The notes under the pieces were generated by a model. It was not told the origin of the DNA. It was given only the letters and a program-made list of their open reading frames with translations, and ran no database searches. Made by a program: the position numbers and the translations under genes. Below are positions 1 through 64,000 of a stretch of DNA of 64,000 bases, one piece after another. Numbering within the stretch: position 1 is the stretch's first letter; each line of letters begins with the position of its first letter. Source of the DNA: a bacterium (GTDB lineage: Bacteria; Campylobacterota; Campylobacteria; Campylobacterales; Arcobacteraceae); assembly GCA_018816105.1 (NCBI GenBank), contig JAHIWE010000020.1, forward strand, positions 17,401-81,400. Reading direction: 5' to 3'.

Positions 1-576
1 GTGATTGAAGTAGAAAAATTAAAATACCCAAAAAATTCATTAATAATAGGAACTATAGGAAGATTGTCTAAAATTAATTCAGATGAATATATAAATATCA
101 TAGATGAGATTTTAGAAAAAAATGAAAATGTAATATATATTGCAGCAGGAAGTGGTGATATAGATTCTATAAAACTTAAAATTAATAAATCTACTTTAAA
201 TCGTTGGTATTTCTGTGGTGAAGTTAATGCTCATCTTTATGGGCATATTATTGATATTTGGCCTAATACTTTTCCAAATCCACAAGGTTTGTCAACTTTA
301 GAATTTATGGCAAAGGGAAAACCTGTATTAACAATGAAAAATAATTTCCATGATTTTGAAGTTCAAGAAAAATATAATCAGCAAAGAACAGATAAATTTA
401 AAGACTTTAAAATGAATACAGTGAATATTCACGAATACAAAAGAAGTTTAGAACTATTAATACAAAATAAAGAAGCAAGAGAAGTGATTGGAAAAATAAT
501 TCTTGAATCAATTGAAAAAAACTATTTTGATTCATCTTCAAGTATAAGAAGATTTATAGAAATTTTAGAGGAATAA
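1..576 (+). CDS. Glycosyltransferase C-terminal part (5' truncated by window edge)
   Basis: ORF open at window start; GT-B-like C-terminal half (IIGTIGRLSKINSDEY...PNTFPNPQGLSTLEFMAKGKPVL). Confidence 0.65.
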   Translation: MIEVEKLKYPKNSLIIGTIGRLSKINSDEYINIIDEILEKNENVIYIAAGSGDIDSIKLKINKSTLNRWYFCGEVNAHLYGHIIDIWPNTFPNPQGLSTLEFMAKGKPVLTMKNNFHDFEVQEKYNQQRTDKFKDFKMNTVNIHEYKRSLELLIQNKEAREVIGKIILESIEKNYFDSSSSIRRFIEILEE

Positions 577-578
577 AA

Positions 579-635
579 ATGAAAATTATTGTTTTATGTA
601 CTAAAAGTAAATGTATAAAATGGGATAGGTTTTAA
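579..635 (+). other. 18-codon mini-ORF (MKIIVLCTKSKCIKWDRF) with SD-like GAGGAA upstream; possible gene remnant
   Basis: ATG at 579, stop TAA at 633-635, fills the gap between 1..576 and 637..1188. Confidence 0.3.
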
Positions 636-636
636 A

Positions 637-1188
637 ATGAAATTAATTGATACACCAATAAAAGGTTTAAGAATATTAGAACCTGTTGTTTTAAACGATA
701 ATAGAGGAAGCTTCACAAAAATATTTAATATGGATTTTTTTAGAGATAATTTAATAGATTTTGAAATTAAAGAGTCTTTTTTTAATGTATCAAATAAAGA
801 TGTAATTAGAGGTATGCATTTTCAATTACCACCTTTTGAACATGCTAAGGTTGTGTATGTTCCAAAGGGAAAAGTATTAGATGTAGTTTTAGATTTAAGA
901 AAAGGGTCTTCTACTTATGGAAAATATTACTCAATGGAATTATCTTCTTTAAATTCAAAAGTATTAATAATTCCAAAAGGATTAGCCCATGGATTTAAGT
1001 CTTTAGAAGATAATACTTGTGTAGTTTATTTGCAGAGTTCTTGTTATAATATTTCATGTGATAAGGCTATTAAATATGATTCTTTTGGATTTGATTGGAA
1101 TTGTTTAAATCCTATATTGTCTCAAAGAGATTTAATTTCTGATAATTTTGACGATTTTGATAGTCCATTTATATATAAAGAAATTTAA
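637..1188 (+). CDS. dTDP-4-dehydrorhamnose 3,5-epimerase (RmlC/RfbC)-like sugar epimerase
   Basis: RGMHFQ...VLDVVLDLRKGSSTYGKY...IPKGLAHGF, typical RmlC cupin motifs. Confidence 0.85.
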   Translation: MKLIDTPIKGLRILEPVVLNDNRGSFTKIFNMDFFRDNLIDFEIKESFFNVSNKDVIRGMHFQLPPFEHAKVVYVPKGKVLDVVLDLRKGSSTYGKYYSMELSSLNSKVLIIPKGLAHGFKSLEDNTCVVYLQSSCYNISCDKAIKYDSFGFDWNCLNPILSQRDLISDNFDDFDSPFIYKEI

Positions 1189-2084
1189 TGAAGATTTTGA
1201 TAACGGGAGTAAGTGGTTTCTTAGGGCAAAATTTAGTAAGGTTTTTACTTGATAAAGATTTTGATATACATGTAGTTGTAAGAAAAAATAGTAATACTTC
1301 TTTTTTAAATAAAAAAATAAAGATTTTCGTTTATGACAATGATGATATAGATAGTTTAATCAAGTATTTTAAAGTGAATAAATTTGATGGAGTTATTCAT
1401 TTAGCATCACTTTTTTTAGCTAATCATCAAAGTCAGGATATTTCATCATTAATAAGCTCAAATATAAAATTTGGAACAGAAATTTTAGAAGCTTCAAAAA
1501 TAAGTAAAGTATCTTGGTTTATTAATACGGGTACTTTTTGGCAAAATTATGAAAATGAAGATTATAATCCTGTAAATTTATATGCAGCTACTAAAGAAGC
1601 ATTTGAAAAAATTGCATTTTATTTTACTCAAACTAGTGATATGATTTTCACTACAATAAAATTGAATGATACTTTTGGTCCAAATGATACAAGAAATAAA
1701 ATATTTAATTTATGGTTAAATGCTTTAAAGACGAAGGAAGAGATTGCTATGTCAAAAGGTGAACAAATTATTGATATAAGTTTTATAGACGATATTGTAG
1801 AAGCTTATTATGTATTGATTAATCATTTATCAAGTGAAAACAAAGATAAATTTAGGAATAAAACTTTTGCTATTAAATCTGATACAAGAGTTACTTTAAA
1901 AGAATTATCTAAAATTTTTGAGAAAGTGGTAAATTGTAAATTAAATATAATTTGGGGTAAAAAAGAATATAGAGAAAGAGAGATTATGGAACCTTGGAAT
2001 AAAGGTGAAGCTATACCTGAATTTAAAGCAAAATATAGTTTAGAAAAGGCAATTAAAAAAACTTTAGAGGAAATAAATGAATAA
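1188..2084 (+). CDS. NAD-dependent epimerase/dehydratase/reductase (extended SDR)
   Basis: N-terminal ITGVSGFLGQNL Rossmann motif; YAATK catalytic region. Confidence 0.85.
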   Translation: MKILITGVSGFLGQNLVRFLLDKDFDIHVVVRKNSNTSFLNKKIKIFVYDNDDIDSLIKYFKVNKFDGVIHLASLFLANHQSQDISSLISSNIKFGTEILEASKISKVSWFINTGTFWQNYENEDYNPVNLYAATKEAFEKIAFYFTQTSDMIFTTIKLNDTFGPNDTRNKIFNLWLNALKTKEEIAMSKGEQIIDISFIDDIVEAYYVLINHLSSENKDKFRNKTFAIKSDTRVTLKELSKIFEKVVNCKLNIIWGKKEYREREIMEPWNKGEAIPEFKAKYSLEKAIKKTLEEINE

Positions 2085-3417
2085 AGAAGAACAATTAAAA
2101 AAAGAAATACTTGAGAAAACTAAAGAATATTATGAATTAGTACATAAAAATGCTACATCGGGTGCTAAAATAAATTATGCGGGTAGAGTTTTTGATGAAA
2201 AAGAGTTAATTAATTTGGTTGATAGCTCTTTAGATTTTTGGTTAACTTATGGAAATTATTCAAAAAAGTTTGAAAAGAATTTTGCAAAATTTTTAGGTAC
2301 AAAATATGCTTTTTTGGTTAATTCGGGAAGTTCTGCAAATTTATTAGCTTTTTTTTCACTTACCTCTGTTTTATTAAAAGATAGACAAATTAAAAGAGGA
2401 GATGAGGTAATTACTGTTGCTGCAGGATTCCCAACTACTGTTTCTCCTATTGTTCAGTATGGGGCTATTCCGGTTTTTGTTGATATTGAATTAAAAACTT
2501 ATAATATTGATATTTCAAAATTAGAAGATGCAATAAGTTCAAAAACAAAAGCTATTATGATAGCTCATACTTTAGGTAACCCTTTCAATTTAAAAGAAGT
2601 AAAGAAATTTTGTGAAAAGTATAATCTTTGGTTGATTGAAGATAATTGTGATGCATTAGGCTCTTTATATGATGGTAAATATACAGGAACTATTGGAGAT
2701 ATTGGAACTAGTAGTTTTTATCCCCCTCATCACATGACAATGGGAGAAGGTGGAGCTATATATACTAATAACCCTATTTTAAAGAAAATAATTTTAAGTA
2801 TGAGAGATTGGGGTAGAGATTGTTGGTGTGAAAGTGGAGTTGATAATACCTGTGGAGTTAGATTTTGTAAGGAATTTAAAAATCTGCCCAAAGGCTATGA
2901 TCATAAATATGTATATTCACATTTTGGATTTAATTTAAAATCAACAGATATGCAAGCAGCAATAGGTTTAGCTCAGTTAGATAAATTACCAGGTTTTATT
3001 GAAAGCCGACGAAGTAATTTTCAGAAATTATATAATGAACTTAAAAATATAGAAGAGTTTTCTTTTATGGAAGCACAAGAGAACTCTATTCCTAGTTGGT
3101 TTGGTTTTATAATGACATTAAAAGATAATTTAACTTTTACTAGAAATGAAATTGTTGAATATCTTGAAGATAATAAAATACAAACAAGAAATCTATTTGC
3201 TGGAAACATGACTAAACATCCAATGTTTGAAAGTATGATTCTAAATAAAGATTATAGAGTAGTTAATGAGTTGTCAAATACAAATAAAGTTATGAATAAT
3301 AGTTTTTGGATAGGAGTTTATCCAGGATTAACACAAGAACAAATAGAATATATTGTAAATAATATTAAAAGATTTTTAGAAGAGAAAAATGGAAAAAAAA
3401 CAATTAAAAAGAATTGA
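2077..3417 (+). CDS. rfbH: RfbH/E1-type CDP-4-keto-6-deoxyglucose 3-dehydrase (DegT/DnrJ/EryC1 fold)
   Basis: PLP-site Lys replaced by His (FYPPHHMTMGEGG); Cys spacing C-x57-C-x1-C-x7-C (EDNC...RDCWCESGVDNTC), the E1 [2Fe-2S] signature. Confidence 0.9.
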   Translation: MNKEEQLKKEILEKTKEYYELVHKNATSGAKINYAGRVFDEKELINLVDSSLDFWLTYGNYSKKFEKNFAKFLGTKYAFLVNSGSSANLLAFFSLTSVLLKDRQIKRGDEVITVAAGFPTTVSPIVQYGAIPVFVDIELKTYNIDISKLEDAISSKTKAIMIAHTLGNPFNLKEVKKFCEKYNLWLIEDNCDALGSLYDGKYTGTIGDIGTSSFYPPHHMTMGEGGAIYTNNPILKKIILSMRDWGRDCWCESGVDNTCGVRFCKEFKNLPKGYDHKYVYSHFGFNLKSTDMQAAIGLAQLDKLPGFIESRRSNFQKLYNELKNIEEFSFMEAQENSIPSWFGFIMTLKDNLTFTRNEIVEYLEDNKIQTRNLFAGNMTKHPMFESMILNKDYRVVNELSNTNKVMNNSFWIGVYPGLTQEQIEYIVNNIKRFLEEKNGKKTIKKN

Positions 3418-4390
3418 TTTAGATAATAGAACTAAACTAGAAACAGTAATACCTTTAAGTACTCCATTTATAATTAATGTAGATCCTTCAGATTCTTGTA
3501 ATTTTAAGTGTGGATTTTGTCCAACAGGAGATAGAGAATTAATGAAGAAGGTTGGACGACCTTTTATTACTATGAATTTTGATCTCTTTAAAAAAATTAT
3601 TGATGATTTAAAGGATTTTTCTGCACCTATTAAAGTTCTAAGACTATATAAAGATGGAGAACCTTTATTAAATCCTAATTTTGCAGAAATGGTAAAATAT
3701 GCAAAAGATAGTGGATGTGTATTAAGAGTTGATACTACGACTAATGGTTCTTTATTAAATCCAACGTTAAATAGAAAATTGATTAACTCAGGGATTGATA
3801 GAATAAATATATCTATTGAAGGTGTTAATGCAGAACAGTATATGAGCTTCTCAAAATATAAAATAGATTTTGATAAATTTGTAGCTAATATTAGAGATTT
3901 ATATAATAATAAAGAAAACTGTGAAATAGTGGTTAAAATTAATGGAGATATTTTAACAGAAGAAGATAAATTATTTTTTAAAAAAACATTTGAAGATATA
4001 TCAGATAGTGCATATATTGAACATATAATGTCATGTTGGCCAGAGTTTGAATTAAGAGATGGATTGGAAGTAAATAATGAACTTGCTCTTTATGGTCAAG
4101 AAATAAAAGAAGTTTCAGTTTGTCCTTATGTTTTTTATTCTTTTTCCATAAATTCTGATGGTAAAGTTAGTTTGTGTTTTCTGGATTGGTCTAAAAAACT
4201 TTTAATTGGAGATACCCGCGAGGAAAAATTAAAAGATATTTGGTTAGGGAGTAAATTAAGAGATTATCAAAAGATGTTTTTAGAAGGCAAAAGGAAATCT
4301 AATCCTATTTGTAGAAACTGTGGGCAAATGACTCATGGAATGCCTGATAACATAGATAAATTCTCTGAAAATATATTAAAAAGGATTTAA
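3389..4390 (+). CDS. Radical SAM protein with SPASM/twitch-like C-terminus (paralogue of next gene)
   Basis: CNFKCGFC (Cx3Cx2C); C-terminal VCPYVFYSFSINSDGKVSLCFLDW...CRNC. Confidence 0.88.
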   Translation: MEKKQLKRIDLDNRTKLETVIPLSTPFIINVDPSDSCNFKCGFCPTGDRELMKKVGRPFITMNFDLFKKIIDDLKDFSAPIKVLRLYKDGEPLLNPNFAEMVKYAKDSGCVLRVDTTTNGSLLNPTLNRKLINSGIDRINISIEGVNAEQYMSFSKYKIDFDKFVANIRDLYNNKENCEIVVKINGDILTEEDKLFFKKTFEDISDSAYIEHIMSCWPEFELRDGLEVNNELALYGQEIKEVSVCPYVFYSFSINSDGKVSLCFLDWSKKLLIGDTREEKLKDIWLGSKLRDYQKMFLEGKRKSNPICRNCGQMTHGMPDNIDKFSENILKRI

Positions 4391-4392
4391 TT

Positions 4393-5403
4393 GTGGCCGC
4401 TAAAATTAAACCAAGATCTGAGGTGGATTATAGGGAGAAATTAGAAGATGTAATACCCTTGTTAACTCCTTTTACTTTATATATAGATCCATCAAGTGCG
4501 TGTAATTTTCAATGTACTTTTTGTCCTACTGGAGATAGAAATTTAATTAAACAAGTAAATAGAAAAGTAACTCAGATGAGTTTTGAACTATTTAAAAAGA
4601 TTATTGATGATTTAGATTCTTTTGATGGAGTAATAAAACTTTTAAGACTTCATAAAGAAGGAGAGCCTCTATTAAATAAAGATTTTACTAAAATGGTAAA
4701 GTATGCAAAGCAAAGTAAAAAGATTTTAAAAATAGATACAACTACAAATGCTTCTTTATTAAATCCAAAAAAGAATTTGGAAATTATAGAAGCAGGACTT
4801 GATAGAATTAATATATCTATTGAAGGATTAACCCAAAAACAATATCTTGATATAGCCAAATATAAAATAAATTTTGATGAATTAGTAGATAATATAAAAC
4901 ATTTTTATGAAAATAAAGGTAATTGTGAAGTAAGTGTAAAAATTCCAGGTGATTGGTTAAGTCAAGAGCAGAAAAAAGAGTTTATTTCTATTTTTTCACC
5001 CATTGCAGATAGAATATTTATTGAAAATATTAGTAATTGTTGGCCAGACTATGAAATGAATGGTATAAAAATAAATGAAAATATTGGAGTTTATGGGCAT
5101 GAAAAGAAAGATATAGATATTTGTCCTTATATTTTTTATTCAATGGCTATAAATTCTGATGGTACAGTAAGTGCTTGTTGCGTTGATTGGGAAAGAAAAC
5201 TTATTCTTGGTGATACCAAAGAAGAAAAAGTAAAAGATATTTGGTTAGGTAAAAAATTAAATAAACTACAAATATTACATTTAAATAAAAAAAGAAAAAA
5301 TTATTCAATTTGTTCTAAATGTCATTTAGCACAATCTTGTGCAGGTGATGATATAGATGATTTTGCATCAGATATATTAAAAAGGTTAGAAAATTGTGAT
5401 TAA
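4393..5403 (+). CDS. Radical SAM/SPASM protein (paralogue of preceding gene), GTG start
   Basis: CNFQCTFC; C-terminal ICPYIFYSMAINSDGTVSACCVDW...CSKCHLAQSC. Confidence 0.88.
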   Translation: MAAKIKPRSEVDYREKLEDVIPLLTPFTLYIDPSSACNFQCTFCPTGDRNLIKQVNRKVTQMSFELFKKIIDDLDSFDGVIKLLRLHKEGEPLLNKDFTKMVKYAKQSKKILKIDTTTNASLLNPKKNLEIIEAGLDRINISIEGLTQKQYLDIAKYKINFDELVDNIKHFYENKGNCEVSVKIPGDWLSQEQKKEFISIFSPIADRIFIENISNCWPDYEMNGIKINENIGVYGHEKKDIDICPYIFYSMAINSDGTVSACCVDWERKLILGDTKEEKVKDIWLGKKLNKLQILHLNKKRKNYSICSKCHLAQSCAGDDIDDFASDILKRLENCD

Positions 5404-6520
5404 ATGGCAAGAGGAGTTTTCTAATTTAATAGATGCAAATAATGCATATAATTTTAAAGATTTTGATAAAAACAGTTCTATTATATTATATGGAGCAGGA
5501 TCTTTAGGACAAATGGCTATTTCTTTATTAGGAGAGAAACAAGTAATTCCTAAATATATTATTGATAAAAATTTAGAAGGAAAAATAAACAACATACCTA
5601 TTCGAAAGTTAAGTGAACTTACTTTTGATGAAATTGAAGAATCATTATTTGTTGTTTGTATTTCTTCCCTTGAATTTTTACCAATTTATAATGATTTGAG
5701 AAATATTGGTTGTAAACACATAATTCAGTTTTATGATTATTCTGAAGTTTTTTTTAATAATATTTTAGGAAATGGTTGGTCAAAAACAGAATTAACTAAG
5801 GAAGATGAGAATTTTATAAAAAGAGTTTTTAGAAATTTAGAACATGATGAAAATAGTGTAGCTCACTACTTACAGTTTTTATGGTGGAAAATGAGAAGAA
5901 TTGAAAAAATTTATGAAAATTTCCCTGTATTATCATCTAAAAAATATTTTAAAGCTAAATGTTTCCCCTCTATGGATGAAAAAGAGAGATATTTAGATTG
6001 TGGAGCTCACTTTGGGAATACTATTATGGAGTTTATTGAATGTGTAAATAAAAAGTATTCAAAAATATGGGCTTTTGAACCTGATAACTATAATATGACA
6101 TCTTTAAAACAAAAAACAAAAAACTATAAAAATATTGAATATTTTTCAGATGCTTTGTCTGATGAAAATATAAAAGAAGTCTCTTTTTATGATAATTTAG
6201 GTTTTGCTTCAAAAATTGATAAAAAAGGTAGAAGCAAGGTAAATATGAAAACTATTGATAGTTTTGCTTTTGAACCTACTATAATTAAATTACATGTTGA
6301 GGGATTTGAATTAAATGTATTAGAAGCTGCAAAAAATACAATAGAAAATTCAAGACCAATTATAATGGTTTTAGCCGATCATAATGAAGATGGTCTTTAT
6401 AAAATAGCAAATTTTTTAATAAATTTAGATAAGTATAAATTGTATTTTTATTTGCATGATTATTGTGGAAATTCAGCGATTTTTTATGCTATACCAAAGG
6501 AAAGAGAGAACACGTATTGA
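5396..6520 (+). CDS. FkbM-family methyltransferase with N-terminal Rossmann-like module
   Basis: N-term IILYGAGSLGQMAI...YIIDKN; C-term YLDCGAHFGNTIMEF...IIKLHVEGFELNVLEAA. Confidence 0.8.
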   Translation: MIKWQEEFSNLIDANNAYNFKDFDKNSSIILYGAGSLGQMAISLLGEKQVIPKYIIDKNLEGKINNIPIRKLSELTFDEIEESLFVVCISSLEFLPIYNDLRNIGCKHIIQFYDYSEVFFNNILGNGWSKTELTKEDENFIKRVFRNLEHDENSVAHYLQFLWWKMRRIEKIYENFPVLSSKKYFKAKCFPSMDEKERYLDCGAHFGNTIMEFIECVNKKYSKIWAFEPDNYNMTSLKQKTKNYKNIEYFSDALSDENIKEVSFYDNLGFASKIDKKGRSKVNMKTIDSFAFEPTIIKLHVEGFELNVLEAAKNTIENSRPIIMVLADHNEDGLYKIANFLINLDKYKLYFYLHDYCGNSAIFYAIPKERENTY

Positions 6521-7536
6521 TATCAGAACCATTAATAAGTATTTGCATTCCTAATTATAATAATGCAAAATATTTACGAAAAAGTATTTCTAGTGCATTA
6601 AATATAAATTATAATAATAAAGAAATCATTTTTGTAGATGATAATTCTTCTGATAATTCTATGGCTGTAGCAAAAGAGTTTTCTTCTTATATAAAAATAT
6701 ACCAAAATGAAAATAATTTAGGTCAAGCAAAAAATACAAATAAATGTATATCTTTATCAAATGGAAAATTTGTTGTAATCTTACATAGTGATGATCAGTT
6801 ATTAGCTAATTTTGCTGAAAAACTAGTTCCTTTATTAGAAGAAAATGAAGATGTTGTAATGGCAGTAGGAGAAAGAAAAGAAACAGATGAGAGTGATAAT
6901 ACAGTAAGTATTACTCCTTTTTATAATACAAACTGTTTTATTCCTGGTGAAAAACAAGCCAAGGTTTTTATGATGATGTCCTTTCTTCCTTGTCAAGTTC
7001 TTTTTAAAAAAGAAGTTTTTATAAAATCTGGACAAGTAAATGAAAGACATATTGTAAATTTAGATGGTTTATTATGGTTTCAAATCTCTTTGTTAGGAGA
7101 AGTTGCATATATTCAAGATGAAGTAAGCATATATCGAATTCATGGTGAAAATACAACTTCAAAATATAATAAAACAATTAATCATATGATGGAATATTAT
7201 GTAACATTATCAGAAATGTTTAAATTGGCAAAAGGAAGAGAATATTTAGAAGGGTACTTTGATATTGCAGAAAAAAGAGTTGCAACATTAACTTTACGAT
7301 ATTGTATTGATGTAATTAAAAATAAAGATTTTAAACTAGCAAATCAATATTTACAATTATCAAAAGTTTTTGATATGGATATTGTAAATAACGAGCTATA
7401 TATTAAGCTAAAACATTTTTTATTAAATGTTGATTTAAAGAATTTCGAAAATTTTTGTAAAGAAATAGATATCATAAAAAAAAGAGAGTTTAGTTATGAA
7501 CCTCCTTTGGGATATAAACAAATTAGGAATCAATAA
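6517..7536 (+). CDS. Glycosyltransferase family 2 (ORF open from 6463; TTG start at 6517 likely, overlapping upstream stop)
   Basis: LISICIPNYNNAKYLRKSISSAL...IIFVDDNSSDNS; TTGA overlap at 6517-6520. Confidence 0.85.
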   Translation: MISEPLISICIPNYNNAKYLRKSISSALNINYNNKEIIFVDDNSSDNSMAVAKEFSSYIKIYQNENNLGQAKNTNKCISLSNGKFVVILHSDDQLLANFAEKLVPLLEENEDVVMAVGERKETDESDNTVSITPFYNTNCFIPGEKQAKVFMMMSFLPCQVLFKKEVFIKSGQVNERHIVNLDGLLWFQISLLGEVAYIQDEVSIYRIHGENTTSKYNKTINHMMEYYVTLSEMFKLAKGREYLEGYFDIAEKRVATLTLRYCIDVIKNKDFKLANQYLQLSKVFDMDIVNNELYIKLKHFLLNVDLKNFENFCKEIDIIKKREFSYEPPLGYKQIRNQ

Positions 7537-8811
7537 ATGAATTTAAATAATGATAATTTTTCTTTTGAAGAGTTGAAAGAATATTTGTTAACAAAAAAGG
7601 TAATAATTTTTGGTGCTGGAAAAATTGGGAAAAGTTTAATAAGTGGGCTGCAGAAAATCTCAATATCTCCCTATGAAGTCTGGGATAATAATTATGATAA
7701 ATATGAAGATGAAATTGCTTATGAAGTAAAAAAACCAAATTTAGAAATTTTAAATAAAGATAGTTTTGTTATTATTGTGACAATATATTCAAAAAATATT
7801 AGTGAAGAAATATATTTAACTTTATTAAAAAATCATTTTAATAATATAATTTATAATAGAAATGTAATTAATAAGGTTCTATACACTCAATGTAAAGAAG
7901 AAATAAATGAAGGAAATTTTATTTTTGAGTTAAATAAGTGTCATTTATGTCCAGTTTCAAAAGATATAGAAAATAGATGTGATATCTATGATCTAAATAT
8001 TACAAAAAATTTTATTAAAAAAGATAAAAAAATAAGTAATGGTATCAAAATACCATCAATGGGTGTTTTAGTATCTAATAAATGTAATTTAAAATGCATA
8101 GGATGTAATCAATTACGAGACAAATATGATTCTTCTAGTTATTTAGATATTGATGAAAAAGATATTTTAAATGATTTAAAAAAATTAAGTTTAGCCGTTG
8201 ATATTATAGAAAAAGTTGTTATTGTAGGTGGAGAATCTTTATTACATAAAGAAATTAATAAAATATTAATTGGTATTTTAGAAATTGAGAATATAGGGAT
8301 TATTCAATTAATCTCAAATGGAACAGTTATTCCTAAAACAGATGAAATTTTTGAACTATTAAATAATCCAAGAATAAAAGTAGAAATTAGTGGATATGGT
8401 GATTATTTGACAAATATGCAAAATGAAAAAGTACAAATATTTATTTCAAAATTAGAGAAATATAATGTAAATTTTGATTATGTAAAAACTTTACAATGGT
8501 TCGATTTTGGAAATTTAGATAAGAGAAATTATTCAAAAGAGAAATGGCAAGAAGTTTATAATAAATGCTGTTTTATTTCAAATGATTTATTTAATGGGCA
8601 ACTACATAAATGTGCAAGAAGTGCTTTTTCAAAACATTTAAATATTCTAAAAGATGTTGATTATGTGGATATTAGAAATAGTAATATTGAGGATCTTAGT
8701 AGATCAATAAAGCTTTTTTTAGAAAATACACTACCTACTATTTGTCAATATTGTAATGGTACTTCTTCTTTAACAATTCCAGCAGGAAAGCAAAAAAATG
8801 AAAAAAAATAA
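7537..8811 (+). CDS. Radical SAM protein with N-terminal Rossmann-like module
   Basis: N-term VIIFGAGKIGKSLI; radical SAM CNLKCIGC. Confidence 0.82.
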   Translation: MNLNNDNFSFEELKEYLLTKKVIIFGAGKIGKSLISGLQKISISPYEVWDNNYDKYEDEIAYEVKKPNLEILNKDSFVIIVTIYSKNISEEIYLTLLKNHFNNIIYNRNVINKVLYTQCKEEINEGNFIFELNKCHLCPVSKDIENRCDIYDLNITKNFIKKDKKISNGIKIPSMGVLVSNKCNLKCIGCNQLRDKYDSSSYLDIDEKDILNDLKKLSLAVDIIEKVVIVGGESLLHKEINKILIGILEIENIGIIQLISNGTVIPKTDEIFELLNNPRIKVEISGYGDYLTNMQNEKVQIFISKLEKYNVNFDYVKTLQWFDFGNLDKRNYSKEKWQEVYNKCCFISNDLFNGQLHKCARSAFSKHLNILKDVDYVDIRNSNIEDLSRSIKLFLENTLPTICQYCNGTSSLTIPAGKQKNEKK

Positions 8812-10105
8812 AATTCTTCATTTGACTCCACACTTAGGTGGAGGAGTAGGTCGTGTATTAAAATCATTTTTTTTGGAATTTAAAAAGAATCAAAACTATT
8901 CTCATGAAATATATTCTCTTGATAGTATTAATACGGAGTCTAAAATATTTCTAGAAGAATTATTATTCCCATATAAAGAATTTATGTATCAAAAGATTGA
9001 TGAAATATTAAATAAAATAAAAGATATAGATATTTTAATAGTTCATTGGTGGAACCATCCTTTATTATATGAATTTTTAGTTAAATATGAATTACCTAAA
9101 ACAAGAGTTGTTTTTTGGAGTCATGTTTCTGGAAATAGTGCTCCTCAATTTTTTACAAAACCTCTATTAGAGTATCCGAATAAATTTATTTTTACTACGC
9201 CTATTAGTTATCAAGTTGATGAGGTAAGTATTTCTAATAATATAAAATTTGAAGATATTTGGGCCACAACAAATTTTAAACAGGTAAAAAATATAAAAAT
9301 TAAAAAACATGATACATTTAATATTGGATATGTAGGAACAATTGATTTTTCAAAGCTTTATCCTAATTTTGTGGAATTATGTTCAAAAATAGAAATTCCC
9401 AATGTAAGATTTATTATTTGTGGAGAAGGAAGTCATTTAGAGTTTATAAAAAATCAAGTTAAGGAAAAAAGATTAGAAGATAAATTTATTTTTACTGGAT
9501 TTGTTCATAATATAAAAAAATATTTATCTTTGTGTGATGTTTTTGGATATCCTTTAAACAAAGAGCATTATGGAACTTGTGATCAATCTTTAACTGAAGC
9601 TATGTATAGTGGAATTGTTCCTGTGGTTTTTAATAATTTAATGGAAAGTCACATGGTTACTCATATGCAAACGGGGATAATTGTTTCAAAGGAAAGTGAG
9701 TATATTGATGCAATTTTAATGTTATATAATAATAAAAAATTAAGAGAAGAGCTCTCTTTTAATACAAAAAAAATTGTAAGAAAAAGATTTTCTATAAAAT
9801 ATAGTATAAAGAAATGGGAAAGAGTATTTAACAAAATTCTGAAAAAAGATAAAACAGTAAAAAAATGGAGAGGAAAATATAGTGGTATTAATGTAGAACC
9901 TAGCCAAATCTATTTAGAATCTTTGGGTAAATATTCTTTAGTTTTTGAAGAAAATGACTTTGATAAAATATCTAATTTATATAACTCTTCTATGTCTTGG
10001 AAATCTGAAACTAAAGGGACAATAAATCATTATAATAAATTTTTCAAAGATAAAACACTTGAAAAATGGTTAAAATTAAATAGAGGTAGCGAAAATGAAT
10101 CCTGA
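8798..10105 (+). CDS. Glycosyltransferase family 4/1-like
   Basis: LTPHLGGGVGRV N-term; FNIGYVGTIDFSKLYPNF...FICGEGSHLEFIKNQ...GTCDQSLTEAMYSGIVPVV. Confidence 0.85.
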   Translation: MKKNKILHLTPHLGGGVGRVLKSFFLEFKKNQNYSHEIYSLDSINTESKIFLEELLFPYKEFMYQKIDEILNKIKDIDILIVHWWNHPLLYEFLVKYELPKTRVVFWSHVSGNSAPQFFTKPLLEYPNKFIFTTPISYQVDEVSISNNIKFEDIWATTNFKQVKNIKIKKHDTFNIGYVGTIDFSKLYPNFVELCSKIEIPNVRFIICGEGSHLEFIKNQVKEKRLEDKFIFTGFVHNIKKYLSLCDVFGYPLNKEHYGTCDQSLTEAMYSGIVPVVFNNLMESHMVTHMQTGIIVSKESEYIDAILMLYNNKKLREELSFNTKKIVRKRFSIKYSIKKWERVFNKILKKDKTVKKWRGKYSGINVEPSQIYLESLGKYSLVFEENDFDKISNLYNSSMSWKSETKGTINHYNKFFKDKTLEKWLKLNRGSENES

Positions 10106-11258
10106 ATTATCTATTGTTATACCAACATATAATAGAATAGAACTATTAAAAGAATTACTTTTTAATATAAAAAATGAATTGAATGGTTTAGATTATGAAA
10201 TAATAATTAGTGATAATGCTTCTTCTGATTTAACAGAATCTTTTTTTATGGATAATGAAGATCAAAAAATTAAATATTTTAGAAATGAAAAAAATATAGG
10301 ATTTTTTAAGAATTTTTTAAATGGATTACAAAAAGCGAGTTCTCAAATTGTGTGGGTTTGCAGTGATGATGATAATATAGGTGAAAGAAGTTTCTTTGAA
10401 GATGGCATAGCTATTTTAAAAAGAAATGAAGCAGATTTAGTTTTTGGAAGACTTTTAACAAAAGCTACTTCAAACTCTAAAGCAGATTTAGTAGATTTAT
10501 ATCCATTTAAGAAAGAGTATACAAGTCAAGAATATATAAGCGATTGGATAAATATTAGGGAAAGAATCAGTAGTGCATGTTTTTTATATAAAAAAGATTT
10601 ATTTATTGAAGCTCATTTAAAATTTTTAGATAAAGCATTTCATGGAGGAACAATAGATTATGCTTTACATTATCATGTTATTCAAAACAGTAATAAAATA
10701 AGATTTATTGATAAGGTATCTTATATTTGGACTATTTCTCAAAATGAAAAATCAGTTAGTGGAGAAGGAAGAGGGGATTTAATGTGGCAAATGATGAATA
10801 TTTTTGCTTTTCCTATGGCTTACTTTAATGATAAAAAAGATTATGATTTGGAATTTTTCAATAAATATATACTTTATGGGGTTAATGCATTATTATCAAG
10901 TTATCATGTAGCTAAAAATGAGATATATTTTTCAAATGTACTAAAATGGATAAAGAAAGAAAAACTAGAGAATATTTATATCTTTGGAAGAGGTGAAGTT
11001 GGAATAGCATTAAAGAATTATCTAATAAATAATAATATTGCTATAAATTCTTTTATTGATGATAATGTAAATAGTAAAGATTGTATCTCTTTTCAAGGTT
11101 TTAATGAGAAGTTTATAGAAGATAAATCTTATAAAGGGATTCTTATTGCCTCATATAAATGTCAAGTTGAAAGAGAGATATTAAAACAAATAGTACAATC
11201 ACAAGTTAGTAATTTAAAAGTTCTTTCATTATTTGAGCTAACACTTGAGGTGAAATAA
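10095..11258 (+). CDS. Glycosyltransferase family 2 with C-terminal Rossmann-like module
   Basis: LSIVIPTYNRIELL...CSDDDN; C-term IYIFGRGEVGIALKNYL...SFIDDN. Confidence 0.82.
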   Translation: MNPELSIVIPTYNRIELLKELLFNIKNELNGLDYEIIISDNASSDLTESFFMDNEDQKIKYFRNEKNIGFFKNFLNGLQKASSQIVWVCSDDDNIGERSFFEDGIAILKRNEADLVFGRLLTKATSNSKADLVDLYPFKKEYTSQEYISDWINIRERISSACFLYKKDLFIEAHLKFLDKAFHGGTIDYALHYHVIQNSNKIRFIDKVSYIWTISQNEKSVSGEGRGDLMWQMMNIFAFPMAYFNDKKDYDLEFFNKYILYGVNALLSSYHVAKNEIYFSNVLKWIKKEKLENIYIFGRGEVGIALKNYLINNNIAINSFIDDNVNSKDCISFQGFNEKFIEDKSYKGILIASYKCQVEREILKQIVQSQVSNLKVLSLFELTLEVK

Positions 11259-12023
11259 ATGATAGATAAAATTGTAAATTTTATCTCTTATAAGATAATA
11301 CCTTATCTTACATTAGATAAGTTTGCGCCAAATGTTGCTCCATGGAATAGCTCTTTTTTAAATTGGTTTTATTTAAAAAAATCTATGCTTTTAGCTTCAA
11401 AATTTTTTATTAAAGGTATTTGTTTAGATATAGGTTCTGGTAATTCACCATATAAAAGATATTTAAATGTAAAAGAGTATATTAGTATTGATAAAAGAGA
11501 TACAAATGCTGTGTCTTATAAAAAAAATTCAAATCAAATTGATGCAGATGCAAGAGATTTACCTTTTGAAAAAGAATTTGCTGATACAATCATATTAAAT
11601 CAAGTATTAGAACATATTTATGAATATGAGAAAGTTCTAGATGAAATTCATAGGGTATTAAAAAAAGATGGTAAATTTGTAATTTCAGTACCTTTTATTT
11701 ATCATATTCATGCTGAACCAAATGATTATTTTAGATTTTCAGAATATGGCATAAAAAAACTTTTAAGAAATAAAGGTTTTAAAATTATTCAGTTTTCATA
11801 TAATGGATATTTTGGTACAACTATTTTTTCTATAATTAATAGTTTTATTTGGCAGGTTTGGAATAAAAATATATATTTAAAACTTCTTAGAAATACAATT
11901 TTTCTACCATTTTTATTTGTTGTTTTTTTTATAAATAATATGATTGCTTTATTATTAGATTTATTAAAGGCAGAGAAGTTCTCTCCAAACTATTTTATTA
12001 TATGTGAGAAAGAAAATGAATAA
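11259..12023 (+). CDS. Class I SAM-dependent methyltransferase
   Basis: CLDIGSGNSPYKRYL...LNQVLEHIYEYEKVLDEIHRVLKKDG. Confidence 0.85.
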   Translation: MIDKIVNFISYKIIPYLTLDKFAPNVAPWNSSFLNWFYLKKSMLLASKFFIKGICLDIGSGNSPYKRYLNVKEYISIDKRDTNAVSYKKNSNQIDADARDLPFEKEFADTIILNQVLEHIYEYEKVLDEIHRVLKKDGKFVISVPFIYHIHAEPNDYFRFSEYGIKKLLRNKGFKIIQFSYNGYFGTTIFSIINSFIWQVWNKNIYLKLLRNTIFLPFLFVVFFINNMIALLLDLLKAEKFSPNYFIICEKENE

Positions 12024-13026
12024 CTACAATGAAGTGCATGAAAATTATAAAAATTGGTATTTAGATTTACAAAATCCAGAAAAATTTGAAGAAAAAAGAA
12101 ATAAATTTTTAAACTATCATCAAAATAGTGGATTAACAAGAGTTCAAATTGAGCCAACACAAAGATGTAATTATAGTTGTGAGATGTGTCCTATTGATGA
12201 ATTAGATCCTAAAAATACTAAAAAAGATTTATCTTTAGATGAATTTAAACTTATTATTGAAAACTTGCCTGAAAGTGTAAATACAATATGTATGTCTGGC
12301 TTAGGAGAACCTTTTTTAAATAAAGATTACATAAATATGGCTAAATATGCAAAAGAAAAAGGTTATATTTTAGAAGTTTATAATAATGGTTCATTATTTA
12401 ATAAAGAAATTTTACAATACGTTGATTATATTTATTTTTCTGTAGATGCATTAACAAAAGAGTTAATCCAGAATCTTAGAAAAGGCGTAAAATATGATAA
12501 GCTTTTTGATTCAATAAAACAAAGTGTTAAGTTTAGAGATGAGTTTAAAAATACTTTACAAGTAAATATAAATTTTACAATAAGCAATAAAAATTATAAA
12601 GAGATTCCTTTATTATTTGATGCTTGTAGTTCACTTGATGTAAATCTTGTTCAAATTCAAGCTATGGCTAATAATTATAGTTTAAATAGTGAAAAATATA
12701 TTGATTTTAGTTCTTTTATAAAAGAAAATAGTTTTAATAATTGGCAGTATATAATAGAAAATTATAATAATGAATATAAATTTTCTCTAACAATATGGTA
12801 TCCCAGAAAACTAAAAGGTTTTTGTAATTGGACTTTTTCTTCTTTATATATTACAAAAGATTTAAATATCATAAGTTGCTGCCATAAGGTGACAAATCCT
12901 TTAATTTTTGGGAATTTAAAAAATAAAAATTTAGATGAGATATTAAAAAGTGAACAAATAATTAATTTTAGAGAGAAACATATTTTAAATGAAAATATTC
13001 CTCTTTGTAATAATTGTCCATTTTAA
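12004..13026 (+). CDS. Radical SAM/SPASM protein
   Basis: EPTQRCNYSCEMCPID; C-terminal ISCCHKV...CNNCPF. Confidence 0.87.
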   Translation: MRKKMNNYNEVHENYKNWYLDLQNPEKFEEKRNKFLNYHQNSGLTRVQIEPTQRCNYSCEMCPIDELDPKNTKKDLSLDEFKLIIENLPESVNTICMSGLGEPFLNKDYINMAKYAKEKGYILEVYNNGSLFNKEILQYVDYIYFSVDALTKELIQNLRKGVKYDKLFDSIKQSVKFRDEFKNTLQVNINFTISNKNYKEIPLLFDACSSLDVNLVQIQAMANNYSLNSEKYIDFSSFIKENSFNNWQYIIENYNNEYKFSLTIWYPRKLKGFCNWTFSSLYITKDLNIISCCHKVTNPLIFGNLKNKNLDEILKSEQIINFREKHILNENIPLCNNCPF

Positions 13027-13035
13027 AGGAATTGT

Positions 13036-14019
13036 ATGTATGAAATTGATGATTTAATCTATCCAATCAGTAGGTTTTGTCCAGGAAAATGTTTAAATTG
13101 TAATATTTATAAAACAGACCCTAGAATAAAAGATGAAGTATCAGTAGATATATTTGAAAATATAATAAAAAGTAAAGTTTTAGAAAAAACTTTTTATTTT
13201 TCTTTAACAGGTGGAGAGAGCCAGTTAAGTCCAAAATTTATACCTATTTTAGAATTGATTTCGAAATATAAACCAAATGCATCTATTCATTCAAATACAA
13301 GTGGTTGGCATACCAAAAGAACTATAGAAATTGCAAATAGAGGTTTAGAGTTATTTGAAGCAGGGAAATTTAGAATAGATATTTCTATTGATGGAATAAA
13401 AGAAGATTATGAAAAAGTTAGATTAACCAATAATGGTTGGGATAAAGCAATGACTACTACAAAAGAGTTATTATCTTTAGGTATGAAACCTACTTTTGTA
13501 ATGATTGTTTATAAACAAAACTATAAGTCAATAGAACCTTTTGTAGAAATGTGTAAGAAAATGGGAGTTAATTGGTTTATTGGATTTGCAGTTGAGAGTG
13601 AAAATTTCAATAATATTGGAAAAATCCAATATTATGAGAATAATGAATTAGATTTAATAGAAAAATCATTAGAAAAAATCGGGTTTATGGATACTAAACA
13701 TTATTCTAACTGGATGTGGGCAAAGTCAATATACACAAATACAGTTCCCCAATTTAATTGTTTTATGGGTAAAAAATCTATTATGATTGATGCTTATGGT
13801 GATGTTTATCCTTGTGGTGGAGCACAAGAGAAAAGACTTAATAAGATGTTAACTATGGGAAATATCAAAGAGTATAATGGAGATTTAGATAGTTTATTAT
13901 ATGAAAGTAAAGCTCTTAAAGTTTTAGAAAATATTGAGAAAAAAAACTGCCAACCATGTAAATTACTTTGTGCCCATAAAATAGAATTCCCTTGGGGAAA
14001 ACATACAGGGATGGTTTAG
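13036..14019 (+). CDS. Radical SAM protein (paralogue of 16220..17194)
   Basis: FCPGKCLNCNIY (Cx3Cx2C); C-terminal CQPCKLLCAHKIEFPWGK. Confidence 0.85.
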   Translation: MYEIDDLIYPISRFCPGKCLNCNIYKTDPRIKDEVSVDIFENIIKSKVLEKTFYFSLTGGESQLSPKFIPILELISKYKPNASIHSNTSGWHTKRTIEIANRGLELFEAGKFRIDISIDGIKEDYEKVRLTNNGWDKAMTTTKELLSLGMKPTFVMIVYKQNYKSIEPFVEMCKKMGVNWFIGFAVESENFNNIGKIQYYENNELDLIEKSLEKIGFMDTKHYSNWMWAKSIYTNTVPQFNCFMGKKSIMIDAYGDVYPCGGAQEKRLNKMLTMGNIKEYNGDLDSLLYESKALKVLENIEKKNCQPCKLLCAHKIEFPWGKHTGMV

Positions 14020-14023
14020 TTTA

Positions 14024-15151
14024 TTGAATTTATTAATTGTATTTCATTCATTATATTCTTTAGCTGGGGGAGTTGATAATAGACTAAGCGAGTTAGAGAT
14101 GAACTTGCCTTCTTATATAAATAGAGAATATCTTTTATTTAAAGATGAGGTTGACCTTCCCCATAAGGGAAGAATTAATATATTAAAATCAATTAGTATT
14201 CCAAAATTTATTTTAAATGAAAAAAGAAAATTTAAATATTTAACATATTTATTTGGTATTCTCAATTTAATACTTAGAGTTTTAAAAACAAGAAAATTTT
14301 TAAAAGAAAAGAAGTTTGATACTATACTAGCTGTTGATGATTATTTTTCTATAATATGCTTAATTGCTTCTATTGGATTAAATATTAAGATTGTCTGCTC
14401 TGTTAGAAATAATTGGGATAGCTTATATGATAATAGTATGATTCATTTATTACCTGATTTTTTTTATAAAAAATTATTACCTATTTTAATGAATAAATAT
14501 TCTTCAAGTGTTCATTGTGTTAGTGAAGAATTATCAGAAAAGTTAAACAAGAAGTATAAAGTTAAAAATACGAAAGCTATTTATAATATATTTGATATTG
14601 AAATAATAAAACAAAAAGCAAATGAAGATATTGATATTGAGGGAAATTATTTCATAAATATAGGCCATTTTAATAAGCAGAAAAATCAAAAAGATTTGAT
14701 TGTTGCTTACAAAAATTTAAAAGAAAATCATAATATTTCAGAGAAATTAATTTTAATTGGAGATGGTGCAAATATAATAGATTGTAAGAACTTAGTAAAA
14801 GATTTTAATCTAGAAAAGGATGTTATCTTTCTAGGAAAACAATCAAATCCTTATAAGTACTTAAAAAGAGCATCTTTATATATTTCTAGTTCTTTATATG
14901 AAGGTTTACCTGCTGTATTTATTGAGTCATTAATTCTTGAAATCCCAATAGTTAGTTATGAGTTTGAAACAGGTTCTAGAGAACTTACATCGAACCTTTG
15001 TTCTTTGACTCCAGATAGTTTAGTAAATCAAATGGTTTATTTTATCTCACATAAGAATCTTATACATGAGTCTATATCCAAAGGAAATGAGATAGTTAAA
15101 AATAAATTTGAAAAAGAAGTAATTTTAAATAAATGGTTGGAATTATTGTGA
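14024..15151 (+). CDS. Glycosyltransferase family 4
   Basis: LLIVFHSLYSLAGGVDNRL; FINIGHFNKQKNQKDLI...SSLYEGLPAVFIESLILEIPIVSYE; non-ATG start. Confidence 0.87.
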   Translation: MNLLIVFHSLYSLAGGVDNRLSELEMNLPSYINREYLLFKDEVDLPHKGRINILKSISIPKFILNEKRKFKYLTYLFGILNLILRVLKTRKFLKEKKFDTILAVDDYFSIICLIASIGLNIKIVCSVRNNWDSLYDNSMIHLLPDFFYKKLLPILMNKYSSSVHCVSEELSEKLNKKYKVKNTKAIYNIFDIEIIKQKANEDIDIEGNYFINIGHFNKQKNQKDLIVAYKNLKENHNISEKLILIGDGANIIDCKNLVKDFNLEKDVIFLGKQSNPYKYLKRASLYISSSLYEGLPAVFIESLILEIPIVSYEFETGSRELTSNLCSLTPDSLVNQMVYFISHKNLIHESISKGNEIVKNKFEKEVILNKWLELL

Positions 15152-16227
15152 ATTGTCCAAATTGTAAAAAAAGTACAAAAAGTGTTTATAAAAATAAGGC
15201 TATGCCCTATGGAATATCTTTAAAAGATATAAAAATAGATATTGAGATTGAATATTGCGTAAATTGTGGTTTTACTTTTCAATCATCTTCTTACAATGAA
15301 GAGTATGACTTTAATATATCTAAACTTTATGAATCATATACAATATCAAATATGTATAACTTCCCAAATAGAAGTATTACAAATATTAAAGCTTTAGATT
15401 TTATAAGTGAAGATGTAGATAATGAAATTAATTTTAATGTATTAGAGATAGGTTCAAATAGGGGAGACTTCTTGTATTTGTTAAAAGAAAAGTTTCCAAA
15501 TATTAATATTTTAGGTTGTGAACCAACAAATTTTAAAGAGTTAAGTATTCCCACAATTAACGCTTTTTTTGATAAAAATTTATTTAATACAAAATTTGAT
15601 TTGATTATTTTGAGACATACTTTAGAGCATATAAAAAATCCTAAATTATTTATTGAAGAGTTAGAGTATTTACAAAAAAATAGTTCTAAACTTTTTATTG
15701 AAGTACCAAATATAGTATATTCTTTGGAAAACTTTATTGAAGATTTTACTCCAGATCATGTAAACTTTTTTGATAGTAGTTTTTTAATAAATTTAGTTAA
15801 TAAAAAAGTTTTAAAACTAGATGATAGAGAATACCTATATGTATTGTTTGAAAATAGTAAAGCAGATGAAAAATCAGAAAAGTCTAGTTTTAATTTGATT
15901 GAATTATTTAAAACTTATGAAGAAAGAGTAGAGCAATTATTAGATAAAGTATCAAGATATGATAGAATAATTTTTTATGGTATTAGTAACTTTTATTTAT
16001 GGACTTTTTCAAAATTAAAAGACAAAATAAAAGATAAAGAAGTATATTTTATGGATGATTTTTTAAAAGAAGATAAGATAAATAATTTGCCTAAATTAGA
16101 TAAATTAAATAAAAACGATTTAGTGATACTTTGTAGTTCAAATAAAAATATTCAAAGGCAGATGAGTGAAAAACTTCCAAAAAATATTAGCATTCTTTAT
16201 CCTTGGGAGAAAATAATTAATGTATAA
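15133..16227 (+). CDS. Zinc-ribbon class I methyltransferase resembling sugar C-methyltransferases (TylC3/NovU-like architecture)
   Basis: N-term CPNC...CVNCG zinc motif; VLEIGSNRGDFLYLL MTase motif I; C-term Rossmann-like IIFYGISNFYLW. Confidence 0.72.
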   Translation: MVGIIVNCPNCKKSTKSVYKNKAMPYGISLKDIKIDIEIEYCVNCGFTFQSSSYNEEYDFNISKLYESYTISNMYNFPNRSITNIKALDFISEDVDNEINFNVLEIGSNRGDFLYLLKEKFPNINILGCEPTNFKELSIPTINAFFDKNLFNTKFDLIILRHTLEHIKNPKLFIEELEYLQKNSSKLFIEVPNIVYSLENFIEDFTPDHVNFFDSSFLINLVNKKVLKLDDREYLYVLFENSKADEKSEKSSFNLIELFKTYEERVEQLLDKVSRYDRIIFYGISNFYLWTFSKLKDKIKDKEVYFMDDFLKEDKINNLPKLDKLNKNDLVILCSSNKNIQRQMSEKLPKNISILYPWEKIINV

Positions 16228-17194
16228 AATAGAAGATATAAATTATATGGTTTCACTTTTTTGTCCTGGAGAGTGTGTTAATTGTAATATTTGGCAATAT
16301 GATAAAGATGAGATTAGAAAAGATGAGTTAGATTTAACTACTTTTGAAAATATTTTCAAATCAAAATATCTTAAAGATACAAACTACTTTGACTTAACTG
16401 CTGGAGAATCCCAACTTAGCCCTAAATATGTAGATGTTGTAAAAACTATTAGTACAAATAAACCTCATGCTTTTATTCATACAAATATAAGTGGTTGGTA
16501 TCCAAAAAAACATTTTGAAGTTACAAAAGAGTGTTTAAAATATGTAAAAAAAGAGAATTTTAGATTAGATATTTCTTTAGATGGTTCTGAAAATAACTAT
16601 AAAAAAATTAGATTAGTAAAAAATGGTTATGGAAAAGTTCAAGAGAGTATTAAGCTATTGAAATCTCTTGGGATAAAATTAAGAGTTACTATGATTGTCT
16701 ATAAAGACAATTATGAAGATATACCTTGGCTAGTGAATTTTGCAAAAGAGAATGACATAGGTTATTTTATAGGATATGCAAGAAATGCTGGATTATTACA
16801 AAATAAAGAGAATAAATATTTATATACAGATGATGAACTTAGTAAAATTGAAAATTTACTTACAGATGTAAAATGGTTAGATGAAAGAAGAAAACCTAAT
16901 TGGCTTTGGGCTAAATCAATTTATAAAGATGAGGTTCCTTATTTTAATTGTTTTATGGGTAAGAGAGCAATTGTAATTGATCCATATGGAAATGTATTTC
17001 CTTGTAATGAACTTTTAGAAAGTTTGAAAATGGGAAATCTAAAAGATTATATGGGTAATCTAGACGCTCTTTTAGAATCTAAACAAGCACAAGATGTCTT
17101 AAAAAAAGTAGAGAATAAAGATTGTCAGCCTTGTTCTATGTTATGTGCTCATAAAATAGAATTTCCTTGGGGAAAACAAGTAGGACTTCAATAA
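16220..17194 (+). CDS. Radical SAM protein (paralogue of 13036..14019)
   Basis: FCPGECVNCNIW; C-terminal CQPCSMLCAHKIEFPWGK. Confidence 0.85.
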   Translation: MYKIEDINYMVSLFCPGECVNCNIWQYDKDEIRKDELDLTTFENIFKSKYLKDTNYFDLTAGESQLSPKYVDVVKTISTNKPHAFIHTNISGWYPKKHFEVTKECLKYVKKENFRLDISLDGSENNYKKIRLVKNGYGKVQESIKLLKSLGIKLRVTMIVYKDNYEDIPWLVNFAKENDIGYFIGYARNAGLLQNKENKYLYTDDELSKIENLLTDVKWLDERRKPNWLWAKSIYKDEVPYFNCFMGKRAIVIDPYGNVFPCNELLESLKMGNLKDYMGNLDALLESKQAQDVLKKVENKDCQPCSMLCAHKIEFPWGKQVGLQ

Positions 17195-18945
17195 TGTGTG
17201 GAATTGTTGGAACAAATTTTAAAACAGAGAAGTTTTATAAATCTATTGAATTATTAGACCATAGAGGTCCTGATAATCATGGATATTTTGAATTTGAAAA
17301 TAATCAGTTTGGTCATACTAGGCTTAGTATTATTGATTTAAATGATGAAGCAAATCAACCAATGGTTTTTGATAATTTAGTTATTACATTTAATGGAGAA
17401 ATTTATAATTATCAAGAATTAATTAAAAATGAAGATTTAAAATGTATTACAAAGTCTGATACTGAGGTAATTATTAGGCTTTATCAGAAATATGCAGAGA
17501 ATTTTTTAAATAAATTAAATGGAATGTTTGCTTTTTGTATTTTTGATAAAAAGAAAAAAAGCTTTTTTTGTGCAAGGGATAGATTTGGTAAAAAACCATT
17601 TTATTATTATTATCAAAATAATAAGTTCATATATGCAAGTGAAATAAAATCTATTTTAAATCTTTTAGATTCTACTCCTACAATGAATGAAATAGCTCTT
17701 AGTGAATATCTTTCTTTCATGACACCAATTAATAATAATACATTTTATAAAGGTATAAATAAACTTTCAGCTGGGCAATTAATTTATTTTGATGAGAAAA
17801 ATTTTAAAGTAAGTTCATATTATGATATAGATAATATAAAAACAACACAATTTGATGAAAAAATTGTTTTAGAAAATATAGAAACTAAATTAATTAAGTC
17901 AGTAAAAAGTAGGTTAGTATCTGATGTAGAGGTTGCAACGCTTCTATCAGGTGGAGTTGATTCTTCTTTAACATCTGCTTTATATTCAAAATATAGTAAA
18001 AACCAAATAAATACTTTTTGTATAGGTTATGACGAGCATTTACATTATAGTGAAACCTCATATGCTCAAATTGTAGCAAAACATATAAATTCAAATCATC
18101 ATGAATTAATAATTGGTAGAAAAGATTTTATTGAAACAATTGATAAAATGTTAGAGTATACAGATGAACCTTTTGGTGATAGTGCCTCTATTCCTACATA
18201 TTTACTTAGTAAATACATTCACAAACAAGGTATAAAAGTAGCATTGTCTGGGGAAGGAAGTGATGAAAGTTTTTTAGGTTATGATAACTATTTTAAAATG
18301 CTTCAATATTATAATTCAAAAGGTAGTATTGAACCTTTTTCTTTAACAAAAGAATGGGAGTTTAATAATAGAGCTTTTTTTAATAAAAATATTTATCAAT
18401 CTTGTGGAGAAACATTTACTGAAAAGCAAAAAGAAAAACTTTTTCTAAATTATAAAGAAAAAAATCTTTTAGAAAACTATAAAAGTAATTATAGTGCCAT
18501 TAAATGGCTTACTTATATTGATTTTAAAGTTTGGATAGCTGAAGTTTTAATGACTAAAATAGATAAAATGTCAATGGCTAATTCTTTAGAATTGAGAGCA
18601 CCTTTTTTAGATTTCAATTTAGTTGAATATATGTTAAGTGTGGATGAGAATTTGAAAAAAGGAAATACAAATAAATATTTATTAAAACAAATTGCTGAAA
18701 AATATTTGCCCAAAGAGATTGTACATAGACAAAAAAAAGGTTTTAGTTCACCATTTATTGAATGGACTTTAGAAGAGTATAAGCAAGAGAGTTTAAATAT
18801 CATTTTAGAAGTTAATGCAACTCTAAATATATTTAATAAGAGTTTTATACACTTCTTATATAATGAAGCAAAAGAAAAAAGATTTAAACAGCATTTTTGG
18901 AATTTGTTTATCTTTTCAAAATGGTTTAAAAAGGTATACCTATGA
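17194..18945 (+). CDS. asnB: Asparagine synthase (glutamine-hydrolysing)-like amidotransferase; ORF open from 17167 but true start is ATG 17194
   Basis: MCGIVGTN N-terminal Cys nucleophile, DHRGPDNHG, PP-loop LLSGGVDSSL. Confidence 0.9.
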   Translation: MCGIVGTNFKTEKFYKSIELLDHRGPDNHGYFEFENNQFGHTRLSIIDLNDEANQPMVFDNLVITFNGEIYNYQELIKNEDLKCITKSDTEVIIRLYQKYAENFLNKLNGMFAFCIFDKKKKSFFCARDRFGKKPFYYYYQNNKFIYASEIKSILNLLDSTPTMNEIALSEYLSFMTPINNNTFYKGINKLSAGQLIYFDEKNFKVSSYYDIDNIKTTQFDEKIVLENIETKLIKSVKSRLVSDVEVATLLSGGVDSSLTSALYSKYSKNQINTFCIGYDEHLHYSETSYAQIVAKHINSNHHELIIGRKDFIETIDKMLEYTDEPFGDSASIPTYLLSKYIHKQGIKVALSGEGSDESFLGYDNYFKMLQYYNSKGSIEPFSLTKEWEFNNRAFFNKNIYQSCGETFTEKQKEKLFLNYKEKNLLENYKSNYSAIKWLTYIDFKVWIAEVLMTKIDKMSMANSLELRAPFLDFNLVEYMLSVDENLKKGNTNKYLLKQIAEKYLPKEIVHRQKKGFSSPFIEWTLEEYKQESLNIILEVNATLNIFNKSFIHFLYNEAKEKRFKQHFWNLFIFSKWFKKVYL

Positions 18946-20003
18946 TTTGGTTTGATTTAGTGACTCCAAAATCTGTTTTATTCTTTATTCCTATAATAAA
19001 AGAAATAAAACACAGAGGAAGAAAAGTTTTAATTACCGCAAGAGAAGGTAGTGGATATTCAGAAGTTGTGGAATTATTAAGACTTTATAATATGGAATTT
19101 GTAAATAGAGGTGAATTTGGTGGAGCTGAGTTAAAAGATAAATTACATGCATCTATTGAGAGACAAAAAGCCTTAATGGAGTTTGTAACTCTTTATGATA
19201 TAGATAGACTTGTTTGTTTATGTTCTGTTGATGCAAATAGGGTTGCTTTTGGATTAGGTATTCCTGTAATTAATTTTTATGATATTCCTTTATCTGATTA
19301 TAAAACAAACTTTAAAAAAGCACTTCCTCAAGCAAGACTTACTCTTCCTTTATCTAATAAAGTTTTTAAACCATTTGTTGTGCCAGATGAGATTTTCTTA
19401 CGATTTTCTTTAGATGAAGAACAAATTTTTGATTATAATTTTATTGATCCTTTAATTTGGTTAAAAGATTTTAAGCCAAGTTTTGAATATGTTAAAGAAA
19501 TACTTAAACCATACAATCTTGATTTAACAAAAAAATTAATTATTATTAGAGAAGAAGAATATAAATCTTCTTATGTTGATAAAAAATATCCAATTTTATA
19601 TGAAGAATTAGAAACAATTTATAATTCAACAAACTCAAATATTATAATTATTCCAAGATATGAAAGTTTATATTTAAAAAAAGAATTTCCTTTTGCAGTA
19701 GTATTAGAAGAAAAAGTGATTATTCAACATCTTTTAGCTTATGCGGATTTATTTATTGGAGGAGGCGGTACTTTAAATACAGAAGCTTGTTTTTTTAATA
19801 CTCCAACGATTTCTACTAGAAGTTTTATTTGTCATTATGATAAATACCAAATAGATAACAACTTAATGTATTGGGTTAATACTAAAGAAGAATTATTAGA
19901 AAATGTATATAAATTATTATCAGATAAAAAAACTATTAATAAAAATATATTTGATAAAATGAGTTTAGATATTCCAAAGTTGGTTGATCAAATTTTGAAT
20001 TAA
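18942..20003 (+). CDS. DUF354-family protein (GT-B/epimerase-like fold predicted)
   Basis: MIWFDLVTPKSVLFFIPIIKEIKHRGRKVLITARE...LFIGGGGTLNTEACFFNTPTIST. Confidence 0.75.
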   Translation: MIWFDLVTPKSVLFFIPIIKEIKHRGRKVLITAREGSGYSEVVELLRLYNMEFVNRGEFGGAELKDKLHASIERQKALMEFVTLYDIDRLVCLCSVDANRVAFGLGIPVINFYDIPLSDYKTNFKKALPQARLTLPLSNKVFKPFVVPDEIFLRFSLDEEQIFDYNFIDPLIWLKDFKPSFEYVKEILKPYNLDLTKKLIIIREEEYKSSYVDKKYPILYEELETIYNSTNSNIIIIPRYESLYLKKEFPFAVVLEEKVIIQHLLAYADLFIGGGGTLNTEACFFNTPTISTRSFICHYDKYQIDNNLMYWVNTKEELLENVYKLLSDKKTINKNIFDKMSLDIPKLVDQILN

Positions 20004-20025
20004 TATAAAGAAGGATTTATAATAA

Positions 20026-22068
20026 ATGTCACAAAAAAATGCAGAAGAGCAACTTCAAACAGCCTTAACAACAACTTTTCTAGCTAATTTAGTTTTTCTT
20101 AAAGAGTATGATAATAATTTATATCAAAAAGTAGATGAACTATCAAAAATGATTAATGAAGGTATTTATAAAGAAAAATATGCATTAGACTTTATAAAAG
20201 AAAATGGAGATTTTGATATATATGATTTGATTAATGATAAATATTTATATAATCAAAAACCAAAAAAGATAAATAATGATTTAGTTCAAAAAGTGCAATT
20301 TGATGAAAAAGAGTCTATTTTTACCCTTGAAAATATTTTTACTATAAAAGAAAATTTTACAATGGATCCAAATATTAGATTTGATATAAAAAATTATTCA
20401 CAATCAGTTCAAATGACTATTAGTGATATATCTAAATATACAAATACTTTAAAAGATTTTTTAGAAAATAAGAAAAAAAGATTAAAAAAGATTAAAAAGT
20501 TTATTTTTATTGGAACTTTACTTGGAAGACATATTCCAAAAATTGCAGAAAAAGTTGATGCAGATTTATATTTGGTTTGTGAAAGAAATTTAGAAATATT
20601 TAGATTATCTTTATTTACTGTTGACTATACAGTATTAGCAAAAAAAGGTGTTATTTTTTCAATAATGGATAATCCTATTCAAGAAGAAGAAAAAATATTT
20701 CAATTTTTTAATATTAATTCTTTTGATAATTATCTTATAAAATTCTCTTCAACTAGAATCAATGTTAAAGAATATATAGATTACTTATTATCCTCTTTTA
20801 TGTGTATAAAACCAACATCTTATGATTATAATAGATATTTGTACACTTTTATAAACAGAAGTACTAAAACTTTAAATAGTAATTATAAAACCCTTTTAAT
20901 TAATAAGATTAAAAATAAATCATCTATATTTAAAAATCATCCTGTTCTTTTTATTGGAGCAGGGCCTTCTTTAGATGAAAATATTCTTTGGATTAAAAAC
21001 AATCAAAGTAAATTTTTCATTGTAACAATAGGGGCGGCTTATAAAAAGCTATTACAAAATGATATTAAAATCAATTTGATAATTACATTAGATGAAAAAT
21101 ATGAAGAATTAAATATGAATCAATTTGATGATGAAAGTGTTTCTTTAATTAATGATGAAACTCTTATTGCAGCATCATGTATGACCGATAGTAGGATATT
21201 AGAAAAATTTAAAAAAGACAATCTTTTTTTATATGAGATATTTGCTCCTTTTCATCGTAGAAATATTGAATTAACAGGTTTTAGTGTAGGAGAAATTGCT
21301 ATACAATTATTATTAAATATGAATGTAAATAAACTATATTTAATTGGCTTAGATATGGCATTAAATCAAGATACAGGGAAATCACACTTTGAAGGCAATA
21401 GTGAAGAGTTAACATATAATTTTGAAGAAGAAAATAGAGATGTTTTTGGATTAAGAGAAGGGCTTTTAAAAGTAAAAGGTAATTTAGAAAAAGAAGTATA
21501 CACAACAGCTGTTTATTATACTTCAATCAAATATATTGATAAGTATTTAAGTTTAAAAAATGATGATACTAATATTTATAATTTATCAAAACATGGTGCA
21601 TATTTTAATAATTCTATTCCTACAAAAGTTGAAAATATAAACTTTGAAGATTTTGAAGATTTAAAATTTGATAATAAAACTATACTAAATTTATTTAATA
21701 CTTCTTCTTTATCTTTCTTGGAAAATAATTCAAAATCAGAAATCCAAAAAGTGATTAATTTTATAAGAAATAATATTGAAACAAATTTTAAACAATATAA
21801 AGAACAAAAATATACAACTTATGAAGATTTTCTATATGGAACAATAAAACAATTGTCTCTTATAACAGATTATGAGTTTAAAAATAGTTCTATTGCTTAT
21901 ATTCTAAGGAATTATTCTCAAATAATATTACCTTATCTGTCTTATCATTTTAATGATTTAAAAATTAAAAATGAAAGTAAAAAGATAGAAAAAATTAAAA
22001 AGATATTTACAGATCAAATAGAACAGATTTTTTATGATTATATGAAATTTTTGGAAAGAGTTGTATAA
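20026..22068 (+). CDS. Motility accessory factor (Maf)/DUF115-family putative flagellin glycosyltransferase
   Basis: HPVLFIGAGPSLDENILWIKNNQSKFFIVTIGAAYKKLLQNDIKINLIITLD; adjacent flagellin gene. Confidence 0.85.
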   Translation: MSQKNAEEQLQTALTTTFLANLVFLKEYDNNLYQKVDELSKMINEGIYKEKYALDFIKENGDFDIYDLINDKYLYNQKPKKINNDLVQKVQFDEKESIFTLENIFTIKENFTMDPNIRFDIKNYSQSVQMTISDISKYTNTLKDFLENKKKRLKKIKKFIFIGTLLGRHIPKIAEKVDADLYLVCERNLEIFRLSLFTVDYTVLAKKGVIFSIMDNPIQEEEKIFQFFNINSFDNYLIKFSSTRINVKEYIDYLLSSFMCIKPTSYDYNRYLYTFINRSTKTLNSNYKTLLINKIKNKSSIFKNHPVLFIGAGPSLDENILWIKNNQSKFFIVTIGAAYKKLLQNDIKINLIITLDEKYEELNMNQFDDESVSLINDETLIAASCMTDSRILEKFKKDNLFLYEIFAPFHRRNIELTGFSVGEIAIQLLLNMNVNKLYLIGLDMALNQDTGKSHFEGNSEELTYNFEEENRDVFGLREGLLKVKGNLEKEVYTTAVYYTSIKYIDKYLSLKNDDTNIYNLSKHGAYFNNSIPTKVENINFEDFEDLKFDNKTILNLFNTSSLSFLENNSKSEIQKVINFIRNNIETNFKQYKEQKYTTYEDFLYGTIKQLSLITDYEFKNSSIAYILRNYSQIILPYLSYHFNDLKIKNESKKIEKIKKIFTDQIEQIFYDYMKFLERVV

Positions 22069-22093
22069 ATGTAGAGATTCAAAATCTCTACAT
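22069..22093. terminator. Bidirectional intrinsic terminator-like hairpin between maf and flagellin
   Basis: ATGTAGAGAT-TCAAA-ATCTCTACAT, perfect 10-bp stem between convergent genes. Confidence 0.75.
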
Positions 22094-22100
22094 CTATTAT

Positions 22101-22946
22101 TTATTGTAATAATCTAAGAACGTTTTGTTGAACAGAATTTGCTTGACTGATTGCATAAGAACCAGCTTGAGAAATAATGTTTTGTTTGTTGAAATTTGCA
22201 GATTCTTGTGCATAATCAACATCTCTAATAATAGATTCAGCTGCTTTTACATTTGTAGCTTGAGTCATTAAGTTTCTAACAGCTGATTCAACTTGATTTT
22301 GAGTAGAACCCACATCTCCTCTGTATCCATTTAGAGTTGTAATCGCAGTATCAACAATTGTTTGTTGTGCTGCAGCAACACTTTGTGTTAATCCATTAGC
22401 ACTTAATCCAGCTAATGTAGATAATGATAAACCAGAAGTATTAGATCTGATTGCTGTATTACTAATAGTATCACTTGAAGTTTCACCAACTTGGAATGTT
22501 AATCCAGAAGATGCCGCTTTACTAGATGAACTAGCTTGTAATAAAGTTGTACCATTATAGTTTGTTTGAGCTGCAATGTTATCTAATTGATCTAAAAGTT
22601 TGTCAATATCTTTTCTAATTGATTCTCTACCATCAGATGATGTAGTATCAGTATTAGCTTGAATTAATTTAGCTTTGATAGTATCAAGAATATTTGATTG
22701 CTCAGACATAGATTTATCAGCAATTTGTAATAAAGAAACAGCTGAATTACCATTTGCAACACCTTGATTAATTGAAGTTGCTTGAGTTCTTAATTTATCA
22801 GCAATTGCTAAACCAGATGCATCATCAGAAGCTTTATTGATTTTTAAACCAGTAGAAAGTTTTTCTAATGAATTACTTAGAGTTTTATTTGTATTTGACG
22901 CTGCTTCTTGAGCAGTCAACGATGAAACGTTAGTATTAATTCTCAT
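22101..22946 (-). CDS. flaA: Flagellin
   Basis: MRINTNVSSLTAQEAASNTNKTLSNSLEKLSTGLKINKASDDASGLAIADKLR; C-term QANSVQQNVLRLLQ. Confidence 0.96.
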   Translation of the reverse strand: MRINTNVSSLTAQEAASNTNKTLSNSLEKLSTGLKINKASDDASGLAIADKLRTQATSINQGVANGNSAVSLLQIADKSMSEQSNILDTIKAKLIQANTDTTSSDGRESIRKDIDKLLDQLDNIAAQTNYNGTTLLQASSSSKAASSGLTFQVGETSSDTISNTAIRSNTSGLSLSTLAGLSANGLTQSVAAAQQTIVDTAITTLNGYRGDVGSTQNQVESAVRNLMTQATNVKAAESIIRDVDYAQESANFNKQNIISQAGSYAISQANSVQQNVLRLLQ

Positions 22947-22973
22947 AATAAATCCTTTTTATATATGACACAT

Positions 22974-22993
22974 TGTGATTTGAATAAATCACA
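22974..22993. promoter_or_regulatory. Perfect 8-bp inverted repeat in flagellin leader region
   Basis: TGTGATTT-GAAT-AAATCACA, 28-47 nt upstream of the flagellin start codon. Confidence 0.45.
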
Positions 22994-23113
22994 TCCTCAA
23001 ACCTTCTTGTTTCACCAAGCATAGAGAGGAAAGCTTTTCTTCTCTTCGGAATCCATTGATCCCTAATCTTTATATTGAAAGTATGGCACACCATTTCTTA
23101 AAATTAGATTAAA

Positions 23114-24238
23114 TTAGTTGATCTTTTTTAGAATAATTCCACTTTCTATATGATTTGTATAAGCAAATTGGTCAAATAGTGCAAACTTTACTATTTCATG
23201 GGTTTTTACTAGTTCATGTAAGTCTCTATGTAGAGTTTCTGGATCACATGAGATATATATAATTTGTTCAAAATCTTTTGCTAGTGCTCTTGTGATATCA
23301 TCAAGTCCAGCTCTTGGAGGGTCCATAAATATAGTATCAAAGTCATAATCTTTTAGATTTACATCTTTTAATCTATTAAAAGTTCGAACTTCTTGAAGCC
23401 CTTGTGTGAACTCTTCTGCACTCATTCTAATAAACTCTATATTAGAGATATTATTTAACTCACAGTTTCTTCTTGCTGACTTTATTGATGTTTTTGAAAT
23501 TTCAGTTGCTAGGACTTTATTAAATTTTGTAGAAAGTGGTATTGTAAAGTTTCCACCACCACAGTAAAGTTCACATAAGTCTTTTGAAGAGTCTTGAATG
23601 TTATTTAAAACCCATTCAATCATTTGAATATTTACATTTGTATTTGGTTGAGTAAATCCACCTTCTTGATATTCAAAATTATAATCTTTGTTGTTTATAT
23701 TTAGTTTCTCAGAAATCAAATCTTTACTTATGATTTGTTTTTGTTTTCTACTTCTTCCTATGATTTTGATATTTACTTTGTTTTCAAGCTCTTTTGCAAG
23801 AATATTCCATGCTTCACTTAGTTTTCTATGATAAATTAAAGTTACAAGTAAATCATTTGTTGTACTTCCTAGAAATTCAATTCCAAAAAGTTTATTCTCA
23901 AGCTCTTTTTCTTTTGTTATCAGTTCTAGAAGTTTTGGCATAACTTCTTGAATATGGGGGCTTACTATTTGACATGAGTCTATTTCTAATACATTTTTAT
24001 TAAAATCATTCATAGCATATGAAATAGAATGGTTTCCCTTTTCATCTTTTTCCCACCAAATTCTAAACTCAGCTCTATTTCTAAAAGCTTCTTCACTACT
24101 CTTAATAATGTCAAAATCCATAGATGTAAAGTTTGAAAATCTTTGTTTTTCTCTTTGTACTTTAAAGTCTAGTTGTTCTGCATAACTTTTATCATATAGT
24201 GTACATGAAGCACATTTACCAAAATATTCACAATTCAT
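23114..24238 (-). CDS. trmA: tRNA (uracil-5-)-methyltransferase TrmA
   Basis: YQEGGFTQPNTNVNIQMIEWVL...DLCELYCGGGNFTIPL...FMDPPRAGLD...ISCDPETLHRDL. Confidence 0.93.
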   Translation of the reverse strand: MNCEYFGKCASCTLYDKSYAEQLDFKVQREKQRFSNFTSMDFDIIKSSEEAFRNRAEFRIWWEKDEKGNHSISYAMNDFNKNVLEIDSCQIVSPHIQEVMPKLLELITKEKELENKLFGIEFLGSTTNDLLVTLIYHRKLSEAWNILAKELENKVNIKIIGRSRKQKQIISKDLISEKLNINNKDYNFEYQEGGFTQPNTNVNIQMIEWVLNNIQDSSKDLCELYCGGGNFTIPLSTKFNKVLATEISKTSIKSARRNCELNNISNIEFIRMSAEEFTQGLQEVRTFNRLKDVNLKDYDFDTIFMDPPRAGLDDITRALAKDFEQIIYISCDPETLHRDLHELVKTHEIVKFALFDQFAYTNHIESGIILKKIN

Positions 24239-24344
24239 AATTTTCCTTGAAATTAGGTCTCCCGATTTAAAGGGAACCGATGTTTTTTATTTACTCTTAA
24301 AACACAAAAATAAATTTAGTTAAAAGTAATAAAACTTTAAAGAG

Positions 24345-24360
24345 GTGCAAGGTCTTGCAC
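24345..24360. other. Hairpin followed by T-rich tract in divergent trmA/helicase intergenic region
   Basis: GTGCAAGGTCTTGCAC then TTATATATTTTTT. Confidence 0.4.
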
Positions 24361-24397
24361 TTATATATTTTTTAATCTAGAATTATATTGAATTCAT

Positions 24398-24403
24398 TAT
24401 AAT
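24398..24403 (+). promoter_or_regulatory. TATAAT -10 hexamer 6 nt before helicase ATG
   Basis: TATAAT-ACGCTC-ATG. Confidence 0.5.
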
Positions 24404-24409
24404 ACGCTC

Positions 24410-25981
24410 ATGAAAGAAAATTGGCAACAACAACTACAATCACTACTAAATTGTGATTTAAAAACCTTATATCCATTAGCAAGAAGTTTAAACAGAAAGC
24501 TAGAGTTTTATGTGGGACCTACAAATAGTGGTAAAACATATAATGCAATGCAAAAATTAAAAGAGGCCAACTCTGGACTTTATTTAGCACCTTTGCGACT
24601 TTTGGCACTTGAAGGTTATGAAGATTTGAAAGCTTCAAATCTACAAGCTTCACTAATCACAGGTGAAGAGCAAATGTTAAATGAAGATGCAGCGCATGTT
24701 TGCTCTACTATTGAAATGTTAGATTTTGATTTAGATGTTGATGTGGCTGTTATTGATGAAGTTCAAATGCTTGATGATATAGATAGAGGTTGGGCATGGG
24801 TAAATGCAATCATTGGATGTCCAGCTAAAAAAATCATTATGACAGGAAGTGTAAATGCACTTGATGCTGTTAAAAGAATCGCAGCATATTTAGATGAAGA
24901 TTTAGAAATAGTAAAACATCAAAGAAAAAATGAACTAAAAGTTTTACCTAAATGGACATCATTAGATAAACTAGAAGATGGAACTGCACTAATCGCATTT
25001 TCAAGAGCAGATGTTTTAAGATTAAAACATAGACTTCAAAAAAATTATACAGTTTCAGTAATTTATGGAAATTTATCACCTGAGGTTAGACGTGATGAAG
25101 CTCAAAGATTTAGAGAGAAAAAAAGTCAGATTCTAATAGCAACAGATGCAATTGCTATGGGATTAAATCTTCCTATTAAAACTATCTTATTTACAACAGA
25201 CACTAAGTTTGATGGGGTTAGTAAAAGAAAAATTACAGTAAATGAAATCACTCAAATTGCAGGTCGAGCAGGTCGATATGGTCACTTTGAAGCAGGATTT
25301 TTAGGTGCCACTAGAAGAGATGTATTAGAGCACATAAAAGTTGAATTTGAAGCACCTATAAAAACTATAAAACCACCTTTTAAAGTAAAAATAAATGCAA
25401 ACCAACTAGAAGCCTTGGCTGCTCATATTAAAACAAACTCTTTAACAAAAGTATTAAAGTTTTTTGCTGATAATATGTATTTTTCTGGACCATTTATAGC
25501 TGCAAACATTTCTTCTATGATTGAAGCTGCAAAAATAGTTGATACTAAGATTAATCTAAAACTTGAAGAAAAATATCTTTTAGCACAAGCTCCAATTACT
25601 GCAAAATCAAACATAATCATTCAAGCTTATGATGCATATATTGCAAGTGTGATTAAAAAAAGAGTTTGTCATTATAAACCATCTATTACCTTGCCTAAAA
25701 AAGCTATTACTCAAAGAGATTTATTACTTGTGGAAGATGAAGTTAAAAAAATATCTTTATATCTTTGGCTTTCATATAAGTTTCCAGATCTTTTTCCTGA
25801 TCATGATAAAGCGTATATTTTGAGAAACTCGTTTAACTCTTTTATAGAAAAATCATTAAAGGGAAATCTAATACAAGAAGAAATGCCTAGAAAAACTTTT
25901 ACAAAAAGAAGAGAAGCTGACCATAAAAACGAAAAAAGTATCAAAAAAAATTATAATTCAAGAAGACGGAAAACAATTTAA
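24410..25981 (+). CDS. SUV3-like superfamily 2 RNA helicase
   Basis: FYVGPTNSGKTYNAM, APLRLLALEGYE, VAVIDEVQMLDD, TGS, QIAGRAGRYG. Confidence 0.85.
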   Translation: MKENWQQQLQSLLNCDLKTLYPLARSLNRKLEFYVGPTNSGKTYNAMQKLKEANSGLYLAPLRLLALEGYEDLKASNLQASLITGEEQMLNEDAAHVCSTIEMLDFDLDVDVAVIDEVQMLDDIDRGWAWVNAIIGCPAKKIIMTGSVNALDAVKRIAAYLDEDLEIVKHQRKNELKVLPKWTSLDKLEDGTALIAFSRADVLRLKHRLQKNYTVSVIYGNLSPEVRRDEAQRFREKKSQILIATDAIAMGLNLPIKTILFTTDTKFDGVSKRKITVNEITQIAGRAGRYGHFEAGFLGATRRDVLEHIKVEFEAPIKTIKPPFKVKINANQLEALAAHIKTNSLTKVLKFFADNMYFSGPFIAANISSMIEAAKIVDTKINLKLEEKYLLAQAPITAKSNIIIQAYDAYIASVIKKRVCHYKPSITLPKKAITQRDLLLVEDEVKKISLYLWLSYKFPDLFPDHDKAYILRNSFNSFIEKSLKGNLIQEEMPRKTFTKRREADHKNEKSIKKNYNSRRRKTI

Positions 25982-26041
25982 TAAAAAATTAGCTAAAATA
26001 ATCAATTAAATAAATGAAAAGATATAAAAGGAACGTCTAGA

Positions 26042-27973
26042 GTGTTTGGATTTTTTAAAGTTAGTGAAGACCTTTTCTATGAAGAATTACTATCTGAAAA
26101 TATGGATAGTGATAAAATTCAAAAATATATAGATAAGGGTATAAATCTAAATAAAAAATATGAAAAAGGACGAACTATTTTATATCCTTTGGTTGCAAAA
26201 AGAAAAATTGATGCAATCAAAATTTTGTTAAAAAACAAGATAGATATAAATTCTGAAGATAATTTTGGACGAACAGTTTTAGATGAAGCAGCCCAACGTT
26301 CAGATGGTGTTATGGTTAGATTTTTACTTGAGAATGGTTTTGATATTAATCGTAAAAATAGTTCAGGAAGAACAATTTTGCAAGATGTCGCTCTTGAAGG
26401 TAACTATAAAATATTTCAAATTTTAATGAATCACCGAGCTGCTTTTAATATAAAAGACTCTTATGGCAAAACTGTATTATTTGATGCTGTTGAAGGTGGT
26501 AATCTTAATATTTTAAAAGATGTTATAAATTATGTTGATACTTTAAATATTTTAGACGAAAATAATCAATCTGCTCTTTTTAAAGCTGTATTAAAAGAAG
26601 ATAATTCTTTAGCTCAAGCTTTAATTTCACATGGAATTAATGTAAATTTTTTGGATAAAGATGGTCAAAATGTACTTTTTAATACTATTTTACAAGGTTC
26701 AAAAAATATCTCTTTAATAGAACTACTTTTAAAAAAAGAAATAAATTTAAATATTGTTGATAATAGTAATAGAAATATAATTGATGAACTTTTATTTGTA
26801 CATGATTTACAAAAAAATGCTAAAGAGCTTGATGGTAAATATAAGCTAATAAGCCCTGACAAAGATTATTTATCTTTGGCTCTTTTATTTATTGAAAATG
26901 GATTAGATATTGATAAAACCCATGAAGATGGGAAAACAACACTTCAAAAAGAAATAGAAAAGAAAAATATTGCAAATGTGGAATTTTTAATTGAATGTGG
27001 TGCTGATGTAAATATTAGTGATGAAAATGATAAAAATATTATTTACAAAGAAATCATGAAAGGTTACTCAAACTATAAAATGATTGATTATTTAGTTTCA
27101 AAAGGTGCTGATATTGAAGCTAAAGATTTAGATGAGAAAACTGTTATTGATGATATTGTTGAAATAATTGCAATTCAAAAAGGTTTTAAAAAACCTAATC
27201 CTTTTCTTTGCGAGATAATAAAAGAAGATGAAAAATATGATGTTTTATTAAAAAAAGTATTAACTCATAAACCAAATCTAGAAGCACAAAGACTTGATGG
27301 AAAGAATATTCTATTTGATTTAGTTTTATATAATGATTTTGAAACATTAAAAACTATTATAAATCATGGTGTAAATTTAAATATTACAGATAAAAGAAAA
27401 TATACACCTTTGATGTATATGGTAGAAGAGGGTTTAAAAATAAAAGATAAAAGAGAAAAAGATGCTTTTATTGAAAGATTAGTCTTTTTTTTAAAATATA
27501 GAGTAAATATTAATATTCAAGATAATGATGGAAGAACCGTAGTTCACAAAGCTGTAATTGCAAATGATTTACTAGTTGTAGAAAAACTTCTAACAAAAAA
27601 AGCAGATTTATCTTTGCAAGATATTCATGGAAGAACAGCACTTCATCATACTCAATGGCATGGTAATTATAAAATTGCTAGATGGTTAATTGCTGCTGGT
27701 GGAGATATGAATCAGCCTGATAAATCAGGCTTTACTTTGTTAAATTATGCAACTATTTTTGGGCATATTAGATTAATAGTAGCACTTATAGCATCTGGTG
27801 TTTTAATGTACAATCGGAATCCAAAAAACAAAAAAGTCGCACAGTTTTTCAAAGATAGAGAAAAAAATTTAGAAAAATTAGTAACAACAAATGTAAACGA
27901 TCTTAAAATGCAAGCTGCATTAGTTGAGGTTGCAGATAATTTTAGAAATGAAATAGATGAAGTATTAAAATAA
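26042..27973 (+). CDS. Ankyrin-repeat protein
   Basis: Many ~33-aa repeats, e.g. DGRTVVHKAVIANDLLVVEKLLTKKADLSLQDIHGRTALHH; GTG start. Confidence 0.88.
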   Translation: MFGFFKVSEDLFYEELLSENMDSDKIQKYIDKGINLNKKYEKGRTILYPLVAKRKIDAIKILLKNKIDINSEDNFGRTVLDEAAQRSDGVMVRFLLENGFDINRKNSSGRTILQDVALEGNYKIFQILMNHRAAFNIKDSYGKTVLFDAVEGGNLNILKDVINYVDTLNILDENNQSALFKAVLKEDNSLAQALISHGINVNFLDKDGQNVLFNTILQGSKNISLIELLLKKEINLNIVDNSNRNIIDELLFVHDLQKNAKELDGKYKLISPDKDYLSLALLFIENGLDIDKTHEDGKTTLQKEIEKKNIANVEFLIECGADVNISDENDKNIIYKEIMKGYSNYKMIDYLVSKGADIEAKDLDEKTVIDDIVEIIAIQKGFKKPNPFLCEIIKEDEKYDVLLKKVLTHKPNLEAQRLDGKNILFDLVLYNDFETLKTIINHGVNLNITDKRKYTPLMYMVEEGLKIKDKREKDAFIERLVFFLKYRVNINIQDNDGRTVVHKAVIANDLLVVEKLLTKKADLSLQDIHGRTALHHTQWHGNYKIARWLIAAGGDMNQPDKSGFTLLNYATIFGHIRLIVALIASGVLMYNRNPKNKKVAQFFKDREKNLEKLVTTNVNDLKMQAALVEVADNFRNEIDEVLK

Positions 27974-27987
27974 GAAAAAGGAAAAAA

Positions 27988-29286
27988 ATGTTTAACAAAT
28001 CAATTATAATTTTAGCAGCAGGTGCAGGTACAAGAATGAAGTCTGATACTCCAAAAGTATTACATAAGATTTCTGGAAAAGCAATGTTATATTATTCAAT
28101 AAAAGAGGCTTTAAAATTAAGTGATGATATTACTGTAGTTTTATTTCATCAAGCAGCACGTGTTCAAGCTGAAATGGAAAAATATTTTACTAATATAAAT
28201 TTTGTTATTCAAAATCATGCTAATTATCCTGGAACTGGTGGAGCTGTTATGAATATCACTCCAAAATATGAAAAAGTATTAGTTCTAAATGGTGATATGC
28301 CTTTAATTCAATCAAGTGAGTTAGAAAAATTTGATATCGATGCAACAATTGTAATGTCTGTATTAGAACTTGATAGTGCTGATGGATACGGAAGAGTAAT
28401 TATAGAAAATGGAAATGTTAAAAAAATAGTTGAGCAAAAAGATGCAAATACTAGTGAATTAGCAGTTACAACAGCAAATGCAGGAATCTATCAATTTGAA
28501 ACAAAATTTTTACTTGAAAACTTAGTAAAATTAAATAATAACAATGCCCAAAAAGAGTATTACATCACAGATTTAATAGAAATGGCAATAGAGCAAGGAA
28601 AGGTTTTAAAACCACTTGCTGTGAATGAAGAAAATTTCAAAGGTGTAAATTCAAAAGTTGAACTAGCAGACGCAGAAGTAATTCATCAAAATAGAATTAA
28701 AAAAGAGTTCTTAAAAGCTGGTGTTATTATGAGATTACCTGATACTATTTATATAGAAGAGGGCGTTGAAATTGAGGGTGAAAGTATTATTGAAAATGGT
28801 GTGAGTCTGCTTGGAAACTCAAAAATCATAAATTCACATATTAAAACAAACTCAGTTGTTGAAGACTCAATTGTAAGAGATAGTGATGTTGGACCAATGG
28901 CTAGAATACGTCCAGGAAGTGATTTAAATAAAACACATATTGGAAACTTTGTAGAGACTAAGAAAGCTATTTTAAATGGTGTAAAAGCTGGTCACCTTTC
29001 ATATCTTGGTGATTGTACAATAGATGAAGGAACAAATATAGGTTGTGGAACAATAACTTGTAATTATGATGGTGTTAATAAACATCAAACAATCATTGGT
29101 AAAAATGTATTTGTAGGAAGCGATACTCAGTTTGTGGCACCTGTAAATATTGAAGACGATGTATTAATAGGAGCTGGTTCAACAGTAACTGGAAATGTAA
29201 AAAAAGGTGAATTGTATTTAACAAGGGCAAAAGCAAAAACTATTGATGGTTACTTTTACAAACATTTTTCAAGTAAAAAAAAGTAG
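27988..29286 (+). CDS. glmU: Bifunctional GlcNAc-1-P uridyltransferase/GlcN-1-P acetyltransferase
   Basis: IILAAGAGTRMKSDTPKVLHKISGK; C-terminal left-handed beta-helix region, IGNFVETKKA...NYDGVNKH. Confidence 0.96.
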   Translation: MFNKSIIILAAGAGTRMKSDTPKVLHKISGKAMLYYSIKEALKLSDDITVVLFHQAARVQAEMEKYFTNINFVIQNHANYPGTGGAVMNITPKYEKVLVLNGDMPLIQSSELEKFDIDATIVMSVLELDSADGYGRVIIENGNVKKIVEQKDANTSELAVTTANAGIYQFETKFLLENLVKLNNNNAQKEYYITDLIEMAIEQGKVLKPLAVNEENFKGVNSKVELADAEVIHQNRIKKEFLKAGVIMRLPDTIYIEEGVEIEGESIIENGVSLLGNSKIINSHIKTNSVVEDSIVRDSDVGPMARIRPGSDLNKTHIGNFVETKKAILNGVKAGHLSYLGDCTIDEGTNIGCGTITCNYDGVNKHQTIIGKNVFVGSDTQFVAPVNIEDDVLIGAGSTVTGNVKKGELYLTRAKAKTIDGYFYKHFSSKKK

Positions 29287-29292
29287 AAAAAT

Positions 29293-30564
29293 ATGTTACT
29301 AAAAAATAAAAAGATATTAGTAGGAGTAACTGGTTCAATTGCTATTTATAAAGCTTTAGAGCTTATTAGACTTTATATAAAAGCAGGGGCTATTGTTCGA
29401 GTTATTATGACAGATGGTGCAAAGAAATTTATAAATCCAATAACATTTGAAGCAATATCTCAAAATAAAGTATTATGTGAAGATAGTGAAAATTGGGATA
29501 AAAACCAAGATTATAATCATATTGATATTGGAAAATGGTCAGATATTTTTGTAATTGCACCTGCTAGTGCAAATACAATAAATAGATTATCAAATGGACT
29601 TGCTGATAATTTACTTTTACAAACTGCTTTAGCATATCCTAGAATGAAATTAATAGCACCAGCTGCAAATACAAATATGCTAAAAAATCCAATTACACAA
29701 GCAAGTCTAAAAATGCTAAAACTATGTAATTATGAGATTATTTCATCTGTTACAAAAGAGCTTGTATGCAAAGATGTTGGTGATGGAGCTATGGCAGAAC
29801 CACAAGATATTTTTGATGCAACTTGTAAAGAACTTCTTAAAGTTGATTATTGGATAAATAGAAAAGTTGTATTAAGTGGTGGTGGAACTATTGAAAAAAT
29901 TGATGATGTTAGATATCTTTCGAACTTCTCATCTGGAAAAATGGCTTCAAGTTTAGCTCGAGCTTTATATTATAAAGGTGCAGATGTTTGTTTAGTTAGT
30001 ACTAGAGGTCATGAAAATTTACCAAAAGATATTCATATTATAAAAGTTGAAAGTTCAAATGAAATGTATGAGTACTTAGTTGATTCAATTAGAGTTGCTA
30101 AAAAAGGAGTTTTAACAAAACCCACTTTAATGGATAGTTCAAGCCCAACATTGATACTTAAAAAACCATATTTATTTATGGTGGCTGCTATTAGTGATTA
30201 TCTTCCATCTTTTCCACAAGAGGGAAAATTAAAAAAAGAGTTAATTGGAACACAATGGAATTTAGAGTTAAAACAAAATATGGATATTTTAAAATCTCTT
30301 GATAAAGAGGGAATTATTTCTATTGGATTTAAAGCTGAGATGGATGAAACAACAGCACAAGATAATGCAATATCAATGCTTGAGAAAAAGAATCTTGATG
30401 GTGTTTGTTTAAATATTTTAAATGAGAACAACAATTTTGGAAGTGACACTAACAATATTGAATTGATTTTAAAAGATAATTCTTTTGCTTTTAATGGTGA
30501 TAAATTAGATGTTTCTTTGAATATCTTAGCAAAATTGAAAGAAGAGTTTAAAGAGTATGAATAA
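29293..30564 (+). CDS. coaBC: Bifunctional phosphopantothenoylcysteine decarboxylase/phosphopantothenate-cysteine ligase
   Basis: KILVGVTGSIAIYKALELIR...IAPASANTINRLSNGLADNLL; VVLSGGGTIEKIDDVRYLSNFSSGKM. Confidence 0.93.
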   Translation: MLLKNKKILVGVTGSIAIYKALELIRLYIKAGAIVRVIMTDGAKKFINPITFEAISQNKVLCEDSENWDKNQDYNHIDIGKWSDIFVIAPASANTINRLSNGLADNLLLQTALAYPRMKLIAPAANTNMLKNPITQASLKMLKLCNYEIISSVTKELVCKDVGDGAMAEPQDIFDATCKELLKVDYWINRKVVLSGGGTIEKIDDVRYLSNFSSGKMASSLARALYYKGADVCLVSTRGHENLPKDIHIIKVESSNEMYEYLVDSIRVAKKGVLTKPTLMDSSSPTLILKKPYLFMVAAISDYLPSFPQEGKLKKELIGTQWNLELKQNMDILKSLDKEGIISIGFKAEMDETTAQDNAISMLEKKNLDGVCLNILNENNNFGSDTNNIELILKDNSFAFNGDKLDVSLNILAKLKEEFKEYE

Positions 30565-31243
30565 TTTAAAAACTGCTGTTCATATCGCAATGATTATGGA
30601 TGGAAATGGAAGATGGGCAAAAGAGCGAGGTCTTAAAAGAACAGCAGGTCATGAAGAAGGTGCAAAAACAGTAAGAGCAATCACAGAATACTGTGCAAGC
30701 ATAGATATAAAGTATTTAACTTTATATGCTTTTTCAACTGAAAACTGGGAACGTCCAAAACTTGAAGTTGAGTTTTTGATGAAACTTTTGGAAAAATATT
30801 TAAAAAATGAATTAGAAGTTTATTTAAAAAATAATATTAGATTCAAAGCAATTGGAGATTTAACAAGATTTTCAAAAACATTACAAGCAAGAATCAAAAA
30901 AACAGAAGATGAAACTTCAAAATGTACAGGGCTTACTCAAGTGTTAGCTTTAAATTATGGTTCAAAAAATGAAATTATACGAGCTATAAAAAAGTTAAAT
31001 GAGCAAAATCTAGAAGTTACAGAAGAAAACTTAGAATCTTGTCTTGATACAGCAGGAATTCCTGCTGTTGATATACTTATTCGAACAAGTGGCGAAGTAA
31101 GACTTTCAAACTATTTATTATGGCAAAATGCCTATGCTGAAATGTTTTTTACTCAAACTTTTTGGCCTGATTTTACTCCTGCTGAACTTGATGATATAAT
31201 CAGTGATTTTTCTAAAAGAGAGAGAAGATTTGGAGGTATTTAG
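30557..31243 (+). CDS. uppS: Undecaprenyl diphosphate synthase
   Basis: HIAMIMDGNGRWAKERGLKRTAGHEEGA...LTLYAFSTENWERP. Confidence 0.95.
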   Translation: MNNLKTAVHIAMIMDGNGRWAKERGLKRTAGHEEGAKTVRAITEYCASIDIKYLTLYAFSTENWERPKLEVEFLMKLLEKYLKNELEVYLKNNIRFKAIGDLTRFSKTLQARIKKTEDETSKCTGLTQVLALNYGSKNEIIRAIKKLNEQNLEVTEENLESCLDTAGIPAVDILIRTSGEVRLSNYLLWQNAYAEMFFTQTFWPDFTPAELDDIISDFSKRERRFGGI

Positions 31244-32003
31244 TTTTATTTTTGGTGCGTGTTTTGGGTCGTTTTTAAATGTATTGATTTTAAAACTTCC
31301 TTTAAATCAATCCTTAATAACTAATACTAGAAGTAAGTGTCCCTCTTGTTCTCATACTATTTATTGGTATCATAATATTCCTCTTTTATCATATGTATTT
31401 TTACGAGCTAAGTGTGCATATTGTGGATGTAAAATCTCTTTTCAATATTTTTTTATTGAATTATTAAGTGCTTTTTTGACAATGTTTTTATATTTAAAAT
31501 TAGGATTATCTCAAGAATTTATTTTTATGTGTTTGCTTTCTTATGTTTTAATAGTTTTATCTTTTATTGATTTAAAATACAAAGCAGTACCTGATTATTT
31601 ACTATTAATGGCATTTGTTATATCTTTTTTTTCTAGTAGTTTTTCTTTATTTGAATCATTTAAAAATGCATTTTTATTTGCAGGAGCATTAGTTTTATTG
31701 AATTTTGTGGTAACTTTTTATATCCAAAATATAAAATCAAAACTTTTAAAAGATGAGTCTTTGAAAACTCAAGAAGCATTAGGTGAGGGTGACATTCCTA
31801 TAATTGCAATGATAGGAGTGATTCTTGGAGTAAGTTCAGGAATTTTTGCTATATTTTTAGCCGCATTTTTTGCTATAATACCCTCAATCTATTCAAATTT
31901 AGTAAAAAAAGATATTCAAACTCCATTTATTCCCTATTTAGTTTTAGGATTTTTCACAGAGTATTTTTTTAGTTTAGAAACATTTATAAAGGCCTTTTTT
32001 TGA
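31203..32003 (+). CDS. Prepilin peptidase (type IV leader peptidase); TTG at 31230 is a plausible alternative start
   Basis: FGACFGSFLNVLILKLP, CPSC...CAYCGC zinc motif, SFIDLKYKAVPD, GEGDIPI. Confidence 0.9.
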   Translation: MIFLKEREDLEVFSFIFGACFGSFLNVLILKLPLNQSLITNTRSKCPSCSHTIYWYHNIPLLSYVFLRAKCAYCGCKISFQYFFIELLSAFLTMFLYLKLGLSQEFIFMCLLSYVLIVLSFIDLKYKAVPDYLLLMAFVISFFSSSFSLFESFKNAFLFAGALVLLNFVVTFYIQNIKSKLLKDESLKTQEALGEGDIPIIAMIGVILGVSSGIFAIFLAAFFAIIPSIYSNLVKKDIQTPFIPYLVLGFFTEYFFSLETFIKAFF

Positions 32004-33016
32004 AATTAAATCATTATTTATATTCCCAGCTTGCAATTACTTTTTTCCCTATATTTTTGGGATTATTTTTTATTACATCAATTGTTTTTTTAGTAAAAAT
32101 TGCATCATTAACATCAATTATTACAATAGATTTTTTTGAACTATTTAGACTTTATGCTTATGTAACTCCTCAAATTTTATTTTATACTATGCCAATTTCA
32201 TTTTTTATATCATTAGTTATTACTCTAGCAAAACTTGCAAGTGAATATGAATTAACAGTTATTACATCGTTTGGATTAAATCCTATAAATATTTTAAAAA
32301 TATTTTTACCATTAACTCTACTTTTATCAGCATTACTATTGGTTGTATCTGTGGGACTTATTCCTAAAACAAAGTTCTTAACAAAACAATTTCTAGATGT
32401 AAAAACAAAAGAAGCAAATTTTAATATAAAAGCTAGTGAGTTTGGTCAGAAATTTGGTGATTGGTTGATATATATAAGTGGTAAAAATAATAAAGTTTAT
32501 GATGATGTAAAATTATTTAAAACAGAGCAAAAAAAAGATCAATTTATAATTAGTGATACAGCAATTTTAGATAATGATAAAGGAGCTTTAAGCTTCAAAC
32601 TAAAAGATGGTAAGGCTTTTATTATTGATGATAAAGAGTTGAATCAAATTGATTTTACGTCAATGTATATAAACGATTCAATAGCTGATAGTAAACTAGG
32701 AGTCTTTACAGATACTTATACTTATTGGAAAAATAATATTAAAAAAGGTGTAGATATAGATGATTTAACATTTTTTATTTTAACTTCACTATTTCCTTTA
32801 CTTTCACTTTTTTTAGTGATTACTTTTGGATATTTTAATCCAAGATATGAAAAAAATAGAGCAGTATTTTTCTCTTTAATAGCAGTTGTTTCATATTATG
32901 TTTTAATAAAAATAATTGGTGATAGAATTTTATTGCACGCTTTATATGTTATTCCAATAATTTGGCTTGCAGGTACATATGTTTTATACTCTAAAACAAT
33001 AAAAAAAGAGTATTAA
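32000..33016 (+). CDS. LptF/LptG-family LPS export permease
   Basis: YjgP/YjgQ-like TM architecture: MKLNHYLYSQLAITFFPIFLGLFFITSIVFLVKIA. Confidence 0.82.
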   Translation: MKLNHYLYSQLAITFFPIFLGLFFITSIVFLVKIASLTSIITIDFFELFRLYAYVTPQILFYTMPISFFISLVITLAKLASEYELTVITSFGLNPINILKIFLPLTLLLSALLLVVSVGLIPKTKFLTKQFLDVKTKEANFNIKASEFGQKFGDWLIYISGKNNKVYDDVKLFKTEQKKDQFIISDTAILDNDKGALSFKLKDGKAFIIDDKELNQIDFTSMYINDSIADSKLGVFTDTYTYWKNNIKKGVDIDDLTFFILTSLFPLLSLFLVITFGYFNPRYEKNRAVFFSLIAVVSYYVLIKIIGDRILLHALYVIPIIWLAGTYVLYSKTIKKEY

Positions 33017-33023
33017 AGTAAAG

Positions 33024-33746
33024 ATGAATTTAAAATTTGTAGTAGCTTATGATGGAAGTTTGTATCAAGGAAGTCAAAAACAACCCAATGGCTTAACCGT
33101 TGAAGATAAGCTTTTAAAGGCATTTAAAAAAATAAATATTGAAACAAATATTGTTTTAAGTGGCCGAACGGATAAAGAAGTTCACGCAACAGGACAAGTT
33201 TTTAACTGTATAGTTCCTGATTTCTGGACGGATTTTTTTAAGCTAAAAGAGGTTTTAAATAGAAATCTTCCAAGCTCAATAAAAATCTCAAAAATCTCAA
33301 AAGTTGCAGATGATTTTCACTCAAGATTCCATGCAAAAAAAAGAGTTTATAGATATATAATAACTTCAAAGCCTACAAATCCTTTTAATGATAAATTTAT
33401 TACCTATGTTGAAAATATTGATGAAGAGTTATTAAAGCATGCAATAAAAGAGTTTATAGGAGTTTATGATTTTAAATATTTTCATAAAACTGGAAGTGAT
33501 AAAGATATTACAATAAGAGAAATTTTTGATACAAGTTTTTATAAATATAGAGATATTTATGTTTTTAAATTTACTGCAAATTCTTATTTGAGATCACAAA
33601 TTAGATTAATGGTTGGATTCTTATTAGCAATTAATGAGAATAAACAATCTATTGAAAATCTAAAAAAACAGCTAAGATTAGAAGGACACTTTTTTAAACT
33701 CCCATCAAAGGCGAATGGACTTTATTTAGCAAAAATAAAATATTGA
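33024..33746 (+). CDS. truA: tRNA pseudouridine synthase A
   Basis: VAYDGSLYQGSQKQPNGLTVEDKLLKAF...SGRTDKEVHATGQV. Confidence 0.93.
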   Translation: MNLKFVVAYDGSLYQGSQKQPNGLTVEDKLLKAFKKINIETNIVLSGRTDKEVHATGQVFNCIVPDFWTDFFKLKEVLNRNLPSSIKISKISKVADDFHSRFHAKKRVYRYIITSKPTNPFNDKFITYVENIDEELLKHAIKEFIGVYDFKYFHKTGSDKDITIREIFDTSFYKYRDIYVFKFTANSYLRSQIRLMVGFLLAINENKQSIENLKKQLRLEGHFFKLPSKANGLYLAKIKY

Positions 33747-33755
33747 AGGATTTAA

Positions 33756-36281
33756 ATGTTTTTTAGAAAGAAGAAATTTTATACTCTTTTAGATATAAAA
33801 AATAAATTAGTTTTTACTCCTTTAATCTTCATTTTTATCTTATCAATTATTGCTTTTGTATCAATATATTTCTTTTTAGAGCATGAAAAAAGAAATAGAA
33901 TAAGTATTCTTCTTCAAAATGAGAGTTTTTATAAAAATGATGTTTTAAAAAATTATATAGCAAGTATAAAATATAATACAAGTACAAATTTTGATGATAT
34001 TGAAAGTGATTTAAGTAACTATATATATGAAATAATAGGTTTTATTAAAGCAAATATGTCTTTGAATAGTGAGTTTAATCTTGACTTATTAAAGCCTTAT
34101 TTAAAGCAAATAGAAGCTACAAATAATATTAAATTTCTACTTTTTGATACTAATAATTATGAAGTTTTATTTGGAGAAGAAATTTTAGATAATCTAATAG
34201 AACTTACAAACTCAGAAAAGAAAACAGATAAGTTTAAAAAATATATGCTAAGAAATATAAGATATATTGGTGATAATAATCTTATGTACAGTATAGATAA
34301 TCAAAAAAGAAATATACAGTTAAGTTATCTAAAAAATATAGAGTTTTTAAATATGTTTTTGGGAGCTTATTCAAAAATTGATGATATGAAACTTCTTACA
34401 AAAGAAGTGATTTTTGATTCGATTTATGCAAAAAGTAAAACTCTTCAAGAGTCCCATTTTTATTTTTATGATATGAATGAAGGAACTGTTTTTAACTACT
34501 ATATGAAAGATGAGTTAAAAGAAGTTTCTCGAATTGAAAATTTTGAAGAGTCTAGTAAAAATGATTTTTCATATACTTTTACTAAATATCAATATAAAAT
34601 TTTTATAAAAAATTCTCCTTTATCCAATGAAAAAAGAGAAATAGAAGAGCAATATCAAACAAAAATGGTTATGAGTTATCTTTTAGTTATATTTATTGCT
34701 TTATTGCTTATAACTTCTGCAAATATTTTTGGAAGATTTATTAATACTATTTTCAATAGATATAATAAAAGATTAGAAAGAAAAAATCTTTTATTTAAAA
34801 AATGGAAAGAAAGATACGAGCTGGCGATCATCGCTTCAAATGATGGTTTATGGGATATGAATTTAAAAACAAAAGAGATATTCTTTTCAAATAAATGGCT
34901 TGAAATGTTTGGATATAGCAGAAATGATATTCAAAATTTTGATCAATGGTTATCTTTAGTTCATGTTGATGATAAACAAAATGTTCTTCGTGAGTATGAA
35001 AAACATATTAACAAAAAAAGTGAACATTTTGTATGTGAATATAGATTGCAAGATAAAAATGGTAATTATAAATGGATTCTAGTAAGAGGTAAAGAGTTTA
35101 ATTCAAATAGAATGTTAATGATGTCTATGAATATAGATGAAAGAATGAAATTAACAAAAGAGTTAAGAAATGTTGAATTATTAACTGAATTTGGAAGAAT
35201 TGTAATTTTTAGATGGGAAAATGATGAGGATTTAACTGTAAAATTTGTTTCAAAAAGTATAAATGCCTATGGATATGAGGTTGATGATTTTCAGAAAAAT
35301 ATTAAATTTTTTGATTTTGTTTATAAAGATGATGTTGAACAGTTAGTAAGTACAATTAAAAAAGCAATTGATAGTGATTCAAACTCTTTTACTTCTATTC
35401 ATAGAGTTATTGATAAAAATGAGCAAATAAAATGGATTTACAATAGAACTATTATTATTAAAGATGATAATGGAAACGTAATAGAGTTTTATGGATATTT
35501 AAATGATATTACAAAACTAAAAATGAATGAAGAAGAGTTAAAAGAAAAAGTAAAACTTCAACTAGAAAAAAATCTAGAAAAAGATAGATTATTAGTTCAA
35601 CAAAATAAACTGGCTTCAATGGGAGAGATGTTAGGAAATATTGCTCACCAATGGAGACAGCCTTTAAATAATATAAATTTATTAATCTATTTTATAAGAG
35701 ATTCATATGGAAAGATTTCTAAAGAAGAGTTAATTGATTTAATAAAAGATGCAAAATTACAGATTGATTATATGTCACAAACAATTGATGATTTTAGGAA
35801 TTTTTATAAACCTTCAAAAGAGAAAAAACTATTTAATATAAAAGAATCAATTGTTCAAAGTGCAAAAATTGTAAATGCTTCTTTAGAGAAACATGCAATT
35901 AAATTTGAAATTTCTGGTGAAGAGTTAGAAATAGATAGTTATGAAAATGAGTTTGAACAAGTAGTAGTTAATATTTTAAATAATGCAATTGATGCGAAAA
36001 TAGTAAAAAGTAATAGTGAAAAATTTAATGCAAGAATTAATATTAATATATTCAAAGAGAATGATAATATTATAATCTCAATATTTAACAACTGTGGTAA
36101 TATAGATGAACAAATAATAGAGAGAATATTTGAACCATACTTTACTACTAAGTTTGAAGATCAAGGAACAGGAATAGGTTTATATATGACTAAAGTTATA
36201 GTTGAGAAAAATATGAATGGCAAAATAGAAGCTAAAAATTTAAATGATGGAGTAGAATTTATCATTAAGTTAAATGCTTAA
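33756..36281 (+). CDS. PAS-domain membrane sensor histidine kinase
   Basis: Two TMs, two PAS-like domains, H-box GNIAHQWRQPLNNINL, ATPase FEPYFTTKFEDQGTGIGLYM. Confidence 0.9.
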   Translation: MFFRKKKFYTLLDIKNKLVFTPLIFIFILSIIAFVSIYFFLEHEKRNRISILLQNESFYKNDVLKNYIASIKYNTSTNFDDIESDLSNYIYEIIGFIKANMSLNSEFNLDLLKPYLKQIEATNNIKFLLFDTNNYEVLFGEEILDNLIELTNSEKKTDKFKKYMLRNIRYIGDNNLMYSIDNQKRNIQLSYLKNIEFLNMFLGAYSKIDDMKLLTKEVIFDSIYAKSKTLQESHFYFYDMNEGTVFNYYMKDELKEVSRIENFEESSKNDFSYTFTKYQYKIFIKNSPLSNEKREIEEQYQTKMVMSYLLVIFIALLLITSANIFGRFINTIFNRYNKRLERKNLLFKKWKERYELAIIASNDGLWDMNLKTKEIFFSNKWLEMFGYSRNDIQNFDQWLSLVHVDDKQNVLREYEKHINKKSEHFVCEYRLQDKNGNYKWILVRGKEFNSNRMLMMSMNIDERMKLTKELRNVELLTEFGRIVIFRWENDEDLTVKFVSKSINAYGYEVDDFQKNIKFFDFVYKDDVEQLVSTIKKAIDSDSNSFTSIHRVIDKNEQIKWIYNRTIIIKDDNGNVIEFYGYLNDITKLKMNEEELKEKVKLQLEKNLEKDRLLVQQNKLASMGEMLGNIAHQWRQPLNNINLLIYFIRDSYGKISKEELIDLIKDAKLQIDYMSQTIDDFRNFYKPSKEKKLFNIKESIVQSAKIVNASLEKHAIKFEISGEELEIDSYENEFEQVVVNILNNAIDAKIVKSNSEKFNARININIFKENDNIIISIFNNCGNIDEQIIERIFEPYFTTKFEDQGTGIGLYMTKVIVEKNMNGKIEAKNLNDGVEFIIKLNA

Positions 36282-36331
36282 AATTATTTTGGATATAATC
36301 TAATAATATACAATTTTAAGAGAGTAAAAAT

Positions 36332-37054
36332 ATGCAAAATTTTAAAACAAGAGTTTTATTGGTTGAAGATGAGGATTTAGCTAGAAAAACTTTATCTTTT
36401 TATTTGAATAATATTTTTGATGAGGTTGTTCTTGCAAAAGATGGAGCAGAGGGATTAGCTGCTGTTAAACAAAATTTTCAAAATAATGAGAATTTTGATT
36501 TAGTAATAACAGATCTTAATATGCCAAATGTAAATGGAATGCAAATGATTGATGAAATCTTAAAACTGCTTCCTAATCAAAGATTTATTATCGTAAGCGC
36601 ACATAAGAACGAAGAGGACTTACTTAAACTTATAAACCTAAGAGTATCAGGTTATTTTGTAAAACCTCTAAATATCGATAATATGATGGATATGCTACAA
36701 AAAGCAAAAGAAGAAGTTATCCAAGATAAACAGCCTAAAACAAAAAATAAAAGTTTAATTCCTTTGAATAATTCTTATACCTTTGATTTACTAAGTAATA
36801 AACTTTACCATGATAATTTAATAGTAAAACTATCTAAAAAAGAATCAGAAATACTAGATGTGCTTATTAAAAATTTAGGAACTCTGATTCCTGTAGAAAA
36901 ATTTAAAGAAATTGTTTGGAATGATGTAAATATAAATGACTCATCATTTCGAACAGTAATGAAAAGACTAAAAGATAAAATAAAAGATGATGATTTTATT
37001 ATTTCCCATAAAGGTTATGGTTATATAATCGAAAAGGTTTTAGATAATAAATAA
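36332..37054 (+). CDS. OmpR-type response regulator
   Basis: VLLVEDEDLARKTL...DLVITDLNMPNVNGMQM; C-term winged helix ...SFRTVMKRLKDKI...GYGYII. Confidence 0.9.
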   Translation: MQNFKTRVLLVEDEDLARKTLSFYLNNIFDEVVLAKDGAEGLAAVKQNFQNNENFDLVITDLNMPNVNGMQMIDEILKLLPNQRFIIVSAHKNEEDLLKLINLRVSGYFVKPLNIDNMMDMLQKAKEEVIQDKQPKTKNKSLIPLNNSYTFDLLSNKLYHDNLIVKLSKKESEILDVLIKNLGTLIPVEKFKEIVWNDVNINDSSFRTVMKRLKDKIKDDDFIISHKGYGYIIEKVLDNK

Positions 37055-37075
37055 AAGAGCTTGGCTCTTTTATTT
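37049..37075. terminator. Bidirectional intrinsic terminator
   Basis: AAATAAAAGAGC-TTG-GCTCTTTTATTT between convergent genes. Confidence 0.85.
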
Positions 37076-37078
37076 ATA

Positions 37079-39184
37079 TTAAGCTATCACTTCTTTTCTT
37101 AATTTTGCTTTTTGTCCTAAATATAAAAGAACAAAAATTGCAAAACCAATTAGATAAGAAACATGATGATCTCCTAGTCCTAATTTTGCTTCCATGATTC
37201 TTGGTAAAAACATAAATGGAACAATAGTTATAAATAGAATTCTTTCTATTATATTTGTTTTAGTTAAGAAATACCCCATTGTTGCACACGAAAATGCAAT
37301 CATTCCCGCAAACGCAGTTATAAAAATCACACCTATATCTATAGGATTTGTAATCCATACCCAACCAATTGGATCACTTGGATTTGATGCATCTATTCCT
37401 GAAATTAATAGTAATTCAGGGTTAAAGAAAAACATAAATGGTAAAAGTGCTGTTCTAATATTGTAAATAAATCCAATAATTCCTGTTTTCATTGGGTCTG
37501 CTTTTGCAATACCTGCTGCTGCATAAGCAGCAAGTCCAACAGGTGGTGTAACATCAGCTAGAATACCAAAATAGAAAACAAATAAGTGAGCTGCAATTGC
37601 AGGAACTAAATATCCATTATCAGCAGCTAGTGTTAAAATAACAGGAGCAGTTAATGATGCCATTACAATATAGTTTGCAGTTGTTGGTAATCCCATCCCT
37701 AAAATAATAGAAATTAAAGCTGCTAGAACTAATATAGCAAAAATGTTTCCATCTGCTAATGTTTCTACAACATCAAGTAAAACTTGTCCAAGACCAGTTA
37801 ATGTGATAGTCCCTACAACAATACCTGCAAGTGCAGTAGCAATTGCAATTGGAACCATATTTTTAGCACCACTTATCATACCTGCTAAAATATCTACTAA
37901 ACCACTAAATAAAATTTCTTTAGTAATTCTCTCTTTTGCTAAAAAAGCTCTGAATGGATGTTGCACAACCATTAAAAGCATTAAAAGCATAATTGCATTA
38001 AATGCAGCACTAGCAGCACTTTGTCTTAGTACAATTAAAGTATAAAGTAAAAAGAAAATTGGAATTAAATAGTGAATACCTTTAATAAATGTTTCCCATT
38101 TTTTTGGAAGGTCTTCTGCTTTCATTCCTTTTAATCCTAATTTTAATGCTTCTAAGTGAACAATATAAATTAGTGCAAAATATGCAACAAAAGCTGGAAT
38201 AAATGCAGCAATAACAACATCACTATAGGCCATACCTAAAAATTCTGCCATAATAAAAGCAGCAGCTCCCATAATTGGAGGCATTAATTGACCCATTGTA
38301 GAAGCTGAAGTTTCAACTGCTCCTGCTTGTTCTGCTTTAAATCCTGTTTTTTTCATTAAAGGAATCGTAAAGGTTCCTGTTGTAACTGTATTGGCAATTG
38401 AACTTCCACTCATAATTCCTGTAAATCCAGAAGCAACAACTGCAGCTTTTGCAGGACCACCTCTATATTTTCCAAGTAATGCATAAGCTAAGTTAATAAA
38501 GTATTCACCAGCTCCTGCTTTATCTAATAATGATCCAAAAAGAACAAATAAGAATACAAATCCAGCAGAAACACCAAGTGGAACACCAAATACTCCTTCT
38601 GTTGTTAAATACATATGTCCTGCAAGTTTATTTAAACTAGCACCTTTATGAATTATTAATTCGGGCATATATGGACCTAAGAAAGAATAAGCTAAAAATA
38701 TAATTGCGATTATACTTAATGCTAATCCTAAAACTCTTCTTCCCGCTTCTAGTAAAATAACAATTGCAACTACTGCTATAAATATATCACTTTCTGTATA
38801 ATCACCTGGTCTTAAAGATATTTCATTATAAAAAACAGCAATATAAGAAGCTGTTCCTAAGCCAATGGCTGCAAATGTATATCCAAACCATCTAATTTTT
38901 GTTAGAAAATAAGGTTTTCTCATCATTGGATAGATTAAAAATGCTAAAACCATACCAAATGATAAGTGAACTGATCTTGAAATTGTTGAGTTTACAGGCT
39001 CAATTACGATATATAATTGAAATAAAGACCATGCAAGGGCAATTACAGAAATAAGCCAAAATTCATAATGTTGTGAACCAAAGACTCTTTGTCCTTCTAG
39101 TTCATTCAAAATAGCTTCAGTTTCGTGTAGTTCTTCAGCTTCAAGTTCGGAAATTTTATGAGGTTTTTCTTCATAAATCGCCAT
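37079..39184 (-). CDS. TRAP transporter permease, fused 4TM-12TM subunit
   Basis: SSIANTVTTGTFTIPLMKKTGFKAEQAGAVETSASTMGQLMPPIMGAAAFIMAEF; pairs with TAXI receptor. Confidence 0.93.
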   Translation of the reverse strand: MAIYEEKPHKISELEAEELHETEAILNELEGQRVFGSQHYEFWLISVIALAWSLFQLYIVIEPVNSTISRSVHLSFGMVLAFLIYPMMRKPYFLTKIRWFGYTFAAIGLGTASYIAVFYNEISLRPGDYTESDIFIAVVAIVILLEAGRRVLGLALSIIAIIFLAYSFLGPYMPELIIHKGASLNKLAGHMYLTTEGVFGVPLGVSAGFVFLFVLFGSLLDKAGAGEYFINLAYALLGKYRGGPAKAAVVASGFTGIMSGSSIANTVTTGTFTIPLMKKTGFKAEQAGAVETSASTMGQLMPPIMGAAAFIMAEFLGMAYSDVVIAAFIPAFVAYFALIYIVHLEALKLGLKGMKAEDLPKKWETFIKGIHYLIPIFFLLYTLIVLRQSAASAAFNAIMLLMLLMVVQHPFRAFLAKERITKEILFSGLVDILAGMISGAKNMVPIAIATALAGIVVGTITLTGLGQVLLDVVETLADGNIFAILVLAALISIILGMGLPTTANYIVMASLTAPVILTLAADNGYLVPAIAAHLFVFYFGILADVTPPVGLAAYAAAGIAKADPMKTGIIGFIYNIRTALLPFMFFFNPELLLISGIDASNPSDPIGWVWITNPIDIGVIFITAFAGMIAFSCATMGYFLTKTNIIERILFITIVPFMFLPRIMEAKLGLGDHHVSYLIGFAIFVLLYLGQKAKLRKEVIA

Positions 39185-39221
39185 GGGAGATCCTTTTTAA
39201 TGTAAAGTAAGTATTCTTTTC

Positions 39222-39254
39222 ATACTTCATTCAAATTTTGTTTAAATGAAGTAT
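39222..39254. other. Stem-loop 2 in receptor-permease intergenic region
   Basis: ATACTTCATT(c)AAA...TTT(a)AATGAAGTAT. Confidence 0.6.
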
Positions 39255-39263
39255 AAAAATAGT

Positions 39264-39290
39264 TTATCTAAGGAAAAAATCCTTAGATAA
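39264..39290. other. Stem-loop 1 directly after TAXI receptor stop codon
   Basis: TTATCTAAGGA-AAAAA-TCCTTAGATAA, 11-bp perfect stem. Confidence 0.75.
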
Positions 39291-39293
39291 TAT

Positions 39294-40274
39294 TTATTTA
39301 GCTTGTAATAATCCAGCTTCTTGGAAATATTTTTTAGCACCTTCATGTAAAGGAGCAGATAATCCATCAAGTAGAGATTCTTTTGTAATATCAGCATATG
39401 CAGGGTGTAATTTTTTAAATTCGTCAAAGTTTTCTAAAATAGCTTTAACAACTGTATAAACGGCATTTACACTTACATCATCACTTGTAACTAATACAGC
39501 TTTAACTCCAAATGTAGGAATTGGTTCAGGGTTACCATCATAAATTCCACCAGGAACATTTGCTTTTGCAAAATATGGATATTTTTTAATTAAAGAATCA
39601 ACATTAGCTCCAGCAATTGGAGTAATTTTTACATCAACTGAAGTTGATGCATCTTTAATATTTGCAGTTGGATGTCCTACCATATAGAAGTAACCATCAA
39701 TTTTATTATCTCTTAATGCATCTGGCATTTCAGAAGCTTTTAATGCTCCAGCGAATGCTAAATCTTCTTTTTTGATTCCACTTGCATCAAATAATGTTAA
39801 AGCAGTTGCTTCATTTCCTGATCCTGGATTTCCAAGGTTAATTCTTTTACCTTTAATATCCATAATAGAATTAATGTTTGCATCTTTTCTAGTAACTAAA
39901 GTTAATAATTCAGGGTAAATAGCCATAACTGATTTTAACTTAGGAATAGCAGCACCTTCAAAAGCACCTTGTCCTTTACTAGCTTGGTATACAACATCTG
40001 ATTGAACGATACCAAAATCTAATTCACCATTTTTGATTGTATTTACATTATAAACAGATCCACCAGTTGATTCAACAGAACATCTGATTTTTGTTTCTTT
40101 TTTGTATTGATTAACTAATCTACAAATAGCTCCACCTGTTGGATAATAAGTACCTGTAACTCCACCTGTTCCAATAGTAACAAATTCAGCAGCAAATGCT
40201 GGGATTGATAACATTCCTACTAATGTAGCTGTAACAATTTTTTTACCCATAGGGATTCCATTACTTTTCATCAT
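39294..40274 (-). CDS. TAXI-family TRAP transporter solute receptor
   Basis: Signal peptide; FVTIGTGGVTGTYYPTGGAICRLVN...RCSVESTGGSVYNVNTI. Confidence 0.93.
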   Translation of the reverse strand: MMKSNGIPMGKKIVTATLVGMLSIPAFAAEFVTIGTGGVTGTYYPTGGAICRLVNQYKKETKIRCSVESTGGSVYNVNTIKNGELDFGIVQSDVVYQASKGQGAFEGAAIPKLKSVMAIYPELLTLVTRKDANINSIMDIKGKRINLGNPGSGNEATALTLFDASGIKKEDLAFAGALKASEMPDALRDNKIDGYFYMVGHPTANIKDASTSVDVKITPIAGANVDSLIKKYPYFAKANVPGGIYDGNPEPIPTFGVKAVLVTSDDVSVNAVYTVVKAILENFDEFKKLHPAYADITKESLLDGLSAPLHEGAKKYFQEAGLLQAK

Positions 40275-40517
40275 TTTTTCTCCTTAGTTGTAGTTATGTA
40301 AAAGTTTTGATTTATACATTGATTAATTATATCACTAAATTATTAATAATCAAATAGTTATAAATAAAAGATAAATTACATATTAATTGTATGTAAATTA
40401 CAATCTATGATAATTTAACATAGAAAAAGTTTATTTTGACTTAATTAAATATCAAATAATTTCATTAGCTGTATAGAAAATATATATTGGTAATTTTAAA
40501 AATTAGAAATAAAATAC

Positions 40518-40547
40518 TTGACAAATAAAGACTCAATAGGTTATAAT
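40518..40547 (+). promoter_or_regulatory. Sigma70-like promoter of hrcA-grpE-dnaK
   Basis: TTGACA (40518-40523), 18-nt spacer, TATAAT (40542-40547). Confidence 0.75.
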
Positions 40548-40550
40548 TCT

Positions 40551-40577
40551 TTAGCAGTTTAAGATACTGAGTGCTAA
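40551..40577. promoter_or_regulatory. CIRCE-like HrcA operator (imperfect left arm)
   Basis: TTAGCAGTT-N9-GAGTGCTAA versus consensus TTAGCACTC-N9-GAGTGCTAA. Confidence 0.85.
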
Positions 40578-40580
40578 ATT

Positions 40581-41390
40581 ATGAAAATGGTCGTAGTTAT
40601 GATAGATAAAAAAGAGTTTTTATTACAATCTATTATTAGAGCTTATATTGAGCATTTAGAACCTATTGGTTCTACTCAATTGAAATCTATGTATGATATT
40701 ACTTATTCACCAGCAACAATTAGAGGATACTTTAAAAAGTTGGGAGAAGAAGGTTATCTTGCACAAGAACATATAAGTAGTGGAAGAACTCCAACAACTG
40801 AAGCTTTAAAACAATATTGGCAAACAAAACTTGATTTTAAGTTAAGAGGTATAAATCTACGAGCATTAGAATATTTTGCTTCAAATATAGGGCTGTCTGT
40901 TTTTATAAAAAAAGAAAAGTCTGATGTATTAAAAAACATTTTAAATGTAGAAAAGAAATATATGATATTAGAATTTTCTTCATTTGCAATAAGTGTTAAA
41001 TATTCAGATGCACTTTATAGATTTTTGAATGATATGATAGGTTTAGATTTAAAAGATATTACTAGAATTTCAAAAGATGTTGGTGCATATGAGGTTTATG
41101 AATCTATAAACCAAACATTGCAAAATTCAGATTTTCAGATTTTTAATTATAAAGAGTTTTTAACTTTAGCTTTAAATTATAATTTTGATGAATATACAAT
41201 TAATAAGTTTCTAAAAGGTCAAATTTTAGATGAGTTAAATGAGGGTTTGCATTTTGAAAAAATTTTACCCGCTGATTATATTGGAATTTGTAATTATTGC
41301 AAAATCAATAATGAAGATGTGAAAATGTTAGTTATTGGTGAATTACCAAAAGATTATGAATATTTTTATGAAAAAATTACAACTTTTTAG
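40581..41390 (+). CDS. hrcA: Heat-inducible transcription repressor HrcA
   Basis: N-terminal wHTH YSPATIRGYFKKLGEEGYLAQEHISSGRTPT; CIRCE upstream; grpE-dnaK downstream. Confidence 0.88.
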   Translation: MKMVVVMIDKKEFLLQSIIRAYIEHLEPIGSTQLKSMYDITYSPATIRGYFKKLGEEGYLAQEHISSGRTPTTEALKQYWQTKLDFKLRGINLRALEYFASNIGLSVFIKKEKSDVLKNILNVEKKYMILEFSSFAISVKYSDALYRFLNDMIGLDLKDITRISKDVGAYEVYESINQTLQNSDFQIFNYKEFLTLALNYNFDEYTINKFLKGQILDELNEGLHFEKILPADYIGICNYCKINNEDVKMLVIGELPKDYEYFYEKITTF

Positions 41391-41399
41391 GAGATAAAT

Positions 41400-41954
41400 G
41401 TGAGTGAAGAAAAAAAAGAAGAACTAGTACAAGAAGAAACAATTGAACAAGAAGTTCAATCAGAAGTGGTTGAAGAGACCAAAGAAGTGAGTTTAGAAGA
41501 TAAAATTGCTGCTTTAGAGCAACAACTAAAAGATACTGAAGATAAATATTTAAGAGTTCATGCAGATTTTGAAAATATTAAAAAAAGATTAGAAAAAGAA
41601 AAATATCAAGCTATTGATTATGCGAGTGAAAAATTTGCAAAAGATTTATTAGCTCCAATTGATTCACTTGAAATGGCGCTTCAATCAGCAAACGTTGAAT
41701 TAGATGCCTCTGAATTATTGACAAAATTAAAAGAAGGTATTTCTCTTACTATTAAGAACTTTAATACAACTTTTGAAAAACATAATATTTCGAAAATTGA
41801 AACAGATGGTGAATTTGATCCAAATGTACACAATGCAGTAATGCAAGTAGATAGTGAAAATCATGAAACAGGTCAAATAGTTAGTGAATTACAAAAAGGT
41901 TATATGTTAAAAGATAGACTTTTAAGACCATCTATGGTTAGTATAGCTAACTAG
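41400..41954 (+). CDS. grpE: Nucleotide exchange factor GrpE
   Basis: DKYLRVHADFENIKKRLEKEK...LLAPIDSLEMAL; GTG start. Confidence 0.93.
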   Translation: MSEEKKEELVQEETIEQEVQSEVVEETKEVSLEDKIAALEQQLKDTEDKYLRVHADFENIKKRLEKEKYQAIDYASEKFAKDLLAPIDSLEMALQSANVELDASELLTKLKEGISLTIKNFNTTFEKHNISKIETDGEFDPNVHNAVMQVDSENHETGQIVSELQKGYMLKDRLLRPSMVSIAN

Positions 41955-42047
41955 TCTTAAATAATTTTCTGACCGTAATGTCATAAAACTAGATAGATTT
42001 GAAAAGATATAAATTAAATAAAAAATAAAACTTGATAAGGATATAAA

Positions 42048-43931
42048 ATGAGTAAAGTAATTGGTATAGATTTAGGAACAACAAACTCTTGTATAGCAGT
42101 TTATGAAGGTGGGGAAGCTAAAATTATCCCTAATAAAGAAGGAAAAAACACAACTCCTTCAATCGTTGCATTCACAGATAAAGGTGATGTTTTAGTTGGT
42201 GATCCTGCAAAAAGACAAGCGATTACAAATCCTGAAAAAACAATTTATTCTATTAAAAGAATTATGGGTCTAATGATGGATGAGCCAAATGCAAAAGAAG
42301 CTCAATCAAAAGTTGGATATAAAATTGTTGATAGAAGTGGTGCTGCAGCTGTTGAAATTGGTGGAAAAGTTTATACACCACAAGAAATTTCTGCAAAAAT
42401 TTTAGGAAAATTAAAAGCTGATGCTGAAGAATATTTAGGTCAACCTGTAAATGACGCTGTTATTACAGTTCCTGCATACTTCAATGATGCACAAAGAAAA
42501 GCAACTCAAGAAGCTGGAACAATTGCTGGACTTAATGTATTAAGAATTATCAACGAACCAACAGCTGCATCTTTAGCTTATGGTTTAGATAAAAAAGGTG
42601 AAGAAAAAGTTCTTGTTTACGATTTAGGTGGAGGAACATTTGACGTTACTGTTTTAGAAATTGGTGATGGAACTTTTGAAGTTTTATCAACTGATGGAAA
42701 TGCTTTCTTAGGTGGAGATGACTTTGATAATAGAATTATTGATTGGTTAGCAAAAGAGTTTAAAGATGAAAATGGTTTTGATGTTAAAAATGACAAAATG
42801 GCATTACAAAGATTAAAAGATGCTGCTGAAAATGCTAAAAAAGAGTTGTCATCAGCTGAATCAACAGAAATCAACTTACCATTTATCTCTATGGGAAGTG
42901 CTGGTCCTGTTCACTTAGTAAAATCATTAACAAGAGCAAAATTTGAGTCTATGACTGAAGATTTAATTGCTGAAACTTTAGAGCACATTAAAACTGCACT
43001 TAAAGATGCTGGATTAGATAAAGGTGAAATTCAAGAAATTATTATGGTTGGTGGATCTACTAGATTACCAAAAGCAAATAAAGTTGTTAGAGAATTCTTT
43101 GGAAAAGATTTAAATAAAGGTGTAAATCCTGATGAAGTAGTAGCTGCGGGAGCTGCAGTGCAAGCTGGAGTTTTAAAAGGTGATGTTAAAGATGTATTAT
43201 TACTAGACGTTACTCCTTTATCACTTGGAATTGAAACTTTAGGTGGAGTTATGACTAAATTAATTGAAAAAGGAACTACAATTCCTGTTAAAAAATCTCA
43301 AGTATTTAGTACAGCTGAAGATAATCAACCTGCTGTTTCTATTCACGTTTCTCAAGGTGAGAGAGAGTTCGCAAGAGATAATAAATCTTTAGGTATGTTT
43401 GAACTTTCAGATATTCCAGCAGCAAGAAGAGGTGTTCCTCAAATTGAAGTAACATTTGATATTGATGCAAATGGTGTTTTAAATGTAAGTGCCAAAGATA
43501 AAGGAACTGGAAAAGAAAATAAAATTACAATTTCAGGAAGTTCAGGATTAAGTGATGCTGAAATTGAAAAAATGGTTCAAGAAGCAGAAGCAAACAAAGA
43601 GTCTGATGCTAAGAAAAAAGCTGTAATTGAAGCTAGAAATCAAGCAGATGCATTATTACACTCAACTAGAAAAACATTAGAAGAGAATGAAAATGCAGTT
43701 TCTGAAGAAGAGAAAAATGCTATTATTGATGCAGCTGCCCAACTTGAAGAAGTTTTAAAAGATGACAATGCAACAAAAGAGCAAATTGAAGAAAAAGTAA
43801 AAACTTTAACTGAAAAATCTCATAAATTAGCAGAAGCTATGTATAAAAAAGAAGGTGGAGAGGCCGGTGCTCAACCAAACCAAAAAGCTAAAAAAGATGA
43901 CGATGATGTTATCGATGCTGAAGTAGAGTAA
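42048..43931 (+). CDS. dnaK: Chaperone DnaK
   Basis: [29 protein letters not shown]. Confidence 0.98.
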
Positions 43932-43942
43932 ATCTCTGCTTC

Positions 43943-44245
43943 ATGCAAACTCTATTTATTATATTAATACTCTTTTTAATCTCAATATTTTCTGTACTTT
44001 TATATTTTAAAACAAAAGTTAATAGACTTGATTTATTAAATTCTGGGGAATGCCCAACTTGCAAACAAAAAAGAAAAACATTTTTTGATAAAAACACAAA
44101 TACTACTTTTACAAGTGAAGTTATATCAAGTAGAGTTTTAAAAAACCATGGATGTTCAGGTGTTATTGAAGTTGAATACTCTTGTAAAAACTGTGGATTA
44201 AAAGAAGTGCACTCTATAAACTCATCATCAAATTGTGGTGTATGA
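43943..44245 (+). CDS. Small membrane-anchored zinc-ribbon protein
   Basis: N-terminal TM helix then CPTC ... CKNC. Confidence 0.55.
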   Translation: MQTLFIILILFLISIFSVLLYFKTKVNRLDLLNSGECPTCKQKRKTFFDKNTNTTFTSEVISSRVLKNHGCSGVIEVEYSCKNCGLKEVHSINSSSNCGV

Positions 44246-45360
44246 AAAACTCAGTATTAATTCTTTTATTTTCTACTTTTCTATTTTTTGGATGTTCAAA
44301 TAAAAATGAAATTAAAAAAATAGAACTTATTGAAAAAGTTGATTTAGAAAAAAAAGAGGCTTCAAATAGAATGGAGCTAACAAATTTTTATGATATAGAA
44401 GGATTTTTTGAAGATGATTTAAATTATGCTTTAGATGTTTTTAAAAAGGATTGTAAAAGATCTAAAAGATATGTTTTTTTTAAAGATATTTGTCATAAAG
44501 CCCAGTTTGAAACAGATGGAAGAAAATTCTTTATTATAAATTTCCAACCATATAAACTTTATGATAGTAAATCAAGTGATGAAGGAATAATAACTGGATA
44601 CTACGAACCTCTTTTGTATGGAAGTTTAACAAAAACTAAAAGATATAAATATCCAGTTTATAAAATTCCAAAAAATTTAATTATTTCTGATGATGCAAAA
44701 TTAAAAGATTATAAATTAAGAGGAAAAATTATTGAAAATAAAATAGTGCCTTATGATACAAGAGCACAAATAGAAGCAAATCCAAATAATCCAAATCTTG
44801 AAGTAATTGCTTATGTAGATGATAAATATGATTTGTTTTCATTACATGTTCAAGGCTCTGGAAAAATACAATTAGAAAATGGAAAAATAATTAATGTAGG
44901 CTATGGGCAACAAAATGGTTGGCCCTTTACAGGTATTGGAACTTATATGCTTGAAAAAGGATATGTTACTAGAAATGAAATGTCTATTCAAGGAATTAAA
45001 AACTTTTTTATAAAAAATCCTTCAAAAATAGATGAAGTTTTAAATATAAATGATAGTTATATCTTTTTTAGAATTTCAAAAGATGGTGCTGCAGGAAGTT
45101 TAGGTAGTGTTTTAACTGCAAAAAGAAACTTAGCGGTAGATTCTGATTTTATAGCTCTTGGAATGCCTGTATTTTTAAATACAAAAAACCCTGTAACAAA
45201 ACAATCAATAAATCAACTTATGGTAGCAGCAGATGTTGGTGGAGCAATTAAAGGTGAAATTAGAGCAGATTTTTTCTGGGGATTTGGTCCTGAAGCATTT
45301 GATTATGCAGGAAGAATGAAAGAAAAAGGGAAAATGTATATATTAATGCCTAAAAAATAG
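44242..45360 (+). CDS. mltA: Membrane-bound lytic murein transglycosylase A lipoprotein (ORF open from 44233; ATG 44242 likely)
   Basis: Lipobox LFFGC; ITGYYEPLLYGS...DLFSLHVQGSGKIQL...ADVGGAIKGEIRADFFWG; ATGA overlap with previous stop. Confidence 0.9.
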   Translation: MKNSVLILLFSTFLFFGCSNKNEIKKIELIEKVDLEKKEASNRMELTNFYDIEGFFEDDLNYALDVFKKDCKRSKRYVFFKDICHKAQFETDGRKFFIINFQPYKLYDSKSSDEGIITGYYEPLLYGSLTKTKRYKYPVYKIPKNLIISDDAKLKDYKLRGKIIENKIVPYDTRAQIEANPNNPNLEVIAYVDDKYDLFSLHVQGSGKIQLENGKIINVGYGQQNGWPFTGIGTYMLEKGYVTRNEMSIQGIKNFFIKNPSKIDEVLNINDSYIFFRISKDGAAGSLGSVLTAKRNLAVDSDFIALGMPVFLNTKNPVTKQSINQLMVAADVGGAIKGEIRADFFWGFGPEAFDYAGRMKEKGKMYILMPKK

Positions 45361-45381
45361 TTGTTGCTTACATGCAACAAC
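45360..45381. terminator. Hairpin between convergent mltA and small Cys-rich ORF
   Basis: GTTGTTGC-TTACAT-GCAACAAC. Confidence 0.5.
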
Positions 45382-45607
45382 CATTTCCACAACAATTATC
45401 TCTAGCGTCACTATAAAATGAGATCACAAAATTATTAAACATTTCTTGAACTTCAAACTTATGTTTTTTACAAAATTCTTTATTCATAATATTATTCATT
45501 TCTATTGCTTTTAATAATGCTTCATCTTTTGATTCAAATGTTAAATTATTTTTTAAATTACTATTTTTAAAGCAAGCACACTGATTTGCTACAACTATTT
45601 TATACAT
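45368..45607 (-). CDS. Small cysteine-rich protein, C-terminal CCGNGCCM
   Basis: 79-aa ORF with CAC motif and C-terminal double Cys pairs; fills an otherwise empty interval. Confidence 0.6.
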   Translation of the reverse strand: MYKIVVANQCACFKNSNLKNNLTFESKDEALLKAIEMNNIMNKEFCKKHKFEVQEMFNNFVISFYSDARDNCCGNGCCM

Positions 45608-45684
45608 AAAATTCCTTTATAAACTTAATAAATTATAAACGCAAGGGTATCCAAATTTTTATTAAAGCAATTTAAGAAGAAAAT

Positions 45685-46533
45685 ATGGATAGAATAATAA
45701 AAAAATTAACTTTAAAAAGGAAAATAATGCATATAACAAATCTAATTTCTCAATACTTTGGAAAATTTGCTAAAAAAGAATTTCCATCTTTTTTTCAGGA
45801 GATTATAAATGCATCTTATGTTAAATTGATGAAATTAAATATGAGTGAATTTAAAAATGTAAAACACTATAAATCTTTAAATGCTTTATTTACAAGAGAA
45901 TTAGTTATAAAAAGAGAAATTGATGAGAATAAAGATGTAGTTATTTCTCCCTCAGATAGTTTGATTACAGAGTGTGGAAAACTTCAAGATGATACTGCTT
46001 TACAAATAAAAGGTATGGCATATAGTGTTGAAGAGTTATTAACTTATTATTGTACTTCTAATTTTGAAAAAATAAAAGATGGTTCTTTTATGAACTTTTA
46101 TTTATCACCAAAAGATTATCATAGATATCACGCTCCTAGTGATTTTAAACTAAAAAAATTAATTCATGTTCCAGGAAAACTTTATCCTGTAAATTTAAAA
46201 TATCTAAATAAAGAGTTCGAATTATTTGTTCAAAATGAAAGAGTTATTTTAGAGTGTGAGCATAATGAAAAAATATTTTATATGGTTTTTGTGGGTGCTT
46301 TAAATGTTGGCCAAATGGTATTTGAATTTGAAGATAGAGTTGAAACAAACCGTGATGCAAAAGAAATAAAAGTTTATGAATATGATAATATTGAAATAAC
46401 TAAGGGTGATTGTTTAGGATATTTTAAAATGGGCTCAACTATAGTGATGATTTGGGAAAAAGATTCTGTAGAAATAGAGAATTTACTAAATAGTGATGTT
46501 AGATTTGGGCAAAAAATAGCAAAGATAGTATAA
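45685..46533 (+). CDS. psd: Phosphatidylserine decarboxylase; ATG at 45685 or 45727 (MHITNL)
   Basis: FMNFYLSPKDYHRYHAP; YFKMGSTIVMIW at the pyruvoyl-serine cleavage region. Confidence 0.88.
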   Translation: MDRIIKKLTLKRKIMHITNLISQYFGKFAKKEFPSFFQEIINASYVKLMKLNMSEFKNVKHYKSLNALFTRELVIKREIDENKDVVISPSDSLITECGKLQDDTALQIKGMAYSVEELLTYYCTSNFEKIKDGSFMNFYLSPKDYHRYHAPSDFKLKKLIHVPGKLYPVNLKYLNKEFELFVQNERVILECEHNEKIFYMVFVGALNVGQMVFEFEDRVETNRDAKEIKVYEYDNIEITKGDCLGYFKMGSTIVMIWEKDSVEIENLLNSDVRFGQKIAKIV

Positions 46534-46565
46534 AATAATAAAAAATAAATTTATTAAAGTAGTAA

Positions 46566-48617
46566 ATGATGAATAATAAGATTTTCCTAAAAATTGGTTG
46601 GATGTTTATACTTGGGCTTTTAGCTTATTTATTTTTTGTTGTATTTTTTCTATCACCAAAAATAAATAGTTATTTAAGTGATACAGAAATAAATAATTCA
46701 AAAATACAATTTAGTAAATTAGTATCAATTATAAATAGTAAGACAAGAACAATTGAAGATAATGATAGATTATTAAATGAAATTCAATTGTTATTGACAA
46801 GTACAACACTTGGGAAAACAGGTTATATTTACATTTTAGATAGTACGGGTAAGGTTATTTTTGATCCAAGTGGTGAGTTTGAATCTCAAGAGATTTCTAA
46901 AATAACACTACCTAGCGCTAATAATAGTCTATTATTTGATGAAATTAGAAACTCATATAGTAAGCGCCAAGTTTTTGAGTATGATTGGAATAGAATATAT
47001 GATCCTTTTAATTATACTTATAAAAAAATCTCTTGGATTGAATACAATCAAAAAATGGATTGGTATATAGTCTCTTCAATTTATAAAGAAGATTTTTCTA
47101 GTTTTATTGATGGGATTAATTCTTTAATTTTAAATATTTCAATGGTTTTATTTGGTGTTTTATCTATGATTGGAATTTTTATTGCAGTTAAAGTTATTGT
47201 TCCTCTTAATAAGATGTTTTCTGAAGTTCAAAAAGTTAGTCAAAATGGAAATGAATTTACTAATGGTGTTAAATCAAAAGATGAAATTGGATTTCTTGCA
47301 AGTCAATTTAATACTTTATTAGACCAAGTAGAAAATAATAGAAAAACTTTAGATGAACATGTACAAATTAAAACAAAAGAGATTCAAAATAAGTTATATA
47401 TTGATGAATTAACAAATTTGAAAAATAGAACTTCACTTGAAGATGATATAAAAAATGATGATTTTGTCTCAATTGCTTTAATAGATATAGATTCCTTTGA
47501 TGATATAAATGAACTTTATGGGTTTTCTACTGGTAATTTAGTATTAATAGAAGTTGCAAAAGTTTTAAATGAATTTGCAATAAAATATAATGTAAATGTT
47601 TATAGGTTTTATGGAAATGTTTATTGTTTAGCAGATAAAAGAATGATGGGCTTTTCTAGATATGATGAATTTGTAAATGATCTTTGTAAATTATTTAAAA
47701 ATAGAGCAATACATATTGAAGAGTTATCTTTAGATATTTTTATAAATATTACATTAGGTATTTCAATTGCACAAGAAGAACCTGTAAAAACAGCAGGAAT
47801 TGCACTTAAAAAAGCTAAAAAAAATAATATGAAATTTTTTGTTTATAATAATGAAATTGATACAAAAGATGTAATAAAAAAATCTATGCATTGGCGAGAA
47901 AAAATAAAAGTGGCAATTGAAGAAAACAATGTTATACCATTTTATCAACCAATTTTTAATAGAAACAATGAAATTGTAAAATATGAAACGTTAATGAGGC
48001 TTAAGGATAAAAATAATGATGGCGAAACAGTTTATCTAAGTCCTTATTTATTTTTAGATGTTTCAGTTAAAACAAAACAATACTTACAATTATCAAATCA
48101 AGTTATTTCAAAAGCATTTGCTGATTTATCAAAAACTGAAAAACAAGTCTCTTTAAATTTGAGTTTTAAAGATATTTTAGATACAGATTTTGTAATTTCT
48201 TTAGATAAAAATCTTGATAAAATAGATAATGAAAAAAAAGAGCAAATTGTTTTTGAAATATTAGAGAGTGATTATATTACAGACTATAGTTTATTAGAAG
48301 AGTTTGTAATAAAATATAGAAATCAAGGTATAAAAATAGCCATTGATGATTTTGGTACAGGATATTCAAATTTTGCTCATATTTTAAAAATAAGACCAAA
48401 TTATATAAAAATTGATGGTTCTTTAATAAAAAATATTAATACCGATAAAAACTCATATGAGCTTGTAAAATCTATAATTGATTTTTCTAAAGCTTTAAAT
48501 ATAAAAGTAATTGCAGAGTATGTTCATTCAAAAGATGTGTATGATGCAGTTTTAGATTTAGGTGTAGATGAATTCCAAGGATTTTATTTAGGGGAACCAT
48601 CTTTAAATATTGAATAA
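46566..48617 (+). CDS. Cache-HAMP-degenerate GGDEF-EAL protein
   Basis: GGDEF position is YGNVY; EAL motifs ETLMRL, SLNLS, AIDDFGTGYSNF, YIKIDGSLI, EFQGFYLGEP intact. Confidence 0.88.
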   Translation: MMNNKIFLKIGWMFILGLLAYLFFVVFFLSPKINSYLSDTEINNSKIQFSKLVSIINSKTRTIEDNDRLLNEIQLLLTSTTLGKTGYIYILDSTGKVIFDPSGEFESQEISKITLPSANNSLLFDEIRNSYSKRQVFEYDWNRIYDPFNYTYKKISWIEYNQKMDWYIVSSIYKEDFSSFIDGINSLILNISMVLFGVLSMIGIFIAVKVIVPLNKMFSEVQKVSQNGNEFTNGVKSKDEIGFLASQFNTLLDQVENNRKTLDEHVQIKTKEIQNKLYIDELTNLKNRTSLEDDIKNDDFVSIALIDIDSFDDINELYGFSTGNLVLIEVAKVLNEFAIKYNVNVYRFYGNVYCLADKRMMGFSRYDEFVNDLCKLFKNRAIHIEELSLDIFINITLGISIAQEEPVKTAGIALKKAKKNNMKFFVYNNEIDTKDVIKKSMHWREKIKVAIEENNVIPFYQPIFNRNNEIVKYETLMRLKDKNNDGETVYLSPYLFLDVSVKTKQYLQLSNQVISKAFADLSKTEKQVSLNLSFKDILDTDFVISLDKNLDKIDNEKKEQIVFEILESDYITDYSLLEEFVIKYRNQGIKIAIDDFGTGYSNFAHILKIRPNYIKIDGSLIKNINTDKNSYELVKSIIDFSKALNIKVIAEYVHSKDVYDAVLDLGVDEFQGFYLGEPSLNIE

Positions 48618-48677
48618 TTTTAATAAAACAAAAGTTTATTGTTGTAGAATTAAGATAAATAAAATAAAAGGATTAAT

Positions 48678-48902
48678 ATGTCTACTATTACAGAACTAGG
48701 GAACTTAGCACTTGCTGGTACGAAAAAAGGTAAAATTTCTATTTCTAATGTAACTGAGCCTTATGGAAAAGATACAGCAGATATCGTAAGTATTGGTATT
48801 TCTTTAAATGGACAAGATATTCAATGGAAATCTCATATTCCTTATGAAAATTTAGAAGATGTGATTGCAATATTACAAAATGCATTGGATGCAAAAAAGT
48901 AG
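48678..48902 (+). CDS. Small conserved-looking protein of unknown function
   Basis: 74-aa ORF with SD (AAAGGATTAAT) upstream of the rimB-rimK cluster. Confidence 0.55.
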   Translation: MSTITELGNLALAGTKKGKISISNVTEPYGKDTADIVSIGISLNGQDIQWKSHIPYENLEDVIAILQNALDAKK

Positions 48903-48960
48903 ATTTGACATTTTTATGAAATAATTTTGTGATATAATATCCTTTTAGAGAGGATTAATT

Positions 48961-49383
48961 ATGTCACAGAAGAAAATTATAGGTAGAAGAGAAATCGTTT
49001 CTATTTTGGATTTAGAATTATTTGAATTAGATGCAAAAATAGATACGGGTGCAGATTCTAATTCTTTACATTGTGATGATATTTATATTGATGATGAGAA
49101 ATTTGTACATTTCAAATTATTAGATAAAGTTCATCCAGCTTACCATGGTAAAAAAATAAAATTACCACTTTATAAACTAAAAAAAGTAAAAAGCTCAAAT
49201 GGAACAGTTCAACTAAGAGCTTCAATCCAAATTACAATATCTTTTTTTGGGAAAAAATACAAAACTGACATTTCACTAACTGATCGTTCTGATATGAAAT
49301 ATCCAATGCTAATAGGAAGAAAATTTTTAGCTAATCGTTTCTTAGTTGATGTTTCAAAAGAATATCTTACCAAAACCATATAA
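48961..49383 (+). CDS. RimB-type ATP-dependent zinc protease/retropepsin-like domain protein (cytoplasmic)
   Basis: IGRREIVSILDLELFELDAKIDTGADSNSLH...VKSSNGTVQLR...LTDRSDMKYPMLIGRKFLANRFLVDVSK. Confidence 0.85.
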   Translation: MSQKKIIGRREIVSILDLELFELDAKIDTGADSNSLHCDDIYIDDEKFVHFKLLDKVHPAYHGKKIKLPLYKLKKVKSSNGTVQLRASIQITISFFGKKYKTDISLTDRSDMKYPMLIGRKFLANRFLVDVSKEYLTKTI

Positions 49384-49396
49384 AAAAGGGCCATCC

Positions 49397-50329
49397 ATGA
49401 GAATTTATATATTATCAAGAAATAAAGAATTATATTCAACAAAAAGATTATTTGAAGAGGCAACTGCAAAAGGTTGGGAAGTAAGAGTAATTGATTATTT
49501 GAAATGTACAATAGAAATTATGAAAGGTGAATTGGTTGTAAATTATCAAGGTAAGGTATTACCAATTCCTGATGCTATAATTCCAAGAATTGGAGCTAGT
49601 AGAACATTCTATGGCGCTGCAATGGTGAGACACTTTGAAATGTTAGATGTTTTTTCTACAACAGGGAATTTAGCACTTACAAGAAGTAGAGATAAATTAA
49701 GAAGTTTACAAGTTCTATCAAAAAATGATGTAGATATGCCAAGAACTGTATTTGCTTCAAATAAATCAAATGCAAAAGATGTTATTGAATTAAGTGGAGG
49801 AGCACCCTTAGTTCTAAAAATTCTTGAAGGTACTCAAGGTGTCGGAGTTGTTTTAGTAGATAGTGAAAAAGCTGCTAAATCAGTTCTTGATGCATTTTAT
49901 GGGATGGATGTAAACTTACTTGTTCAAGAGTATATAGAAGAAGCAGGAGGAGCTGATATTAGAGCTTTTGTTGTAAATGGCGAAGTAGTTGGTGCTATGA
50001 AAAGACAAGGTGCTGAGGGTGATTTTAGATCAAATCTACACCAAGGTGGAAGTGCAACTGCATATAAACTTAATAGAAAAGAAAAAGCAACAGCAATAGC
50101 AGCAGCTCGTGCTATGGGATTAGGAGTTTGTGGCGTTGATATGATTCCATCAGCTAGAGGTCCTTTAGTAATGGAAGTAAACTCAAGTCCAGGATTAGAA
50201 GGAATTGAAAAATCAACAAGTATTAATATCGCAGCAAAAATTATGGAATTTATTGAAAAAAGTGTAAGACCAGGTGGCCCTGAAAATTTACAAAAAAGAA
50301 AAATCAAAAAAGATAATATTGGAGCTTAA
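49397..50329 (+). CDS. rimK: RimK-family ATP-grasp alpha-L-glutamate ligase (ORF open from 49346; ATG 49397 likely)
   Basis: MRIYILSRNKELYSTKRLFEEA...KILEGTQGVGVVLVDS...VMEVNSSPGLEGIE. Confidence 0.92.
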   Translation: MRIYILSRNKELYSTKRLFEEATAKGWEVRVIDYLKCTIEIMKGELVVNYQGKVLPIPDAIIPRIGASRTFYGAAMVRHFEMLDVFSTTGNLALTRSRDKLRSLQVLSKNDVDMPRTVFASNKSNAKDVIELSGGAPLVLKILEGTQGVGVVLVDSEKAAKSVLDAFYGMDVNLLVQEYIEEAGGADIRAFVVNGEVVGAMKRQGAEGDFRSNLHQGGSATAYKLNRKEKATAIAAARAMGLGVCGVDMIPSARGPLVMEVNSSPGLEGIEKSTSINIAAKIMEFIEKSVRPGGPENLQKRKIKKDNIGA

Positions 50330-50335
50330 AAAATA

Positions 50336-51382
50336 ATGCTAAGTTCAAAACTAATAATTGCAAATACAGAGATTTTAAAAGGCACAAGAGTTACAATAAA
50401 TTTAGAGTTACCAAAGCTTTATAATACACCTACAAACTTGCCACTTAGGGTAATAAGAGGTAAAAAAGATGGTCCTATTGTTTTTGTAAGTGCTGCAATT
50501 CATGGGGATGAATTAAATGGTATTGAGATAATTAGAAGATTAAGAAAGTTAAATATTTTAAATAAATTAAAAGGTACTTTGATTTTAGTTCCAATTGTAA
50601 ATGTTTATGGAATTATGAATCTTTCTCGATATTTGCCAGATAGAAGAGACTTAAATAGAAGTTTCCCTGGAAGTATAAAAGGTTCACTTGCAAGTAGAGT
50701 TGCTAAGGTTTTCTTTGATGAAATTGTAAGTCGTTGTGATTTAGGAATAGATTTACACACAGCATCAATTCATAAATCAAATCTTCCACAAGTAAGAACA
50801 AATATAGATAACGAATATACATTTAATCTAGCAAAAGCTTTTGAAGCACCTGTTGTTTTACACTCTGAGCTAAGAGATGGCTCACTTCGTTCTGTTGCTC
50901 AAGATGCGGGAGTTCCTATTTTGCTTTATGAAGCAGGTGAAGCATTAAGATTTGATGAAGTTTCTATTAGAATTGGGGTTAAGGGAATAATAAATGTTCT
51001 TCGAGAAATGAATATGCTTCCTCATTTAGTTAAGAAAAATGTTAAAACACCAATAATTACAAGAAATAGTACTTGGATAAGATCAAATGAAAGTGGAATG
51101 CTAAGAACCATAAAAGCTCTTGGTGATATTGTTAAAAAAGATGAAATAATAGCTTTTATAGATGAACCATTAGGTGATGATAGTTTTGAGATAAAAGCTC
51201 TTTTTGATGGAGTTATTATTGGGAAATCAGAAATTCCTTTAGTTCAAGAAGGTGATGCGATTTTTCATATTGCAAAACTAAAAGATTTAGAGAGTGCTGA
51301 GACTAAACTAGAGTATTTTAATGAAAATGCAATTGGTCAAAGTGAATTTTATGAACTTAATAATGAAGAGATTATAGAGTAA
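50336..51382 (+). CDS. Succinylglutamate desuccinylase/aspartoacylase-family (M14-like) zinc hydrolase
   Basis: AIHGDELNGIEI...VPIVNVYGIMNLSRYLPDRRDLNRSFPG...GIDLHTAS. Confidence 0.88.
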   Translation: MLSSKLIIANTEILKGTRVTINLELPKLYNTPTNLPLRVIRGKKDGPIVFVSAAIHGDELNGIEIIRRLRKLNILNKLKGTLILVPIVNVYGIMNLSRYLPDRRDLNRSFPGSIKGSLASRVAKVFFDEIVSRCDLGIDLHTASIHKSNLPQVRTNIDNEYTFNLAKAFEAPVVLHSELRDGSLRSVAQDAGVPILLYEAGEALRFDEVSIRIGVKGIINVLREMNMLPHLVKKNVKTPIITRNSTWIRSNESGMLRTIKALGDIVKKDEIIAFIDEPLGDDSFEIKALFDGVIIGKSEIPLVQEGDAIFHIAKLKDLESAETKLEYFNENAIGQSEFYELNNEEIIE

Positions 51383-51838
51383 GTGAAAGCTCTACTTTTT
51401 GTCTTTTTATTTATTAATCTTTATTCAAAAGAGATAATAGGAAGTATCGATAAGCTTGATTTTCCTCTTTTGAATATTGAAAATGTAGTAACAAGAGTTG
51501 ATACAGGTGCTACAAACTCATCAATTCATTGTACAAATATTGAAAAAATTAATGATAAATTTGTTAGATGTAATATTTTAGGAAAAGAAAGTCTTACAAA
51601 AGAAATCTCTAAAATTAAAGAAGTTAAAAGTTCAAATGGAGTATCTCAAAATAGATATTTTATAAAAACTGAAATTGTAATTTTAGGAAAAACTTATATT
51701 TCTGAGCTCTCTTTAAATGATCGCTCTTCTATGACTTATCCTTTTTTACTAGGAAGAGATATTTTAATTCAAGATTTTATTGTGGATGTAAGTAAAGAAA
51801 ATTTATCTTTAGATTTTAAAGAAAGAACTAAAAACTAA
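51383..51838 (+). CDS. Second RimB-like protease domain protein, with N-terminal signal sequence
   Basis: MKALLFVFLFINLYSKE; VTRVDTGATNSSIHC...VKSSNGVSQNR...LNDRSSMTYPFLLGRDILIQDFIVDVSKE. Confidence 0.82.
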   Translation: MKALLFVFLFINLYSKEIIGSIDKLDFPLLNIENVVTRVDTGATNSSIHCTNIEKINDKFVRCNILGKESLTKEISKIKEVKSSNGVSQNRYFIKTEIVILGKTYISELSLNDRSSMTYPFLLGRDILIQDFIVDVSKENLSLDFKERTKN

Positions 51839-52188
51839 TAGTTTATAGTCTCTCTTAATTCTTGTTGCCATAGTGCCATTCCACCAAATAAATGGGCTGT
51901 ATTTTTATATCCTTGTTCTATTAAAAAGTTTCCTATTGTTCTTGTTCTATTTGCATGGGCACAGATTAATACAAAAGTTTGATCTTTTGATCTTACTATT
52001 TTTTCAAACTCTTTCATCCAATTCTCAACATCGTGATTTCCATATTCATCAAAAAATGTCATTAAATGAGCATTTTTTATAACACCTGTTCTTTTGAATT
52101 CATCTACTCTTCTTACATCAATCATTACTATATTATCATCTATCATTTTTTCAACTATTTTAGGTTGTAAATCAACTAAATTATTCAT
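51835..52188 (-). CDS. Rhodanese-domain protein
   Basis: MIDVRRVDEFKRTGVIKNAH...LICAHANRTRTIGNFLIEQGYKN..LFGGMALWQ. Confidence 0.88.
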   Translation of the reverse strand: MNNLVDLQPKIVEKMIDDNIVMIDVRRVDEFKRTGVIKNAHLMTFFDEYGNHDVENWMKEFEKIVRSKDQTFVLICAHANRTRTIGNFLIEQGYKNTAHLFGGMALWQQELRETINY

Positions 52189-52333
52189 AAAAATCCTTTA
52201 AATAAAAAGAGATACTAACATAAAATATATAATAAAAACTTATAAAATGAAAGAAAAATTTACTTATAAAAATCATATAAACAAACTCTTTACAAAGATA
52301 ATATATAATTAAAAAAAATTAAAAGGTAGATTA

Positions 52334-52696
52334 ATGAAGAAAATATTATTAATAATGCTATTTAGTGTTATTTCTATTTTTGCTTATGAAGAATTAACTG
52401 TTGATAACTTTGATTCAAAAATAAAAGATAAAAATGTAATTATAGATTTTTATGCAGTTTGGTGTCCACCTTGTAAAATATTAGCAAGTAATTTAGAAGA
52501 TTTTGATTTAGTAAAACCTGATAATGTTGAAATTTTTAAAGTAAATATTGATGATCAGTTAGTATTAGCAAAAAAATATGGAGTTTCAAAACTTCCAACT
52601 TTGGTTTATTTCAAAAATGGAAAACCAATAAATGATTATGTTGGTGTTTTAAGTGTTGAGGAATTAAAACAAACTTCTGATGAAAATTTTAAATAA
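52334..52696 (+). CDS. Exported thioredoxin-fold protein
   Basis: Signal peptide; VIIDFYAVWCPPCKILASNLEDF...YGVSKLPTLVYFKNG. Confidence 0.88.
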   Translation: MKKILLIMLFSVISIFAYEELTVDNFDSKIKDKNVIIDFYAVWCPPCKILASNLEDFDLVKPDNVEIFKVNIDDQLVLAKKYGVSKLPTLVYFKNGKPINDYVGVLSVEELKQTSDENFK

Positions 52697-52706
52697 AGAT
52701 AAATAA

Positions 52707-54464
52707 ATGAAAAAAATATTCCTTTTACTATTGGCTTTTATATACTCTTTTTCTTTAGAGCTAAGCCAAGATTTTTTAGAACCTGAAGATGCATTTAAAA
52801 CAAGTTTTACAAAAAATAAAGATAGTTTAAACTTTAAATTGGATTTAGGTCGTGATATATATTTATATGATGACAAATTAAAAGTGTTTATTTCCAAACC
52901 TCAAAAAATAGAGATTACTGAAGAAGTAAATATTCCAAAGCCTGAAGCTTATCAAGAGTTTATAGTACTTTTTAATAATTTAGATTTGACTATTCCTTTT
53001 TCACTTCTAAAATCAAAAGTTGAATCAGCAAAATATGAAATTACAGTTCATTTTCAAGGTTGTTCAAAAGCAGGACTTTGTTACGCTCCTATGAGTGAAA
53101 AATATCTTTTAGAACTTGATGGAACTATTGCAAAACAAGAAGTAAAAGAAGAAGTGCTAGTTGTACAAACACCTGTTGAAAACACCAGTTTAAATGAAAC
53201 AGATACAATTGCAAATAGTTTAAAAGATGGGAATATATTATTAATATTAGCAACATTCTTTGGGTTTGGATTATTGCTATCTTTAACTCCTTGTGTTTTC
53301 CCTATGATTCCAATTTTATCGTCAATTATTGTTGGAGCTTCACAAAAAGAGAAAATGACAGCTAGTAAAGGATTTTTTCTTTCATTAGTTTATGTTTTAT
53401 CAATGTCACTTGCATATACAATAGCAGGTGTAATTGCCGGAATTTTTGGAGCAAACTTACAAGTGGCTTTACAAAATCCTTATGTTTTAGTTGTATTTGC
53501 TTTAATATTTGTAGCCCTTGCTTTTTCAATGTTTGGTTATTTTGAAATAAGACTTCCTGCATCTATTCAAACAAGATTAAATAAAACAACAGATGGAAAA
53601 GAGAAACAAGGAATTACTGGAATTGCAATTATGGGATTCTTATCAGCTTTAATAGTTGGGCCTTGTGTTGCTCCTCCACTAGCTGGTGCTTTAGTTTATA
53701 TTGGTCAAACAGGTGATGCAGTTCTTGGTGGGGCTGCTTTATTTGTAATGAGTTTAGGAATGGGAGTTCCACTATTACTTATTGGACTTGGTGCTGGAAG
53801 ATTTATGCCAAAACCAGGTGGATGGATGGAAGGAATCACAAGAATCTTTGGAATTGTGATGTTAGGTGTTGCTATTTGGTTACTTGATAGAGTTTTAGAT
53901 GCAAGTGTGATTATGTATCTATGGTCATTCTTACTTCTTGGAACGGCTATTTATTTAAGAGTTTATAAACATATAATCTCCCAATTAATAACCCTTGTAA
54001 TTTTTCTTTTAGGTGTTGTTTTATTCATAGGAGCAATTAGTGGGGCTATTAATCCTCTTAATCCTTTGGAAAAATTCACATCTTCAAAATCTGTACAAGT
54101 AGATAGTGAAAAACTAAAATTTACAAAAATAAAAAATATTGAAGAGTTAAATTTAGCTATAAAAAATTCAACAAAACCAGTGATGCTAGACTTTTGGGCT
54201 TCTTGGTGCGTTGCTTGTAAAGAGTTAGAAGAGATTACTTTTAAAGATGAAGCTGTAATTGCAAAACTTCAAAACTTCACACTTTTAAAAGTAGATGTAA
54301 CTGCTAATAGTGATGATGATAAGGCCTTACAAAAAATGTTTGGCGTTGTTGGGCCACCTGCTTTAATATTTTGGGATAAGAATGGTAAAGAAGTTAATTC
54401 ATCGAAAATTGTAGGTTATAAAAATCCTAAAGATTTCTTAGAAATTATAAATAAAAACTTTTAA
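52707..54464 (+). CDS. dsbD: Thiol:disulfide interchange protein DsbD
   Basis: Periplasmic alpha domain, CcdA-like TM core LLLSLTPCVFPMIPIL, C-terminal thioredoxin DFWASWCVACKELE. Confidence 0.95.
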   Translation: MKKIFLLLLAFIYSFSLELSQDFLEPEDAFKTSFTKNKDSLNFKLDLGRDIYLYDDKLKVFISKPQKIEITEEVNIPKPEAYQEFIVLFNNLDLTIPFSLLKSKVESAKYEITVHFQGCSKAGLCYAPMSEKYLLELDGTIAKQEVKEEVLVVQTPVENTSLNETDTIANSLKDGNILLILATFFGFGLLLSLTPCVFPMIPILSSIIVGASQKEKMTASKGFFLSLVYVLSMSLAYTIAGVIAGIFGANLQVALQNPYVLVVFALIFVALAFSMFGYFEIRLPASIQTRLNKTTDGKEKQGITGIAIMGFLSALIVGPCVAPPLAGALVYIGQTGDAVLGGAALFVMSLGMGVPLLLIGLGAGRFMPKPGGWMEGITRIFGIVMLGVAIWLLDRVLDASVIMYLWSFLLLGTAIYLRVYKHIISQLITLVIFLLGVVLFIGAISGAINPLNPLEKFTSSKSVQVDSEKLKFTKIKNIEELNLAIKNSTKPVMLDFWASWCVACKELEEITFKDEAVIAKLQNFTLLKVDVTANSDDDKALQKMFGVVGPPALIFWDKNGKEVNSSKIVGYKNPKDFLEIINKNF

Positions 54465-54486
54465 AAGAGGAACTCTCCTCTTTTAA
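54461..54486. terminator. Bidirectional intrinsic terminator
   Basis: TTAAAAGAGGA-ACTC-TCCTCTTTTAA then T-rich; convergent genes. Confidence 0.88.
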
Positions 54487-54490
54487 GTTT

Positions 54491-55114
54491 TTAGTTTTTT
54501 TGTTCACTTGCTAGTTTTAAACCTAAAACTATAAAAACAATACCGCTTGTTTTATTCATATATGATAAAACAGATGGTCTTGATTTAATCCAAATAGATA
54601 ATAATCCAGAAATAAATCCAATAGGTGCTTTTATAAAAAAAGTTAAAATAGCATAAGTTAATCCCAAAATCAGCAGTTGTAAAGCTTGATTATTTGTATC
54701 AGAATTTACAAATTGTGGTAAATAAGAAAAGTAAAATATTGCAATTTTAGGATTCATTATATTTGTTAAAGCACCTTGTAAAAACATTTTTTTATATGAT
54801 GTTTTTGGTAAATCTTTCATCGTTAATTTAGGATTTTTACTACTTAATAGTTGATAACCAATATAGATTAAATAAGAAGCTCCTATTAATTTGATTAAAT
54901 CAAACAAAAATTCAGAAGTCATCAATAAAGCACCTAATCCAAATGTTGCCAAAAGTGTATGTCCTAATAATCCAAAACAAACACCAAGGGCAGTTATAAC
55001 TCCTGCTTTTTGTCCTTGTGAAATTGATCTTGACATTACTAAAATCATATCTTGACCAGGTGTTAAAATGATAAGAATTGATGTAATTATAAATATTAAA
55101 GAAATAGCTTCCAT
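54491..55114 (-). CDS. LysE/RhtB-family amino acid exporter
   Basis: ILTPGQDMILVMSRSISQGQKAGVITALGVCFGLLGHTLLATFGLGALL. Confidence 0.9.
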   Translation of the reverse strand: MEAISLIFIITSILIILTPGQDMILVMSRSISQGQKAGVITALGVCFGLLGHTLLATFGLGALLMTSEFLFDLIKLIGASYLIYIGYQLLSSKNPKLTMKDLPKTSYKKMFLQGALTNIMNPKIAIFYFSYLPQFVNSDTNNQALQLLILGLTYAILTFFIKAPIGFISGLLSIWIKSRPSVLSYMNKTSGIVFIVLGLKLASEQKN

Positions 55115-55220
55115 GATTTATCTTTTTATTTGATTTTAATAAAATGATACATTAAAAAGATAGAATAATATTGCTAAATGAAGAAAATTATGTAAGTTTG
55201 TAAGTGTAGATTTAAATTAT

Positions 55221-55242
55221 AAAAGAGGAAAAATCCTCTTTT
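55221..55242 (-). terminator. Intrinsic terminator of DASS transporter gene
   Basis: AAAAGAGGA-AAAA-TCCTCTTTT. Confidence 0.8.
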
Positions 55243-56647
55243 AAATAAATATTAAAGCGCCTATAATAATAGCTGCTAAATATAAAGCTCCAAATATAGC
55301 ACCTAATGCCCACCATCTTCCTTGAGAGATATATCCTGCTCCATACCAAATAGGTGATGGTCCAGTTGCATATGGAGTTATAATACCCATAACCCCTAAA
55401 CTTCCTGCTAGTAAAATACTAAAAGGTATTAGTTGTTCTGGAGTCATAAGTTTTATTGCAATTGCTAAGAATATTGGCATTAATGCAGTTGTATGCGCTG
55501 TAGTACTTGCAAAGAAATAGTGAAGTACAAAGAATAAAAACAGCATAGAAAGTATAAGCATAGTAGGACTCATTCCTGATAGATATACTTCTGTACTACT
55601 TCCAATCCAATCTAAAACCCCAACTTTTTTAAGTCCTGCTGCCATTGCAACAAGTGAAGCAAACCAAATAAGAACATTGAATGCTGCTTTATTTGAAATA
55701 ACATCATCCCAAGTAATTACATTTGCTAAAACCATAATTGAAACTATTGAAATAGCTGTTGTTGTAGAATCTATTCCTAAATCTTTACTAAAGATCCAAA
55801 GAGCAAGTGCAACAACTGCTAATCCTGCCATTAAAAGCTCTTTTGAAGTAATCCCACCTAATTTTCTTAACTCTTCAGCAGCCCAAGCTGGAGCTTCAGG
55901 AGAAGTTTTTTGAGTTGGAGGATATACAACATAAACTAACCATGGAGTTAATAAAAACAATGGAATCATAAGTGGTAACATAATAGAAGCCCAAGCTCCC
56001 CATGAAATCATATTTCCAGTACCTTTATTAATTAAATCAACTGCAAGTAGGTTTGGTGCAAGTGCTGTTAGGAACATAGAACTTGTAACACAAGTAGTTG
56101 CAATCGCAACCCAAGAGATATAAGCTCCAAGTTTTCTTGGCTCATTATCAGGAGTTGAATCAAAAATTAAAGGAATGTTTGAAGCAACTGGATAAATAGT
56201 TCCTGCACTTCTTGCTGTGTTTGATGGCATAAATGGTGCTAAAACTAAATCTGAAAACGCAACTGCATATCCAAGACCAAGTGAGCTTTTACCCATATAT
56301 TTAATCATAACTAATGAAACTCTTTTTCCAAGACCTGTTTTTTTGTAACCAAGGGCGAACATAAATGCTGCGAAGATTAACCAAATAACACTATTTGAAA
56401 AACCAGATAGTGCCCATGTAATACTCTCTTTTGGATTTCCAACTAATCCTAGAGCAGCAACTAGTGAAATACCTACAAATCCAATTAGAGCAGCTGGAAC
56501 TGGCTCAATAATAAGACCTACTACAACAGCGAAAAATATCGCCATAAAATGCCATGCGTTAGCGCTTAGTCCTTCTGGAGCTGGAATAAACCAGAAGATA
56601 ACTAAAACTGCAACAGGAATAATCAATTTGATTGTTTGACTTGACAT
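55241..56647 (-). CDS. DASS/SLC13-family dicarboxylate:anion transporter
   Basis: FMAIFFAVVVGLIIEPVPAALIGFVGISLVAALGLV...DLVLAPFMPSNTARSAGTIYPV. Confidence 0.9.
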   Translation of the reverse strand: MSSQTIKLIIPVAVLVIFWFIPAPEGLSANAWHFMAIFFAVVVGLIIEPVPAALIGFVGISLVAALGLVGNPKESITWALSGFSNSVIWLIFAAFMFALGYKKTGLGKRVSLVMIKYMGKSSLGLGYAVAFSDLVLAPFMPSNTARSAGTIYPVASNIPLIFDSTPDNEPRKLGAYISWVAIATTCVTSSMFLTALAPNLLAVDLINKGTGNMISWGAWASIMLPLMIPLFLLTPWLVYVVYPPTQKTSPEAPAWAAEELRKLGGITSKELLMAGLAVVALALWIFSKDLGIDSTTTAISIVSIMVLANVITWDDVISNKAAFNVLIWFASLVAMAAGLKKVGVLDWIGSSTEVYLSGMSPTMLILSMLFLFFVLHYFFASTTAHTTALMPIFLAIAIKLMTPEQLIPFSILLAGSLGVMGIITPYATGPSPIWYGAGYISQGRWWALGAIFGALYLAAIIIGALIFI

Positions 56648-56759
56648 AATGTCTCCTTTTTTAAGTTTTTATATCTTGTAAGTATAAAACAAGTGTCGGG
56701 ATAAAAATAGGACTTTTTTGCTAAAATCAGAAAAAATAAATTTTAAAAAGTAAAATAAT

Positions 56760-58931
56760 ATGAAATCTTTAATTCTCCTGTTTCTTCTAATCTCATCAAT
56801 ATTTGCTAATAATTCAAAAGAAGTTTTACTTTTACACTCTTATAATAGCGGCTTAAAATGGAGTGATGGAATAACACAAGGAATAAAAGATATATTTGAA
56901 AAATATCCACAATATGAACTAACAATTGAATATATGGATAGTAAAAAAATTGATAGTCAAGAATATTTTGATAGCCTACTTAGTTTATATAAAAAAAAAT
57001 TTTTAAATAGAAAATATGAAGTAATAATTGCAGCTGATAATTATGCCTATGAATTTGTAATAAAAAATCATAAAAAATTATTTAGCAATTCTTCTATTGT
57101 TTTTTGTGGTGTAGAGAATTTTGATAAAAATTTTATACCAAAAGAGTTAGAAAATAAAGTAACGGGTGTTGTTGAGTATAAAGATATAAAGAGAAATATT
57201 GAATTAATAAAAAAGATTATTACAGATTTAAATACCTTATATATCATAAGTGATGATTCTTTTTCTTCCTTAGCTATAAAAGAGCAAATACTAAAAGAAT
57301 CTCAAGAGTTTAAAAAAGATATTAACATTATTTATGATAATCAAATTGATATAAATAGTATCCTTGAAAAAGTAAACTCATTGCCTTTTAATAGTGCAGT
57401 TTTATTTACTAGTTTATATAAAGATAAAAATCAAAAATATATAACATCAAATAAATTAAGAGAGTTTTTTAACTCATCGAAATATCCAGTTTTTGCACTA
57501 AATAAAATTCATTTAGGTGAGGGTATTGTTGGTGGAATAATGGTTAGTGCACAAGAGCAAGGAACTTTAGCTGCTAAAAAAACAATTGAGATATTAAATG
57601 GAAAAAATATAAGTGAAATAGCAATTAGTATTCCCACTTCAAAATATTATTTTGACCATCAAGTTTTAGAAAAATTTCATTTAAATAATTCTAGAGTTCC
57701 TCTTTTATCTACAATTGTAAATGAACCAATAAGCTTTTTTGAAAAGAATAGAAAATTTATTGACAGCTCTTTTTTATTATTACCTTTATTGATTTTATTA
57801 ATAATTGGATTGATTGTAAATATAGTAAAAAGAATTGCTTTAGAAATACAACTAGTAGAGCAAAGTAAACTAGATAGTGTACTGCTTAATAATATAAAGA
57901 GTATTATTTATTGGAAGTCAAATGATGATGTACTTTTAGGATGTAATGATGCTTTATGTAAACTTTTAAATATGAGCAAAGAGCAAATAATTGGAAAAAA
58001 AATAGATGAAATTCTTCCTTCTTTATGTAGTAAAATGAAAAATAGTGATAACTTTATAAATGAGTTGGAAACAACTTTGATTTTTAATGATAAAGCAATG
58101 GAAGTTTTAATTAGAAGAAAAAAATATTTAAATAAAAAAAACCAAGAAGCAGGTGTTGTAACCATTATAAATGATATGACAGATATTAGAAAACTAGAAA
58201 ATCAACGAAAAAAAGACGAACAGTTTATTATTCAAAGATCAAAATTATCAGAAATTGGTGAAATTATGACATCAATTGCTCATCAATGGAAAACACCACT
58301 TATAGAAATCTCCACAATAGCTCAAGAGTTGCTTTATAAACGAAGTAAAAAAGAGTTATCAAAAGAAGATAGCAAAGAGTTCGTAGATGAAATAATGACA
58401 CAGGTTCAATATATGACAAAAACAATTGATGATTTTAGAACCTTTATAAAACCATCAATATCCAAAACTACTTTTGATGTAAAAGAGGCAATTGATGAAT
58501 TATTGAAAGTAATTGAACATAATATTAAATATAACTATATAGATGTTGAAGTGAATTTCCAAGAGAATAAAAAATATGAAATAAGTGGTTACGCAAATGA
58601 GTTTAAACAAGCGATATTAAGTATTATAAATAACTCAAGGGATGGAATTTTAAAAAAAAGAGAAGAAAAAAATATAGAAGGTAAAATCATAATTGATACT
58701 TTTTATAAAGATAATTCAATTTGCATAAGTATTAAAGATAATGGAATAGGAATAGAAAAAGAAAATTTAGAAAAGATATTTGAACCATTTTTTACAAGTA
58801 AAAAGAACGGAGATGGATTTGGATTATATATGGTGAAATTAATTATTGAAGATAAAATGAGTGGAATTATAAAAGCACAAGAACAAGAAAATGGTGCAAA
58901 TATTTTGATATGTATAAAAAGAGATAGGTAA
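56760..58931 (+). CDS. Sensor histidine kinase with periplasmic ABC-substrate-binding-like sensor and PAS domain
   Basis: Signal/TM; EVLLLHSYNSGLKWSDGITQGIKDIFEKYPQYELTIEYMDSK; H-box TSIAHQWKTPLIEI; FEPFFTSKKNGDGFGLYMVK. Confidence 0.9.
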   Translation: MKSLILLFLLISSIFANNSKEVLLLHSYNSGLKWSDGITQGIKDIFEKYPQYELTIEYMDSKKIDSQEYFDSLLSLYKKKFLNRKYEVIIAADNYAYEFVIKNHKKLFSNSSIVFCGVENFDKNFIPKELENKVTGVVEYKDIKRNIELIKKIITDLNTLYIISDDSFSSLAIKEQILKESQEFKKDINIIYDNQIDINSILEKVNSLPFNSAVLFTSLYKDKNQKYITSNKLREFFNSSKYPVFALNKIHLGEGIVGGIMVSAQEQGTLAAKKTIEILNGKNISEIAISIPTSKYYFDHQVLEKFHLNNSRVPLLSTIVNEPISFFEKNRKFIDSSFLLLPLLILLIIGLIVNIVKRIALEIQLVEQSKLDSVLLNNIKSIIYWKSNDDVLLGCNDALCKLLNMSKEQIIGKKIDEILPSLCSKMKNSDNFINELETTLIFNDKAMEVLIRRKKYLNKKNQEAGVVTIINDMTDIRKLENQRKKDEQFIIQRSKLSEIGEIMTSIAHQWKTPLIEISTIAQELLYKRSKKELSKEDSKEFVDEIMTQVQYMTKTIDDFRTFIKPSISKTTFDVKEAIDELLKVIEHNIKYNYIDVEVNFQENKKYEISGYANEFKQAILSIINNSRDGILKKREEKNIEGKIIIDTFYKDNSICISIKDNGIGIEKENLEKIFEPFFTSKKNGDGFGLYMVKLIIEDKMSGIIKAQEQENGANILICIKRDR

Positions 58932-58935
58932 AAGT

Positions 58936-59589
58936 ATGAAGATTTTATTATTAGAAGATAACAAACGACTTTCGAATTTGATTATTGAAACATTGGAAGA
59001 AAAAGGGTATAAAGTAGATTGGTTTGAAGATGGAAAACTTGCTTTAGAGTCTATTTATAACGGATATGATTGTTTTGTTTTGGATATTAATGTTCCTGGG
59101 ATTGATGGGTTGAGTTTATTAAAAGAACTAAGAGTAATGGATGATAAAACGCCAGCAATTATAATAAGTGCAAATGTTGAGCTTGAAACAATTAAAGATG
59201 CCTATGTAAAAGGTTGTGATGAGTATATGAAAAAACCTTTTTATATTTATGAACTTGAGTTAAAACTTGATAAATTATGTAAAAAAGATGATAATAATTT
59301 AGCTCTTTTGGGTGATTTTACTTATGATATTAAAAAAGAAAAACTTTTTGATGATAAAAAAGATGAGGTGAAATTAGCAAAAAAAGAGATTCTACTTTTT
59401 AATCTGTTTTCAAAAAATATAGAAAAAGTTATTACCTTTGAGCAAATAGAGCAGTATGTTTGGGAAGGTGATTTAACGACAAATGAAAACATAAGAGCTT
59501 TAATAAAAAGACTTAGAAAAAAACTTCCAGATGAAACAATACTTTCACAAGGTGGAATGGGATATATTTTAAATATTATTAAAAAGTAA
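58936..59589 (+). CDS. OmpR-type response regulator
   Basis: MKILLLEDNKRLSNLIIETLEEKGYKVDWFEDG...DCFVLDINVPGIDGL; C-term winged helix. Confidence 0.92.
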   Translation: MKILLLEDNKRLSNLIIETLEEKGYKVDWFEDGKLALESIYNGYDCFVLDINVPGIDGLSLLKELRVMDDKTPAIIISANVELETIKDAYVKGCDEYMKKPFYIYELELKLDKLCKKDDNNLALLGDFTYDIKKEKLFDDKKDEVKLAKKEILLFNLFSKNIEKVITFEQIEQYVWEGDLTTNENIRALIKRLRKKLPDETILSQGGMGYILNIIKK

Positions 59590-59664
59590 ATTAATAAAAA
59601 TATATAAAACTAGGGCTTTATTAAAGATTTGTTATACTTCTCAAAAAATATAAAAAGGGTTTAA

Positions 59665-60729
59665 ATGAACTTTGAAACAATTTTGGGAAAAGTAGATTTT
59701 TTAGAATTTTTAAGAGGTAAAAAAGCTACATTTTTATTAAGTGCAAGTGTTACAAAAACTTGTGAAATTCCAAATATTTCACAAGCAGGGATTCCAGGAT
59801 TTTTACATTTAACACCAACACTTGATGCAGAGTTCTTATGTACAAAACAAGTGCGTTCAATGCCACAAATTGCACAAACTCCAAAGGGTGTGCCAACACC
59901 TGCTTTAATTACTCGAGCAGTTCATGAACTAAGTGCTTTTTCAAATATTGAGATTTTAAATCTTGGATTAGAAACATTAGCACAAATAAGCCATTTTAAA
60001 ATACATGATTTTGACATGAAACCAAGTGGAAGAATAGATGATGGTGCAAAAATTCCTGCTATGGAGATTTTTCAAAAAGGAATTGAATTTGGTCAATCTT
60101 ATGAAACAAATGATGATTATGTAATCTTAGCAGAATCAATACCAGCAGGAACAACAACAGCAAATGCAACAGCTTTAGGCTTACAATATGAATGTGAAGG
60201 TTATTTTTCAAGTTCATTCAAAGATAATCCAAGTGATATAAAAAATTCAACACTAAAAGATGCTTTAAGAAGAGTAAATTTACAAGGTGATTTATTTGAA
60301 ATACTATCAAGTTTAAGTGATAATATGATTATTTTTAATGCTGGATTTATACTTGGAAGTAGAGCAAATAATCTAAAAGTAATTCTAGCAGGTGGAACTC
60401 AAATGGCAGCTGTTTTACTTGTGGTGAACTCAATTTTAAGAAGTATGGATGGAAATATTGATTCTTCAAATCTTGCTCTTTGTACAACAAAATGGATAAG
60501 TAAAGATGAGAATTCAAATATAAAAGCACTTTTAGAGCAACTTGATTTTCCTATAAATGCCTATGCAAGTGATTTTGATTTTGCACTTTCAAACCATCCA
60601 GCTCTTAAACTTTATGATCAAGGTGAAGCAAAAGAGGGTGTGGGATGTGGTGGCGCTTTATGTTATGCCTCAATTAATGGTTTAACAAAAGAACAAGTTA
60701 CAAAAAAAGTTGAAAGTTTTTTAGGATAA
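59665..60729 (+). CDS. CobT-like nicotinate-nucleotide-dependent phosphoribosyltransferase
   Basis: ESIPAGTTTANATALGLQYECEGYFSSS...ILAGGTQMAAVLLV; linked to cobU/cobS. Confidence 0.8.
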   Translation: MNFETILGKVDFLEFLRGKKATFLLSASVTKTCEIPNISQAGIPGFLHLTPTLDAEFLCTKQVRSMPQIAQTPKGVPTPALITRAVHELSAFSNIEILNLGLETLAQISHFKIHDFDMKPSGRIDDGAKIPAMEIFQKGIEFGQSYETNDDYVILAESIPAGTTTANATALGLQYECEGYFSSSFKDNPSDIKNSTLKDALRRVNLQGDLFEILSSLSDNMIIFNAGFILGSRANNLKVILAGGTQMAAVLLVVNSILRSMDGNIDSSNLALCTTKWISKDENSNIKALLEQLDFPINAYASDFDFALSNHPALKLYDQGEAKEGVGCGGALCYASINGLTKEQVTKKVESFLG

Positions 60730-60743
60730 AAGAGGATAACTAA

Positions 60744-61367
60744 GTGAAAAAAATATTTTTTATTTTACTAGCAACAATCGTGATGCTACAAGCATGGACA
60801 ATACAAGATGATCCATATTATAAACACAAAAAGAGTCAATTTCAAATGTTATCACAAAATACAAAATACACAACAGTAATGTTAGGTGATTCAATCACAG
60901 ATGAAGGACAATGGGATGAATTATTAGATAATCCCCTTGTTCAAAATAGAGGAATAAGTGGCGATACAACGCAGGGTGTTTTGCAAAGACTTGATAGTAC
61001 AAATAAAAGTATAAAACAAGTTTTTATAATGATTGGTGTAAATGATATTATGAGAGGAAAAGAAGCTGCTGAAGTTTATTTAAACTACTTAAAAATCATA
61101 AAATTCTTTCAAGATAGAAATATCAAAGTTTATATTCAATCAACACTATTTATAGGTGAAAAAAGAGCAGAAAATTTTAACCCAAAAATCGAAGAGTTAA
61201 ATAAAAAACTAGAAGCTTTTGCCAAAGAAAATAGTATAACTTTTATAAATCTAAATCCAATTTTTGCAGGAAATAAGATGCTAGAAAAAGAGTTTACTTT
61301 TGATGATTTACACTTAAATGGGGCTGCTTATAAACTTTGGGCACAAGAGATTAAAAAATACTTTTAA
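60744..61367 (+). CDS. Exported SGNH/GDSL hydrolase
   Basis: Signal peptide; VMLGDSITDEGQW...NRGISGDTTQGVL...MIGVNDIMRG...FDDLHLNGAAY. Confidence 0.88.
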   Translation: MKKIFFILLATIVMLQAWTIQDDPYYKHKKSQFQMLSQNTKYTTVMLGDSITDEGQWDELLDNPLVQNRGISGDTTQGVLQRLDSTNKSIKQVFIMIGVNDIMRGKEAAEVYLNYLKIIKFFQDRNIKVYIQSTLFIGEKRAENFNPKIEELNKKLEAFAKENSITFINLNPIFAGNKMLEKEFTFDDLHLNGAAYKLWAQEIKKYF

Positions 61368-61434
61368 TTGCAATTTTAAGTATAGTAGATAAAATAAAAG
61401 CTACTTAATAAATATAATATAATTTAGGATTTTT

Positions 61435-62034
61435 ATGGATATTTTTATTTCAACATTTTTAAAAATGTTTTTTATTATGACACCATTTTTTGTGTTGTCA
61501 GTTTTTTTAACGGTTACTCATGATGCTACTTCAAAACAAAGAAAAGCATTAGCTATTAAAGTTACCATTTCAGTGATTGTTGTGAGTTTAGTATTATTGT
61601 TTTTTGGAAAACATATTTTTGATATTTTTGGTATAACTTTAGATGCTTTTAGAATAGGAGCTGGTGCATTACTATTTTTATCAGCTGTTGAGTTAGTTCG
61701 AGGAAGTAAAGATACTGCAAAAGTTGGAGATAAAGATATCTTACAATTAGCAGTTGTTCCCCTTGCCATTCCTGTGACTATTGGCCCTGGAACCATTGGT
61801 ATTTTACTTGTAATGGGTGCTACTTTTGAGGATACTTCTTCTATGATTATGGGAAGTTTTGCTTTGATTTGTGCAGTTTTGGTTATTGGAATTATGCTTT
61901 ATAGTTCAAGTATTATTGAAAAAATCATAGGTAAACAAGGACTTTTGGTTATTTCAAAAATTACAGGTCTATTTTTAGCTGCTCTTTCTGCTCAAATTGT
62001 ATTTACTGGTATTAAAAACTTTTTGGAAATTTGA
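61435..62034 (+). CDS. MarC-family membrane protein
   Basis: FFIMTPFFVLSVFLTVTHDATSKQRKALAIK...VPLAIPVTIGPGTIGILLV. Confidence 0.88.
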   Translation: MDIFISTFLKMFFIMTPFFVLSVFLTVTHDATSKQRKALAIKVTISVIVVSLVLLFFGKHIFDIFGITLDAFRIGAGALLFLSAVELVRGSKDTAKVGDKDILQLAVVPLAIPVTIGPGTIGILLVMGATFEDTSSMIMGSFALICAVLVIGIMLYSSSIIEKIIGKQGLLVISKITGLFLAALSAQIVFTGIKNFLEI

Positions 62035-62528
62035 TGAAAATATTTTATTTTGGTGGACAAAAATCAGGTAAAACAAATGCTGGAAGTAAAAAAGCCTTAG
62101 AGTTATCAAAAGATGAAAAACCATATTATGTGGCTACTTATGATAACTCTTATGGTGATACTTCTATGAATGAGCGAATTAATAAACACATTCTCGAGCG
62201 AAAAGATGATTTTCTTTCTATTGAAGAACCACGTGATTTACTTAAAGTAATTAAACCAAATAAGACTTATTTGATTGATTGTGTTTCTATGTGGATTTTA
62301 AATAATTTAGAAGAAAAAGAAGAAGTTTTAAAAGAGCAATTAAAAGAGCTTTTTAAAATAGATGCAAATATCATTTTTATTTTAAATGACGTTTCTTGTG
62401 GTGTAATTCCATTTGATAAAGAGTCAAGAAGATTTGTGGATTTTTCAGGAATCATTGGGCAAGAGTTGGCAAAACTTTGTGATGAAGTTTATGAAGTGAA
62501 ATATGGAATTGAGAAAAAATTAAAATGA
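62031..62528 (+). CDS. cobU: Adenosylcobinamide kinase/guanylyltransferase
   Basis: FYFGGQKSGKTNAGSKKALELS...NERINKHILERKDDFLSIEEP...LIDCVSMWI. Confidence 0.85.
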   Translation: MMKIFYFGGQKSGKTNAGSKKALELSKDEKPYYVATYDNSYGDTSMNERINKHILERKDDFLSIEEPRDLLKVIKPNKTYLIDCVSMWILNNLEEKEEVLKEQLKELFKIDANIIFILNDVSCGVIPFDKESRRFVDFSGIIGQELAKLCDEVYEVKYGIEKKLK

Positions 62529-63271
62529 AACAAATTTTAAACGCATTTTATTTTGCTCTTTCATACTTTTCTATTATTCCTGTATTTGTAAAAAATATGG
62601 AAATCAACAATGATACTTATAAATATACTTTAGCTTTATTTCCACTTGTGGGTGCAATTCTAGCTTCCATGGTAATAGGTTTAAATCTTTTTTTAATAGA
62701 GTTTTTTAATCCTATTTATGCCTCTTTTGTATGTGCTGTTGTTTATCTAGCACTTTATGGATTTATTCATACAGAAGCTATAATAGATGTAGTTGATGGC
62801 TGGTTTGCTGCATATAGTGGAAAAGATGCTTATAAGATTATGAAAGAATCAACTATTGGAGCTATTGGAGCTTTATATGGTTTTTCTTTTGTTTTATTAA
62901 AAGTGGGAATTATTACTTATGTTTTATATGAAAAACAATATGCTCTTTTTTTGATAGTTTGTGTTTTTTCAAGATTAAATTTGATTTATTTACTTGAATA
63001 TTTTAAATTTAGTAAAGATAGTTTTTTATCTTTGGCTTTTGCTAATGGTGGTGTTTTTAGTTTAAAAATTCTTTCTTTGATTTATTTGATTTTTGCTTTT
63101 TTTATTGGCTTTAATGTTTTGATTTTATTTATTTTATCACTTCTTAGTTTCTATTTTATACTAAAAGTTTTGGATAAGAAATTCGGCTTTGTAAATGGTG
63201 ATTGTTTAGGTTTTACACTTGAACATACTGAACTTGTACTTTTAAATATAGGACTAATGATAATACTATGA
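62525..63271 (+). CDS. cobS: Adenosylcobinamide-GDP ribazoletransferase
   Basis: FYFALSYFSIIPVFVKNMEIN...FIHTEAIIDVVDGWFAAYSGKDAYKIMKESTIGAIGA. Confidence 0.9.
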   Translation: MKQILNAFYFALSYFSIIPVFVKNMEINNDTYKYTLALFPLVGAILASMVIGLNLFLIEFFNPIYASFVCAVVYLALYGFIHTEAIIDVVDGWFAAYSGKDAYKIMKESTIGAIGALYGFSFVLLKVGIITYVLYEKQYALFLIVCVFSRLNLIYLLEYFKFSKDSFLSLAFANGGVFSLKILSLIYLIFAFFIGFNVLILFILSLLSFYFILKVLDKKFGFVNGDCLGFTLEHTELVLLNIGLMIIL

Positions 63272-64000
63272 AAACTTTTGAACACGGTGGACAAATAGAA
63301 AAATTCGCATCTGATTTAGGATGCAATATTAGTGAAATAATTGATTTATCATCAAATATAAATTTTGTGAAACCACAAATAAATATCGATTTTAATACTT
63401 TAGATATCTCTTCATATCCAACTTATGATAAATTATATAAGAAAATTGCAGATAATTATGCAGTTAAAAGTGAAGAAATAGAACTGTTTAATGGTGGAAG
63501 TTCTGCAATTTTCACCCTATTTAAACATCTTGATTTAAAATCTTGCACTATTTATTCACCTGCATATTTAGAGTATAAAAAAGCCTCTTTAAATTTTGGT
63601 TATGAGCTTGATATTATAAATAGGTTTGATGATATCACAGCGCCTGTAAAAGAGGGATCATTTGTAATTTTTGTAAATCCTTCAACTCCTGATGGAAAAT
63701 ATTATGAGCTTGAAGAGTTGATGAAAACTTGGATTAAAAAATCTTGTACTATTTTGATTGATGAGAGTTTCTTAGACTTTTGTGATAAACCATCAGCTAT
63801 TAAATATCTAAAATCTTATGATAAATTATATATCTTAAAATCAATGACAAAGTTTTACTCAAGTGCTGGAATAAGAGTTGGAACAATAGTATCTATAAAA
63901 GAAAATATTGAAAAACTAAAAAGATTTGAACCTATGTGGAAACTATCTCAATTTGACTCAAACTATCTTCAATCTGCTTTAGATGATAAACTTTTTAAAT
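63268..64000 (+). CDS. CobC/CobD-like PLP aminotransferase/threonine-phosphate decarboxylase-like (3' truncated; absent from ORF track)
   Basis: ATG 63268 overlaps cobS stop; reads MKTFEHGGQIEKFASDLGCNISEIIDLSSNINFVKPQ...LFNGGSSAIFTLFKHL...FVNPSTPDGKYYELEEL...ILKSMTKFYSSAGIRVGT. Confidence 0.85.
   Translation, partial: MKTFEHGGQIEKFASDLGCNISEIIDLSSNINFVKPQINIDFNTLDISSYPTYDKLYKKIADNYAVKSEEIELFNGGSSAIFTLFKHLDLKSCTIYSPAYLEYKKASLNFGYELDIINRFDDITAPVKEGSFVIFVNPSTPDGKYYELEELMKTWIKKSCTILIDESFLDFCDKPSAIKYLKSYDKLYILKSMTKFYSSAGIRVGTIVSIKENIEKLKRFEPMWKLSQFDSNYLQSALDDKLFK

Follow-up and report, generated by a model that had tools for sequence, protein, structure and literature searches.

A likely flagellin glycosylation island with two putative radical SAM sugar-tailoring modules in a member of the Arcobacteraceae

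The genes at positions 637-22068 of the window (the whole 64,000-nucleotide stretch of DNA that was analyzed, G000:C4:17401-81400) probably belong to a flagellin glycosylation island in which a cassette with two radical SAM sugar-tailoring modules has been swapped into a slot shared by the genus. The neuB, neuC and neuA-like genes and most of a candidate glycosyltransferase gene (GT0) were found upstream of the window, so the island extends past the window's start and spans approximately G000:C4:13263-39468 (~26 kb). Six radical SAM genes (rSAM1 to rSAM6) lie inside 14 kb of this region versus 28 PF04055 matches in the whole 2.78-Mb genome, a density far above the genome background.

The island's neuB (394 bits, just below the cut-off of 399.65), neuC (above its cut-off) and neuA-like genes are preceded by three core genes, recA, eno and bioB. 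A seventh radical SAM gene on the same contig, at G000:C4:7464, proved to be bioB and lies outside the island. GT0 (622 amino acids) starts at G000:C4:16108 and its 3' end occupies positions 1-576 of the forward strand; the C-terminal region of the protein is GT-B-like at a sub-threshold score. The gene is also kept in related flagellin islands. From 637 to 22068 the genes form a single forward-strand run, overlapping or nearly touching (gaps of -58 to +22 bp), and 32 bp separate the run from a convergent flagellin gene (22101-22946, reverse strand). All of the open reading frames in the island are intact.

The run opens with an RmlC-like NDP-4-keto-sugar 3,5-epimerase (637-1188; PF00908, 162 bits, under the TIGR01221 cut-off), a NAD-dependent epimerase/reductase of the SDR type (1188-2084; PF01370) and RfbH, the CDP-4-keto-6-deoxy-D-glucose-3-dehydrase (E1; 2077-3417), three genes left unnamed in a preliminary description of this DNA. 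RfbH scored 719 bits against the NCBIfam equivalog model NF011936 (cut-off 423 bits) and matched PDB entry 3bcx (E 8e-155); CDP-4-keto-6-deoxy-D-glucose-3-dehydrases (E about 1e-154) are its closest relatives among solved structures. The next genes encode two BtrN-like twitch radical SAM paralogs, rSAM1 (3389-4390) and rSAM2 (4393-5403), an FkbM-family O-methyltransferase (5396-6520; PF05050), a GT2 glycosyltransferase (6463-7536), rSAM3 (7537-8811), the GT4 glycosyltransferase GT4a (8798-10105) and a second GT2 enzyme (10095-11258). They are followed by a class I methyltransferase with one hydrophobic stretch at the C-terminus (MT11, 11259-12023), the radical SAM/twitch enzymes rSAM4 (12004-13026) and rSAM5 (13036-14019), glycosyltransferase GT4b (14024-15151), a methyltransferase (CMT, 15133-16227), rSAM6 (16220-17194), an AsnB-type glutamine amidotransferase (17167-18945; PF00733 and TIGR01536 above cut-off), a DUF354 protein (18942-20003; PF04007) and the Maf flagellin glycosyltransferase (20026-22068; PF20157 and PF01973, formerly DUF115). 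The assignments of all four GT2 and GT4 enzymes come from Pfam. Searches of DUF354 and GT0 against PDB sequences returned no match. The CMT protein has zinc-ribbon-like cysteine pairs at the N-terminus and, judged by eye only, a layout resembling that of C-methyltransferases. We rejected its assignment as a TylC3-type NDP-sugar C-methyltransferase: Methyltransf_13 and Methyltransf_14 are absent from its Pfam matches and were not found in its G245 homolog (see below) at E values up to 1. Profile matches bore out the genes listed in the preliminary description, whose coordinates also agree with the open reading frames, from the six radical SAM frames, all above the PF04055 cut-off, to the GT2 and GT4 enzymes, the three methyltransferases, AsnB, DUF354, Maf and the convergent flagellin.

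The genomic setting points to the island as the flagellin glycosylation locus of the genus, a reading that is well supported. The order recA/eno, variable nonulosonic-acid or glycan genes, maf and flagellin was conserved in all nine complete same-genus genomes checked, most of which carry trmA and a gene for a Suv3-like helicase after flagellin. The contents of the slot vary (pse, leg or other glycan genes); two of the nine genomes have rfbF/rfbG in it, and one (G029) has two other radical SAM genes. Maf was found in 28 of 31 genomes of the genus. In the host, the genome's only Maf and its best-scoring flagellin both sit in the island. No gene of the host genome (an assembly of 183 contigs, 92% complete) scored above the cut-off of either the PseB or the LegC profile. 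Together with the sialic-acid-like neu set, this suggests that the linker nonulosonic acid is probably of the Neu/sialic-acid type, within the limits of a 92% complete genome.

Two radical SAM modules can be distinguished in the island. Module A comprises the RmlC-like epimerase, the reductase, RfbH, rSAM1, rSAM2, GT4a and FkbM. When rSAM2 was used to scan 84,980 species genomes, 25 loci came to light, 22 of them usable; their hosts include Pseudomonadota, Thermodesulfobacteriota and Nitrospirota. Within 10 kb of the rSAM1/2 genes were GT4a (20/22), which is their constant partner, FkbM (17/22), rmlC (17/22), rfbG (13/22) and rfbF (12/22); homologs of rSAM3 were present in 5 of the 22 loci. 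Flagellin was encoded by all 22 of the genomes searched, a set that includes a weakly related Sulfurimonas locus. Furthermore, of the 18 genomes that could be assessed, 5 have an rSAM1/2 gene no more than 30 kb from flagellin versus 0.5 expected (P about 1e-4), a rough statistic because the distances were entered by hand and contig breaks were ignored. Parts of the cassette recur near flagellin genes in distant phyla. In alphaproteobacterial hosts, the loci lie away from flagellin (1.7 Mb apart in Jiella pelagia). The island itself has RfbH and lacks RfbF and RfbG. The CDP-3,6-dideoxyhexose pathway enzymes RfbF, RfbG and RfbH are all encoded in the genome, with RfbF and RfbG at a Wzx locus on a separate contig (C169), which suggests that the supply of the CDP-sugar is shared or different.

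Module B (MT11-rSAM4-rSAM5-GT4b-CMT-rSAM6-asnB-DUF354) is collinear in a genome of another family (G245), where the island reads flagellin-Maf-GT0-rfbG-rmlC-epimerase-rfbH-GT2-MT11-rSAM4-rSAM5-GT4b-CMT-rSAM6-asnB-DUF354. Compared with the host island, it is missing rSAM1-3, FkbM, GT4a and one GT2 gene and carries rfbG inside. The module is also found, with an extra methyltransferase, in a third genome (G102). Genes of the rSAM5/6 type are rare (5 of 104 genomes of the family and 6 of 397 in a sample of the phylum). In the eight genomes of the phylum that have them, DUF354 always adjoins and Maf is close in five.

All six radical SAM proteins have the CxxxCxxC motif and a C-terminal set of cysteines. 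They group into a pair that is 53% identical (rSAM1/2), a 48% pair (rSAM5/6) and two singletons (rSAM3 and rSAM4). The SPASM/twitch profile PF13186 scored above cut-off in five of them; the exception is rSAM3, whose radical SAM domain follows a 160-amino-acid N-terminal extension. In rSAM1/2, the auxiliary motif is C-x17-C-x44-C-x2-C, and all seven cysteines, three of the SAM cluster and four auxiliary, are conserved without exception in 23 homologs. A profile of rSAM1/2 had its best PDB match in BtrN (E 2e-16), with the auxiliary-cluster region aligning gap-free over the last three cysteines. BtrN is a 2-deoxy-scyllo-inosamine dehydrogenase. The AlphaFold2 model of rSAM2 (pLDDT 86) also had BtrN with bound substrate as its top fold match, followed by SuiB and DesII, and then by BlsE and SpeY at lower ranks. 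For rSAM6 (model pLDDT 83), the highest TM-scores were to BlsE (0.70/0.69), an enzyme whose substrate is cytosylglucuronic acid (PMC3715490). BtrN (butirosin), BlsE (blasticidin S) and DesII are radical SAM enzymes that act on carbohydrates; however, they belong to antibiotic pathways, work on small-molecule substrates and share only 13-18% structure-aligned identity with rSAM2 and rSAM6. From this BtrN- and BlsE-like sequence and fold, together with the gene context, we infer that the island's radical chemistry is directed at sugars.

The peptide maturases of the same superfamily raise the alternative that some of the radical SAM enzymes modify protein, possibly flagellin itself, which is the protein substrate encoded next door. 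The best matches of rSAM5/6 in NCBIfam and PDB sequence searches are the maturases DynA and SkfB, and SkfB is also the top fold match of rSAM6 by E-value. Yet rSAM1/2 match BtrN best, rSAM6 resembles the sugar-nucleoside enzyme BlsE most closely by TM-score, and the radical SAM genes are constantly paired with glycosyltransferase and NDP-sugar genes. In this superfamily, sugar-acting and peptide-acting enzymes cannot be told apart by their fold alone; the distinction leans mainly on gene context. Protein modification is therefore considered unlikely. We also rejected RiPP-type maturation, as gaps of at most 22 bp in the island and 32 bp to flagellin leave no room for a cognate precursor, and no precursor gene is present. 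This bears on the peptide-modification system with its own precursor that the preliminary description had set against its glycan reading.

The same description had proposed a "flagellar or surface glycan". Synthesis of an O-antigen, a capsule or another lipid-linked surface glycan, with maf and flagellin nearby by chance, would account for NDP-sugar, glycosyltransferase and methyltransferase genes typical of such loci, for an enzyme (RfbH) named for lipopolysaccharide and for radical SAM genes such as those in the capsule region of Campylobacter jejuni HS:19. However, the island proteins have at most two predicted transmembrane segments each, and none of them was recognized by Pfam and NCBIfam profiles combined with transmembrane prediction as a flippase, polymerase, ABC transporter or initiating transferase. 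A 12-transmembrane Wzx-type protein is encoded at the separate C169 locus, with other membrane proteins, RfbF and RfbG. The lack of export genes, a slot that serves flagellin glycosylation in nine of nine relatives and the collinear G245 island with its Maf and flagellin disfavor the surface half of the proposal, making a surface glycan very unlikely; the flagellar half held, and the gene-neighborhood survey suggested at the time came out in its favor. It is more improbable still that the cassette was recently acquired and is inactive or decaying. Its distribution is patchy, with no rSAM5 match at cut-off in other genomes of the genus, but its reading frames are intact and overlapping, the radical SAM genes keep their catalytic cysteines, and the block is collinear in G245 and G102, whose orthologs are 73-82% similar versus 48% between paralogs.

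A flagellin glycosylation island would operate as follows. NeuC, NeuB and NeuA would produce a CMP-nonulosonic acid, probably of the sialic-acid type, which Maf would place on serine or threonine residues of flagellin. This step would take place in the cytosol, where Maf glycosylation is known to occur (PMC4065374). Four to five soluble glycosyltransferases would then lengthen the Maf-linked sugar, as in Aeromonas, where island glycosyltransferases extend it to a heptasaccharide (PMC7874193), and the two radical SAM modules would tailor the added sugars. Module A would draw its substrate from CDP-4-keto-6-deoxyglucose. The rSAM1/2 enzymes, each with one predicted auxiliary Fe-S cluster, may oxidize or epimerize a ring carbon; transfer of the sugar would fall to GT4a, and its methylation to FkbM. 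Module B would make a second sugar that is methylated and amidated; the location of AsnB beside rSAM6 suggests that a carboxyl group is amidated. The rSAM3-6 enzymes are predicted to carry out sugar-tailoring steps.

Several known systems share features with the island. The Group II flagellin glycosylation island of Aeromonas piscicola AH-3 similarly combines a linking nonulosonic acid on flagellin with numerous glycosyltransferases and tailoring enzymes, has contents that vary and gives a multi-sugar flagellar glycan, but it is Pse-based and radical SAM genes go unmentioned in its description (PMC7874193). The Campylobacter jejuni/coli Pse/Leg locus also has Maf and nonulosonic-acid genes beside flagellin, and methyl and other decorations; by contrast, our island has NeuBCA, CDP-deoxyhexose enzymes and six radical SAM genes, in a genome with no PseB or LegC above cut-off. 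Genes for CDP-4-keto-6-deoxyglucose are already known from flagellar islands: that of Clostridium butyricum DSM 10702, with RfbF/G/H/S, shares the RfbH branch, but paratose is its predicted product and radical SAM enzymes are not mentioned (PMC13317340). The preliminary description had also held that the radical SAM steps have no counterpart in classical pseudaminic or legionaminic acid loci. Nonetheless, the gene type is not unprecedented in glycan loci, as radical SAM genes are on record in Brachyspira, in phase-variable loci of C. fetus (PMC6321876) and in the capsule region of C. jejuni HS:19 (PMC8743553). We found no literature joining radical SAM enzymes to flagellin glycans in a search that covered few subscription journals.

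The closest sampled relative of rSAM1 (61% identical) is encoded on plasmid pBHWA1 of Brachyspira hyodysenteriae. The two are sisters in the radical SAM tree (support 98/95), a pair that is the only grouping we use because some rows of the tree are on very long branches. The plasmid gene is part of a block with a glycosyltransferase 45% identical to GT4a, an epimerase gene and an RfbC-like gene (rfbC), beside rfbF; tblastn searches of the plasmid with rSAM5 and rSAM3 gave weak matches only. By gene order and annotation, this is the virulence-correlated block of four genes that is present in virulent strains and missing from attenuated ones, and for which a role in LOS or protein glycosylation was suggested (PMC4267127). 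The likeness to the island thus covers the radical SAM, glycosyltransferase, RfbC-like and epimerase genes; the block differs in being plasmid-borne in a spirochete, on a plasmid without maf or flagellin. A bolder version of our reading, which we hold only tentatively and consider rather doubtful, is that the radical SAM enzymes tailor sugars already on flagellin and that the Brachyspira module decorates periplasmic flagella, explaining the correlation with virulence.

If the proposed role is true, radical chemistry would be a recurrent and mobile route to flagellar sugar diversity, spanning at least four phyla (Campylobacterota, Pseudomonadota, Thermodesulfobacteriota and Nitrospirota), with relatives on a plasmid of Spirochaetota. 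It would also provide a testable idea for what the Brachyspira block does, a question that dates from 2014, and it names sets of radical SAM enzymes, glycosyltransferases and methyltransferases that are ready for study in vitro.

The putative glycosyltransferase GT0 (622 aa) starts at contig position 16108, upstream of the window, and ends at window position 576; its GT-B matches are all sub-threshold. The gene is kept in the flagellin islands of genomes G102, G245 and G325, and its product could be the first extending transferase or a transferase acting on protein. Within the island, an additional GxGxxG-like stretch, by eye suggestive of a Rossmann-like segment, lies N-terminally in both the FkbM methyltransferase (5396–6520) and the radical SAM protein rSAM3 (7537–8811), and C-terminally in one of the GT2 glycosyltransferases (10095–11258). 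Near the flagellin locus, positions 26042–27973 encode a 643-aa ankyrin-repeat protein.

The source genome also carries, apart from the island, an O-antigen-like locus (C169:8000–25318) that encodes RfbF, RfbG and a Wzx-type protein of 12 TM segments. A second RfbG is encoded on contig C113 with a gene set resembling that of C169.

The flagellin glycosylation slot of G029, a genome of the same genus, contains two radical SAM genes (13266 and 14111) different from those of the island. On the Brachyspira hyodysenteriae plasmid pBHWA1, the region 15109–25086 contains at least five genes of the BtrN-like rSAM1/2 subfamily and a further radical SAM gene adjoining rfbF, which suggests that genes inside the module were duplicated repeatedly.
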